A stretch of 64,000 bases of DNA from Euborellia annulipes (lineage: Eukaryota > Arthropoda > Insecta > Dermaptera > Anisolabididae), in assembly GCA_023213315.1 (NCBI GenBank), contig JAKCPI010015529.1, forward strand, positions 78,799-142,798, given 5' to 3'. Shown piece by piece: positions 1 to 64,000 of this stretch. The first letter of the stretch is position 1. Each line of letters starts with the position of its first letter. The notes below the pieces were generated by a model, which worked only from the letters and a program-made list of their open reading frames with translations, ran no database searches and was not told the DNA's origin. The position numbers and the translations under genes were made by a program.

Positions 1-2463
1 ATGAAGAAGAAGAATCTCATTTCCTACGACTTGTTTCTATTTTACGTGAACTACTTTTATGTAAATCTAAAAAGCGCTTCGAACTGCATCAGTAAATATT
101 TATTTTTCTTTAAAAATTAATCTTGTTCTTTACTATATTTACTATATAGCAGCGAGGAGAAGGGATATAACATTTCAATTTGACGATTCTCAAAAATTTA
201 TTATTATTTATGGGTTTTTTCATTAAATCTTAATAATGGACAAATATTTTTTTTTTCAATAATGTTAATAAAATTGAATGAAAAAACCCATAAATAATAA
301 TAAATTTTTGAGAATCGTCAAATTGAAATATTATATCCCTGCTACTCCTGTTAGCTACCACAATCAAGAATTGTTGTAAGAGGTCGTCTCATCAAAATAA
401 AGATACTCACTGAAAATTAGCTTGATAGTAATAACTTGTAAAAATGGGCCTGGGATCCTGGACTATCCCAGCCACAAAGACATACCTCAAATTTCATTTA
501 TGTTAAAACTGTTGAATTGGTTTTAGACATATCATCAATCTTCTTACTTCGGTGCCTCCTAATTGCCTTGAAGAACTAACACCTACAACAGATCATGAAA
601 GCCAGTTTGATTTTGACGGACATAACATAGAAGCTCTTTCACTTGTTGTTGATTTTCTTTCTGATCGACTTTCTGAAAGTTCACATGTAAGTTTAACGGT
701 ACTATTTTAACAAGCTGAGAACTCACTTGTGGACATAACATTTCACATGTTTTCACAAGATATAGGCCAAATGAAAAGCCAAAAATCTTGCATTTTCACT
801 TGGAAAAAATTACTTAGTTGATTTTTCTTCCTTAACTAAGGGGTTTGGAGATATGGCAGTATATGTTTAGACTGGCCCGATGTCAGACAGCAAGGTGGTT
901 AATCACTTTATATCTATTTCAAATAATAATAGACAAAAATAAAAAAATAAAATTTTTGGAGGTTACACATCTGCCATCTTTAAAATTTTGAGCCTTAAAA
1001 ATCAGCTATTTCTTATTTTAAAACCTATATTTGTTCACTTTTATTTCAGAGTTCTGGATGTTCAAAGACTGAACTACTTTGTCCACCTTTAGTTGTTGTG
1101 TTATCTTGTGCTCGAACTCATCGAGATCAACGTAAATACATCCGAAGCAGGGTTCTCCCACCCTTAAAGGATGCACGAAAAGACCTGAGGAATGCAATGA
1201 TCTTCGTGGCCAGTTAACCAAACTGTTAACTTCACCATCTTCACAGGCTAGAGATATTGCAGCTGACCTTCTTTTTGTTCTATGTAAAGAAAATGGTTTG
1301 TATAAAAAAACAAATTATTTTTTAAGAAGTATTTCAATAGTAAATAAATATATTGATTTTTTAGTCATGCGCTTAGTAAAATATACTGGATATGGGAATG
1401 CAGCCGGACTTTTGGCCAAACGAGGACTTCTTATGGGAGGCCAACCGACTTCTTCAAGTGTTTCTAATTATAGTTCCGAAAGTGAAGACAGTGAAACTGA
1501 AGAATATGCCCAAGTGAAACACCAGTAAATGTCATTTTGATTATATAAATTTATTTTAAATTTTTGCTTTTATTATATTCTCCAAAAAAATAATATTATA
1601 TACATAGATATATTTTAATTGATTAATAATCACTTTTAGAATAAATCCTGTAACTGGTTGCGTTGAACCTCTTCGAAGTGACCCAATGGCATCCATGACC
1701 GATGAACAAAAAGAATATGAAGCAGTTCAACTTGTTAATATGATGGACAAATTGCATAAGTAATTTATTATTTATTTCTTTATTTTATAGTTAAACAGTT
1801 TTTTATTTTATAGTTGATAACACTCATAACCAGGTGTATTGGCAGAAAATTATGCCGACACCGAGAAAATAAAAGAGGGTTTTTTAGTTCTAATAGTTAA
1901 AATATTATATTTTATTAATTATTTTATTTTATGCCGACACCGACACCCCATCCCTGCCCATAACTCCATAAATATCCTAAAATTTAACAAAGCTGTGAGT
2001 GTAAATATTTATAATGATGAAACGAAACAAAATTAGGTAGGGCGATAGCGACGGGGACTCGTTAGGACTCGAGGGTTTTTATGCCTTTAATTCGAAGGCT
2101 TTTCCCCTATATATAAAAAAAAAGCTATGACATGATCTGCCATGATCTGCGGGGGCCCCCCTGGACGACCATGATCTGCCCCCCACTAGATTTGATCCTG
2201 GGTACGCCCTTGGCTGTGAGTGTTTATTGTTGACGAGGCCAAACGCCGAATGAAAATAATAATTTGTCTCCTTGAATACTAATATTCAAATATATTTATC
2301 CTAAAATTTGTTAATATTTAATTTTCTTTTCAGACATGGGATCGTTCAACCTTGTAGAGTGGGTGAAGATGGGAGACCGGAACCGGTCCAACATATTCTC
2401 CAACTAGTTGAAGATTTACCCCGTCAACAAGTAAAATCTTCAAACTCGCAAGAAGATGATTAA
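1..2463 (+). CDS. ric8: Ric-8 (synembryn), 3' part, spliced, 5' partial
   Basis: Ric-8 is a cytosolic armadillo-type chaperone and exchange factor for monomeric G-protein alpha subunits. Visible exons are 1-91 (open at the window edge, frame starting at base 3), 527-686, 1050-1295, 1365-1524, 1640-1759 and 2334-2463. All internal borders are GT/AG, and phases agree except for one base missing in the third exon. Family hallmarks seen in order are a helix ending [15 protein letters not shown], then [37 protein letters not shown], an acidic Ser/Asp/Glu stretch (phosphosite-like [11 protein letters not shown]), [10 protein letters not shown] and [20 protein letters not shown], matching the C-terminal half of animal Ric-8 in order and spacing. 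The protein ends SSNSQEDD then TAA. The gene is otherwise intact, so I read it as functional. The N-terminal half lies upstream of the window. Confidence 0.95.
161..340. mobile_element. Palindromic MITE in ric-8 intron
   Basis: Two nearly perfect inverted arms of about 63 bp (161-224 and 278-340) surround a short AT loop. No coding capacity. It lies wholly inside the intron between the first two visible ric-8 exons. Superfamily not assigned. Confidence 0.75.
1174..1186 (+). other. Apparent one-base deletion (frameshift) in ric-8 exon
   Basis: The frame upstream reads ...LPPLKDARK. The frame that continues into [15 protein letters not shown] is shifted by one. The shift sits at a run of four A's, and a fifth A would give ...ARKRPEECN and would also make the exon length fit the phase of both neighbours. 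This is either a homopolymer base-calling/assembly error or a recent lesion. Confidence 0.85.
1760..2333 (+). other. Last ric-8 intron with repeat debris
   Basis: AT-rich intron containing two copies of a short ATGCCGACACCGA word and, around 2040-2255, a GC-richer patch ending in a GAGGCCAAAC word that recurs in the SINE tail near 28455. No exon seen. Confidence 0.4.
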
Positions 2464-3285
2464 GTGATCTTTTTTTTTATTTAATAATTTATATTTTTGC
2501 TTTTATTTTCAAATTGTCAGCTGATATGCTAATTTATTTTTTGAATTTTTTTATTTCTTATTTTCACTTCGTTTAACATTCTTTTTCATTTATTTAAATA
2601 ATTATATAAAATAAGTTCTCAAAACATCCAAATTTGAGGAGAAAATAATAATTTAATCTCCTTTCGCGAAGATCTCCTAAAAGGAGTATTAAGATAAATA
2701 GGAAATTGTACCATTTGTATTTGTATCTGGTATTTTGGGTACTTCCTGTGCACATAGACTTAAAGTCATGGCATGGCACACAACGCCTGCAGGAAGCATT
2801 CGACTATACTTCTACACCAATAATTGAATGCTTAACAAAATTTTAAAAGCAGCCACATTTCCAGGAACAATTATGGAACCAATGCATGAACTTGGCAGAA
2901 ATTTTTGTGATATGTGTCTTATACTAAAACACAATTCTCCATAAAATTTTATCCCAATACATTCACATTAAGCAAAACAGTAAAGGGAAAAAACTAAAAT
3001 TGAACCATGACAAAAATATAAAGGCACATCAAAAAAGATTTATTAAATAAATAACTCAAACAAAATTGAACAATTAAATATTTAATGGCTTTGCCGCCAC
3101 TCTTAATTAACAAATTGGTTCGCTCTAGGTGAGGGATCCATAAGCTGGTTTGCTGTTAGATAAATTTTCCATTTTAATGGAAAAATAAATAAATCATCAT
3201 AATATTTTACAGTATAATAATTGTATAAATAGCCAACACATCACCACAAAAATTTCAGCCAAGCTCATGTATTGGTTTTAGACTT
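2464..3285. other. Intergenic, AT-rich, no gene seen
   Basis: 3' flank of ric-8. Only short chance ORFs; no repeat boundary could be fixed before the SINE that starts at 3286. Confidence 0.4.
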
Positions 3286-3500
3286 TTTTTTTTAAACTCG
3301 CATTTTTTTCTCATTCACACTCACACTCACATACACATTCACACAGTCTTTTCGGCAACTCAGGCCATCAGACTTTGACGGTATCCGTTATTGATTAATA
3401 TACATTTTAGGGGTTCAGGCATTCTTATTTAAGCCATTTGGAATCCAAATGGCGACTTTTGGTATACGGATGGTTTAGCACGCTAAAACCCTCCGTGGGC
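3286..3500 (-). mobile_element. tRNA-derived SINE, head internally deleted
   Basis: Flanked by a perfect 12-bp target-site duplication GGTTTTAGACTT (3274-3285 and 3501-3512). Same family as the copies at 21026, 38182, 39203 and 41096: on the minus strand a tRNA-like head with A box, then a body with the ATTTAAGCCATTTGG word, then a CA-rich tail near the left end. Here the segment with the B box and one hairpin arm is deleted. Confidence 0.85.
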
Positions 3501-4157
3501 GGTTTTAGACTTATGCTTGAAAATGTGACTGCCTTTAAGATTTGTTACTCATTTGTTCAGATAATTCAATTAGTTCAAATCATATGAACATTTTTTTCTT
3601 AGAACCGAATATAATTTCTTATTCAATAATTTATTTGTAAATTTAATGTCCATGCTACGCCAGCCGACAAGATAGAGAAAAAACTAAGGGGGTACAATTT
3701 GGAAAAATTTGAGAACTTAAAATAGTAAGCATTCCGTTTCAAAAAATTTTACTTGAAAGACCACAAATTTTTAAATTTCAATTTCATTTTTTTATTTATT
3801 TATTCATATTCATACATAAATGTATATAGCATTTATTTTAAATGATTTATATTCAAAGATAGTGTTTGTGACCATAATTTATTTTAGACTTTATATACCA
3901 TATTTAATAACAAATGAAGTTCGTGGCTGTTGATTTATACAAAAGGAAGGGAGCAGAGGCAGCCAAAAAATTGAAGCCTCCTATTTTCAACAATTACCGA
4001 GATGTTTCGGAAAAACTATATTCTGCCATCATCAGTCTTTCAAATTGTATCTACCCCGGAGTTGTGATACGCAATACATTCAATCAGGTCTATTCTCTAA
4101 AAACAGACGTTAAAATTTAACATCATAAATTGAGTGTTAAAAAAACTATTCTCAAAC

Positions 4158-4933
4158 CAGGGGTGGGCAAAAGCCGGCCGCGGGCGGATCCGGCCCTTTG
4201 CTTACTTTATCCGGCCCGTTGAAAAATCCCTTTTATGCGATTTTGTTGAAATCAACAGTATAAATAATCAAATATATAAATAATAGAGTATTATAATTTC
4301 GAAGAGCCGTAACCATATCACTACTTTTATGTACGCAACATACTAGGTCTGTTCGATTATAATCTTTCATTAACTGATTTATTTCTCTCAATCATTATTG
4401 TCAGACTTGACACGTTGTGGTTACTCTGAAGAGTAACTCTCATGGGAATGATACTGAGGTGGGTTCCCGTTTCCTTCCTCAGGAGGAGGCATCTCAAATA
4501 GAGTTGGATAATTTATTGCCATGAGGTGGATTTGAACTCGAGTTGTATTCAACTCAGGATTATAAGCTCAACTCCTTTATCCCCTCGGCTAATCGCCTCC
4601 TCCACTGATTTATTTAATGACCATTAATTTAATATAATGGATCATATTTCTTTAAAAATTACGTGACATATTTTACTGGGCAAAAATTGTTCGCATGTAC
4701 ACCCAAGTAAGACAATTTATTATTACTATTATCTATTATTAACTGTCAAATTTCTTTGTCCAAATGCTTTAAAATGATACTTAGAGTGTTTTTGCCTAAA
4801 AAAACTTCTTGGGCAGGGAAAAACTCCACCCAAAACATTCGGGTGTGGAAAGCGTACGCGGTATAGTCCTGCGGCCCGGGAGACATTTTGAAAATTTCAT
4901 TTGGCCCGCCTTAAAAGTATTTGCCCACCCCTG
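4158..4933. mobile_element. Non-autonomous hAT-type element
   Basis: Ends are CAGGGGTGGGCAAA and TTTGCCCACCCCTG, a classic hAT-type terminal inverted repeat. Flanking octamers TCTCAAAC and CTCTAAAC are imperfect copies, consistent with an aged 8-bp duplication. No transposase remains. It carries a nested SINE. Confidence 0.8.
4385..4603 (-). mobile_element. tRNA-derived SINE nested in hAT element
   Basis: Perfect 12-bp duplication ACTGATTTATTT at 4373-4384 and 4604-4615. Read on the minus strand the head has an A-box-like TTAGCCGAGGGGAT and a B box GAGTTCAAATCC, so an RNA polymerase III promoter is recognisable. Different family from the SINE at 3286. Confidence 0.85.
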
Positions 4934-5645
4934 CTCTAAACCAAGTTTTAACAGCGACGTTAACATTTTACTTTTTAGCCCCAGGTGTTAACGATCCATA
5001 TGAAGATAGCTATGTTTTCTGCTTGTTCGTGTCGATAACTTCTCGCGCATGCGCATTACTATTTATTTGTTATTCTCAATCTAGTAGGCCTATCTGATAC
5101 ACCACCGTTAAAAAATGCAATTATCCAAACCAAGTTTTAACAGCGACATTAACATGTTGCTTTTATCTCAAAGCTTTTTGATTAAAGACGCCATTTTGAT
5201 GCATTAAATACGGCGTTAAAATATTAAAGGGACCTCCTAGACATGACATTAATTTTAAACATTATTGACTAAATGTTAACGCTTTGGCGTTAAAGTTTTT
5301 GCTAACAGAATAGCAATTTGAAACAAGGAGGTGTTAAAATGAATTAACGCTCATTTCAGATGTTAAAAGTCAACGTTTTTGCTTAGAGAATAGACCTGAT
5401 TATGTATTCTGAATAACTCACCGATACATTTCCATAATTGTTGAAAATCGAAGGCTTCAATTTTTTGGCGGCTCCCGCTCCGTTCCTTTTGTTCCATATT
5501 TAATACTCAATCACTATCATTCACCATTTAATCTGAAAACAATAATTTGTCTCAGCATTAGTGAGTAATTAATTCAAATAGATAGAAACAACATCCAAAA
5601 ATTTGATAATACCTGCCTACTGTTATGTGTCTCTTTATTATATTC

Positions 5646-5831
5646 TAGCGGTGTGTGATTGTTAAAAAAAATAATCGATTGTAGATTGTGGAAAAACATT
5701 CGATAGTTTCGAATAATTGATCTTAAAGAAAAAAAAATCAATTACAGTAATCGATTTTTTAACAAGAAATTATTTTTAAAGAAAAAAAATAGATAAACAA
5801 TCGGAATAATCGATTATTTTGCATATCCCTA
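5646..5831. mobile_element. MITE with AATCGATT-rich ends
   Basis: Ends TAGCGGTGTGTGATTG and, reversed, TAGGGATATGCAAAATAATC with repeated AATCGATT words inside. Non-coding. Superfamily uncertain. Confidence 0.55.
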
Positions 5832-6447
5832 GTATATACACAATAAATAAGCTGTTATCACTTTTTAAAAATAAGAAATAGATTATGCTTTTAACTTAGA
5901 ACAAAATTACAATAGATATTGAAGATATCTCAGTAATTTTATGTAGATATTTTTTTATCACTCAAAAGTGAATTAATTACGTACTTTTTTAACAAACAAA
6001 TAATAGATTAGTATTTAAAATCACCATTTTTTAATTCTAAAATTTATTATCTAGTCAAAGAATTTAGGCCAGATTCTTGCTGGCATCCCTGGGCACGGCA
6101 TCTTCCATTTCCCTTTTTCACTTTCATGGCACTTAAAAAAAAAATCTTAATAAATATAACTTTAAAAAAAAAATTCTTAAACTCTTGCTGATAGTCACAG
6201 TCGAAAGAAAGTGATTCTCATTACTAAACTAGATTAAATTGTTATTTTTTAATATTGTCGAATTATTTGAGATTAATCCATATTTACACCAAGACGCGTT
6301 TGGTGTGGACGAGGCTGAGAATTTCCAAATTATATCAATAGTAATAACTATGTATTTTGAATGGTAAACAATTCAAACTCTGAATCCAAGAAAAAAAAAT
6401 TTTTCTCTGTTATATTCCTTCCTACCGCAATTTTTTCTTAATCATTT

Positions 6448-6489
6448 GCTAACGTTTCGGCTCGGGTTTGAACCATCTTCGGAGCTACA
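6448..6489 (-). ncRNA. Hammerhead-like core, left arm
   Basis: On the minus strand CCGAAGA, then U, then a stem II GG...CC hairpin, then CGAAACGUUAGC. The GCU before the core can pair with AGC after it as a short stem I. The first core position pair departs from CUG. Confidence 0.45.
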
Positions 6490-6546
6490 AACATGCAAAA
6501 ATAATAAAAACATAAGATATTTTGTTTTTATTATTTTTCCATGTTT

Positions 6547-6588
6547 GTAGCTCGGAAGATGGTTCAAACCCTAGCTGAAACGTTAGCA
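6547..6588 (+). ncRNA. Hammerhead-like core, right arm (decayed)
   Basis: Partner of the left-arm motif: CGGAAGAUGG ... CUGAAACGUUAGC. Core bases are altered, so it is probably inactive. Confidence 0.4.
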
Positions 6589-6959
6589 AGTGATTAGGAA
6601 TTTTTATTAAATTAAATAAAATAAAATTTGGCTGCATTCTGCTTGTAAATTATTCCTTCTTATCTTTGGCATAATTCTACAGCTATAACAATATCTTCAA
6701 TTACTATTTGATCCCTCCCTGATTTCTGGTATTAATCCCATTTTCTCCCAGTGTTATCCTCACACAAGGAAAATAATCACTTTCAACATGTTAAATGCCG
6801 AATTACTTGAAATGAGAAGTTTTCGAAAAAAGTTTCATTAGAATCGCTTACATGTTAGAGGCATGCATAGTGTCTTGTGTCCCCTCCAGTATACAGTGTA
6901 TATATCAAGAGTTGCGGGAGCGACTCGATGCCGAGCAAGGAGACGAGTCGTCCCTAAGA

Positions 6960-6960
<1 letters not shown>

Positions 6961-6991
<31 letters not shown>

Positions 6992-7010
6992 GTAGTATAT
7001 ATATATATAT
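6961..7010. repeat. (TA)n microsatellite
   Basis: Alternating TA tract interrupted once by AGTAG. Confidence 0.9.
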
Positions 7011-7441
7011 GAAAATATAGGGACGTGAAAAAATTTTTTGAGAAACTTTTCTCTTTCTGGGCGAATATCTCTAAAAAGTTTTAAGATATCGAAGCCAAAT
7101 TTTTTTTTATAAAACCAGAAATAAATAAGGATTATTTTGAGCACAAAAGTTCTAGATTAGTTGATGTTAGATGTTTTTTGGTTTTGTTTTTCTGGTTGGT
7201 CGACTATCTTTCACTGGAATACCCTTGAAACGGACAGACAAGTCCATTGATGAGGCTTTTCTCTAGTAGCTCGTTAATATCAATAAATGGATTTAACTTG
7301 CCACTAACTGTTTTTGAAATAACTATCTCCCTTTTGAATTGAGGTTTTGAATTTCTAGTGAGATTTTTTCTCTTTGAACCTTAAATTAATCTTTTCTTCT
7401 CATTTTTGGTCCACTCCTTTTCTCTATTGATTTAGGAAAAT

Positions 7442-7646
7442 TTAAGGTCATTTTCCACTCGATCGTGCCGCTGTGATACGATGCCGTCGGCCGTAATCGC
7501 TCAAACGGACTTGCTATTTAAATAGCATTGGAGAGGCCGTTTCAATTTCCATTAAACTTGCTGAGCCGACTGCTCTTTAAATAGAAAGTCCCTATGAGCG
7601 ATTACAGCCGACGGCAGCGGCACCAGCTAGTGGAAATTGGCCTTTA
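7442..7646. mobile_element. MITE with GC-richer inverted ends
   Basis: About 55-bp imperfect inverted arms, TTAAGGTCATTTTCCACTCG on the left against TTAAAGGCCAATTTCCACTA reversed on the right. Both contain GCCGTCGG(C/T) and end in AATCGCTC. Non-coding. Confidence 0.7.
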
Positions 7647-9412
7647 ACAGTATAAAAACGTTATGCAAAAATTTTGATCTGATATTCTTTGTAAGTGACC
7701 AAATAATGATACTCGATTAACCATCGATTGTTTCCTGTTTCTCATTTCTTTTTTTTTTTTTAGATGATCGTAGAATATATAGTACAAGTTATTATAATTA
7801 AACTACTTATTTATGCAGAGAGAGGGGGCCACTTACGAGCCAACATAGAAGTCAGGAGAGAGGAAAAAATGAGTCATTGATGCTGAACTTTGAGTGAATA
7901 TAAAAATTAAATTATAAAAAATAAATTAAACTTTTGAATCAAAATAATCATTTCCACCCTTTTTTCAAATGCCAGAGCTTGGAAGATTTTTTTATTAATG
8001 AGAAGCACTTTCTTAGACAGTCGTTTTAACTAAAAATAAAATTTTAAATTTAGAATAAATATTAAACTAATAATAATCTGTGTCCACGCCTTTTTTTTAT
8101 ACATTAAGACCTCGATTAGTATGATTAATAAATGTTTCTTACAACTCTACAATGTATTCTACTTATATTAAACAACCACAATTGACATTAACTCCTACTA
8201 GCAAACATCCATTGCCAGATGTTAATTCAAATTAGTACTAATCGAGTGCTCGTATATGCATTAATCAAAAGCCCAAATTTTTCACTAAATAAGAGTTGTG
8301 CGAAAAAAATATCCTGCAAATCCATTATTTATATATTTCATAATATAGATATTTTTTATATATATTTTTAAAAATTGATTATAAATAAATTGAAAAAAAA
8401 ATTATTAATTCATCATTAATAAGTCGAAAAGTAAAAAAAAACAGTTTATAATAATATAAAATAAACATTATCACTTATGTATATTATGTACATGTAGCTA
8501 TAATGAAAATATAATTATTTACATTGGTGTTCCAAGAGCTATCTGCAACAATTTGAAACAATCGGAGGAATACGCAAACGTATCCACTGACGGAAGGAGA
8601 TTCCTCTTGGAACAAATCTATATATTGTTCATAAATAAATAATTAATTTCAATTAATTTATTGCGAAATTTATTATGAATTCTGATTAATTATTTATTTA
8701 TTTTATTTATATTTAGTGAAATATAAAAAAATCCACCTAAGAGGTTTTTGCTCTTTTTAGGCATTTAAATGTAAATAAATAAAGAAAATAATAAATATAA
8801 AATTAAACTTTAATATCTGCATTTTATTGGAATCTTACTTTGATTCAAATTAAATATCCATATTTTCCGAATTTTCTCTGATTGTAAATAGAAATTTTAA
8901 AAATCTGGTACTAACCGCATATAATACAACTTTCTTTTACTTTCTATAACTTATATAATCGAAAGTTGATGATGATATGTTGTCCCAGTATTTTTTATGA
9001 TTTCTTACCTGTATATATGTTAATATATATAGAGAGAAAGAATTTGATTCATATATTATTCCCTCTTTTGATATAAAAAGTTGAGATTTTGCAAAGAGCT
9101 CTAGAATATCACGCATGAATATTTTAGCACTTAGGCCACACCAAATTGGGCCCTCTGTGCCTCTGGGGTGAGATCTTTTCCCACTTTCCTACAGGAGACT
9201 TCGGCACTTTTTAGAATTATTTGCGGCAAGCTGGTGTTAAGACTTCGGACTCTGTAATCAACCGCTTATCCACTTGTCTCCTCGAAGCGAACATCTTAAA
9301 ATCATAATCAAATTTTGCAAAAATAATATCAGATATGATGAATTCAGTCCGATACTCGAATCAGTCAATCCAAATCAAAGCACATTTTTTGTTGTTAATT
9401 ATTACGTATAAT
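7647..9412. other. Intergenic, small palindromes only
   Basis: AT-rich. Two small inverted-repeat units: 8104-8257 (ends AAGACCTCGATTAGTA and TACTAATCGAGTGCT) and 8528-8614 (GTTCCAAGAG against CTCTTGGAAC). A stretch at 9115-9300 is more balanced in GC but has no recognisable ORF or Pol III boxes. Confidence 0.45.
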
Positions 9413-9659
9413 TAGAGAGCGAAAAAATAGTCTTTCGAACTTTTGTCAATTTTGAGACTTTTCCAGATTTTCTTCACTGATCTCATAAAAAGAAACATTT
9501 TTTGAGATTTTCCAAACGACTTTTTTGCTTTTTTGCCTGTCAGAGACTTTTTTTTTTTGAAAAAGTGCCTTCTATGACCGACTTTTTTTCAAATTTTTTA
9601 ATATAATATGCTTTTTTTTTAATTTTGCATTTTCGGCTGAGGCCATTGAGTTTTTTTCT

Positions 9660-9790
9660 TTTTTTTTTTTTAAATTTATTTATGGTCTTTTTCGGCATCG
9701 AGACCCGGTCCCTATTTATTTCAATTGATTTGTATCCAAATCAATTAATATATAAGGTTTTCGGAGAAAAATACACCAGCGGTTGCTTTC
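9660..9790 (-). mobile_element. SINE 3' tail fragment
   Basis: Reverse of a tail seen again near 19340, 36425 and 53350: AATAAATAGGGACCGGGTCT followed by GATGCCGAAAAAGACC. The tRNA-like head is missing or unrecognisable here. Confidence 0.55.
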
Positions 9791-9990
9791 CACATTAAAA
9801 TAATTTATTTTGCAAATCATACTTTGAATACACACAAATGACTCCCAAGCAGCTCTGGAGTGAACATTTCCCTACCTTCATAAAAATAAAAATAAAATAA
9901 TACAATCGTTTATTGCAAAATAAATATTTAAAAAAATCAATTAATTTTTCCTTTCTCTTATCTTAATATGCATATTAGGGTTATCCTGAT

Positions 9991-10077
9991 CGGGGGGGGG
10001 CGGGGGTCCGGGGGGGGGGGGGTTTTTTTTGGTTAGGGGTTTTAATTAAAGTTTTGGGGGGCCCCCCCCCCCCCCCA
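9991..10077. repeat. Clustered G and C homopolymers
   Basis: Runs of nine or more G, then of C, within 90 bases. They could fold as a hairpin or G-quadruplex, or be a read/assembly artefact. The minus-strand ORF across them is low complexity and not a gene. Confidence 0.7.
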
Positions 10078-10655
10078 TAGAGGTCATATTTTTTCCATCG
10101 CCTTTGAACTTTGAGAATTTTCAAGATTTTCCTAAAACTTCTTCCCTTTGTTTTCGTCCACAAGGGACTAAATTAATTTCAAATTACAATAAAACTAGAA
10201 ATTTATTATTTAGAATCTTTTATTGCTTAAAATTACCTCAAATAATACATATTTAATAGAACGAATAGGGATAGATTAAATTGTTTCATATGTCAAAGTT
10301 ACTCAGCATATTTCTTTTTCATTTCATATTTATTTGTCAATCGTATTTTTCAGTTCGATTATATAAAATTATATTTAACAAATATGTGAGTAGTTTAGTG
10401 TTTAGCCAAATTTGAATTGAGGTATTCATGAATATCAATACTTATTCAAATGAATAGGTCTCAAAAATTATTTAAATTATTAAAATTATAAACAAGGTGT
10501 CCGAGTTATCAAAAGAAATTGTAAAGTGCTTCAAGGCTGTATTTCTTTTACTTTGAAGAATTTAAAGTGGCTGTTGTATTTAAACAGTAGATAGGAAAAG
10601 GAGAATGCAGCCAGGTATTGAGTCTCCACGAAATTAAACTCTCTGTTCAGGAAAT

Positions 10656-10952
10656 GTGGGTCAAACAGGGTGTAATATTAAACAAAGGATGGCGGGTCAT
10701 CGAAGTAACATAAAATGCAAAAAAACATGCACTGCGCTTTGCATGCATTCGTTAGAAAACAATCACAAATTCGACATCGATAATCCAAAAATTCTCATGC
10801 AGGTGAATAATACATCGAAACGTTTGTTTGCTGAGAAATGCTTTATCAAGGCTTTGGGGGAGAGAGCAATTAATTTCCAGACTGACTGTGTTGGACTCAG
10901 CAATTTTTATATTTCATTTCTCGATGGCCTGGGAGACACGTTGTGTGTGTGA
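10656..10952 (+). pseudogene. Penelope-like GIY-YIG endonuclease fragment
   Basis: The open frame begins VGQTGCNIKQRMAGHRS, the second half of a GIY-YIG motif ((Y/V)GQTGR...H). It continues through HSLENNHKFDIDNPKIL and RLFAEKCFIKA to INFQTDCVGLS, the standard order at the C-terminus of Penelope-like reverse transcriptases. The reverse transcriptase and the first half of the endonuclease are missing because the inverted arm begins immediately upstream, and there is no credible ATG. A remnant, not a host gene. Confidence 0.8.
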
Positions 10953-11467
10953 ATAAGAAATTGAGGCAATAATTAACGATAGTAAAAATTTTTACTTCTA
11001 AATTAAATAAAATATGAAAGAATTTAAATAATTTTATATTTTTTCATAAATATTACTATTAAATGTGCCCAATGGGTCAATGCATTCACATTGGCTTATT
11101 ATCTATAGGATCTGCTTGATTTGATCGATTAATATGTAAACAAAAGGTTTCGGCATCCCATCTCAGTGTCACCGACCCCACTAAGAGGTCATTGCTTAAC
11201 ACATCGAATATAAATATTTAATGTGAATGAATTTATTTCATTAATCAAAACAACTTTGTATCTCTGACTTGGCGCTCTGTATATATTACTGATAAGCATT
11301 GCATTGTATTTTTGTACAAACAATTAATGTATAATAATACAGACTTTATGACAACTCCACTATTGACTCAATGCTTTGCTATTTGAGTTCATACTGTATG
11401 TATATATTGTTTGTAAACATATATAAATGAATTATTTTACTAACTGTACGATGCTTTCAGCTCAACT

Positions 11468-11514
11468 ATTGGACTGAGGATGGTTTTATCTCATTAAAGC
11501 CGAAACTGTTTCCT
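11468..11514 (+). ncRNA. Hammerhead-like core at Penelope-like 3' end
   Basis: GGA-CUGAGGA-U-stem II (GGUUUUA/UAAAGCC)-GAAAC, followed by UGUUUCC. The stem II strands pair over 7 bp with a G-U pair. A GGA/UCC stem I is possible. The retroelement context supports the hammerhead reading. Confidence 0.5.
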
Positions 11515-11729
11515 GAACAGAGAGTTTAATTTCGTGGAGACTCAATACCTGGCTGCATTCTCCTTTTCCTATCTACTGTTTCTTTTACTTTTTCATATTA
11601 TTAATTCTTAAACTTGACAGCGACTTTTTAAAGACTTTTTTTTGCCAAAAACAGACTTTTTACTGACTATTTGACTTTTAAGGCGACTTTTTTCCGAAAA
11701 TAAGAGACTTTCCGCCCTCTACTTATAAT

Positions 11730-12298
11730 AATAAAAATAGAGCTTTTTCAACTTGCACAACTTAATACAAAGTAAATGCAATAAAATCATTTTTTTTTTT
11801 GTACCAACCCATTTTACTTACACATACACGCACACATTTATATATAAACTGGGCCTCAGCGTTTTTTTTACGGAACAAGTGAGCCGCACATCAAAAAAGG
11901 TTGGGAACCGTCGGTTTAGACAATATGATGATTTGTCAAGGAGCTAAAAGGGTGGGAAGAGGGATGAGAGGGTAAAAGTAATGTGGACGCTAAACTTTAT
12001 ATGATCCATTAAAGAAAATATTATGGTGTATGGTGGCCTTTACATATATAGGTAGAAATCAACTACTGTACATTTTGAAAATATTTTTTTTCCCTCATTT
12101 TATTTTAGTGAGATAAACCTCTGCCAGAGGGGGCTGCGAGTCAAACGTCAAAATGTTCAAAAGCTGTCAATTTGCTTCACATATAAAGAGCTCTAAATTG
12201 TAAACAGTTTATATGGAAATAATTTAATTAATTATAATACCATAATATTTGAATATTTATAAATCTATTCTTAATTATCATAAAAATATTTTTTAAAT
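11730..12298. other. Region upstream of SMG8
   Basis: AT-rich. Probably contains the SMG8 promoter and 5' UTR, but no TATA box or initiator can be singled out. Confidence 0.35.
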
Positions 12299-15200
12299 AT
12301 GAAACCAAAAAAATTTAAATTGCCATATTCACTTTTGGATAAGTAAGTATACATTTCATTTAGATAGTTTAAGAATAAATATAAGAAAGATTAATTTTCA
12401 CATATATTCATCTCTTTTTCAGTGAAATTACTCATATGAACAAGAAAGTCGTAGTAGTATCAATTTTTGGGAAATCTCGTTTTAATTCATCAAGTTATAA
12501 AACTTGGTGTTTAGATGCCATCCAAGGATATCCTGTCTTAAAATCCTCAATTTTTGAAGATAGCGATGTCGATCCAGAAATTCTGGTAATTGACGTTTAA
12601 TGATTTGTTGAGAATAAGAGAAAAGTATTAAATAATAGGCAGCCATCGAAGTAAATAAAAATGTATTGAGTACACTATAAGAATAAATGACAATTTTTAT
12701 TTACCCCATTGGCTGCCTATGCTTTATATTTATTTTTATTCCCTTAAACAATAGGGAACCCAGAATGGTTTGGAGATATTTTATAATTTTCATAGGTTTT
12801 AATAAAGAACTGAACAACTAATGGATATTTCTTTAATGCAAGATCGAAAACCCTTTTTTAATATAAGAAATATACATAGCTGAACAACTCTTTATTAAAA
12901 CCTTCGACAAAAAGTCAATCATATATATTCAGAACTCGCCACCAAAATGAACGATTAGTTTAGATAAAATTTTATTTATCTAAATGGGAAAATCATAAAA
13001 AACTTTTACAAGTTAATAGGGACACACTTTTAGAATAAATTTATTCTCCTCTATCTATTTTTTCGAACCTTTGCTTTAATAAGTGCCCAGACACATGTCT
13101 CGTTGGGACGTTCGGTCTTTATTTGTTTTTCACTAGATCATTAATATTCCACAATTGTTTTGGAGAAAAACAAGAAAAAGATAGAGGCAAAAATTAAAAA
13201 GAAGCCTTCTAAATCTGATAGATTGATTCGTCTACAATAAAATTATTTATAATTTTCACTATACTGTCTTTTTTTGGAAAATAATGAAATCGACTGTTTC
13301 ATGCTTAGATGCATGACTTTTACACCCATAAACACAAAGTAGATACACATTGCTTTTATTTTTATAAGGAGAAAATTTCATATTTGTGAATGAATTAGTG
13401 TATGTATGTATTATTTATTAATCTAACAATATATATTTTTTTAATTATCGGTTATATTTTAATAAAAATAGAGGTGCAATATTTAATCATACCTAGCATG
13501 CATGACGGTGGAGAATATAAGGGAACAATTATGAAAATGGCTCTAGCCGGTCAGAAGATTATTTGATTAATTAATGTAGAAAGTGGCTGTGGGATGATTA
13601 AATCGGCCGAAAAGTTTTGCGAAAAAGGAGTTTAATTTAATAGAAGCTCCCTTTTTTTGGAATGGGTGCATAAGGTCCGAAGACCTATAATGACCAATAG
13701 TCACATGCAGCCAGGAAGAAAATAAAAACAAAGGAGAAGCATAAAGGGGAAACTCAACTGCGGGAACTGAGAAGATGCCTGTTGAGGTTAGACTTGAAAG
13801 TCTGAAGATTGTAGGTTTTGGGTAAGATAGACGCAGGGAGCTTGTTCCAATCACGGGAGGTCATGGGAACAATGGAAGAATGAAATTGGATTTGTTCTGT
13901 TAGTAGATCTGAACAGCATAGGGATGCTGGGACGATGCCTCTCTTGTGTTCGGTGAATATGTTGCATTGGGTGGGATAATTGATTTTAATTCGGCAGAGC
14001 ATTGACCATGGTAATACCTGTAGAAGAGAGATAGTGCAGACACGCTTCTTCTATGATCTAGTGACTGTAGGGATGCAGTAAGGGTAGAATCACCTATCAG
14101 TCTAATTGCAGCCTCTGTATGGCTTCCAAGGAGGAGAGAGCGTCTTTCGACGCCCCTCGCCAAAGGTCGGAACCATATTCAAGACACGGCCGAATTTGGG
14201 CTTTATAGAGGATTAGGAGTTGTTGGGAGGAAAAGTAACTTCGTTTTGAATAGGAAACCCAATTTCCTTGCGGTAGATTTAACCACAGAAGAGATGTGGT
14301 TGCTCCAGGAAGATCAGATGTAACTGTCACTCCCAGAACATAAAATGAATCTTTGAACTCGAGACTATTATTGCTTAAATAAGGGGAGGGCAAATCCTAT
14401 TTTTTTGTCTAGAAATTAAACAACCCAGCTAGCAGAGACCCGTCAAAATGACGTCCGAAACTGGTCATAGACTGACCAAAAATGACGTTATGTTTGACGA
14501 CAATTAAATTATTTATAAGAAAGAATAAAAAACATAGCAGACACAACCACCCCCGTAGGAGAGGGTGAAAACCGCCCCCAAAAGAGAAAAAATTCGTAAA
14601 AAATAAACTAAAAGTTGTGTCACCCTGGATTTTTGTCTAGAAATAGTTTAAGGGATGAGGAATAAAAAAAACATCATTTGAAAATTTTTTTTTTAAAATT
14701 TTTCAAATTTTTTTTTAAATTTTTTTTTTTTAAATTTTCCAAATAATCTTCTGACCGGCTAGAGCCATTTTCATAATTGTTCCCTTATATTCTCCACCGT
14801 CATGCATGCTAGGTATGATTAAATATTGCACCTCTATTTTTATTAAATATAACCGATAATTAAAAAAATATATATATATATTTATTATTTATTAATTGTA
14901 AAATATATCTTTTTCATAAATAAATAAAAAAAAAATTCAAGAGTGAAATCGACGGATTTTATGACAATAAAAAAAGAATAATATATTTGCATCTTCGAGG
15001 AGTTTTTGACGTTCATACTTTGACGAAAAAATATAACTCAATAACATCGGATCTTGAAACACAGGTATTATTCATTTTATATTCTAATTCTATTGTTTTA
15101 AGAAGAAGTAGGATTTTTATCAATGACTTTTAATCACAAGGCTTTATTTTATTTGGAATGAGAGTTTTTCTTGTTCACAAGTTACAAGTTAACTTTTTAT

Positions 15201-18200
15201 ACAGGGTGGCCCACGGTAAATTGCTGATTTGGAAATGAAAAAAAAAAGTAAAAATAATGAACACTTAGAAACATACATTTTTATTTTTCTCATATTGAAC
15301 AATAATGGAAGTTTCTAATTACATGGTTTTAAACAGAGTATCTGGAAAATGTTTACCTCCACAGTCCATACACTGCTGCAGTCGTTTTCTGAAATTCTCA
15401 TGCCCTCTTTCAAGCATGTCCTGTGGTATTCTTGCAATTTCAGCCTCATTATTGTTCTGTAGGTCTTCCAGGGTCTTGGGATGGCTGCAATACACCTTCG
15501 ACTTCAAAAAGACTACATGGGTTAAGTTTCGAGGCAAACGTTTCCTGGAAGGCCTGTCTCTCAGAAGGGGGATCTCAACTGGCCCGCACGCTCACCGGAC
15601 TTAATGCGAATTTTTTCTCTGGGGTTACCTGAAGTTGAAGGTGTATTGCAACCATTCCAAGACCCTAGAAGACCTACAGAACAATAATGAGGCTGAAATT
15701 GCAAGAATGCCAGAAGACATGTTTGAAATAGTGCATGAGAGTTTCAGAAAACGAATGCAGCAGTGAATGGATTGTGGAGGTAAACATTAGCCAGACACAG
15801 TGTTTAAAACCATGTAATTAGAAACTTCCATTATTGTCCAGTATGAGAAAAAAATAAAAATGTATGTTTCTAAGTGTTCATTATTTTTTTATTTCATTCC
15901 TAAATCATCAATTTACCTTGGGCCACCCCGTATCTTTCATTATTCATGTAATTATAAATTTATTATTTTACATTTTTTTTCAGGGATTTCTTCAAGTGTG
16001 GTCTCAGTTAAAAAGCAAATATGCCAAAGCTCTTTTATATTTGTTTTTAATATCTCATATATTAATAGTAGTGCATCCAAATCACACATTTGATTTAGGT
16101 TTTATTCAACTCTTCCGGGCTCTGGATCAAATAAGGTATTGAATTTTCTTATTCTAAGATCCAACTAAAATACAACTGGCCTAAAGAAAGAAATAAACTC
16201 CATTTTGGAATGAGAAGTACTAATTGGGGAAGTGCTAATCGAAGAGGGGATCATTTTTTCAGGAGAATTAATTCTTGCTCCCTCTCATGTCTATGGAGGG
16301 GGTAATTAATTATTAAAGAGGATTGGTAGCAATGAGAGATCACTTTAATGACAAAAGATACAATTCACTCTTTCTATTTTTGGCGATAGGATTAATCTAT
16401 TTGAACGTGAAATAATTTTGCTCATAAGTCTAAAAAACTTATTAACAATTTGATATATTGATTATAATAAATTGATACATTTTTTTTAATTTTTCAGGCA
16501 ACAAAGTCAACCCGCTATTTCGAAGATTATCGGAAATATCGAAGGAGTCTCAAAAGAGTGGGTCATTAATGGTCGATTTTGTGCACCTCGACTGTTATTT
16601 CTCTTTGAAAATACCTCATCTTTAAATAAAGTAACATCAATTAAAAAATTAGCTCATTCCATGGAAGATCAAATTTATCACATCCTTCGAAAAAGTCGCA
16701 TTGTCACCAACAATAGGTATTATTATTATTTTTTTTTTTTAAGAAAATACCTAGACATAATTATAAAAAAAACAAAAAAAACATGTGAAACTATGTTATC
16801 AAGTCAAATTTCATACAATTTGCCGAATAGACAGTTTTGCATGGTTAATAAATTAACTACTAAACTTAATAAATATTTAGATTTGAACTTCAAATAAAAG
16901 CGCACTTCGACTGAGTCGAAATTTACCTTATTTCATATATATATTTAATAGAAAAGAAATCCCCCACATTCTTGTTAACTATTTTTTCATTTGTTCATAG
17001 TTATAATTGTCTTTTTGGAATACCGCCTAATCAAGAATTCGTCTTCGTTCGATCTCAAACTGAACAGAGCGAGTTGGATTTATCTGCTTATTTAGTTAAT
17101 TCCTTAATACGTTTTTGTCATGATCCAAATACCCCGGCTCTGGATTCTCAACAAACACCAGGTAAACCCAAATTAATTGAATGAAATTTTATAGTTTTTT
17201 ATATTATTAATTTCCTCTTCTACCTTCTTTTTATTAATGAATGCTTATTTCTACTATTATTTTTCAGATGAGAGTTTTGAAATCTTCTTAATGAAACACG
17301 TTGATGAAGCATTTAACAAAGGTTTCGATGATAATGTGGGACGTCATATTCCAATTGTCCATTTTGAGGTAATAATTTTGCTAAAAAAAATATATATATA
17401 TATTTGTAATTGTTTTTAATTTTTTTAATAATTGATTTCAGCTTCCCAAAGCCACAACATGGCTTCAAGTAACTAATAAACTTTTTGAAATAATTCTTCA
17501 AAAGAAATTTGAGCCACTACCACATCCTTCACCAACTCCAAAACAACCTGAAGAAGAAGTTGCCAGAGAAGCCAAGCAACAACCAGAAGAAAGAGAATTA
17601 GAGGATGATGAAGATGAGGAAGATGATGAAGAAGAAGAAGTGGAGAAAGCATCTCCTTCTGAAACCATAGTACGACAGATGAAAGTTTTAGAGAAAGTTC
17701 TTGATACGGATGTTGCATTTAGTGAAGCACGATGTTCAAAAATTCTTCCATTAGCGACTGCTAGATATATGGAAAATTTGCCATCTCATTATACACGGGA
17801 GCATCATAACACAAGAGTAATTATTTGATTCAAATTTAATATTTTTGTTTTCTTCTTTTAAGGCTCTTCAGGAGGCAACCTGTTCGCATGTTTTTGCCGA
17901 TAAGATGGCATTAGGGGTCTTAAAAATTTAACCAAAAAGTCCTACTATTACGAAAATTTGCCAACAGATGGCAGGATAGTAGGGCTATATTTAATCCCAT
18001 GTATTATTTGATTGATTTTCGTTGATCTTTTAATAAAGTATGGTTTATAAATATTATTATATCATTATATATTATTCCAAATCAATTCCAAATAAATATA
18101 GGCTTATAAGTGATCTGATAATACCGGCTGTTAGACTAGCCTGCCATCTTTTGCAAGAGTGTTGACTATTTGGCCGTTAATTTTTAAACAAATACGAAAT

Positions 18201-21200
18201 TTATTTTTTACTTTGTCACTATTTTATTTAATTATTATAGGTTGGATATTCATGATTTTTACATTTTTAGATGTGGATTTAGATTTAGATAAAAAAAATT
18301 ACAATTTTTATATTGAAGGAACCGAAGAATAAAACCATCATTTATAATAGAGTTATTTTTTGCATTTTCTATAAATATATATAAAAAAAAATATTTTTTA
18401 ATTAATCATAATTTAAAAAAAAAGCATTCTATTATGTAAAATGCTCACGAATTTAAATTATTTAAAAAAAAAACCGCATAAAAAATACTTTAAAATGCCT
18501 CAATAGTTTCGGACTAAAGATTTAATGTGCCTTCCTGAAGCTCCTTAATACCCAAAAATTATATAATTATATACTAATATTTTTACTAATAAGAGTAATT
18601 AATTAACGAGTTATTTTTTTATATTTGTTTATTGAATTAAAATATTTTTTTTTTCAGCTCGCTCATGCTCTATGTGTATTAGCAGTAAATGCCAGAGGGC
18701 CTCTTCTTGAAAAATACAGTGAACAACTTCAAAAGGATTGTGAAAAAGTCTGGGTCCCTGATAGACAAGTCTGCGAAGTTTTGAGTCTCACTGGAAATCC
18801 TTGTACAAAACCTATTCATGCTATTCCTGCAACCGAAGATAGGTGAATCAATCATCTCTCTTTTTTATTCGATTAAATAAATAAGTTGAAATGTTTCGCG
18901 TTTATTAATATAACGCCATCATCTGTTTAGTTAGAACAATAAAATCTTCATTATGAATTTAGAGTTTTAAAGATTAAATTATTAGCGGAATAGAGTACTT
19001 GCTTTATATCCTAAAGGTAAGAAATTCGTTTCCCGCCCTGAGCGGCGACAAAAATTTAAACGAATTATTTTATATGTTCGTTTATCAAGAAAGGGTTACC
19101 AAAATCTTTTCTTTAATAGTTTATTGGGCCGACCTTTCGGCCTCTTTCGAGTCCGAATTAGATAATAATCTAATTAATTGAACCCCTTAGGATGGCATCT
19201 ATCGAGACCGAAATGTCGGCTCAATAAACTACTAATAAAACAATTTTGGCTTCCAGTCCCTGCATCTGCGACACTTCCTTAATATAACTTGAAAACCAAA
19301 ACAACAATATACAATTATATTGGTTACCAATTAATTTGAATAAATAAGAACGGGGTCTAAATCGGCTCGGATGGCGAGAAAGACCTTAAAAATAATAAAT
19401 AAAAAAGTTTTTATTTGTCTTTTTCTGGGAACCTCCGGGCTAAAGTGAACGAATTAGTTATAGGTTTTCTCAAAAGATGCACAAATTCAGTTTCATTTAT
19501 TAATTTTCAGGGATGCAGGAACATCAGAACATTGTAGCGGGATTCGTTACATTTCTACCTGTGATTGTGGCCGACGACAGGCCCCACGAGAGGATCCTTA
19601 TACAGCTCGAGCAGCCAATTATGAATTCTACCAGCAATTGGGCCAAGAATGCGGATGCGCTAAACTTGAAAAACATCATTTTCCGGTATTTCAACCAACA
19701 ACTCAACAATATAGAGCTGCACAATTATTTCCTTCTAAATCACTTCGACGCGACAGTGGCGCAAAAGACCTAGTAAAGGATATACAAACTAAGGAACAGG
19801 GCACTACTCCTCATACTCAAGCATTTAGTCTTGGTAAGAATTGTTAGAAATGCCTATAAGATGCTAATTAGGGCGCACCCAAATGGATTCTTACTAAAAA
19901 CATTTCTTAAAAATATCAAATCTAATTATTCATGAGAAGGATGAATAAATAAAATTCGAGATACTTTTCAGGCCAATTTATTTGAAGGAGTCGTTTTGGT
20001 TCCAAAACGTTGACCCATAGCGGAAGGAGTTAATCCAAATAAATTGGCCTGAAAATCATCTCCGGATTTTATTTATTCATCCTAATATCCACCAGGCTGC
20101 CCCCTATCTTCATCATCTAATTATTCAATTAATTTATCAAAAAAAGAAATTCATTATTCGAATATAAAAATTAGAATCAGTAAAAGGAATATATTTATTT
20201 TTTCAAGCTGGATTTGCTTCTGGAGCCTCCCTTGGAAGCAGTGATGTCCTTCCTGAAGATTCCGCTGGTCACAAAGTTGTTTCCCAAACTGATTCTAGCT
20301 CTCAACACCCTATCGTCATTGAAGTTCCTTCTGAACAAAATGATAGTTCTAAAGGTAAATTGTTAATTCTTAGAATAATAATATACATATAATAATAAAT
20401 ATTTTTATTTATTTTTTAGAAAAAGGCTTGGTTCGTCAGCCATCGACAACCGAATATCTTCCCAGTATGCCTCATACCCTTTCTCCTGTTGGGCTTCTTC
20501 CTCGATATCCTTGCTGGTCTTTGGTTTGTCTCGGTCCTTCATCTCTTTATAGTCATAATGTCGGGCTTCATGAACAATGGCATGAAGGATTTCTTCCTGG
20601 TTGTGCTCATTTGCTTCCTTGGGATCTAACAGTGCGACTAGAAGGTCGTCCTGCCTGGATCCGACATAATCCTCGAAAAAACCAACAATCAACAGGACAA
20701 CAATCTTGTAATTCGGATAGAAATAAAGGTATTGTTTCCTTACCTTTATATTAAAAGATAAGCATATTACTAGAGCTGGATCTTTATGCAAAATCATGTT
20801 TGTATAAAAGCTGAATACGTTCCTGAAACTCATGAGTATTCGATTCGAAATAACCCTCTTTGTTCAGAGCATATGTGCGCATATTTTGACTTTTTTTGAA
20901 GACATTCCATGCACATTGCACAATTTGTAACCAAAACAATCTTATTTTTCATGCATATTTTAACATTTTTTTTAAAGAAAAAAGGATATTTTGGATATTT
21001 TTGTGTAGTTGCTTATAACAATTAAATTTTTTTTGGTATCCAAATGGCTTAAATAAAATCATTGGACTACCTGGGATCCGAAACCGCGACCCTTGGTATA
21101 GAAGGCAGGCGCGCTACCAACTACACGAAACTCGAGGGCACAATTAATAATTATTTTTAATATTTTCAAACTTTCGCGCTCTACAGTGGGGAAATGTAAA

Positions 21201-22064
21201 ATGCCACTAAACTAAGAGCACACCTTCATTCGGTAATAGTCAATCCAAAAAGGCTTTTTATTATTACAAGCCACAAATGCACATTTTCCTTCTCTATTTA
21301 AAAAAAATTTATTCTACACATAAATTAACTTATTTGAACGATACTTGATTATCAATATACATATCTTTTTTCTTTGTAGAATTAAATGAATTTGTTGTGA
21401 AGATTTTTATTGGCGTTGAATATGAATGTCCCCGAGGACATCGTTTTATGTGTGCGACTCCTGATAGAGTTCTTAAGACAAGTGGCCAAGGAATTGTTAA
21501 AGACAATGGCAATCGGGTCACCTCTTCAGATATGCCTTTATATTTTCCTTGTCCTTGCAGGTAATAAAATACAAAACTAATAATTATGTTCTGATTAAAA
21601 ATCTTCTGTTTTTATCTTATGTGAATTTAATTATGTTTAAGGAACTCAAAACCTTTGCTGGCACAATTAATGCGCATTCATGTGGTGACTCCAAAGGCGC
21701 CAGTCCATGTCACTTTGAATCCTCGAGTACAACCAGCGCCTTCCCCTTGCCCTATATTTGTTCCTGGATCTTCAGGACCTCTTCGATTATCTCAAAGTGC
21801 CTATTGGGTTCTAAGATTACCGTATCCTTAAAAATTATAATTTAATTAAAAGAACGAACATAGTAGGGGCTTGAACTATAAAAGTAGATCTTTGTTTTAA
21901 TTCTCTATATTCGCATATTTTATTTTCCATAACAGTTTTCTAGTTTTGTCTATGTGGGTGATGAGGGACCAATCCCAGCACCGAAGGAGGCAACAGGCTC
22001 TGCTTGCGGTCGCTTTTTGGCTGGATGCTATGGAATTAGCGAAATGACCGAAGACCCAAAATGA
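12299..22064 (+). CDS. smg8: SMG8, nonsense-mediated mRNA decay factor, complete
   Basis: SMG8 with SMG9 binds and restrains the SMG1 kinase that phosphorylates UPF1 in nonsense-mediated decay. Exons: 12299-12342, 12423-12585, 14942-15064, 15984-16135, 16498-16716, 17001-17161, 17268-17368, 17442-17816, 18658-18842, 19511-19833, 20208-20354, 20420-20728, 21380-21560, 21642-21821, 21944-22064. All joins keep phase, giving 927 codons (human about 990). Landmarks: [11 protein letters not shown] (G-like domain start), [60 protein letters not shown], the Cys-rich [14 protein letters not shown] with [57 protein letters not shown] and [11 protein letters not shown]. Exon 8 has a Glu/Asp-rich insert. 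The exon 14 donor (GTATCC) is weak. Several introns carry transposable elements. Confidence 0.97.
12635..12720. mobile_element. Small palindromic MITE in SMG8 intron 2
   Basis: ATAGGCAGCCAT...AAATAAAAATG against its inverted copy ending GGCTGCCTAT. 86 bp. Confidence 0.65.
12794..12903. mobile_element. Small inverted-repeat unit in SMG8 intron 2
   Basis: Outer inverted words AGGTTTTAATAAAGA and TCTTTATTAAAACCT. CTGAACAAC occurs in direct orientation on both sides. Confidence 0.5.
13415..14895. mobile_element. Element with ~150-bp terminal inverted repeats in SMG8 intron 2
   Basis: Arms about 13415-13565 and 14737-14895 are almost identical when inverted; they share GAGGTGCAATATTTAATCAT and ACGGTGGAGAATATAAGG. 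The interior consists largely of the 3' end of a LINE in reverse. The architecture is a foldback-type element that has captured, or been invaded by, a LINE. Confidence 0.75.
13600..14393 (-). pseudogene. Non-LTR retrotransposon (Jockey/CR1-like) reverse transcriptase C-terminus, broken
   Basis: On the minus strand, overlapping frames give [33 protein letters not shown], then [33 protein letters not shown] and [15 protein letters not shown]. This is the familiar order at the end of Jockey/CR1-clade ORF2 proteins. At least two frameshifts separate the pieces. The catalytic reverse-transcriptase core is absent. Confidence 0.8.
15319..15537 (-). pseudogene. Mariner/IS630-type transposase C-terminus, left copy
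   Basis: Minus-strand peptide containing [40 protein letters not shown] and [20 protein letters not shown]. This is the tail commonly found after the last catalytic Asp of Tc1/mariner-IS630 transposases. No catalytic residues remain. Confidence 0.7.
15580..15817 (+). pseudogene. Mariner/IS630-type transposase C-terminus, right copy
   Basis: Inverted copy on the + strand, longer at its N side: a [11 protein letters not shown] segment, where family members read PRSPDLxxxDFFLWG, then a frameshift, then MQQ, a stop, MDCGGKH and a further stop. Clearly dead. Confidence 0.7.
17858..18250 (+). repeat. Interspersed repeat R1, copy a (SMG8 intron 8)
   Basis: Starts GGCTCTTCAGGAGG and contains TTTGCCAACAGATGGCAGGA and GACTAGCCTGCCATCTTTTG. 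An inverted relative lies at 22359-22686. Confidence 0.75.
18975..19400 (+). mobile_element. SINE debris interrupted by an inverted-repeat element
   Basis: A head-like stretch near 19000-19060 with a B-box-like ATTCGTTTCCC and, from about 19340, the tail TAAGAACGGGGTCTAAATCG found in other SINEs of the window. Between them sits the inverted-repeat unit at 19105-19240. All inside SMG8 intron 9. Confidence 0.45.
19105..19240. mobile_element. Inverted-repeat unit with degenerate hammerhead-like cores
   Basis: Arms TTAATAGTTTATTGGGCCGAC and, inverted, GTCGGCTCAATAAACTA. The right arm reads CUUAGGAUGGC...GACCGAAAUGUC on the + strand and the left arm carries a matching minus copy. The core CUGA is mutated. 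Confidence 0.5.
19938..20082. mobile_element. MITE in SMG8 intron 10
   Basis: Arms start AGGATGAATAAATAAAAT and end with its inverse, both running into AGGCCAATTTATTTG. Non-coding, 145 bp. Confidence 0.65.
21026..21139 (-). mobile_element. tRNA-derived SINE, 3'-truncated copy
   Basis: Flanked by ACAATTAA at 21018-21025 and 21140-21147. The minus strand has a tRNA-like head (GTAGTTGGTAGCGCGCC) and a B-box region. The body stops after the TAAGCCATTTGG hairpin half. SMG8 intron 12. Confidence 0.75.
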
Positions 22065-22358
22065 GAGTACGCCCCAGGCCGGTACCGGCTCAAGAAGCAT
22101 CAAGCGAAACAAGAAACGGCCACCGTTAGTAAAATCCTGGCACGTCAGTAATTAATTAAAGGATTAGTTGATCAGCTAATATTTTAAAATAGGTGAAAGA
22201 AAATAAATATCACAATTTATAATTATATTGAAGGTTGGGTGTTTATTTTTTTATTAGAAAGAAATAAATGTCATTTGAAAGTTCAACCAAGGATCACGTT
22301 TTCTAATTATTTGGCATCATTAGGGCTTCAGGAAAGAAGTGTATAAATCATTAATATA

Positions 22359-22686
22359 CAACCTATAATAATTAAATGAAATGGTGACAAAGTAAAAAAT
22401 AAATGTCTTATTTATTTAAAAATTAACGGCCAAATAGTTCAGCACTCTTGCAAAAGATGGCAGGCTAGTCTAACAGCCGGCATTATCAGATCACTTATGA
22501 GCCTCTATATATATAATTTCATGGTGGTATAAATGATATATAATAATATATATGAACTATTCATTATTAAAAGATCAAACAAATTGAGAGATTTAATATA
22601 GTCCTACCATCCTGCCATCTGTTGGCAAATTTTCGTAATAGTTGGGCTTTTTGGCTAAATTTTTACACCTCCTGAAGAGCCTTAAG
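22359..22686 (-). repeat. Interspersed repeat R1, copy b
   Basis: Inverted copy of 17858-18250, ending CCTCCTGAAGAGCC. It fills much of the 726 bp between SMG8 and the next gene and may contribute to the SMG8 3' region. An AATAAA lies upstream at 22202. Confidence 0.75.
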
Positions 22687-22789
22687 ATCTTATTAAACCG
22701 GTATTCGATTATTTGAGAGATAATTTTTTTATTATTAAATTTTTTTGACATTGTTATGGAAACAAAAAAAATTAAAAAAAAATCTTTTC

Positions 22790-25642
22790 ATGGAGGGTAA
22801 AATATGTTGCAAATCTCTTGTAAATTTTCCAATTAAAAAACAATATGACATTCTTCGAAGACTAAAATCGGAACCTATAATTAGTAAAACAACTTTAAGA
22901 GATCTCATCCCTTATATAAATAAATTTCCGCCATTTGTCGAGTATAAATTTGTCCTTGATCCTCATATCGTTCTTTGGAAATACTTTCCTCTGCCTGAAA
23001 CCAAACAGCTGATCAAAAATCCTGATTTTGTAGAAATACTACGTAAATATAATAATTATTTAGTAATTTATTGATATTTCTATTATTTTTTTTATTTTTT
23101 AGGAAATAATATAAATGTTTCATTGATTATTGATTCAATATTCGGGGATATTATAAAATATTTGGTATTTTATGCAAGGTAGAGAATTTTGTTTTATCAA
23201 TTAAATAATAAAATTATTTTTCTCGAATGTGGAAGTGGCAGTGATTGATATATTTGAACAATGGCAGGAGGTGGCAGCCTTGAAGGAGTGTCTCTTAATC
23301 AATGAAACTCGCAAAAAATTCGCGACGTTTCGGTTACAAGTTATTAACAAAAACTAAATCAACATATGAATAAATATATTAATGTACATTTACATATGAG
23401 AACTGTAAGTAAAAAAATTAAAAATAACAACCATTGTAATAATTTTAATTGTTAATAATATTAATTTGGAATGAAATATATTGTAGCCCGATAGCCTGAT
23501 GATGGTAGAATAAATTTGGACCGAAACGTCGCGAATCTTTTGCGAGCTTCATTGATTTAGAGATACCCCTTCTTGCCTGCCATCTCCTGCCATTGTTCAA
23601 AAATAAAATTATTTTATTAAAGCTCAGATTTTCAGGCATTTTCAAGGAAAAAATTCTAACGGGGCTCGGGAGGCTCAAAGCCCCCCCTCCGAAATGGTTT
23701 CATTTTTAAAATTATAAAATTTTTGCATGTTATAGTTATTATTAGAGGGGCGTTACCCCAACATTGTTCACTCTTTAAATGAATGTCATTGAACAAAATT
23801 ATAATAACCCCCCCCCCCCCCCCCCTAAATAAAAAATGCTTGACTCTGGGCTTCTAATTAAAATTTTAAATCAAAAATATGCTTTGTGTTATAAACTCTT
23901 CACTTTTTTATTTTATTTTATTGTACTAGAATTTTTTTCAACACTGCTATTTCTTCAATTTCTTTTTATTGTGAATGAAAATGGACCCCATTAAGTACAG
24001 TATTCCCAGTTATTAATCGTTAGAACTTCGGTTCATTTTCAGGACTACCAACTAATTTTCCCCTAATTAATTTATATATATATATATATCACGTTGGGAG
24101 AAAATTATACAATTTAATATTTATTAATTCAAATATCCGACAAAAAAAAAAGGAAAAGACGCCATTTTTTTGTCGGCTATTTTAATTAATGAATATTAAA
24201 TTGTATGAATTTTCTTCACGGCTCCCAACGTTATATAATATAATTATTTATTTATTAAATGCATATTTGAGAGGTCTTCTCAATTAGTCCATCTAAAGTG
24301 CGCATGGTCGAGAGAGAAATTAGTGAATTCAGATTTGGGTCTATTTCTCTTGATGACTAAAAGATCAGTTTGTGTGAATTCAAATAACCGAATGCCGTGC
24401 TGTGTTCGAGTGGTAGATCCGTAGACTCCCGACGACACCCTATCTTTTGTCGGCTATTTGAATTAATGAATATTAAACTCAAAAATATTATTTCCTTATA
24501 ATAAATATATCAATAATTTTTAAATAAGCTGCATTAAATAATTTTATATTTCTAGAAAGAACCATTTGTCTTACAAAAAGACATCCGTCCTTCTGGCTTT
24601 GTTTACTTTATCCCACTATTATTACCTAAGTGATTCTTGGATAACACCTAAACAAGTCTATTCATTCTTTAAGGAAACAATCCTCAGGCATTCAATAGAG
24701 GTATGGAAATATTACTTTAAATTTTTCCTTTTTTTTGAGTGAAAATATCATCTGGCATATAAAATTATTTTTATTAACTTTTAATAATGAAAAAATGACT
24801 TCCAATCCAATAATTATATTCAAGAGGGTTAAAAACATAAAAGCAACAAATCAAGAAAATCAAAGAGTCTGGCTTCGAAATTTTAAATACATCCTAATTA
24901 CAAAGATATGGCTGTTTCACTTAATATATGAATAGCGGAGGGCAGTCAGGAAAACAAAATCAATTTTCATCAAATTTTTTAATGTGATTGTAGACGTTTC
25001 GGACGCCAGTCGCGTCCTTCCTCACCTTAGGTTAAAGTTTTATTGTAATTATTTATGTATTGATCATAGGATCCTGAGGAAGGATGCGACTGGCGTCCGA
25101 AAGGTTAACAATCAATTTAAAAAATCTGATAAAAATTGATTTTGTTTTTCTGACTGCCATCCGCTATCCATATATGGATCCTGTTACGCATTAGTGTGTC
25201 AAGCTGGCCTACCGAGATTTGAGAAAATTAACATCAAAGTTTTTTGTTTTCATTGGATTATATATAATTTTTTTTGTCAATTGTGCAAGTAACATTAAAT
25301 ATAAATTTTTTTAGGACATATTTCATAAAAAATACTAATTAAAGCATTTGAAACAATATTCCGTGCTTAACTCAATTTTTAATTTTTTGGCGCTTGACAC
25401 ACTAATGAATAACAGGGTGCATATATCCTAATTACTTTGTTATATTATTACAGAGACCTCCAATTTCTATGGAAATTTTTGAACCTAAAGAATGTTATGA
25501 AATATTAAAATTATTTTGTAACATTTACATAAAACAAATACCTCTAATTCAAATGAATTGCAAGCCTAATTATGAAATACATATACCATTTGAAAATAAG
25601 AACTTTAAACTAATTCAAGGGGACGAACAGAAAAATTCATAA
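22790..25642 (+). CDS. Small four-exon gene, CFAP119/CCDC189-like (tentative)
   Basis: Exons 22790-23042, 23103-23178, 24556-24700 and 25454-25642 join in phase with GT/AG borders to give 220 residues. The start is the first in-frame ATG (MEGKICCKS); the first donor is GTAAAT at 23043, since reading through would break the next exon. Features: HIVLWKYFPLPETKQL near residues 60-80, SLIIDSIFGDIIKYLVFYAR, a hydrophobic LLALFTLSHYYYL, and FFKETILRHSIERPPISMEI followed by a helix ending NIYIKQIPLIQM. This order (Leu-Trp start, RHS-x-RPP-x-S, then a helix before a short C-terminus) resembles the cilium/flagella-associated CFAP119/CCDC189 family, but I recognise it by pattern only. An AATAAA lies 14 bases after the stop (25657). 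No signal peptide. Confidence 0.6.
23251..23602. mobile_element. Inverted-repeat element with hammerhead-like core
   Basis: Arms run from TTGAACAATGGCAGGAGG to its inverse ATCTCCTGCCATTGTTCAA. The left arm has GACGTTTCGG (minus core remnant) and the right arm a full core. Intron 2 of the CFAP119-like gene. Confidence 0.7.
23487..23537 (+). ncRNA. Hammerhead-like core with canonical CUGAUGA
   Basis: CUGAUGA-U-GGU...ACC-GAA-ACGU-C. The core heptamer is identical to the canonical hammerhead, with one extra U before stem II and no separate stem III. Stem I potential is only GC/GC here. Confidence 0.5.
23808..23825. repeat. Poly-C run
   Basis: About 18 consecutive C within an intron. Confidence 0.9.
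24091..24232. mobile_element. Inverted-repeat element
   Basis: Arms CGTTGGGAGAAAATTATAC and its inverse GTATGAATTTTCTTCACGGC, continuing into AATTTAATATTTATTAATTC. A related single arm (GTCGGCTATTTGAATTAATG) recurs at 24454-24476. Confidence 0.6.
24991..25023 (-). ncRNA. Hammerhead-like core, left arm
   Basis: Minus strand GUGAGGA-A-GGACGC/GCGUCC-GAA-ACGU-C. Stem II is a perfect 6-bp GC-rich hairpin. Confidence 0.5.
25071..25105 (+). ncRNA. Hammerhead-like core, right arm
   Basis: CCUGAGGA-A-GGAUGC/GGCGUCC-GAA-AGGU-U. The core heptamer is intact while the ACGU tetranucleotide is mutated to AGGU. Confidence 0.5.
25172..25427 (+). mobile_element. MITE family M1, copy a
   Basis: Ends ATGGATCCTGTTACGCATTA and inverse TAATGAATAACAGGGTGCAT, with GTGTGTCAAGC next to the left end. 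The interior TTTTGTTTTCATTGGATTAT is shared with 29873-30133 and, inverted, 60900-61052. Confidence 0.75.
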
Positions 25643-26228
25643 AAAATAGATATATAAATAAAATGTAAAAAAATTTCCATGTTTCAAAAATGTAAAAAAA
25701 AATTCAATCTTATAAATTAAAAAAATCAAAAAATATATGCACTTAATTGTAATTAAATTTGTAAATAAGAGCACTCTAATTACTATAGATATTATTGAGT
25801 TAAATGTAAACTTTTTAAAATACACATGACTATATTTAGTAGAAGAAAGATAAATTGTGAAATTTTTTATTTCAAATAATGTTATTTATATCAATCAATA
25901 TATCCAGGAAGCAATGTGAAAAGGATTCTTTAAAAGCAGGTAACTAAATGAGCAAATTAAAAAAAAGAACAGGGAAGTAGGGAATTTCATTCTCTTAATA
26001 ATGTTGGATTTTTAAAAAACAAATAAAATTTATTTTTTATATAATAAGCAATTTTATTTAAAAAATATACAGTATTCCAGTTGCATCACGTGCCCAGAAA
26101 TTTATAAGGGGGGTTCAGGTCCTATATCCACTTAGCCTTAGGTAGATATGAAAGGGGGAAGACTTGAGATAAACGTCTTATTATAAGCCTGTTAGAATAA
26201 TTTTAATCAGAAATAAAAAAAAAAAATA
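25643..26228. other. Intergenic, nothing recognised
   Basis: AT-rich 3' flank of the CFAP119-like gene. Only chance ORFs. Confidence 0.4.
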
Positions 26229-26273
26229 GAAGAAAATGCAGCGAGGATTTTTTCTTTAAAAATATATATTTTT

Positions 26274-26319
26274 AACAGCTAACGTTTCGGCTTTGGTTAA
26301 AACCATCCTCGGAGCTGTT
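26274..26319 (-). ncRNA. Hammerhead-like core with full 7-bp stem I
   Basis: Minus strand AACAGCU-CCGAGGA-U-stem II (GGUUUU...AAAGCC)-GAA-ACGU-U-AGCUGUU. The flanks AACAGCU and AGCUGUU pair perfectly as stem I. The core reads CCG instead of CUG. Confidence 0.6.
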
Positions 26320-26360
26320 GTCATTATATACATATATTTGGTATGTATATAATGACAACT

Positions 26361-26406
26361 AACAGCTCCGAAGATGGCTTTAACCAAAGCTCAAACATTA
26401 GCTGTT
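26361..26406 (+). ncRNA. Hammerhead-like core, right arm
   Basis: Same stem I strands as the left arm (AACAGCU/AGCUGUU), but GCUCAAACAUU replaces GCCGAAACGUU, so the GAAA core is lost. Confidence 0.5.
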
Positions 26407-26452
26407 AAAAATATATTTTTTTAAAGAAAAAATCCTGGATGCATTTTCTTCT

Positions 26453-27277
26453 GTTTTTTTTTTTAAATCCTGATTATAAACGTCTTAATTTCTGATTGCT
26501 CCAATTTTCAAAATAAAAAAAGATTCTGAGAAAATCGTGGTCTATATTTTTTAGCGCCTCCTGAGAGCTGATTAACTCCAAATTTTAATATCTTCTTAAG
26601 ATTTGCTAGGACTACCAATATACATATTGATAAAGCAAATTTCTGGATACGCTTAAAGATTAAGTGATAAAATAGACATCCCGCTAGGGAGCAATCTATC
26701 GTTAGCTTACAGTATACTAGGGTTCGTGTTTAGGATTTTTCATTTGACTCTTTGGACTTGTTAATAATTCTAAATAAACTTCTAGCTCAGTGTTTAAATA
26801 ATATTAACCTGATAAAAGCCTTATCTTTTCACAACTCACATCATGTTTTCACTTTTTATTGATTTTAGGAGATGGAAACAAAAATCATTTCCAAACAATA
26901 TTTTTTTCAATACTTATATTTAATTTATATTAATCCATAAAAATTTATACAGTTGAATTAACATCGCTAATTATTTTGATGTTTTAAAATCTAAAAATAC
27001 ACTTAATTATAAATTTATCAAAATAAATTTAATCATTTAAAGCAATATCAATTTGGGTTAATGTTTCTTTTTACTAAATTAAATCACTTCACAGCAATTT
27101 TAGAAAATAAATAGTATCTAGCCTACATAAAATTTTATAAAAACATACATTGATGATTTGTAATTAATCGGGATTTAAATTTAATTAAAAACCATTTTTC
27201 GATGGCTGAAACTGATTTTACTTTTGCAGAATTGGCTCTAGTTTTAGAGATAAAGTAAAAATTGAATTTTACAAGTA
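26453..27277. other. Intergenic, nothing recognised
   Basis: AT-rich, no exon or delimited repeat seen. Confidence 0.4.
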
Positions 27278-27590
27278 CAGTACAACCTCTCTCGCCCTTG
27301 GTCTGGACCGGGAGCCTGGCCGGGTAATCCGAGGTTCATGTGAAAAGTTGATTTTCATTCAACAAGAACCTACATATTTAATCAGGTGGCATGAATAGAG
27401 AACAACATTTTTGTTTAAGAGATCTCAAGTCTATGTAGTAGTAAAATAGAATGGGAAGCAAGCGAGTAAATAACCTCGGGAACTCCTTCCCCCTAACCTC
27501 TTCACCAACAGAACGAATATATTGCACCACACAGTTTAATTAAAATACAAAGAAAAGTAATTTATATTTATATATAATATATGTAATAAT

Positions 27591-27682
27591 AAAAATCTGG
27601 TGTGACTGGCGCACAGCACACAACTTTCTCTTACCTTCGGTAATCGAAAGTTGTGTTCTGTGCTTGTCACACCAGATTTTTT
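27591..27682 (+). ncRNA. Long near-perfect hairpin, copy 1
   Basis: AAAAATCTGGTGTGAC pairs with GTCACACCAGATTTTT. The stem continues through GCACAG/CTGTGC and ACACAACTTTC/GAAAGTTGTGT to a small TACC-TTC-GGTA loop. About 40 paired positions. Whether it is transcribed is unknown. Confidence 0.7.
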
Positions 27683-28258
27683 GTGTCGACATATATTTAG
27701 TTCCCGACAGTACGGAACATTTGAATTCAGATGTAAAATTTATAAGTATGGGAAAATATTTATATTTTGTTACCATGGCAACCATTTTTCCTATCTTCCC
27801 TATGAAATACAAGAGTAAAGTGGTCTTCAGAAGATTTCAATTGCAAAGTGAGAATATACATTTTAAAGAGCATCTAAAAAATAATTGATTTTTGAATTTA
27901 AAAAAAAATCGTTGGAGCAAATTTTGAGAAAATCGAAAAAAACTGAAAAAGTACATCAGTAAAGTACTAGTACTCTTTGGCCGATTTTGATTAAAAGCTT
28001 ATTTTTCCGGTCCCGGGAGATGTTTAACTTAAATATAAAATTTCAACCTCGTAGCTCAATTCCTTCATGCTTAAAATTGAACACACACACACACACACAC
28101 AGACAGACAGACCATGTCGCGAAAACCACTTTTTTGGATTCAGGGGACCTCAAAACGTGAAGATCCATCAAAATCTCGACATCGAATTTTTGACATGAAT
28201 CCAATACTTTCTCTCTATATATATATTACATATATACATAGGTAAGAGAAAGTAAAAA
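27591..28258 (+). repeat. Interspersed repeat R2, copy a
   Basis: Begins with a large hairpin, then a roughly 570-bp body (TTTGTTACCATGGCAACCAT, AGTACTAGTACTCTTTGGCC, GACAGACAGACCATGTCGCG) and ends in TACTTTCTCTC...GGTAAGAGAAAGTA. Near-identical copy at 53421-54083; inverted, more diverged copy at 51090-51545. Confidence 0.8.
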
Positions 28259-28439
28259 TAAAGTATGATAAATTTTGTGGGGGGGGGGGGGGTGGGGGGG
28301 GGGTTCTGAAATATGTAATTTATAATACTAATGGGATAGGCCGGTTAATCCGAGGCCGGATAAGAGGGTTTCTACTGTAAATGTAAGCAGGGGAAGCCCT
28401 TTACATTTTTTAAGGACATAGAAATATAAATCTAACAAA

Positions 28440-28570
28440 GCTGTGTGTTCTTTATTGGCGAGGCCAAACATTCCATGGCCCCCGGGAATCGAACCCAGGA
28501 TCTCCAGCCTTTCCGGGTATTTTTGTCACGGGACCATGACGCATAGGTATACTTTACTTGGTTGAACCAA
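28440..28570 (-). mobile_element. tRNA-derived SINE (second family)
   Basis: Minus strand carries GCTGGAGATCCTGGGTTCGA then TTCCCGGGGGCC, a clear B box, and an A-box-like region upstream. It shares this block with 48740-48850. Confidence 0.65.
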
Positions 28571-29498
28571 TATTATTATTTCGCGGCTATTTTTAGGTAA
28601 CTACGGAATTGGTACGAAGATTTTAATGAAAAAAAGCACAGTTCCATCATTCCCATTAAAATTTGCATAAAACTTATTTCCATTTTTTTTATAATTTATC
28701 CATATTTGTTAAGTGTAATAAAATGTAAAAATAAAAGTCAATGATATCTTCTTATAATAATAATGCGTTTTTTAATTATCATATTCACGTGGCCCGTTTT
28801 AAATACTAATTTGGCACTTGCGGCAGAAAGTTTGGACTCCTCTGATTTAGCAGATCACTGCTGCTGAATGTTTCATAGAGGACCATATAATAACATATCA
28901 AAAGATCTGTACGAAGATGTAAACATAAGCATGAAAAAGAATAACACGAACTGTTAGTGAAATCCGAAATGACTTAGTTTACAAGCCAATATATCGTTCA
29001 ACTATTCGATATTTTTTGAGGATGTCGCATTAGATAAATCCGAAAATTTCAAATTGAGGCCAACCAAATTTACTGTTGAAATTTTCACCCTTTAAAAAAA
29101 AAAAAAATAAAGCCAATCTAACAAAAACAGACTCAGAATCAGCACCACGAATTTAGTTGAAATCATTCCAAAAAACAGCGTAATTATCGATTATTGATGA
29201 AAGTTTTGTTTTATTTGTTTTGCAACCTTCATCAATAATCAATATAGAAGAATTTGACTGTTTCAGTGAAATTACTGTATTTCAATTAAAAATTCTAAAA
29301 TATTAAATTGAAAACTAAAATAAAATCTCCAATTTATTTTTTAAAAGGCTAAAAAAAAATTATACAATTCGTTAATTTATTATATATATTTATATATTAA
29401 CTTTGGACACATGTTAATTATTTTTAAAATTTATATTTTTTTTTATTAAAATGATAAATATTTTAAATTAATAAAATTTTAAAAAGTAGGAGAATAAA

Positions 29499-32400
29499 TT
29501 AATTTCCTAATCTACTAAAAACATTAGACTTAATAAAGTTTGACATACCACTTATTTTTTTTATATTTGAATATTTCATTGACGTCGTAGGAATATCATT
29601 TGAAAATCGTACATTTTTTACTTGACCACTCCAACTGTTACTAAATGGTTTTTTCACTTCACTTGGATTAAATGTGATTTTCTGAAAAATAAAAATACAT
29701 TTATTAATTTCTCCACATTGAGACGCAGGTAGCTTTCAGGACCTTGCCCTTTGGAGGGAAGAGATGCCAATTGAGACGCAGCACAATTCTACGCTGCCAA
29801 CTCACAAGTATATAGTTCTGAGATATTTCAATTTTTACTTTCTCTTACCCTATAATATAGGGTATATATATAGGATATATTCCGTGTTATTCAATGGTGT
29901 GTCAAAGACCAAACATCGAGTTTTGAGAAAATTAACATTAAAGTTTTTTGTTTTCATTGGATTATATATAATATTTTTTGTCAATTATGCTTTTACATTA
30001 AATATAAATTTTTTTAGGACATATTTCATAAAAAATACTATTAATTAAAGCATTTGAAACAATATTCCGTGCTTAATTCAATTTTGAATTTTTTGGTCTT
30101 TGACACACCATTGCATAACAGGGTCCATATATGAAATATATATAGAGAGAGAAAGTATTGTAAACTTTGGAAAGATTCATAAATTTTAAATATAACTATT
30201 ATTGACGAAAAAATGTTTCTCCACCTGTACATTTCTAAATATATGAGAAATATAAAAAAAAAAAAATATTTTTTATTAAGGCCTATAAAATTTTTTTCAC
30301 TAAAATATGTCCCTTCTATTTGTGGGTTAGCATTATGTTGCAAGGTGAAGTTAAATGTGTTGAGGTTAGTTTAGCTGTACGATTCAATTAAGTAATTCAT
30401 TCAATTAATTAAATGTAAGAGTCAATTCCAATCTTCCTTTATCCCCATGACCTCCCGTGATTGGAACAAGCTCCCTGCGTCTATCTTCCCCAACAACCTT
30501 TGCTTTAGCTACGGATGTTTAAAAATAGATAATCATATTTAAATGATAGAAGTTTCACAATAAGAGAGTGAGCAGGCAACCTGCTATATATATATATATA
30601 TATAGCGGCGTAACTAGCCTTTGAAAGGCGGAGGGGGCGAAGCTCAACTAGGGCGCCGTTTTTTAAGTTGTAATATAATTTTAAAGAAATCTATCAATTT
30701 TTTGGACAATCTATCGAAAGAATATGATAAAATCACCGTCCCTGGGCTATATTTTAGATGCCCTAGGGCGCCTATGTCGGTATCGAGAGACGCCAAAGGC
30801 TTGAAGCGCCTGGGGCATGCGCCCCCCTTCGCCCCCACCTAGTTACACTACTGTAAAATCGAAAATGGCTTTACTGAATTGTTCGATTTTTTTTTTTAAC
30901 TTATTATAGATTTTTTTTAGCACAAGTCATAGTTTATGTCTTGTTTGATTTAAATATTTTAGTGGTCCCCAACTTTTTTGAGTTTATAAAAAATTCGAAA
31001 ATGAGGGAATTACAGATCAGTGATGGAATGATTTTTAATATGATTCTCAGTTCGCCTTCGGCGGGCTTTGTGACTAATATTATTATAATGAAAACTCAAA
31101 TTTTAGTCTGCTCTCTCTCTTATTGTTAAATACAGTACTTCTTCGTATCTAATTTTTACCTTTTTGGGTAATATTTCTGGTCTTGAAATGGCACCTCTAA
31201 CGGAAGAAACAACATTACTTGAATTCATACCAAGCCGAGATTTCACACTCTTTTTCACAATCGTCCTATTTGTTCCTAAAATAGCATATAAAAAGAGAAT
31301 TTAATTTATAATTTTTAAAAATATAAAAAATTTTAACTTACCCATGATTCCATTTGTGTGTACGATCTTTTTAGTTATTGGAGATTGTTTATTAATAATA
31401 ATCCTGCGAGGTTCTTTATCCGCATTCATTGTCGGTGCTGCTGGTAGTGGGGTAAGAAAAAACAATTAATTTTCTGTTCTCAATATTTTTTATTATATAA
31501 AACCTACTTTTAATTAAAGTGGTATTTGTTGGTTTTCTAGGGCTAGTTGTCGTTCGAGTTTTCAAAATTCCTGCATAAGGTAATTGATTCCTTAGAGTTT
31601 TAGGTTCAAGGATAGTTGTCGATGATGAAACTTGAGGTTTATCTCCCAGCCGTCGAAAAACTGAACTCTATTGAACAAAAAAAAATTAAATTAAATTTTA
31701 AATATTGCAATAAATTAAACCCCGAAAAGTTATCGGTGTATAATCTCTAAAAAAATATAATAATACCTCTATATCTGATGAAACAGTCTTGGTATGAGTT
31801 GATATGCCAGGTATTTGAGTTTTTGTTTTTTCTTCAGTTGTACTTGAGACAGAATTTGTTGTTGTGCCTTCTCCAAGTCTTTCAAAAACATTCTTTTTAG
31901 TTCTTACTGTAAATAGAAATTATTATTTTACCTTGTAATGTGCAAATAAAAATTGAATGATTATTTTATTTAAAAAAAAACAAAAATTAAAAAATAGAGG
32001 TCTGGAATGATTGGGCTTAAGAGCTCGGTGGTTTCGAAGTCTTACAAAAACGAGACTTAGCGTAATTTGTTTTGTATTCCGCAAATAGGAAATATTAAAA
32101 ATTTGAAAGAACTCGTTAAAGCGAATTTCGAGAAAATTGAAAAAAAAAGTACATAAGTAAAATACTAGTACTTGAATTTTCTCAAAGACAAGACCTAGCA
32201 TAATTTCATAGTCGTACCGAAAATAGTATATATTTAAAATTTGCAAAGAATAGTTAGAGCCGTTTTCGAGAACTGATGTGCTTACATATAAACAAACAAA
32301 CGTACATTGCTAGTTTAATAGTATAAGAATAAGATAAGATTAGAATAAAAAAGACGGATCTTCATAATGCAAAATGAATGAATATAAAGGAGTTTTTAGG

Positions 32401-34831
32401 CGTTGTTTACTCCTATCTAATTTGTACGTATTCACAACATAATGATGCAAAGTAATTTAATAATACTGTTTTGAAATTGTTTCATCTTTTTGTCATATTT
32501 TCAGACCTCTGAAGATGGCATGCTAAGCTGATAAGTCAGATCAATTTAATTTAATAAAAAACAAATTATACGACAAAACTCCTGTCTTTTTATTTAACAT
32601 CCAATCATTTCGTTTAAAATCAAATCTTACATTTTGCAGCCTTTCTAAGAATTTCCTGAGAGCGAAGAGTATTTCCTTGAGGCATACTGATTTTATATCC
32701 AACTTCATCATTTTCAGGTAAAATTTTTTTTAATTTTTTAGCACTTTGTGATTCTTTTTCTTCCTCTTCACTGTCAACTTTCTTTAAAGAAATCTTTCTC
32801 TTAACTGCCTGGTTACTGGTCTGTTTTCGGATTGGTGGGGCAACAACTCTTTCTAAAATAAATTAAGTTATTAATTTCTTTCATCACATTCTAAAAAATC
32901 ATTACAGCATTATTATTTTACCTGGATTTGAAAGACCTTTGTTAAATATCATTTCATCAAATGTTGCATTAGATTGGGCTTCTGGATTGCTTAAGAGCTT
33001 TCTTCGTGTAGTCTAAAAAAAAAAAAAAAATAATTTAGTTTCACGGCATGAAGAAATAAAAAATTTAAATATACAATGTATATATATAAATATATTCATG
33101 AGTTGGTCTGCGATGGTTGTGAGATAAATCGAAATTTTGGTCTATTCTTTGTCCAGAATGGATCAGGGGCTCACTCCTTGTGGGTATGTATATGGCAACT
33201 ACAAATTAGCCAAACTGAGGCTGGCATTTCTTCCTTTCCTTTATACAAGCCTTTTTTCCTTTCCCACATCAAGCGTCAAGTCGTAAGACGAATCGACTTA
33301 AGTTTTCTCTCCGTCTCAAAAAGTGAGAATCTCGCATTGAACAAGACAAAAGATAAAGAGTGGATGGTTAGGATAGTGAGTTAACTTCGGATTCTCATAA
33401 AGAAAACTCCAACAGTGCCCAACATCCTCCTACATCTCAAAGGCAATCAATTCTAGTAGATATTTACTTGTGAATCATTGTATTAAAACTGAACTTCCAG
33501 CTCCGGAGCCATTGCTATAATTGTTTTATTTGTCATGACTGAATCAGCCAAAATGGAGTTTTCTACTGGTAAAATGCTGAGCTAAGCCGCTTGGACGCTG
33601 AGCAATACTGATCACGACTAATTTTTGTATTAAATATTACTTAGGAAAATTATTAATGTAAAAAAAATAATTGATGGGTAGGAATATATATATATATAGC
33701 TTAGTCCTGATTCAAGTTCCTGCTCTTCCATAACTTCCTTGCTCCAAGCCCTGATAATCTCACATCCATCTACTCTTAATAATGAGTCTGACAGTAAAGT
33801 CGTAAAAACTAATTTATTTCAATAACTACGCGGAGTTTTACTTCACAATCATTCCATAACATATAATTTTATATATAAATATATATAACATTCCATAGAT
33901 CTGGCCACAATAATGTGATGATAGGAAAATAAATTTGATATGTCTACTAGACATTTTATCTGGACTTTCAATATTGGATGCTTCTGTTCAATATCCTTAT
34001 TAAATTCATTAACAATTTGTATGTCGAACATTAAGGCTTAATAACCTGTGAGCAATTTGTCAAAGAGAACTAATTCTAACGATGCAAATCGTGTTTTGAC
34101 AGTAACATATGTCATATATCATATATCATTGAATATTTACCTCTTCATGAACTTTTCTTGAATGCCGTAGAATGGCAATGACATCACCCATTAAAGTAAT
34201 TCCCATTTCACGTAAATATTCTTTATTTAAATCTAATAACATATCCATTTGTATTCTATTATCTGAAAAAGTTAACGCATAGGTTGCTGCTATTCCTGAT
34301 GGGATTCCGGCTTCTTTAAAGAATTTTATCCATGTATCTGAAAAAGATATTCAAAAATTTTAGAATAAATTCACTTTTTTTGATATATTAGCTTATATAT
34401 ATATATATAAGCAAATATTTCACTAATAGGTCAAAACAAAACCCTTTTAATTATCATCAATAGAATTCTATCAATATATGAATTCATTTTTTTCTATCAA
34501 TTGGCAAGGAACAATTATAATGAGTAATATGACTTTGAGCAGAGTAAATACAGAGTTATAATAAATTTCTATGAGAAGAATGAATGAACATAAATTTGCT
34601 TATTTTCTTGAAAAGAAAATTATATTAAATATATGTAACATTAAAGATGAATATTTAAATTAAATCACAGAGTTGGTGTATGTGAGATGCAGAAAATGAA
34701 TTATTATTAGAAAGGCTAAATTTAGAATGAAGAATAATCAAATAATAATCTCCCTTATACTCAAATAATTGAAAATAATTAATATAAAATGATTAAATAT
34801 AAAAATACTCACTTGTATTTACAACATCCAT
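29499..34831 (-). CDS. SAM-domain protein, C19orf47 homologue, complete
   Basis: Minus-strand exons in transcript order: 34831-34813, 34337-34141, 33012-32922, 32852-32631, 31906-31767, 31667-31508, 31440-31342, 31275-31160, 29681-29499. Phases agree, giving 408 codons. Residues about 5-70 form a SAM domain ([56 protein letters not shown]). Next come a basic segment ([20 protein letters not shown]), the family motif [17 protein letters not shown], and repeated V-F-x-R-L-G boxes ([19 protein letters not shown]-terminal NVFSRLGN) with YAGILKTR between them. The order matches human C19orf47, a nuclear SAM protein of poorly known function. The largest introns carry MITEs. A reverse AATAAA lies at 29442-29447. 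Confidence 0.93.
29873..30133 (+). mobile_element. MITE family M1, copy b
   Basis: Same interior as 25172-25427; ends ATTCAATGGTGTGTCAAAGA and inverse TTTGACACACCATTGCATAA. In the last intron of the C19orf47 homologue. Confidence 0.75.
30418..30505 (+). pseudogene. LINE 3'-end fragment
   Basis: CCATGACCTCCCGTGATTGG followed by AACAAGCTCCCTGCGTCTAT is nearly identical to the minus strand of the LINE at 13800-13870 (the [12 protein letters not shown] segment). A short dead piece. Confidence 0.75.
30604..30853. mobile_element. MITE with GGCGTAACTAG-type ends
   Basis: Left AGCGGCGTAACTAG and right, reversed, CAGTAGTGTAACTAGG; both followed by a GGGGGCGAAG(G/C) block. Non-coding. Within the last intron of the C19orf47 homologue. 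Confidence 0.65.
33013..34140 (-). other. Intron 2 of the C19orf47 homologue
   Basis: AT-rich. The 102-codon frame at 33076-33384 has no recognisable family and lies in a stretch of more balanced base use. A TATATA tract lies near 33690. No exon supported. Confidence 0.4.
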
Positions 34832-35584
34832 TTTGCAAAATTATTTTTTATAAAATTAAATATAGTTCACAGATATATAAACAAACTAATTATAAACTTT
34901 ATATTAAGATGATAAACTTTTCAAAAATTAAAAATATCAATTAACACATTTACACATTTTTAATAAAGAATAATCTTAAAAACGAACGTCAGAATAGAAT
35001 TAAGGGGAATGTTATTTTTTTTTTTAATTTTATTTATAAAAACTCCATTCGAAATGATATACGAAAACACAAATTCTTAACTTTACTAAATAAATTAATG
35101 ATAAAAATATATAATTATATGTATTTTAAAGTAATAAAACGATACTTTTAATAATTATGATGATAATAAGTTAAGTATTTGTCATTTGGATAAAAAATTT
35201 ATTTATGGAGAAATTGGGTTACGAATTCTCCCTGGAGAAAACTGACTGGTGCTGCCATATCTACGGCGACAAAAGGAATTAATACGAGGCCTCATCAGAT
35301 TTCATTAATTAAATTAATTTCATTTTTCTCTAAATAAATATGTTTCAAATGTTTCTATACTATCATTTACTAATAATTTATTTATTTATTTATTTATTAA
35401 CAAACAAGCAATCAATTATTCTTAATCATTTAAATTATAATCTTTAAATTTATTTGAATTTGGCTCCGCTTAGAATAAGATATTTTAATCCTAAAAGATT
35501 TCAAAATTCATATTTAGATTTTATATAAATATTTTTTATAAAATTTTTGATAATAAAATTTAATAAGTAAGATAGTTATTTTAT
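34832..35584. other. Divergent intergenic region
   Basis: AT-rich DNA between the head-to-head C19orf47 homologue and alpha-actinin. It probably holds the promoter of the former. Confidence 0.4.
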
Positions 35585-35835
35585 TAGTGTGATGTTGGCA
35601 GTAGCGAGTCGGCGGAGCACGCCGCCTGTCACGTGACATTTGGCTGGCGTCCCGAGCGTTTGCAACGAGCCTGAGTTGCAACTCGTCCAGCGAGCGAGAA
35701 AGCATCTCCGCGAATTAACCCTTGGCCAGGGGTTATACGGTGTATGTTTGGAGGTGTCACGCCTAGCCTCCTCCGGGCTAATTGTTATTCTCGCATATCT
35801 CGTTTCATTTACAATCATACTAGTATTCATTATCA
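35585..35835 (+). promoter_or_regulatory. GC-rich 5' region of alpha-actinin with palindromic E-box
   Basis: Sharp rise in GC content and CpG immediately upstream of the start codon. GTCACGTGAC at 35628-35637 is a perfect 10-bp palindrome around the CACGTG E-box. Likely promoter plus 5' UTR; the transcription start cannot be placed. Confidence 0.55.
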
Positions 35836-35952
35836 ATGATGACCGAACACGTGAATAATATAGACCAGTACGGGGACGGTTATATGGAGCCGGAGGAGGA
35901 ATGGGAACGTGAAGGATTGTTGGATCCAGCATGGGAAAAACAACAGAAAAAG
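35836..35952 (+). CDS. Actn: Alpha-actinin, first coding exon only
   Basis: ATG ATG ACC... encodes [20 protein letters not shown] followed by [18 protein letters not shown], then donor GTATTT. The segment YM(E/Q)PEE-(D/E)W-(D/E)R...[10 protein letters not shown](R/K)K is the invariant N-terminal leader that precedes the first calponin-homology domain of animal alpha-actinins, where the next residues are TFTAWCN. Alpha-actinin is a dimeric actin crosslinker of Z-discs and adhesion sites. No exon for the calponin-homology domains was found downstream in the window, so intron 1 exceeds 28 kb. Either of two adjacent ATGs could be the start. Confidence 0.92.
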
Positions 35953-36409
35953 GTATTTATTCGTCGACTCTTTTTACTTATTATTCAAAACAATTTGATA
36001 TTTATATGTAATTTTCAAAATTACACCATTATTTTTGTGATTTATAAAGCCGGTATTCACTTTCTTATCATGCACTCTTTAAAAAAATTCAAAGAATATA
36101 ATAAATATTTGAATTTAATAATGAAATCACCTCTTCATGCATTATAGAACTAAGAATATAAAATATTCTATTCAAAAGTCAACTGTCAAAATCACTACTC
36201 AAATTTTATGAAAGGATTCGTTATTAGAATGATTTTTTTAAACAAATATGTTAAAACTTAAGCTATCAATTCTCTTTTTTTTTATAATTACACACACATT
36301 TTATTCCTTGACTTATTTTTTTTATTAAATTATTAAATCACTTTCTATCAAAGTTTAATAAAAAAAAAAAATTAAAAGCTTTTGATCATTCACTTAAGGT
36401 GATTCTTTT

Positions 36410-36490
36410 TGCTACAAATCAATTTAAATAAATAGGGAAGGGGTCTAAATGGCCTCCGATGCCGAAAAAGACCTTAATTAAATTAAAAAA
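36410..36490 (+). mobile_element. SINE tail fragment
   Basis: AATTTAAATAAATAGGGAAG then GGTCTAAATGGCCTCCGATG, as in the SINE tails at 9660, 19340 and 53350. Confidence 0.55.
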
Positions 36491-36728
36491 AAGGTGATTC
36501 TTTGGACAACAATCTTAAAACAAATGTTTCATTTGAATATTTTGTGATTGTTTTCTAAAGAAGTACACAAAATTTTTATAAAAACAGAATCATTCGGTTA
36601 ACATTAATTAATTTAATTCATAAATAAACAATTTATTTTAACTAAGTGAATATATATATATATAAAATTTCGTTTCGATCACTCAATATTTAGCATTCCT
36701 TACAACAGTCATACTTTTTATGTGATTG

Positions 36729-36768
36729 TTCACTGAAGAAGTCGATTGAATCTGACTTTGAAAGGTTG
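36729..36768 (+). ncRNA. Degenerate hammerhead-like core
   Basis: CACUGAAGAAGUCGAU...GACUUUGAAAGGUUGC: core heptamer CUGAAGA and a GUC/GAC stem II, but no convincing stem I. Single copy, not in an inverted pair. Confidence 0.3.
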
Positions 36769-37737
36769 CATTTAATACAAATAACCCAGTTAATTAATAA
36801 TGAAACAATTTATGAATTTATTCATAATATTTTGTAATTTATAAACCGCCCACTTATTACCCTAAATCTCGCTTTTATCTGATATTAATATATTATTAGT
36901 TATACTAAAATGCAGGATAAGTGATTTGTTATTTAATTTTTGTCAGAGTTTTCAATTTTTCTGACATATAGGCCTTTCAAATGCAGTTGACATACTATCT
37001 CCCCTATTTTTGGTTTCACCTTAGAAGCGTCATCAGTTCTTCAGTGACGTATAATTCGCTCGAGCCTCCCGGACAAAAATAAAATTGTTATTCGTTCGTG
37101 TTTTATAACTAGGCTTGTATTAAATTACATATATTAAATATATTTTATATACACACACTCATATGTTTTTTAGTCTGACTCACTTTTAGATTTACATCAG
37201 AAAAATATCTCTAAGAGTGGCGGATTTTTTTTTTTAAATTTAGAGACGTTTTTTAAAGTGAAATTATTCATCTAAAAATAAATATTATAAATAACTCTCG
37301 ATTTATAAATACACCTTTTAAGTTAGGAACATTTTTTTAATGTTTTTTTTTCTTTTTTTTAATTAAATCACTAAACTATTTTTTATGTCACTCCAGATTA
37401 CTTTCTTATTTACAATTAACGTTCCATAAAATTTGCTTAATTTTTTTTTCTCTCAAGACTTACATAAGAAAATAAATAGTGAGGACCAATTGCCTGTCAA
37501 AAATTGATGTAACAATAATAATTTGTTCTTGTTCCTTATTTTCCTTCATAGAGCTTTATAACATTTTGTTCTTTATTTTTTCTAACATATTCTAATCATA
37601 ATATCATTTATAAAATTAGAATCTTCCAAGGGAATTCTTTAATAATATAAATTTTCTTCAAATAATCAGTATACTCATGAAATGTTTTCTATTTACCAAA
37701 TGCTCTTTTTAGTTTGTTAGTAGGTCTATATAAGGAA

Positions 37738-38100
37738 AAACTCGAGAGGGAATTCTCCTAGACTTTCTCTTATACGCCTTTTAATGTGATTATCTCAAAA
37801 ACTATGCAGTTTTCGAAAAAAAAAAATAATTAAAACTGTTTAAAATTGTGCAATTTATCATGAAAAAAAAAAATAGAAAATTTTTTATTGAACAGATATA
37901 TTCCAAAAAATCTATGTTAGAATCAGATAGCAAATTTCATATTACTCGTAGTATTTTTGAGTTATCGTGATCACACACACTCACTTAGTCACTTCAAAAA
38001 AATTTTTTTTTTTTTTTTTGATGTCTAAATTATTGAAAATCATTAAAATCTCGAGATCGATTTTTTGACGATTTCCTTCTATTATATATAAGAGTTAAAA
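37738..38100 (+). repeat. Interspersed repeat R3, copy a
   Basis: Contains GTGATTATCTCAAAAACTAT and GCAGTTTTCGAAAAAA, and ends in an AT-rich GAGATCGATTTTTTGACGAT segment. A diverged inverted copy is at 40670-41050. Confidence 0.55.
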
Positions 38101-38181
38101 AAATTCCATAAAAGTACACCGTAGTTTATTAAATTTTTAAAAATTAATTAATCTGGGAGAAAAACTTTTTTTTTTGTTTTA

Positions 38182-38404
38182 AAAACACAGTTTTTTCTAC
38201 TCACACTCACCCACACATACACAGTCTTCTCGGCAACTCAGGCGATATAGGACTTTTTACGATTCTTGTGTATTTAATAATATATGTATTGAGGGTCCAG
38301 GCATATTTATTTAAGCCATATATAAAATCATCCGACTGCCTGGGATCCGAACCCGCGACCCTTCGTATACAAGGCCAGCACGCTACCAACCACACCACGG
38401 ACAA
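38182..38404 (-). mobile_element. tRNA-derived SINE (main family)
   Basis: Minus strand: head GTCCGTGGTGTGGTTGGTAG then CGTGC (A box), GGGTCGCGGGTTCGGATCCC (B box), body and a tail of TGTG words. Target-site duplication not clear. Confidence 0.8.
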
Positions 38405-39202
38405 CTTAATATTTATTATTTTTTGCTCTTGATTTGTTAAAATTTCAACAATTCTCCTTGAAATCTTTTTGCTTTTATCTACATGGGTGACTTTTTGTTT
38501 TGTGTTTTCTCAAAAATATTTGGCCGAATTTAAACAAAATTTGTTAGATATTTGTTTTTCATTCTGAAAGACTCTAAAAATTAGAATGGTGATTGTATTA
38601 AATGTCATTAAAATAACAATTTTTTACTGAATCATTTTCTGCTATCTATCCTAATGATAACACTTATTACTAACCTTTAAAGCAACAGGTCCCAAGGGCT
38701 ACAATCAATATGTTCCAATTTGGTTTTTAATTAATTTTTATAATAAAACTACTCCATAAATAATATAGCTTTATTTGTAGTAGGATATTTAGTTTAGATA
38801 TTTAAAAAAGTTAATTTCTTTTCTTACTAAGATATTTGCAGATGTCTATCAATTATCTTTCATATCTAAATAATACGGATATTGTTTGAATTTTTCTTAT
38901 CTGATTACAAAACTAAAGTCAGCCAATTTTTTCAATATAAAAATTCTAATTAATCCTTTTGAAATTTTATGAATTTCTCACCTTACCTTTACCTTCTACT
39001 GTACATATAAACAAGACCAACAACCTCATTAATCACAATTTAAAGAACATTTTAACTTTCTGTTCTAATTCCCCAAATAAGGTCCAATTATATTAGAAAT
39101 TTTTCTTATAAATTCTTTGAATGATCTGCAATTTGCCCCCCCCCCCCTCTCACCTCTACTACCAAATATTTCCAAAAAAAAATTTCATATAAATTATGAC
39201 GT

Positions 39203-39442
39203 CTTTTTTTTAACACACACTTTTTTCTCATTCACACAATCTTTTCGACAACTTGGGCCATATAAGACTTTGACGATAACCGTTATTATTTATAATATCT
39301 ATTGGGGGTCCAGGCATTTTTATTTAAGCCATTTGGTTTCCAAATGGCTTAAATAAAATCATCGGACTGCCTGGGGTCCGAACCCGCCACTTTTGGTATA
39401 CGAGGCTAGCACGCTAACCGCTACACCAAGCCCGAGGGCAAT
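39203..39442 (-). mobile_element. tRNA-derived SINE (main family), full length
   Basis: Nine-base duplication TTATGACGT at 39194-39202 and 39443-39451. Minus strand head GGTGTAGCGGTTAGCGTGC and B box GGGTTCGGACCCC. The body contains the self-complementary pair AAGCCATTTGG/CCAAATGGCTT separated by a few bases, giving a stable hairpin. Confidence 0.88.
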
Positions 39443-39554
39443 TTATGACGTTAATTAATAATAGGTATCAAATAATTTATTTTTGAATCTTTTCGTCATT
39501 GGTGACAGTCAACGATATATACAGGCATATTTAATTATCATATTTATTTAAATA

Positions 39555-39655
39555 AATTTTATTACTCAGGACGGGAAGTGAACCTCTAACCCTTGACGCT
39601 TTGGATCATGAATCAAGAAGCTGGCCACTATCCCACGGGACAGGGGCACCAATTA
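39555..39655 (-). mobile_element. tRNA-headed SINE (third family)
   Basis: Minus strand GGTGCCCCTGTCCCGTGGGA then TAGTGGCC (A-box region) and AGAGGTTCACTTCCCGTCC (B box), followed by a TTATTTAAATAAA tail. Confidence 0.55.
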
Positions 39656-40261
39656 AGTTACTATATACGAGTTAACTACATCCATAAAAAATGTATAAAA
39701 TTCTCGTGAAATAAGAAAAAATACTAACAAATTTTAACATATTGCCAATTAGAATCATTTTTTTTTTTGAAATTTGATTAGGTTCTTTGCTGTAAGTGCA
39801 TAAAACGCCGTTTAATTTTATAATTGGAGTATTAGCTGGATGGTTAATCAAAAATTTTAATTATTTTTATCTGATGATCCATATTTCAAATAGCCATTCA
39901 AATTTTATAGTTGTCTATACATTTTAATTTAATAAATTTATTGGATTGAGTGGGGATTTCTTTCTCCTGAAATATCCATGTCAAATTCCATTCCCTACAG
40001 GAAACAGAAACAATTATTAATTTCATTTTGAATGATTTATGATTATTAAACGATCACATTAAAGAGTGAAATGAGTTTCTTGTGAATCATGTGCATTTCG
40101 TTTATTTTTTGAACTCTGATTTGTGTAGTAATTTTTATTAAACTTTTCTGGCATTCAAACATTTCAATTTATATATAATTGCTTTTGAAGTTGTGGCTGT
40201 GATGTGATTATAATGGAGACATCAGTCAAATAGGAATGCTCTAGGTTCAATAAAACTCCCA

Positions 40262-40308
40262 GAATAAGACGTTTGGGCCTGAATTTATTTGGCCATCTTC
40301 ATTTATTA
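40262..40308 (-). ncRNA. Hammerhead-like core with 5-bp stem I
   Basis: Minus strand AAUAA-AUGAAGA-U-GGCC...GGCC-CAA-ACGU-C-UUAUU. Stem I AAUAA/UUAUU and stem II GGCC/GGCC pair. Core base changes: A for C3 and C for G12. Confidence 0.5.
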
Positions 40309-40366
40309 GGAATTATACACATAATGCAAAGTACACATGTGATTGAATCAGAATTTGTCAATAATT

Positions 40367-40411
40367 TCCAATAACTGAAGAATACCAAATAAATTCAGGC
40401 CCAAATTATTC
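40367..40411 (+). ncRNA. Hammerhead-like core, right arm (decayed)
   Basis: AAUAA-CUGAAGA...GGCCCAAAUUAUUC keeps CUGAAGA and the stem I strands but has lost GAA and ACGU. Confidence 0.4.
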
Positions 40412-40669
40412 TGGGAGTTTTATTGAACCTAGAGCATTCCAATTTGGCTGATGTCTCCATCTCTCCATTATAATTTTAATTTATATTCATACTAATTATA
40501 TTTAATTATACAATTATAAAATTGGAACCCACATTCTTCGAGTGTTAAAAATAATCTCAACACTTCTAACCTCGGAATAACAGTGCGGGGGAGATCGACA
40601 ATCTAGCAAGATTTATACAATTTTTCTCATTGTTTGAACACTATCTCCTTCCAATTTTGACAAATATTT

Positions 40670-41050
40670 TCTTTTTATTGTTTTTCGCCTTATGATTATA
40701 TTTTTACTTTCTTGAATACGAAATAGTGAAAGTTTTGTAATCTTAATTCGACTTCCCTGATTTAAAAAAAAAATGAATGTTTGGAATTATGAGTGTCTTT
40801 TAGAGGGAAGCCAGGTCGAGAAATTTAGATTCTGTTGCTTACATTAAAGTGTATATGTGTATGAACTTTTGGAGTAAATCCGTCAACCGGAAGTAGTACT
40901 TTACCTAATCAGTTTTTGTAATTTTCTGTCATATCATGATAAAACACACTATTTCAAACAGTTTTTATTATTACGCGTTTTTTTCGAAAGCTGAATAGTT
41001 TTTGAGATAATCACTAATTTATAGAAAATGCAAGAAAGTCGAGAGAAAAA
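40670..41050 (-). repeat. Interspersed repeat R3, copy b
   Basis: Inverted relative of 37738-38100; shares CGAAAGCTGAATAGTTTTTG and AGATAATCAC. Confidence 0.5.
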
Positions 41051-41095
41051 CATTCCCGAATTTTTTAAAATTTCAAAATCTCATTTAAAAATCTT

Positions 41096-41342
41096 TTTTT
41101 TTTAAACATTCACACTCACACTCGAACACACATTCGCACAATCTTTTCGGCAACTTCGACCATTTAAGACTTTGACTATAACCGTTATTATTTATAATAT
41201 CTTTTGGGGGTTCAGGCATTCTTATTTAAGCCATTTGGTATCCAAATGGCTTAAATAAAATCATCGGACTGCTGGGGGTCCGAACCCTCGACGTTCGGTA
41301 TAGAAGATAGGCACGCTACCAACTAGACCAAGCCCGTAGGCA
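41096..41342 (-). mobile_element. tRNA-derived SINE (main family), full length
   Basis: Eleven-base duplication TTAAAAATCTT at 41085-41095 and 41343-41353. Head, B-box region, body hairpin and TGTG tail as in the 39203 copy. Confidence 0.88.
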
Positions 41343-41999
41343 TTAAAAATCTTGACTTATTAATTAAATTTCATTTTAATTATCCTAATTTCTTATTTAA
41401 TTAATATCAACTTTTTAAATAAAAGAGTTCATTTTCCGTTGAAGTAGTTGACAATATTAACAACTCTCTCCAATAGAGGGGCGGAGTCTCCAGGTGATTT
41501 CATGCAAAAAACAAACGAAGCCGATCTTTGATCTTAGCCCACCTACGATGATCGGCTCCCACCTTATTTTTTTACCCCACCCTTTTTTATAAACGTCTCC
41601 TGGAATAAGAAAGTGGGAAATTATTCCTCCCTAACTCATGATGCCCTAAGAACCTTAATGTGAAGAGAATCAATCGGGAAGATATTCTGCCAGATATTCT
41701 ATTATCTTACCTTTAGTGATTTCAATCAACTTGGATTTGTATTATAATTTTGACACTTTTGAGATAAAGGATATGTAATATTACAACAAAAGAAGAATAT
41801 ATTTTGTTATTTCAAGAATGCAAAAAAAGGGAGAAAATGAGACAACCCAAATTAACTAAAGATTTCTAAAGAAAATAACATGTACAAAAATTTATAAACC
41901 TCTACAAAAATTTATGACAATTTCTTGATTTTATTACCTGTTGTTTTCACTTAAAACCTAGTCGTTAAAAAAGAGTTGATGTTTGTTTGGGTGGGTGGT
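41343..41999. other. Intron/intergenic, nothing recognised
   Basis: AT-rich with a modestly GC-richer patch at 41455-41600. No ORF or repeat boundary supported. Confidence 0.35.
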
Positions 42000-42120
42000 T
42001 TGTTAGAGAGCTGTTTTGTGTGTTAGGAACGCTAAGAGCTAGGAGCTACGAGGTGTTCGGGGCCCTAGGACCAGCACAGCATTGGGTTACCCCAGGGCGA
42101 CGGCAACGACGTCGACGTCC

Positions 42121-42321
42121 ATGCCCAAATTAGGCTTGGCGGGGTTCACAAGTGGTGCAGACGAGCAGAAGAGAAGAGAAGAACGAGAGATGAGAGTGCG
42201 CAGGGCGACTGGCCAGCCCCTCCCAACTTCCCAACGTCTACAGCCTCCGAAACCTCCCGAATCACTCATCTACAAATCCCTCTCTGTCTTAATACTCATC
42301 GTTACAATTTACATTCATTAA
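42121..42321 (+). CDS. Isolated GC-rich open frame, unknown
   Basis: From the ATG at 42121 (context GACGTCCATGCCC) an open frame of 66 codons runs to TAA: MPKLGLAGFTSGADEQ, a charged KRREEREMRVRRA helix-like stretch, then a Pro-rich LQPPKPPESL and a hydrophobic tail. GC content and CpG (42000-42260) are far above the surroundings, resembling only the alpha-actinin 5' region. It could be an alternative first exon, an exon of an unrelated gene or part of an old repeat. No donor site at the end of the high-GC part was identified. Family not recognised. Confidence 0.3.
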   Translation: MPKLGLAGFTSGADEQKRREEREMRVRRATGQPLPTSQRLQPPKPPESLIYKSLSVLILIVTIYIH

Positions 42322-42839
42322 AAATTATATGATCCTAAAAAAATTGAAATAGTCTCAATTTTCGTTTATCTAAATAGGTGTAATTATTTAGTAAAAATAA
42401 ATAATATTTTGTTTTTTTGGCAGAACATTTCAAACAAATAACGCTTCTGGTTAGTTTCCAAACCAAAATTACCACTTAATTTGATTATTTTTAAAAACTA
42501 GCCTATTATATTCCGCGAATATGATGTGATTTGATTATAAAACAGAAGTTGGTGAATTTGGTTGTACTCGAAACAAAAAAATTTATAAGTTGAATAAAAT
42601 CTGCCTGAATGAAGTGGAAAATGTTTTATTCACAAGAAAGCGAAAATGTCAGAAATCATAATAAAATAGAACAAACCCCACCCCTCAAAAAAACAAAATA
42701 AAATAATTTTTTAAATAAATGTACGTACCGACCCTAATATAATATGTTATACCGTATTTATAATATTAAGTGTCTTTACTAGTAGAGTTCCAAAAGGTTT
42801 TGGTAGTATATATATTTTGAAATTATTAAAAACATTTTC

Positions 42840-43020
42840 TTCTTGGCCCTTCGGCGGGCTTCGCGTCTAGCCTGGGGGGGGGGGGCTACGCCCCTGGACC
42901 CCCCGCCAGCTTGCTCGGGCCCGCCTGCAGCGGACGCTCGCCTTTTCTTAATTATGAGAAACTGGCTAGCGTCTAGACAGGGGGCTACGCCCTTTGTTTT
43001 AGACGAAGGGAATTTCCTAC
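42840..43020. repeat. GC-rich repeat-like island with G run
   Basis: Two copies of GGGGGCTACGCCC (about 42882 and 42980) and paired GCGTCTAG words in an otherwise AT-rich region. Looks like a transposon end rather than a gene. Confidence 0.4.
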
Positions 43021-43900
43021 AACAAAAAAATATCTTTTATATGTCCGTTATACAAGTGTCTTTTTAAATTATTAAGAAAAATGAAATACTGATTTAAATT
43101 AAGTGTTTTTATTATTCTTTTTTTAAGTACAAAAAAATAATCGATAAGTAAGCCCCATTAAAAAACTTTAAAGTCTTTTTGGCCTGAAAAGCGGATAGGA
43201 CAAAAAATAAATAATTTTTGAAACTATGGGAGAATTTTTTTTCTTACTTCTTAGTGGTAATGATCCCTTTTCAAAATGAATTAGGATTTTCATTACAAAG
43301 TTTTAAAAATTGGTGAAGAATAAGTTCGTTCTTTCTCTGTTGTTGTAGGCCATACGTTAAGAAAATTTTCTAATGTCATTAGGAATGTACTAATAGTTCC
43401 TGGTATTTTGCATTTTCTTTTATATTAATAGCAAATTTTCCTCGATAAGCAGGGTTGTTTTCAGGTGGTCGTTTGAAGATGTGGGTGCTTTTGTGCATGA
43501 AGTTTCCTTTTCTAGCTAACTGACTAAGTTGCAACCTTGGGCATTGTTGATGCTTTAGCTGGAGAAAAGTTATCAAAAAATGGTAAAAATGGGTTTATTC
43601 CGTAAAAACAGCCGAGATAACCCTTTTTCAAAATTACCTATTCAATTTATATTTTTCTCTTAATTTTGTTTATCAGCTAGCATCATTTTTTGTTAGAAAC
43701 TTCTACCTACAGTATATAATATTTTACTTCTCTTGAATAAAATAATTTATTTTTATCATCGTTGTTATTATGGATGCTTTGAGATCCAGAAAATAAATAT
43801 TAAGTTGAATGTTTATTTATCTAGGTAGGCCTAATATTCATCGTGACCTCATTTCATTTAAGACATTTTTGTGGCTGCCATGGATAAGAAGGACTAGGCT
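43021..43900. other. Intron/intergenic, nothing recognised
   Basis: AT-rich. The minus frame at 43379-43576 is not recognisable as a family and has no supporting splice sites. Confidence 0.35.
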
Positions 43901-44150
43901 GAAATTTCATCTTCATTCTTCTTCTTCTTCGCCTTAAATCCCGCGGTGCGGGGTCGGCGGTCATGGGTTTTGCGACCGGGAAGGAATAGAACAGATCGGC
44001 TCGTCGCACGGTCTGACTCCTGTTAAAAATATAGAAGGGAAGAGACTGACATGCAAAGAACAGAAGTACTGGCACTCCCAGCTAGGGTAGCTCGTGGTCG
44101 CCATCCACTTACCCACAAAATGTGGTCCCCTGAGCTATAGGCTGAAATTT
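43901..44150. repeat. GC-richer repeat-like island
   Basis: CTTCTTCTTCTTCTTCGCC followed by a balanced-GC stretch to TGTGGTCCCCTGAGC. Base use differs from the flanks; no boxes or ORF recognised. Class uncertain. Confidence 0.3.
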
Positions 44151-45539
44151 CATGATTATTTTAAATTATTCCTTCATGAATTTAACTTAACCACCTCACT
44201 TTGAAAGAAACCCTGTCAGAAAAATAAAAAAAATAACGTAAAATAACATTATATGTTAGAATTTACTAAGGTATAATATAATAAAAAGGACGAATCCACA
44301 CTAATTTAGAAAATCTTATTTCTTATTTAAATCCGTTTCTCTGGAGTTTTCTTTTACGTTTGTCTATCTTCAAAAATATTCTTGAACTTTTCTTTCAATT
44401 ACCCCATCCCCAGAAAACATGTTCGGTTCTAACAGGATGGTTGACTGTGAATTGGACGGGGTTAGTTTTTTTACTCACTAAAAGATTATTATTTGAAATA
44501 TAGGCCTATAAATACAGAAAAACCCTACAATTTGATTGTGATGACACCCTACAACATTTCAAACAATTCTTATTTTTAATTTCTTAAAATAAAATTTTTC
44601 CACTTTTGCTACCAAAAATCGCCGATGGCTATTATTTTCTTTCAAAATAACAACAAAATGATTAGATAAAAATTGAGATTTTTTTCTTTTATCGTTATTA
44701 TTATTCTCGCTACCAGAATTTATCTTAACAGGGAAGATACTTCAAAAACCCATAATATTCTCTTATCTATTTTTTTTTTTTTTTTTTAATTTGAAAATAA
44801 ATAAAGATAAATTATTTCGATACAGGTTCATTTTCTCTTCTTTAATACAATTCCCAAAAACAAAAGTTTTTTTATAAGAGACAGTTGTTTGTGGGTCGTT
44901 TGTTCTATCCAAAAACTCTCACCCTCTCTATCGAAAAACAAATTGTTCAAAATCTGCTGTTACTCATAAGAATTGATTAGCTATATTTATTTTTATTTAT
45001 TATTATTATTCAAACTATCGAGTGCCACTGGTTATATTATTATAATTGCTTTGTATGTTAAGTTAGGAAATGATATTAGTTGTCACCTATTCAAATTATT
45101 TTTGTTTAATATTCATAAAGGATGAAAGTGCATTCCTGTCGGAACATCACTTCAAAAGATTAAATTGAAGAAAATGACCTTATTTCCATAAAGTTATTAT
45201 TATTTTTTCTTTAAATTTAATTCAAATCATAAATAAACAAATAAATCATAATTTTAATTGAATTCTATTTATTAATATTCAAAACATGATAATTTTTTTG
45301 CCTTGATCATTAAAGCCGGATCGTTTTAAAAAGAGATAATATTATTTCCAAAGAGATGTGATATCTTATTTTTTTAATGATATTTATATCGTTGATGACA
45401 TCAATCATGTTTTCTCACTTACTTCAATTACCTCTTATATATATATATCGGTACATAAAACCAGTGGTTCTTAACCAGGTGAATTCTGGAAGTAGAAAAT
45501 CAATTTGAGTATTTGGAAAGTTTTGCCAGCCAGCAAATG

Positions 45540-45572
<33 letters not shown>

Positions 45573-48500
45573 ATGAATAGACCTAATATTCATTAAAAAA
45601 GTAATTTTTTTCTTATCATTTTTACTAGAATCAAAAAATATTTTTTTACCATTTGATTTCTTGACGATATACGAGAACACATGGGCTTAGCGAGAGGGGG
45701 ACAGGGGGACCAATGCCCCCTGGCTTGTCCTGAAAATTTTTATCTATTAAAAACAAATATATACTTTTCCAATTGGGATTTTTTTTTAAAATGAGTTTAT
45801 AAGGAAAATAATTATAATTATATTTAATAAATAATTAATAATCGATGTTTATTTTAATTGCAACCCCCACCCCCTCTCGTCCTAACGAATGGTTGCCCCC
45901 CCCCCCAACAAGATGTCTGGCTACGTCTATGCGAGAACAATTTATTTATTTGTTAAAAAAAAAAAACGTGTTCTTTAGAAAATTTTAATGTGATATATGA
46001 ATTTGTTTGTAAACCTGACGATGCCCAAATCGGTTGTTTTAATGAAATTATTAAAAAAATATTTTTTGAAGTATATATTCATTATTTAAGGGATTATAAA
46101 TAAAATCCAACTATTACTTTGAATAGTTAACGTTCTTATTTGACCTGGCCCTTTGGTTTCTTCAATCTGCCTACCTCAGAAACCTTCAATGAAACAATAA
46201 AGTTTCTAGGAACTTCTAGAAAAAATTAGCATATCAAGAAAATTTTTCCCACAGAGTTTTTGATGTTCTTTAAAAAATAATGATTTTATTATTTCATTGT
46301 AGACCTTTGAGGAAGGCAGAAATTGCCTACTTAAACCAAAAGAGTGGTAATATTATCGTAGGGCTATATTAGTCACCTTTATCGTAAATTCTAAAGCAAC
46401 ACATTTATAGCTAGTTAGATCGTGAATTTGTTTTCCTAATTTATTTTATTAAAAATTTAAATACAACAATAAATATAAGTATTTTAACAACCTATCACTT
46501 ACATTATTGTTAAATGAAATTAAGCCGACTATTACCTTTCATTTGTGCCTTTTTTCTAATATTTTTACTTTTTTTCCCCCTGATTTATTTTCCCACACTC
46601 TATTCATTTATTTCAACGTTTTCCGCTATCCATTGAATGAATGGCGTTGTGACCTTCTAGCTATTCGTTTAAATATTGCATCCCTCAATGACATTAATTA
46701 GAATATGGAGAGCAGGTGATGTAATTGTCATTGGACGCGGTTAAATAACACAATGGGCGAATAGCCAGACTGCGAAAACACTCAGCCAACGATGGCCTTA
46801 AACACGAAAAATGAATCTTTTTACTAGATAATTGTTATAATTATATTATTGTCTTAATATCAATATTAAGTTAGAAATTTTATAATCAGCTAATGATAAT
46901 AATGGAGATTTTGTGTTGGGTAATTTCCTGTAAAGAAATTGTAAATAATCATCACTTTTGTCCGAAATCTATTGATCTTGATAGTGGAACTTTGTAATTT
47001 CTTAACTTTTTTATCAAAAATTAACTTCTGTTTCTTCGCACTCTGAACCCATCAAATATTAGAAAATAAATATGAAATGATAAATATTTATAAAATTTAC
47101 CAGAGTTCATAGACCATTGATCCCTTTTTGTAGTTATTTCTACCTGAACAAATTAATTAAAATTAAAAAAAAAAATTCAAAATTTTTTCTACTATAACCT
47201 AATCATAGATTGCTATATTTATATTATTTCCTCACTCAAAAGATTTGTCTGTCATTAGTGATTTTATTTTTAGTTTATTTTTCAATTGGCTGCCCTAGAT
47301 ATGCCACAAATTTCGAGAGGCCTATTGAAATAAATCCCCCTCTGCTTTTTGTGGGGTCGACTGACCCGAGGGGGCGGATGCCTACCCCAGGACCCTAAGG
47401 TGAGTCATCGTTGCCGATATCGTTGACGAGGGCCGACATATGCCGTGCTAAACCCCAACCTAAAACACTCGCAAATATATTATGTACGTACTGTACGTCT
47501 TTCCTTTCGCACATTCATTAATTATTCACTGTAATTGAATCATTGCAAAAAAATCGAAAAACTCCTTAAATATGAATAATAGACTTATCAATAATTATCT
47601 GAAAAATATATAAATTATACAAATATTTTTTCGGCATCATTTTATCACATTCTTAAATTAATTGATAGCTAATATGGAGAAAATATTGTATTTCAAAGGA
47701 AAGGAAATACACGTTTTGATATTGGAACGAATCTCCCAAAATGGTGTCTGTCTGTGTTAACAGAAAATCCTTCAAAGCTCAAATTTTACATTAAAGTTTG
47801 GTACAGTGAATGCTATAATTTTGCTAAATGGATTGGAAAATCCCATTAATTGTTGATATATTATAAAAAAATCTGGTGGAAGCTCAACGTTCCATTAATC
47901 AAGTCAAGAGAAAGTTGAGTGATGTGCCGAATCACAACTATTTTTTATTTGTATATTAATGGCGGATGGTAGGGGTTCAAATTTTATACAGTCTAGCAAA
48001 GCAAGTGATGAATAATGATACTCAAAAAAAAAAAATAAATCAACAGAACTTATTTATAATTAATAAATAAATAATTTCATTAAATTTTTTCCATAGTAAA
48101 TACGTAAATGAAAAGAGCTTTTCATTGATCATCAGACTATAATCCCTTCAATGAAATGGGTTTTAAAACCTCATCTGGCATTTATTAAATAAATACAGTA
48201 TCTTTCCAAAACATCTTAAAAGAAAGTTTTTATTCCTTGTCGTCATTTTTATTTCACTAAATCAAAAGGAGGAAAAATTTACCCTCTTTACTTTGATAAG
48301 AGTGTTGCCCATCTTTATCAATTTAAATTATACGACATTTTTTAACTGTCGCGTAAAGTTAATGAATCATCGCAAAAATGCAATTTCGCACTCAACGTTT
48401 AATATCTTTGTTACTAATTTCTTCTCTCGACTTATATGTGAATGAAAATAGAGAGGGGGAAATAATCTAACGGTGTCGTTAAAATTAAGAAAAGGATAAA

Positions 48501-48739
48501 CAAAAAATACTTAATTTTCACATTAATATTTGCATTTTATTATATAAAGAAGTAATGAAAATAATTCCAAATGTTGTAGTAAGTAAATGGATAAATAAAT
48601 TTATGATTGGAAAAATCCCATTCCATTTTGTCCGAGTTGGAATATACAAAATAAATATTTTTCCATTTAACTAAATGAGGGATTTATATTGAAACATCCG
48701 CTGGGAATTGAACCTACTATTCGAGGCATGATAATGAGG
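44151..48739. other. Long AT-rich stretch without a recognised gene
   Basis: Contains a 29-base poly-A at 45542-45570, a repeat-like unit at about 45680-45935 (GAGAGGGGGACAGGGGG and a facing C-rich block CCCCCACCCCCTCTCG), a degenerate hammerhead-like line at 46310-46345 (UUGAGGAAGGC) and a GC-richer patch at 47280-47460. Presumed alpha-actinin intron 1. Confidence 0.4.
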
Positions 48740-48850
48740 TAGAGGGCCTAGTGCCCTGGTGCAAGGGGAAATCACTGATTCCCTTAAGAGGCTGGAGATC
48801 CCGGGTTCGATTCCCTGGGGGCACCGGGCCATCAACAGAAATCACATTTA
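48740..48850 (+). mobile_element. tRNA-derived SINE (second family)
   Basis: GCCTAGTGCCCTGGTGCAAG (A-box region) and GGCTGGAGATCCCGGGTTCG then ATTCCC (B box). Same block as the reversed copy at 28440-28570. Confidence 0.65.
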
Positions 48851-48873
48851 ATTATAATAATTCTGACTATATA

Positions 48874-49838
48874 GAGTAAGGTGGGGCAAAAGTCCGCACG
48901 GGGCAAAAGTCCGAATCCTCATTTTAAAATCCCCGGAAGACTTGGCGTTGTTCTAAACAACTTTGTTAGGTTGCTAACAACAAGAGCAGACGATGATTCG
49001 AAATTCAATAACGTGTTTGAAGCCGATTGTTAACAATGAGCAAATTTATGTTTTTGTCACCTTCCATCTAACATTTATGGAAATTCTCATGGTTGCAACA
49101 TGTACCAGCATGCACTTTTCTAACTGTCTAATGTCTTTGATTGCAAGCTGATAACCCTAAATAAATATTTTAAAACCTTTTTTTTCTCTACAGTTAACAA
49201 TAAAAATTTTTTGTGACACTTCGGTGAAAATAGCTAAATGGGGCAAAAGTCCGCGGCCTCGACGGGGCAAAAGGCCCAATGGATCTCCAATGGAACAAAT
49301 GTCACCCAATGGTATTCGAGTTTCTAATACCCCTACCTAGTAGTTTCTGGGTTTCTAATACCCCTATCAAGTATTTTATCGGATTAATGAGCCTAGGGAA
49401 ACGACCACGACCCGAAATGTTTATGCAGATTATGAACTTCAATCTTACTGGGGACTAATTGTTATAAGGCCTATTGTGTATTTCTAATAAATAAAATGAA
49501 TACATAAAACATACATATACCTAATGTATTTCTTATTAAGTCTTTTTTATACCCTGGTTCGAGAGTTTGTTCGCTGCAGGGGCAATTGTTTGCACCTAAG
49601 GACTTTTGCTCCGCTAGTGCGGACTTTTACCCCCTCGATGGGGCAAAAGTCCGCAAATGAAAATTTTTGTTTAAATACCTCTCCTACTCTTATGCTACCG
49701 AATTGGAAACCAAAAAAATTATGTAAGATAGCCAATTAACCAGGCTTTCAGGGATGTTCCTATTTTTATTGTATCTTTCATAGGAAGGTCAAAAAAAATT
49801 CCCAAAGAAAAACTGCGGACTTTTGCCCCACCTTACTC
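48874..49838. mobile_element. 965-bp non-autonomous Tc1/mariner-type element
   Basis: Ends GAGTAAGGTGGGGCAAAAGT and its exact inverse, flanked by TA (48872-48873, 49839-49840). The GGGGCAAAAGTCCG word recurs inside in both orientations (48900, 49240, 49265, 49617-49655). No transposase frame. Confidence 0.82.
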
Positions 49839-49973
49839 TAGTTCATTGAAGGCCTTTTGTTTATAATATCTTTTACAATACATGTTTCCAAAATTTTCAA
49901 TAAATATTATATTGAGATTTTTAATTATAGACCACATTTTGTTTATTAATTATTTATTAAAAATATAAATACT

Positions 49974-50017
49974 GTACAACGTTTCGACAACTGCTTATTC
50001 TGCAGTCGTTTTCAAGT
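49974..50017 (-). ncRNA. Degenerate hammerhead-like core (single)
   Basis: Minus strand CUUGAAAACGACUGC...GCAGUUGUCGAAACGUUGUAC. Strong stem II (CGACUGC/GCAGUUG) and intact GAAACGU, but CUGANGA is replaced by CUUGAAAA. Confidence 0.4.
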
Positions 50018-50408
50018 GCTGTGCTCCGACTCAAGTGAACTGTAAAAATATTTTTCTTTCAGTCACTTCCTGGTAACCAAACTAACTCTATTAGTTCTGA
50101 TATTGCATTGTTCAAAAATACTTTTTTAGAGAGCTTTTCGTTGATCTATATTTTTGATTTATCATGTTAATATTTTTTGAAAAATTCGCCCTCAATATTT
50201 TCTCAACTTAAGCTATAACTTTGCAATTTTTAACGGGTCATTATTATTGTTAATATACATACATATTACAAAAATGAGTGATAATTGTTCTTGCAGCGGA
50301 AAATTTTTATACAATTTTATAAAATCTCTATTTAATTTAGTTTTCCGCCCACTTATTATTTTTTTAACTCAATATATTTTTTATGCTTCTCTAATTTCTC
50401 CCTGACAC

Positions 50409-50501
50409 AAAAAATCTGGTGTGATAAGCACAGTACACAACTTTCGATTGCCGAATGTAAGAGAAAGTTGTGTGCTGTGCATCAGTCACATCAGATTTTT
50501 T
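50409..50501 (-). ncRNA. Long near-perfect hairpin, copy 2
   Basis: Same hairpin as 27591-27682 but without the R2 body next to it. AAAAATCTGGTGTGA pairs with TCACATCAGATTTTT, then CACAACTTTC with GAAAGTTGTG. It is oriented opposite, since the CTCTTAC side is on the right. Confidence 0.7.
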
Positions 50502-51089
50502 AAAAATATTTTTAACCTCCCTGAATATGAATTTATTTTATAAATTATATTGAATGACCTTGAATTTTATAATTCATTAATATGCATTCATTCATATAAT
50601 ATATAAATTTATTAAAATATTTTTTTACATTGATGTATTATATTTGAGGAAAACAAATTTTAATTTCCGCTATAACTGAATTTCTCTTTTAGAGGAAGCA
50701 CTCTTGATTGATTCCATCAGGTAGCATTGTGCAGGTCATCGACTTTAACAAACCGTGACACATCTATTGACACAAAATCTGGTGATGTTTCAACCAGCTA
50801 AATCTACTCAGTTTATTAGCAGTTACGTTTTCTTTTTCCCCATTGACAAACCAATAAGTCCACCTAATCTGAAATCAATGTTCAGTTGCCAAACGGAACG
50901 AAACCTGTTCCAATGTTTAGTCTAATGAATGACTCATGCTTTCAACATAAAAATAATTTGAACAATTTATCAAAATATTTATTTTCATTACAAAAACTTC
51001 AAAATATGATGGAAAATAAATTTTAATGATTATTTACTTATAATTTCAAGTAGGACCTACTTCTATTTGAATAATTATTTCTTTACATA

Positions 51090-51545
51090 CTTTTTCTTTC
51101 TCTTACCTCTATATGTAATATAGCGAGAGAAAGTATTTTGATCATGTCTAAAATTCGAGATCGAGATTTTGAGGGACATACATGTTTTGAGTCCAATAAA
51201 GTGAGCCCCGCAAATTGCACTGTGTGTCTGTGGATAATTGTAAGCATGAAGGAAATTAGCTACGAGGTTGAAATTTTATATTTAAGTTAGATACCGAACA
51301 CTCAAAATAAGCTTTTTAACAAAATCGGCCAAAAAGTACTACTACTTTATTGAAATACTTTTTCAGTTTTTTTTGAATTTCTCAAAATCGGCTCTAACAA
51401 TTTTGATTAAAATTTTTAAAACAACTATTTTTTAGAAGTTCTTCAATAAATATAGGCCTATTAGCAAAATTTTCTTGAAAATTGATGTTCGCGTTTTCGA
51501 GAAAGCTACCACCTATGCTGTTTTTTTTTCATAAATTTTCTTTAT
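51090..51545 (-). repeat. Interspersed repeat R2, copy c
   Basis: Inverted, diverged body: GAGATCGAGATTTTGAGGGA, TGTGTGTCTGTGG, AGCTACGAGGTTGAAATTTT, AAAATCGGCCAAAAAGTACT. It starts at a TTTCTCTTACC...AGCGAGAGAAAGTA terminus. No hairpin attached. Confidence 0.7.
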
Positions 51546-52224
51546 TTAATTTCTCATTTAAAATTGTTTTGTCCCGGATAATTCTCCAATCTTCTCATTA
51601 TAAAAAGGAAACTTAATGATAATGATATATATTTTCGGTTCACACCGATATAATTAATTATATTTAAATTAAAGTTGACAGAGTGATGACAGTAGTCACA
51701 TTCCCTCGAAATTGTATTTAAAATTCAATCAAGAGAAAAATTTCTAGTTTCAAATTCTTTTCGGATTTCTCATCACTAATAAATGCCTATCAACTTCTTA
51801 TATTTTCTCCACTCGTTAACTGTATTTCCAGCATGATCAAAAAGAACCAAATGTATGAGAAACTTATTATAATAAATTATTTTGACACATATTTCAACAA
51901 TAATAAGCCGTAAATTTACTACAAAATGTAAAAAAAAGATCTTTCTTCTAAATATTCAAATTCTCTTCAACTAATGCTTGGTCTAATAAATTACCACTAT
52001 GACATGACTTTTAAATTTATCCACATAAACTTTGCTAAATAAAAATCCACCATTCGAGGGGAGATTTGTGTAAAAAAAAACTTTTTTATCCTTTTTATTG
52101 AAAGACAAGATGTTTTAAAATTGAATTGAGGGAGTGGTGTATGGTTTTTTATTTTTTCTCATTCAAATAATACTTTATTTTCTTTTATCATTTAGAAAAT
52201 AATATTCAATTCATTAATAGAAAA
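51546..52224. other. AT-rich, nothing recognised
   Basis: No exon or delimited repeat. Confidence 0.35.
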
Positions 52225-52380
52225 ATCCCCCTCTCCCCCGTAGCTTAGAGGTTAGAGATTATGACAATTAATAACCTAAAAGCCAAGGGCGTAAGTTCGG
52301 ACCTCAGGCAGTCCAATGAATATTTAATTCATGGGGTAAATAAATGTCCCCGGATCACACATACCGTCATTAAAATATAA
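52225..52380 (+). mobile_element. tRNA-headed SINE
   Basis: CCCGTAGCTTAGAGGTTAGAG (A box), GCGTAAGTTCGGACCTCAGG (B box), then a body with TTCATGGGGTAAATAAATG. Confidence 0.6.
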
Positions 52381-53249
52381 AAAAGTATCTTTCAAAGTCT
52401 AAATGGGCGAAAAAAATTAATAAAAAAAATCTCTCCTACCCTAATTTTAACTTTATATACTCATCAAAGTCCCAAAAAACTCCATACCGTAACTAAATAT
52501 CAATTAATCCCCAACAAAATTGATTCGAGCTTTCTTTACTCGCTCGTTCTTCGTACGCTCGTGCTTCATTCATAGCTATTCATTTATCTCTGGCTACTAT
52601 TGTGTAATATATTTTTTGTGCACTAAAAAAAAAAAAAGAAGAGTTCCAAAACAAATATAATTTTAAATCATTTGTTAAAGGACACAAGATAAAAATAACT
52701 TGAATCTGCTTATAATTATTATTTTTTTAATTTAGGTGACTAGGTGAAATGTTCTTTTAAAAATAAAAATATTTTTTTTTTTACCGGCTTTTTTTAAAAT
52801 AAAAAAACAATACAGAAATAAAATTAGATACCTAAAAATATCAAAACGATGGAAAATAATTTTTTTTTTGTTCATGTACCAAACAGTAAGAAAAATAAAC
52901 AAATTTAAAACAAGGCTAAAATATCAAATTGAAATGATTACAAAATTTTCGTCACGAAAATGATTAAAAAGTTCGTGCAAAAAATTTCTTTTATTATAAA
53001 ATTTCATTGTAGAACCTAAATCTAACTTTCTCATTTTTTTTTTAATTTACTAATATTTTGATTATATACATTTTTAACTAACCTAACCAGTCTTTTTCTA
53101 GGAGAAAAAATACCGGTATATAACTTCCTTGACCCGCTAGTACATTTATTAATCAACACGGAATAAAAAATTTTCTCACTTATATAGTCTAATTTTAATT
53201 TTCATTTATGATTTGAAAAAAATCTTTTTCGGTATCAGGGGCATTAATC

Positions 53250-53418
53250 CAAAATCCTATGGCTCAGAGGTAGAGCATTAACTTCTGATGTCAAAGGTCA
53301 AGGGTTCGCATCTCATCTCTGGCAATAAATTTATTTCAATTGAATTGGATACCAGGCAATTGAAATAAATGGGAACGGTTCTAAATGGCCTCAGATGCCA
53401 ATAAAGATCTTTAACAAT
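53250..53418 (+). mobile_element. tRNA-headed SINE with common tail
   Basis: CTATGGCTCAGAGGTAGAGC (A box) and AAGGGTTCGCATCTC (B box), then the tail AATAAATGGGAACGGTTCTA then AATGGCCTCAGATGCC shared with 9660, 19340 and 36410. This is the only copy that shows head and tail together. Confidence 0.7.
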
Positions 53419-53420
53419 AA

Positions 53421-53511
53421 AAAAATCTGGTGTGACTGGCGCACAGCACACAACTTTCTCTTACCTTCGGTAATCGAAAGCTGTGTTCTGTGCTTGTCAC
53501 ATCAGATTTTT
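53421..53511 (+). ncRNA. Long near-perfect hairpin, copy 3
   Basis: Differs from copy 1 at only a few positions in the right arm (GAAAGCTGTGT, ACATCAG). Several of these create G-U pairs or single mismatches, so the fold is largely retained. Confidence 0.7.
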
Positions 53512-54083
53512 CGTGTCGACATATATTTGGTTTCCGATGATAAATTAGAATTCAGATGTAAAATTTATAACTATGGGAAAATATTTATATTTTGTTACCA
53601 TGGCAACCATTTCTTCTCATTACTATGGAGTACAAGAGTAAAGTGGTCTTCGGAAGATTTAAATGGCAAAATGAGAATATGTATTTGAAAGAGCATCTAA
53701 TTGATTTTTGAATTTTAATCAAAATCGTTGGAGCGAATTTTGAGAGAATCGAAAAAACTGAAAAAGTACATCAATAAAGTACTAGTACTCTTTGGCCGAT
53801 TTTGATTAAATACTTATTTTCACGCCTCAAGTGGGTGCCTAACTTAAATATATAATTTCAACCTCCTAGCTCAATTCCTTCATGCTTTAAATTGAACCCA
53901 GACACACAGACACACGGACAGACAGACAGACCATGTCGCGAAAACCACTTTTTTGGATTCAGGGGACCTCAAAACGTGAAGATCCATCAAAATCTCGACA
54001 TCGAATTTTTGACATGAATCCAATACTTTCTCTCTATAAATATATGTATATTAACATATACATATGGGTAAGAGAAAGTAAAA
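53421..54083 (+). repeat. Interspersed repeat R2, copy b, hairpin included
   Basis: Collinear with 27591-28258 at high identity, including the hairpin and the GGTAAGAGAAAGTA end. It sits directly after the SINE and is not inside a pogo-like element. Confidence 0.82.
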
Positions 54084-54320
54084 AACAATCCAAAAATCAA
54101 TTCATGAATTTTTTGAATTGCTCCAAAACTTATAAAAGTAGACCATAGTCATAATATTTAACAAATCCTCATTCTTGGCATGTTTTAAAGAGAAAAGGCC
54201 TCTATCTTCAAGCAAAAAACGAAATTACAAACTCCATGAAAATAAAAAAAATAATGAAGCGACCGAATGAGCGATTTTTTAAAATACAAAAATATATTAT
54301 TTCCTATCAATTCTTATGAG

Positions 54321-54906
54321 TAGAGACCGGATTTTAAGCAAAATGCTTATTGCTCAATTTTATAAGCAGCCATTAGATATTTAATTTCTATACGAATTAG
54401 GAAAAACTAAGTGTATTGAGATTGCATTTTTTATGCTTTTTTTGCTTTTTTTGAGTTTTTATGCTTTTTTTCCCTTTCTTGCTTATTTGAACTTATTTTA
54501 CGAATATTTATAATTTTTTTTTTTTTTATTAAAAAACACTTTTTCCCATTCACACACGCATACACCAGGAACGTATATAAGGAGGGGGAGGGGGCCCGCT
54601 CCCCCCCACCCCCAAAAAAAAAAAAAAAAAAAAAAAAATTTCAAAAACCCCGCAGTGCGAAAAAATATAGCCCTGGAAAAAAAATTTTTTCATCAGGGTG
54701 AAAAAATTTGGTTCCGCAAAAACAAAATTTTTTGCAATTTTTCTTTAAAAAAAAAATTGTATACGCCATTGGTATGAGTAAAAATTGCTTATTAGATGCT
54801 TTTTTTCAACTTTTATGCTTATTTAACAACTTATTATTCAAGATTTTTATGCTTTTTTAAGCACTTTTTTTTTTTCATTTTTTTATGCTTTTTTGTCCGG
54901 TCTCTA
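54321..54906. mobile_element. Non-autonomous hAT-type element, 586 bp
   Basis: Ends TAGAGACCGGA and inverse TCCGGTCTCTA, flanked by a perfect 8-bp duplication CTTATGAG (54313-54320, 54907-54914). Interior rich in ATGCTTTTTT words; it carries a SINE-tail scrap (54520-54565) and a nested MITE-like unit. Confidence 0.88.
54562..54773. mobile_element. MITE-like unit nested in hAT element
   Basis: Left CCAGGAACGTATATAAGG and right, reversed, CCAATGGCGTATACAA. G/C-run blocks and a long poly-A lie inside. Confidence 0.45.
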
Positions 54907-54914
54907 CTTATGAG

Positions 54915-55799
54915 TTATTCATTCATTCAATTGATAATAAAAATGATTGAAAAATAAAAAATAATATTACCTCTAAATAAGAGAGTAAGAAATCAATTTG
55001 TAAAAGAATTAAAATTTATAAAGTCTCTTGTAGTAGCCAGAGTGTTAGTACCTGAAGATCGAGAGCGAGAAATGAATCACTACCGTCCACTCATACTACA
55101 GTTATCTGAAAGGAAGGATTATTAACACACGGCTTTCTTAATTGCCGTCTCTTATTTTCTCGTTGTTGGAAAATGACGATGACATGTCCACTCTAGTTTA
55201 GTTAGTCATCGTCATTATCATTAACGTCACCTCAGGCGACCTTACTTATTTTTTTTTCTTTTCCCATGCCCCAAGGATACCTTCAATTCAGTCAATGAAC
55301 TTTAAATTCAAACAAAATAAAATGAGACCTACTAAAATCTCAATAATTCTCAAACTTAAAGTTTGCATGCCTTGAAATCTAAGTTATTCTGTGAATAAAA
55401 TTTCACAAATTTATAATATTGATGGAAAATTATTAAATATGAGTTGTAGGAAATATTTGGTGATCGGTTGTTGGTAGATAAGCAATCCAAAATTAGGGAA
55501 TTGTCATTCGGGTTACCTACTTTCCAGGGAACAAAAACAAATTAATTTTTGCACTTCCGGATACTTTCTTCTTGCCTTATTATATCAAATGAAAATCTTA
55601 TTATATAGAGATTTTTCTTTCATTATTTCAGTATATTAAAATCATTTCAATGAGCTGACATTTCATTTTGTCAACAATCATACAAATGAGTTTTGCATAG
55701 AGCATTTTTAGCTATTCTGATTGTAAGAAATAATTCATAAACTACATTTTCTTTAAAACATCTTTATCTAATCCATAATTATTTGTTCGATTGAATCCA
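54915..55799. other. No gene recognised
   Basis: A balanced-GC stretch at 55020-55200 (AGCCAGAGTGTTAGTACCTG ... CTTTCTTAATTGCCGTCTC) stands out from the AT-rich flanks but has no supported ORF. It could be regulatory or an untranslated exon. Confidence 0.3.
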
Positions 55800-56100
55800 T
55801 TGGGCGGCTCGCTGGTGTAGTGGGCTAGGGTGTCAGCTTCTACAAAGAAGATCCCTGTTCAAACCCAGGGCGTGCGGGATTTTTTCATTAAATAAAAATA
55901 TTTATTTAATGTAAACATATCGTCAAGCAGGCACTGGATTTGGAATATTGAATCTCCCCACAATGGCCCCCAGGCAACTCTACGAGGAGAGGGAGTTGCT
56001 GTGACATCCCGTCCTGTGGAAGGGACTTAAAGAAGGTTCCCTCTTAGTAAAGCATTCTTCGAAAGGGGATTTTGACTCGGAGGAAAAACGTTCGCCAAAA
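55800..56100 (+). mobile_element. tRNA-headed SINE-like element, ~300 bp
   Basis: GCTGGTGTAGTGGGCTAGGG (A box) and CCCTGTTCAAACCCAGGGC (B box), then a long body with CCCCACAATGGCCCCCAGGC. Distinct body from the other SINE families. Confidence 0.6.
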
Positions 56101-57840
56101 AAAAAGATCGATTCAAGAAATTTGATAAAAGAGAAATTTCACAAACCTTCACGGATCTAAAAATAGGATTTAAAATCCGAAGATCGGATCGGATTTGGGA
56201 TAGTGATCTTTCCGCTTGCGGATCTGCGATAATTTTTTAATGGATTATGTTTATCACTGATTATACCAATCCGAAAATCGATATACTGGGAATAGAATCA
56301 ATTTAGAAAAACAAGGCTTCTTAATAATAGTTATAATTCTTATAAATAACTACAAATAATCAAAAAGAACAGTACGAATTTGTTTCCTGGTTCATAATAT
56401 TAATATTATTTGAGAATAATGACAAAAAGAAAAAAAAATTATAAAGAGGGCGGCGCAAGGCCACCAAATGGAAAGCAAATTTGAAAAAAAATTCTTGTTT
56501 TAATATAGTACATTATATCAACATTTAAATCTTCTTTAATTAGAAAGAATAAAAATGGTCGAAACATCGAGAGTTCCATATATTAAAGTAAAAATATTTT
56601 TTCCTGTTTTTTCATTTGTTTTTTTACGCCCTCTCTCATATTAAATATTCCACCGTTATCTCCTATTGACAAATTCTTTACCTTGAAAAATTATTTGAAG
56701 GTCTGTCTGTCCATAGTTTCCCCATATCCCTTTTTGACTATTTATTCTATTAATCCTTCTTTAAATTTCATTTTATTAGAAATATTTGACATAAGGAAAA
56801 TTTCTCGAACTTAATAAAAAAATTTAAAATAAACATATCATTAAGGACCCAATTTTAATTTTACATAAAATATGTCTAAATAATTTTGAAACTTCTTTAA
56901 AGTGCTCTTTATATTTTTAAAATACCTATGTCATTATGAAACATTTTAATAGCAGAAAAAAGTAATTAAGTACGTAATTAAGACAAGACCCCTTACTCTC
57001 TAATTAATTTTATATGTTACTGTAATTAGAAGACTTTTCAACGATCCTTTGAAAGACATCATCAGTTTAATTCTTATACAACCAAGGAATTTATGGAAAA
57101 AATATTTATGCCTAAATAACTTCATATACGAATTGACTCAACAACTTTTGTTTAAATAACTTAATTTAGATTTCTCTGTTTATCTGAATATAGACTATAT
57201 AACCTTTATTTTATCATACTTTTTAAACGTACTTATCACCAAATAATAACTATTGAATTTTTATTTTTGAATATTATGATTTAAATATTAAAATTTCATT
57301 TTGATGATTAATTTAAATTAATTTATCATATATTAATATCATTTCATTTATCAGAATATAATTTTTTTTTTCAATTAATTAGTATAATTGATTTATTTTT
57401 AAACAAAAAATATTATATAACATACTGTATTTCCTAATTTCCATTTATCTTAAGGTTATAATTCTATTCGACTTTTCTTTCTCTAATCTATTATACAGTA
57501 GATTCTCGTTTTTCTTAACCAAGTCGAACCCTTTGGTCGTATTTTTAGATCCTTATATGGAAATACACCAGGTTGATACGTATTCAACGAGCGTAAACAG
57601 TCATAAACCAAACTGATAATGCGACCTTCCTGATATCCAAATCAAACAATATCAATTCTTTTGCATAAGAATATTCTATTTCAATGAATTATTTTTAATA
57701 CCATTAAAGATTATTTTTTAAATTTACACTAGCCTAATTAAAATATAATTATTTGTCCATATCATTGATTAATCATATAGTTGAGATAAAAAATGTAGAT
57801 TGAAAGCCAATTTCTCCCTTACTCTTAAATATATTAACAA
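56101..57840. other. Long AT-rich stretch, nothing delimited
   Basis: A possible pogo-like end CAGTAGATTCTCGTTTTTC lies at 57497. No matching second end was found. Confidence 0.35.
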
Positions 57841-57959
57841 AAGTAATTTTAATGTTGGCGATGATCTTCGAAACTGTTTAAGAGCCATCGTCCTTGAAGC
57901 TGTATTTTCATAAAACCGACTTGGCCAAAACATATTCCCTATAAACATTCAAATTCCTC

Positions 57960-58008
57960 AAACCCCCTGAAGAGGGCAGAATAAAATTTCACTGAAACGT
58001 CTCGATTG
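57960..58008 (+). ncRNA. Degenerate hammerhead-like core
   Basis: CCCCCUGAAGAGGGCAGAAUAAAAUUUCACUGAAACGUCUCG: CUGAAGA and GAAACGUC are intact but stem II is poor. Confidence 0.35.
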
Positions 58009-58114
58009 GAAATTGGTGTTTCATTGGTTTAAAACTCTTTGGCTGCATCCTCGCAACTCTAACATTATCATATCTACAGCAACAAACTCACCCAACCTAA
58101 AGTAATTTTAACAA

Positions 58115-58411
58115 AAGGAGCATGTGCAGCCAAAAATAAAAAGCCTGCGATTTTTTACAATTCAAAGAGACGTTTCGTGTGTATTTTATTGACCCATCTT
58201 CAGTCTTTCAAAATTTTCAAGTCGCACTTAATAAGTATGATGGGCCAACTCGCTTGCACATATGATACATAAATTTTCATGTATTACCCAAACGACCAAC
58301 TCCGGGACTTTAACAATTTTGAAAGACTGAATATCAATAGAATTAACCTGAAAAGTCTCAATGAATTGTAAAAAATCGGAGGCTTTTTATTTTTGGCTGC
58401 ACATGCTCCTT
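58115..58411. mobile_element. Inverted-repeat element with hammerhead-like core
   Basis: Arms AAGGAGCATGTGCAGCCAAA and inverse TTTGGCTGCACATGCTCCTT continue into AATAAAAAGCCTGCGATTTT and onward. The arms are complementary over about 100 bp. Confidence 0.78.
58164..58209 (-). ncRNA. Hammerhead-like core with 5-bp stem I
   Basis: Minus strand AAAGA-CUGAAGA-U-GGGUC...-CGAA-ACGU-C-UCUUU. Stem I pairs AAAGA with UCUUU. Core heptamer and GAA are intact; stem II is weak in this copy. Confidence 0.5.
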
Positions 58412-59159
58412 CTCCTGTTCATAGACAAACAGCCACTGATTTCAGTAATTTTATGAAATAATGGTAACTAAATAGACAACAAATAACATTTTTTTTTTTT
58501 CAAAACATCTCTTCAAATACCGATTTTAAATGCTAGTAAAAAGTTCAAGAAAAAAAACTGTGTCTGATAATGTTTCCGACCTAAAAAAATTCCCATTATT
58601 AATAAGCCCAATTTCATATTCTTGTCACCTGTGCTAGAAATAGATATTAATTCAGATTAGAAAATATTTAAGAAAAAAAAAAAACTAGGATTTCTTAATG
58701 AAGGTGTCAACTTCCTAAGTAGGAGACCTTGAAAGGAGATTTGTCTGTCATGTGTGGAACGGTTTCTTACTTCATCACAAATATTAAATGGCAATTGTAT
58801 ATTTCCGATCCCGCCCTTGGTGTTTGGGTGTTGGGTGGGCATCTCCTTTCGTTCCTTTATCTTATTCTAATAATAATATATCATCGTTAGGTACAGGATA
58901 TACGCATTTTATCATTCTTTCCTTTTAAATATTTATTAAATTCCATTCAAAAAAACAGATAAGCAATAATTAAATTTTAGTCAGAATGAGAAAAAAAAAA
59001 ATTTAGAAAAAGTTCCAATTTTCTGTCAAAAATGATATGTTAAAATTAACATTTATCTTATTGTGTAAACATATCAAAAGGGTGTTTTTAAGATTTCTTT
59101 GAGTTCATTCACCTCGACTAGAATTTGTTCCCGATTTCCTTGAAGTACCATAAGGACCT
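58412..59159. other. No gene recognised
   Basis: AT-rich with a balanced patch at 58690-58850. The minus frame there has no recognised family. Confidence 0.35.
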
Positions 59160-60545
59160 CATCGGGTGAAAATAAGGTTAACCTAACTAGGACAATCCTG
59201 GCGGGTTCCTCATTAGGATCGCATCAGGATGACCCTATTGAAAATAAATTGATTTTCCATCGGGATTTCCTGATTATGTCCATGTAGGGAACCATTCAGG
59301 ATTGCCTTACTGAAAAGAAAACTATTTTTAATCGGGTTATCCTGAGGAGTTCCACACTAGGATCGCATCAGGATGACCCTATTGAAAATAAATTGATTTT
59401 CCATCGGGATTTCCTGATTATGTCCATGTAGGGAACCATTCAGGATTGCCTTACTGAAAAGAAAACTATTTTTAATCGGGTTATCCTGAGGAGTTCCACA
59501 CTAGGATCGCATCAGGATGACCCTATTGAAAATAAATTGATTTTCCATCGGGATTTCCTGATTATGTCCATGTAGGGAACCATTCAGGATTGCCTTACTG
59601 AAAAGAAAACTATTTTTAATCGGGTTATCCTGAGGAGTTCCACACTAGGATCGCATCAGGATGACCCTATTGAAAATAAATTGATTTTCCATCGGGATTT
59701 CCTGATTATGTCCATGTAGGGAACCATTCAGGATTGCCTTACTGAAAAGAAAACTATTTTTAATCGGGTTATCCTGAGGAGTTCCACACTAGGATCGCAT
59801 CAGGATGACCCTATTGAAAATAAATTGATTTTCCATCGGGATTTCCTGATTATGTCCATGTAGGGAACCATTCAGGATTGCCTTACTGAAAAGAAAACTA
59901 TTTTTAATCGGGTTATCCTGAGGAGTTCCACACTAGGATCGCATCAGGATGACCCTATTGAAATAAAATCCATTTTTCATCAGGTTTTCCAGATCATGTC
60001 CACGTAGGGAGCTTTTAAGGTTTGCCTTACTGGAAAAAAGACTATTTCCCATCGGGTTATCCATACGAGATCCTCAGCAGGATCTCATCAGGATAAACCT
60101 ATTAACAAATATTCATTTTTCGTCGTGTTTTCCTGATCATACTCATGCAAGAAGCCCCTAAGGATCACCTTACTGTAAAAAAAATATTTCTCATCGGGTT
60201 CCCCAGACGAGTTCCATAGTAAGATGGCATCAGGTTGACCCAATTAAAAAAAAAATTGTATTTTTCATCGGGATTTCCTGATTATGTCCATGCAGGGAAC
60301 CTTTCAGAATTGCCTTATTGAAAAGAAAACTATTTTTAATCAGGTTATCCTGACGAGTTCCACATTAGGATCGCACCAGGATAGCACTAATGAAAATAAA
60401 TTCATTTTCCATCAGGTTATCCTGATCAGGTCCACTTAGGGAACTTTCAAGGTTTGCCTTACTGGAAAAAAAGACTATTTATTTTTATCGGGTTCTCTAG
60501 ACGACTTCCATAGTTGGATGGCATCAGGATGGCCCTATTAAAAAA
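59160..60545 (+). repeat. 144-bp satellite (dimer of two 72-bp halves)
   Basis: GCATCAGGATGACCC recurs at 59221, 59365, 59509, 59653, 59797 and 59941, exactly 144 bp apart, with near-identical units between. Further units up to about 60540 are diverged. Each unit consists of two alignable 72-bp halves sharing CAGGAT, TGAAA, ATCGGG and CCTGA at the same offsets. Non-coding. Confidence 0.95.
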
Positions 60546-60568
60546 ATTGATAATTCTTAAAGTATTAA

Positions 60569-60753
60569 CTAGTGATGAGAAGTGGCTGTAGACTTTAAAT
60601 TGGGTATAGGAAACTTTGCAGTCAAGGAATTGAATAAAAAACTTTTATATATATAAAAAACTTTTATTTAATTATTAACCGTCGACGTTTCGGTCGCAAA
60701 TCAAGACCTTCCTCAGGACGATGTGATAATCACAAGTTTCCTATACCCAATTT
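60569..60753 (-). mobile_element. 185-bp hammerhead-bearing element inserted at satellite edge
   Basis: AAAGTATTAA occurs at 60559-60568 and 60754-60763 as a possible 10-bp target duplication. Internal inverted arms ACTTTAAATTGGGTATAGGA and inverse. It abuts the last diverged 144-bp unit. Confidence 0.6.
60675..60722 (-). ncRNA. Hammerhead-like core, best-preserved copy
   Basis: Minus strand AUCGUC-CUGAGGA-A-GGUC...GACC-GAA-ACGU-C-GACGGU. Stem I AUCGUC/GACGGU pairs over 6 positions (one G-U), stem II is GGUC/GACC, the core CUGANGA and GAA are intact, and C17 follows the self-complementary ACGU. Confidence 0.65.
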
Positions 60754-60899
60754 AAAGTATTAAATTTGAATTTCATCAAATTTTCTAAAAATTCACTAAA
60801 ACAATAGATTATCTAAAAGGCTTTTATTTATTTTTTTTTTCATTGTATAATAAAATAATTTAATAATTATATTTATTTATTTATATTATATTTAATTTT

Positions 60900-61052
60900 T
60901 TTTAATTTATATTTAATGTTACTTGCACAATTGACAAGAAAATTATATATAATCTAATCAAAACAATGTAAATCAGAAAAACTTTAATGTTAATTTTCTC
61001 AAATCTCGGTACCTGGCGCTTGACACACTAATGCGTAACAGGGTCCATATAT
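60900..61052 (-). mobile_element. MITE family M1, copy c (partial, inverted)
   Basis: Reverse of the 25172 and 29873 copies: TTGCACAATTGACAAGAAAA, CTTTAATGTTAATTTTCTCA, then GCTTGACACACTAATGCGTA and ACAGGGTCCATAT at the end. The far end is degraded. Confidence 0.65.
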
Positions 61053-61289
61053 GAAATATATAGAGAGAAATTTATAAAATTATTTGCTTATAACGCACAA
61101 AAAAAAATTATAATTTTAAAAATTAAAATTTATCTCATATTCTCTTTATTTTTAAATGTATATTAAATTTCCTCTTTCAAAAAGAAAAAGAAAATGTTTG
61201 TCTAAAAAAAAATATACTGCTTGAATTAATATATTCGCATAAAATTTGTGTTTTGTCTTATATATAAAAGTGAATTTGTATAAAAATTA

Positions 61290-61501
61290 AAGTTTGATGA
61301 GTGCTATATGCAAACCCCGCCTAAAAGGAAATCAACCAATTAGAAACTTAGAACGTGACGTGTTTCATCCCCACCAACCCCATAATGCTTTGCGGAAAAA
61401 GACGATCGCGCTGAACTGGGAGCAAGGAGCAATGGGCGCCATTATATCTCTGGATTCTCTTCGCGACACTCAAAATAAAATACTGTTTTTATTTGTTAGA
61501 T
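61290..61501 (+). promoter_or_regulatory. Likely promoter/5' UTR of the downstream gene
   Basis: Balanced GC with ACGTGACGTG, CATAATGCTTTGC and GCAATGGGCGCCATTAT just before the start codon. A short overlapping upstream frame (61297-61512) starts at another ATG and could be an upstream ORF. Confidence 0.35.
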
Positions 61502-62227
61502 ATGGACTATAAATATAGAATCGTAGTATTTAAAGATGATATGAGTGAAGATTCGAAAAAGTTAATAGACATTATACCAATATCATGGTTAATTAACAAA
61601 GAATCAGAGCCAAATCAAATGTATTATTTCTTTATGCCACCACCTTATTCTACATCGAGAATAAACAAGTTGAAAAGAATGGTAATAAGTAATAGCAAGC
61701 CAGATATGTCTTGGCCAACATATGCTATTGAAATAAAAGGAAGAGCCAGTAAGTATATTTAATTATTTTTATTATATTTTACTATTTATACAACTAAGGA
61801 CAAAATTTTCCATTACTTATATAGAAACATATCAAGAAGCTGAAGACAAGGTTATGTTACTTCATAAAAAAGACAATGTTTATACAAGTGACTCTGGGAA
61901 GACGGCAGCAACGAATGCTGAAGAAGATAGAAAAGCTTTGAAATTCAGGTCTACTCCTGTCGATTCAAAATCTCTAAAAAGAAAATTAAAATCATCGGTA
62001 GTCAATTTAAATGATGATCATCAAAAAAAACAATGTAATTTTTCAAAGTATTTAACTTAACCTATATAACAATTTTCACTTTGTTTGATTTTTTTTTTAT
62101 AGTTTGTCTTCCATCGACTAGTGAAGATAGTCTTTCATCAGATAATGATGTAAGAAATAAAAAAACGACTATTAAATTTAGTAATAAATCCAGTAAAGCT
62201 CCACAACCATTTCGGACCAATGATTAG
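61502..62227 (+). CDS. Repeat-associated conserved protein, N-terminal part, ends early at TAG
   Basis: Exons 61502-61748, 61825-62034 and 62103-62227 join in phase with GT/AG borders. The start MDYKYRIVVF is in good context. Features: DIIPISWL, PPPYSTSRINKLKRMV, DMSWPTYAIEIKGRAKTYQE and then a Lys/Ser/Asp-rich, disordered-looking segment (KRKLKSS, SEDSLSSDND). This resembles the N-terminus of a multicopy family in arthropods and Hydra (xxVIPxSWLxx...PPYxxxxRxxKxI...W..Y.V.V.G.A.SYxEAxxK), often with a C-terminal DUF4806. Recognition is by pattern only. The frame stops at TAG, but the exon appears to run 23 bases further to a consensus donor, GTAAGT at 62251. Either a truncated paralogue/pseudogene or a genuine short protein of 193 residues. 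Confidence 0.5.
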
Positions 62228-62648
62228 AAAATTCCTATCGAAGAAAAATTGTAAGTATATTTTTTACTTTCTCTTACCCTATATATGAAATATATAGAAA
62301 GTATTGTTTAATTTAGTATTATTTTTAACACTATTTAATTCTTAATTTGAAAATATTGAAAAAGTTAACAATTGAATCTTTAAGTAAATTATAAAACTTT
62401 TTTTTAACTAATCAATAAAAATAATAAGAAGTATAAATTGCAATTTAGTTAACATTAAAATCTTTAATTCATTTATCGAAAAAAATTATATATTTTACTA
62501 TAAATTTAAACTTATAAATCATAATATAGCTTAAAATTTAAATTATTTAAATATTTCATACAATGTATTAAAATTCAATGACATTAATTTTTAGGACTTG
62601 TAGATGCAGGCAGCCAGCAAATAATAAAAAAAAAAAAACTATTTTAAT

Positions 62649-62685
62649 TATCATCGAGGTTTCGGATTCCATCTTCAGGACGATA
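62649..62685 (-). ncRNA. Hammerhead-like core with 7-bp stem I
   Basis: Minus strand UAUCGUC-CUGAAGA-U-GGAAUCC-GAA-ACCU-C-GAUGAUA. Stem I pairs over 7 positions with one G-U. Stem II is minimal (GGAAUCC). ACGU is mutated to ACCU. Confidence 0.55.
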
Positions 62686-62767
62686 GACTGTTACTGTTGC
62701 TTAGATTGAGGCATTTGGGTTCATACAAAAATAAATGAATAAATTTGCATATACTATTAGATGTATA

Positions 62768-63000
62768 CAAGGGCGGATACAAGGGGGGGGGGGGTAAAGG
62801 GGGTATTTTTTTCGAAAAAAAATTTATTTTTAATGTAAAATTTTAAAAATCAATACTTAAAATTTGATTTGTATTTATATTCTGTCAAACAAGTACAGAA
62901 TGCGCCTTTAAATTAAGAAAAACTAGTGTGCTGTGCGACGAGTCACATCAGATTATCCCCCCCCCCCCCCCCCCGAGAAACACCTCTGGATCCGCCCTTG
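62768..63000. mobile_element. MITE with CAAGGGCGGAT ends and G/C runs
   Basis: Ends CAAGGGCGGATACAAGGGG and inverse CTGGATCCGCCCTTG, each adjoining a homopolymer run of G or C. Near the right end it includes a piece of the R2 hairpin right arm (GTGTGCTGTGC...AGTCACATCAGATTA). Confidence 0.65.
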
Positions 63001-63359
63001 ATGGATTGACTAATATATTATTATAAAAATTTTTTTTGATGTTTTAATTACAATTGGTTCCTCCAACTTCCATTATTGACAAGAAATTTACCGTTAATTA
63101 ATATTTTATTAAAATTAAATTAACCCGTTTCAATTTTTTTAAATTTATATTTTACTTTAAGACATACGTATTTTTCATGTTTATTTTTTTGTTTAATTAT
63201 CAATATAATAAAATTAATGTTTTTCTGATTTTAAAAATATTCTGTAATATTAAATTCTAAAAGAAAATGTATAGTTCCTGTGATCAATAAAATATTTTTT
63301 TAAGTAATGTTGACTCATATTTAAACCTTTTACTCTCATGCAAAGCAAATGGGGATTAT
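63001..63359. other. AT-rich spacer
   Basis: Nothing recognised between the MITE and the right-hand satellite. Confidence 0.4.
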
Positions 63360-64000
63360 ATAAGGTAATCCAGGCCAGGATCACATGGCAATCCTGACCA
63401 AAATCATAAATGGAAAACCTGACCAGTACCATGTAAGAAAATCCTGACCAGGACCATGTAAGAAAATCCTCTTCAGAGCCATATAAGGTAATCCTGATCT
63501 GGACCATATAAAATAATCCTATTAAGGACCTCTGGGGTCTTCTGCGTTACATCCTTATCAAGACCTCGTCAGGTCATCATGACCTATACCTTACCAGTTT
63601 GCCAGGTTGTCCTGATAACGTCCTTGTCGGGTACTTACAAAAAATTCTAGTCGGGAACCATATAAGGTAATCCTGATCAGGACCATATAAAATAATCCTA
63701 ATCAGGACCTCATGGGTCTTCTGCGTTACATCCTTATCTGGTCCTCGTCAGGTTTTCCTGTCCTATACCTTATCAGGTTGCCAGGTTGACCTGATAAGGT
63801 ACTTATCGGGTCCTTACATAAAATTCTAGTCGGGAACCATATAAGGTAATCCTGATCAGGACCATATAAAATAATCCTAATCAGGACCTCATGGGTCTTC
63901 TGCGTTACATCCTTATCTGGTCCTCGTCAGGTTTTCCTGTCATATACCTTATCAGGTTGCCAGGTTGACCTGATAAGGTCCTTATCGGGTCCTTACATAA
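63360..64000 (+). repeat. 179-bp satellite running off the window
   Basis: CCATATAAGGTAATCCTGAT recurs at 63479, 63658 and 63837, 179 bp apart; the last two units are nearly identical. Inside each unit a shorter word (GGACCATATAAAATAATCCT, TAATCCTGATCAGGACC) recurs about every 30 bases. The left end (63360-63478) is diverged and composed of the short words only. Confidence 0.92.

Follow-up and report, generated by a model that had tools for sequence, protein, structure and literature searches.

This locus raises the question of why a small hammerhead-like RNA motif recurs across the 64-kb window (the whole stretch of DNA analysed), and whether its frequent outward-facing inverted pairs are a ribozyme arrangement or have another origin. 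With a probability of roughly 0.87, the elements carrying the motif are pLTRs of old, mostly 5'-truncated Penelope-like elements (PLEs), each of which would once have had a minimal type I hammerhead and whose head-to-head arms would have been made by insertion.

The two-part motif (at most one mismatch per half, halves 0–22 nt apart) was found at 13 sites, compared to none in any of 100 dinucleotide shuffles or in the reversed sequence. Chance was ruled out as the origin of these sites. The full pattern without mismatch was found at two sites, 23496–23530 (+) and 60684–60716 (-). The original prediction of about 15 dispersed copies therefore described something real and far above chance, but the sites at 32505, 36729, 46310 and 49974 were unsupported.

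Rfam gave no hammerhead match in the window at the gathering score, and none among the 29 matches obtained up to E = 10, the best of which were miRNA precursors at long hairpins. This silence carries no weight, because control viral loci gave no hammerhead either, neither at the gathering score (12 loci with the extra base described below and 12 without) nor, at the sites of six extra-base loci, up to E = 10.

Two covariance models were employed for site-by-site support. The training set of the first, R1, comprised ten of the 15 main predicted sites along with 19178 and 3993, which favours the scores of these training sites; R1 scored 13 of the 15 main sites, 12 of them at E ≤ 9.7e-6 and 25066 at E = 0.074. 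It supported neither 49974 (E = 2.1) nor 40367 (E = 3.9), which lies in the arm mirroring 40262. Among four sites predicted as weaker, 19183 was confirmed (E = 8.4e-8), but 32505 was not (E = 3.4), and 36729 and 46310 did not appear up to E = 10. R1 also supported a good copy that had been overlooked, 3993–4043 (-), itself part of the training set. The second model, R2, was trained on six hand-chosen elements, and recovered five of the six held out (E from 5.2e-5 to 1.8e-3), missing only 57959 (E = 1.3). A marginal copy was noted at 18882–18933 (E = 0.35 in R1 and 3.7 in R2).

The elements of the window are as follows.

E1, 3898–5505 (-): inverted-arm element; 12-nt direct repeat 3898–3909 / 5494–5505; tail 3910–3938; arms 3939–4010 / 5421–5492; hammerhead 3993–4043 (-).
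E7, 6435–6600: inverted pair, 91% complementary; hammerheads 6443–6490 (-) and 6545–6592 (+).
E2, 10542–11591 (+): 13-nt direct repeat; tail 10555–10581; inverted ends 10582–10654 / 11509–11581, 100%; hammerhead 11466–11517 (+).
Inner ORF of E2, 10638–10949 (+): by eye a putative Penelope-type GIY-YIG endonuclease C-terminus.
E13, 19094–19330 (+): 9-nt direct repeat at the ends; hammerhead 19178–19225 (+), broken core CUUAGGA; the element sits between two Smg8/9-like coding stretches.
E4, 23207–23615 (+): 14-nt direct repeat; tail 23221–23252; hammerhead 23488–23538 (+), core intact; left arm retaining the motif's 3' half alone.
E5, 24924–25175: inverted pair; hammerheads 24985–25033 (-) and 25066–25114 (+), both with core or ACGU changes.
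E6, 26169–26487: 12-nt direct repeat; tail 26181–26204; hammerheads 26273–26320 (-) and 26360–26407 (+), cores CCGAGGA and CCGAAGA.
E9, 40166–40486 (-): direct repeat of 8–9 nt; tail 40175–40212; hammerhead 40260–40310 (-), core broken; right arm degenerate.
E10, 57959–58009 (+): single copy; core intact, stem I absent, stem II weak; the element missed by the held-out model.
E8, 58101–58453 (-): 10-nt direct repeat; tail 58412–58443; hammerhead 58161–58211 (-), core intact; right arm degenerate.
E11, 60560–60763 (-): 9-nt direct repeat; tail 60571–60596; short inverted end; hammerhead 60676–60724 (-), the best preserved, with intact core, 6-bp stem I and 4-bp stem II.
E12, 62648–62686 (-): single copy with a stem I of 7 bp and a stem II of 2 bp; ACCU replacing ACGU.

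Pairing of the stems was evaluated on 13 aligned rows. Stem I totalled 44 pairs, compared to a permuted mean of 12.2 (reached by 0 of 20000 permutations), and stem II 45 pairs, compared to 33.3 (p = 1.5e-4). After removal of look-alikes, two 9-row sets gave 0/20000 and p = 2.5e-4 for stem I, and p = 0.0025 and 0.001 for stem II. Overall, 72.3% of stem cells were paired, compared to 50.9% after shuffling (reached in 0 of 500) and 24–48% when the stems were slid. Pairs changed on both sides numbered 9, no better than the shuffled value of 8.6. Pairing of stems I and II was supported across 12–13 window elements, and across nine without look-alikes, with changes that compensate as in a minimal type I hammerhead. 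A long stem I was found in only five of the 13 rows; the five stem I families originally named are exactly those with at least 5 contiguous pairs, but they account for these five rows alone. The copies support a minimal hammerhead RNA that lacks stem III, with pairing in stems I and II kept across differing sequences.

One extra A or U before stem II, predicted to be always present, was found in 12 of 13 rows, most of which had been located with a pattern favouring A/U at this position; 57967 has G. Since 13 of the 33 distinct viral-contig matches with an extra base can pair all three stems, the extra base is apparently a frequent natural variant and not peculiar to the window copies. This suggests that natural hammerheads commonly carry an extra base after CUGANGA, ahead of stem II.

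Eight of 12 rows have ACGU where stem III would stand; four lack it. The core CUGANGA / GAA was exact in 7/12 rows, the others carrying one or two changes, and CUGANGA, GAA and ACGU were all intact in only 4/12. Most window copies are broken, decayed hammerheads, and are mostly fossils.

The predicted outward inverted pairs were confirmed, with eight pairs aligned as head-to-head inverted arms, in which most copies lie. The repeats had been described as otherwise unrelated in sequence, which holds for most; only E1 and E8 show a good alignment extending past the hammerhead (73% over 99 nt), and several others resemble one another within it. Three further features, which the original prediction had not mentioned, were observed at the element ends: flanking direct repeats, a one-sided tail and an outer GGCTGCAT-like motif common to the ends.

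Flanking direct repeats of at least 9 nt were found in 6/8 tested elements, compared to 1/56 mismatched flank pairings, and of at least 8 nt in 7/8, compared to 4/56; the repeats of the former class measured 9–13 nt. Long repeats were absent from E5 (none above 5 nt) and from E7, which lies outside the eight (none above 7 nt). An extra 24–38 nt was present on one side only in all seven elements measured, with tail ends set by hand. The tail contained CAGCCAC in five of the seven, CTGCCAC in one and CAGGC in one; a stem-loop UGGCUG/CAGCCA folds there in only 3/6 elements. Five GTGGCTGTTG-like sites were found in the window, four of them adjoining a scored element. The shuffled mean was 1.0 (maximum 4), but the reversed sequence holds seven, so that the number of sites is no evidence by itself.

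The elements are short foldbacks whose arms are nearly symmetric, and could also be terminal inverted repeats of DNA transposons (MITEs), in which case the motif would be a transposase binding site and not an RNA. DNA transposons leave a flanking repeat of fixed length, whereas the repeats here vary between 8 and 14 nt. The tail on one side only, the pairing of stems I and II across differing sequences, and a motif that spells the hammerhead core also stand against this explanation, which is considered very unlikely.

The anatomy is instead that of PLEs of the Penelope/Poseidon type, such as A. vaga Pen2a and PAc of Anolis. According to passages of the published descriptions, these share inverted head-to-head pLTRs, a one-sided tail, a short TSD, palindromic junctions and 5' truncation (PMC3846280), and a hammerhead located in the pLTR (PMC11167929). 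Those passages give the tail as 31 bp, optionally on one pLTR, and the TSDs as 8–10 bp, and also report copies without a TSD (PMC3846280). In PLEs more widely, the tail measures roughly 30–40 bp and sits at a single end of some of the copies. Minimal type I hammerheads without helix III have been described in PLEs and are thought to cleave as dimers (Cervera and de la Peña 2014; Lünse et al. 2017; both as related in part in PMC7761336); the window copies resemble them in stem I, CUGANGA, stem II, GAA, the lack of a proper stem III and dispersal in non-coding DNA. The suggested link to PLEs and to a hammerhead lacking stem III is most likely correct. The elements add members to an already known kind and are not a new type.

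Because arms, one-sided tail and short TSD correspond to published PLE anatomy, the outward pairs, which had been called unusual, are most likely an insertion product and not a ribozyme arrangement. A striking pattern would be accounted for by a known mechanism, and the ribozyme arrangement is a tempting but most likely wrong reading. An inverted pair gives no dimer in cis: in its transcript one motif is sense and the other antisense, and the pairs that were folded, E5 and E6, each gave a single long hairpin.

For the part of PLE proteins, strand cutting and ribozyme activity, we infer the following course. In the ancestral pLTR hammerhead, stem I and CUGANGA would have been followed by one extra base, stem II and GAA, with a palindromic ACGU replacing stem III; for cleavage, two RNAs would have had to dimerise through ACGU:ACGU, or the PLE protein to assist. 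The RT/GIY-YIG protein of the element would bind PLE RNA, and both strands of an AT-rich target would be cut about 9–14 bp apart. Each cut end would then prime reverse transcription at either of two start sites, some 24–38 nt apart near the AC-rich tail, and head-to-head joining of the two cDNAs would give outward arms, a one-sided tail and a TSD. In the relevant part of PMC11167929, the tail is likewise the stretch between two RT start sites, and both strands are cut at AT-rich sites. Self-priming on an antisense template is favoured for such inverted copies in the pertinent passages of Arkhipova et al. 2013; between this and two-strand priming the window data do not decide.

Unlike the Penelope/Poseidon type, the window copies almost all consist of a short pair of arms or a single arm and have no ORF; an RT was not recognised in the window, and the GIY-YIG ORF is putative. 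A crude six-frame motif scan of the window for a PLE reverse transcriptase gave four YxDD-like strings, none RT-like by eye. Truncated PLE copies need not carry a telomerase-like RT.

The ORF at 10638–10949, likewise beyond the original prediction, lies upstream of the E2 hammerhead on the same strand and reads, by eye, like the C-terminus of a Penelope-type GIY-YIG endonuclease. Against 25 GIY-YIG proteins, hhalign gave a probability of 2.7% over 17 columns in the right register, compared to 0.0 for an unrelated control ORF. The sole Pfam match, DUF5332 (E = 0.015), fell below the cut-off, and nothing was matched in NCBIfam, PHROGs, PDB or a protein database; neither the profile searches nor hhalign bear out the reading by eye. 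The AlphaFold model (mean pLDDT 37.5) was of no use. The viral-contig scan and tblastn against phages gave nothing useful for this ORF, and the viral-contig scan gave nothing for ORF 20408–20863.

About a dozen copies lie within 64 kb, mostly unalike outside the hammerhead. Apart from a hammerhead, a tail and an outer GGCTGCAT-like motif, their ends have little in common; these three may be the minimal sequence set for such insertion. Rather than truncations, the short ORF-less arm pairs could also be independent non-autonomous PLE families, analogous to MITEs, that are mobilised in trans and have been shaped by selection for pLTR ribozyme and tail; this is judged unlikely.

Retrozymes, small tandem elements moving via self-cleaved circular RNAs, share with the window copies type I hammerheads within small repeats. 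In the relevant sections of PMC7229834 and PMC7761336, the animal elements are AT-rich with TSDs above 4 bp, and PLE machinery is suspected as helper. Animal non-LTR retrozymes are, however, direct tandem repeats (PMC7229834, in part), whereas those of the window occur as inverted pairs or singly and have no stem III. No direct tandem copies each with a hammerhead were found in the window, and neither R1 nor R2 matched its two long tandem arrays, making this origin extremely improbable.

The E5 and E6 pairs each fold into one long hairpin (z about -24), and one copy lies between the two Smg8/9-like stretches, as might be expected of retained working ribozymes that act on host transcripts by dimerising through ACGU in trans or by supplying dsRNA. 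That very copy has a broken core, however, and core plus ACGU are kept in so few copies that such retention is highly doubtful. Differences between arms affected 11 of 76 core positions and 66 of 622 others (p = 0.33); by this weak test, the core was no better conserved after insertion than the rest.

The 26274 unit, proposed for in vitro cleavage, has the core CCGAGGA with C replacing the core U and is therefore a poor choice as a test ribozyme; 60675 is the better one.

The hammerhead-like motif consists of stem I, CUGANGA, one extra base, stem II, GAA and ACGU in place of stem III. A search for both half-motifs, with at most one mismatch in each, returned 13 sites in the window compared with 0 in 100 dinucleotide shuffles, and no such pair was found in the reversed sequence. 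The perfect pattern occurred twice. A first covariance model, built from 12 copies, detected 14 sites in the window at E < 1e-5, 12 of which were its own training set. A second model, built from 6 copies with the other 6 elements held out, recovered 5 of these 6 and missed 57959. The original prediction of about 15 motifs was largely borne out by the 13 sites, but the positions 32505, 36729, 46310 and 49974 lacked covariance-model support; a further copy at 3993-4043 had been overlooked.

The motif is real and of hammerhead ancestry; with a probability of nearly nine in ten, it represents the pseudo-LTR (pLTR) ends of Penelope-like elements (PLEs), mostly as fossils.

Stem pairing was evaluated in 13 rows, one arm per element, hand-picked for the better core; 11 originated from the half-motif search, and the other two, E2 and E15, were picked out visually. 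The null was obtained by randomly re-pairing 5' and 3' strands among elements. Stem I formed 44 pairs in total vs. 12.2 after re-pairing, and stem II 45 vs. 33.3; at stem II pairs 3-4, which were not fixed by the search pattern, the values were 16 and 9.8 (p 6e-4). Some rows were related: E1 and E8 agreed at 73% over a stretch of 99 nt, and resemblance within the hammerhead was seen in E6/E7, E1/E4/E10, E5/E11 and a small number of others. After look-alikes were thinned to 9 rows in two alternative ways, the two sets gave 0 of 20000 and 2.5e-4 for stem I, and 0.0025 and 0.001 for stem II.

In the 12-copy alignment, 72.3% of cells were paired compared with 50.9% after shuffling (0 of 500 shuffles), and pairing fell to 24-48% when the partner strand was slid. 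Cells changed on both sides (35 vs. 18.3; 0 of 500) and further pair types (28 vs. 21.6; 4 of 500) were also in excess; the number of pairs in which both partners carried any change gave no support (9 vs. 8.6; 290 of 500). Stem I reached at least 5 contiguous pairs in 5 of the 13 elements and at most 3 in the remaining 8. When four units were folded singly, both stems appeared in those at 26274 (E6) and 60675 (E11), of which only the former folded better than its own shuffles (3 of 200).

CUGANGA and GAA were kept in 7 of the 12 copies, and ACGU as well in 4; among these four, only 60676-60724 combined a stem I of at least 5 with a stem II of at least 4 pairs. Since arms differed at 11 of 76 core and 66 of 622 other positions (p 0.33; 7 pairs, aligned positions only, gaps excluded), no selection since insertion was visible in this weak test. 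Transcripts of the E5 and E6 pairs, the only two pairs folded, each formed one long hairpin (-146.5 kcal/mol for E5 and -154.9 for E6; z about -24), which would mask the motif.

The window agrees with the picture drawn in PMC7761336, according to which minimal type I hammerheads without helix III are scattered by the thousands through animal genomes, some of them in tandem in PLE pLTRs, and may cleave as dimers. The outward-facing inverted pairs had been noted as looking unusual; they are best read as an already described insertion mechanism at work. Arkhipova et al. prefer self-priming as the cause of such inverted copies. According to section 3 of PMC11167929, the PLE protein cleaves both strands at AT-rich sites, and reverse transcription begins within the RNA, the tail being the interval between two start sites. 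The same section reports that insertion in vitro does not require the pLTR hammerhead, that this hammerhead cleaves only in the presence of protein, and that its cleaved ends are absent from public RNA reads.

Eight inverted pairs were aligned, and flank repeats were determined for seven of them (E7 left out) and for E11, giving lengths of 12, 13, 13, 5, 11, 10, 8 and 9 nt. The control of 56 mismatched flank pairings had a mean of 5.8 nt, with 1 reaching 9 and 4 reaching 8 nt. In all 7 elements measured, an extra 24-38 nt, with ends set by hand, lay between the inverted arm and the flank repeat on a single side only. This tail contained CAGCCAC in five elements, CTGCCAC in one and CAGGC in one. 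Read on the opposite strand, the CAGCCAC-type tail corresponds to a GTGGCTGTTG-like motif, which had 5 sites in the window, 4 of them adjoining scored elements and one (13583) not. Because the reversed sequence holds 7, the placement of these sites, not their number, constitutes the evidence. A TTGGCTGCAT-like motif was common to the outer arms, with 7 of 10 sites inside scored elements; its longer form occurred 5 times vs. 0.27 in shuffles.

Two other inverted-arm structures were observed; Pfam gave no match for two frames from the first and one from the second:
13458-14847: 115-nt arms, 97% alike, 1160 nt apart, with site 13583 between them; interior frames resemble, by eye, the terminal part of a non-LTR reverse transcriptase
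15199-15933: arms of 229 nt at 90%; frames resemble, by eye, a mariner-type transposase

An ORF enclosed by E2 shows the residue order VGQTG...R...H...E...N, as in GIY-YIG nucleases; this identity was confirmed by no profile method. The spacing from R to E is 49 and from E to N 13 residues, compared with 48 and 15 in T4 I-TevI, where R27, E75 and N90 are the catalytic residues. These three were invariant or nearly so across 25 proteins.

Viral contigs contained 40 stretches with the extra A or U before stem II (33 distinct) and 63 without it (41 distinct). Type I three-stem pairing (stem II at least 4; stems I and III at least 3 each and at least 8 together) was possible in 13 of 33 and 15 of 41 distinct stretches, respectively, as raw counts that include any chance pairing. 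Because of these counts, the extra base is likely a frequent natural variant. The form without stem III and with a stem I of at least 5 occurred in neither distinct set. The core insertions treated in section 8 of PMC3088659 lie at other positions, none at that of the extra base. With Rfam 15 at the gathering score, no hammerhead was matched in 12 scanned loci with the extra base or in 12 without it.

The 13 three-stem candidates with the extra base (viral-contig loci L001, L003, L020, L021, L022, L024, L025, L026, L027, L032, L034, L036 and L037) lie on phage-like contigs, some with an ATG about 70 nt or less downstream, as judged by eye. The contig of another locus with a hammerhead-like site, L102, bears two type-P5 twister ribozyme matches above the Rfam cut-off (7893-7950 and 8383-8442).

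Further features of the window are listed below. Neither covariance model had a match within the two tandem arrays, and the ARAGORN tRNA search of the window was negative.
59205-60551 and 63479-64000: arrays of tandemly repeated units of 144 bp and 179 bp
53260-53316: tRNA-like match, slightly below the Rfam cut-off (27 vs. 29 bits)
17436-17825 and 19464-19844: coding stretches resembling Smg8/Smg9 (PF10220; E-values 8.4e-12 and 5e-32)
19094-19330 and 18882-18933: a decayed element and a marginal motif, both between the Smg8/Smg9-like stretches
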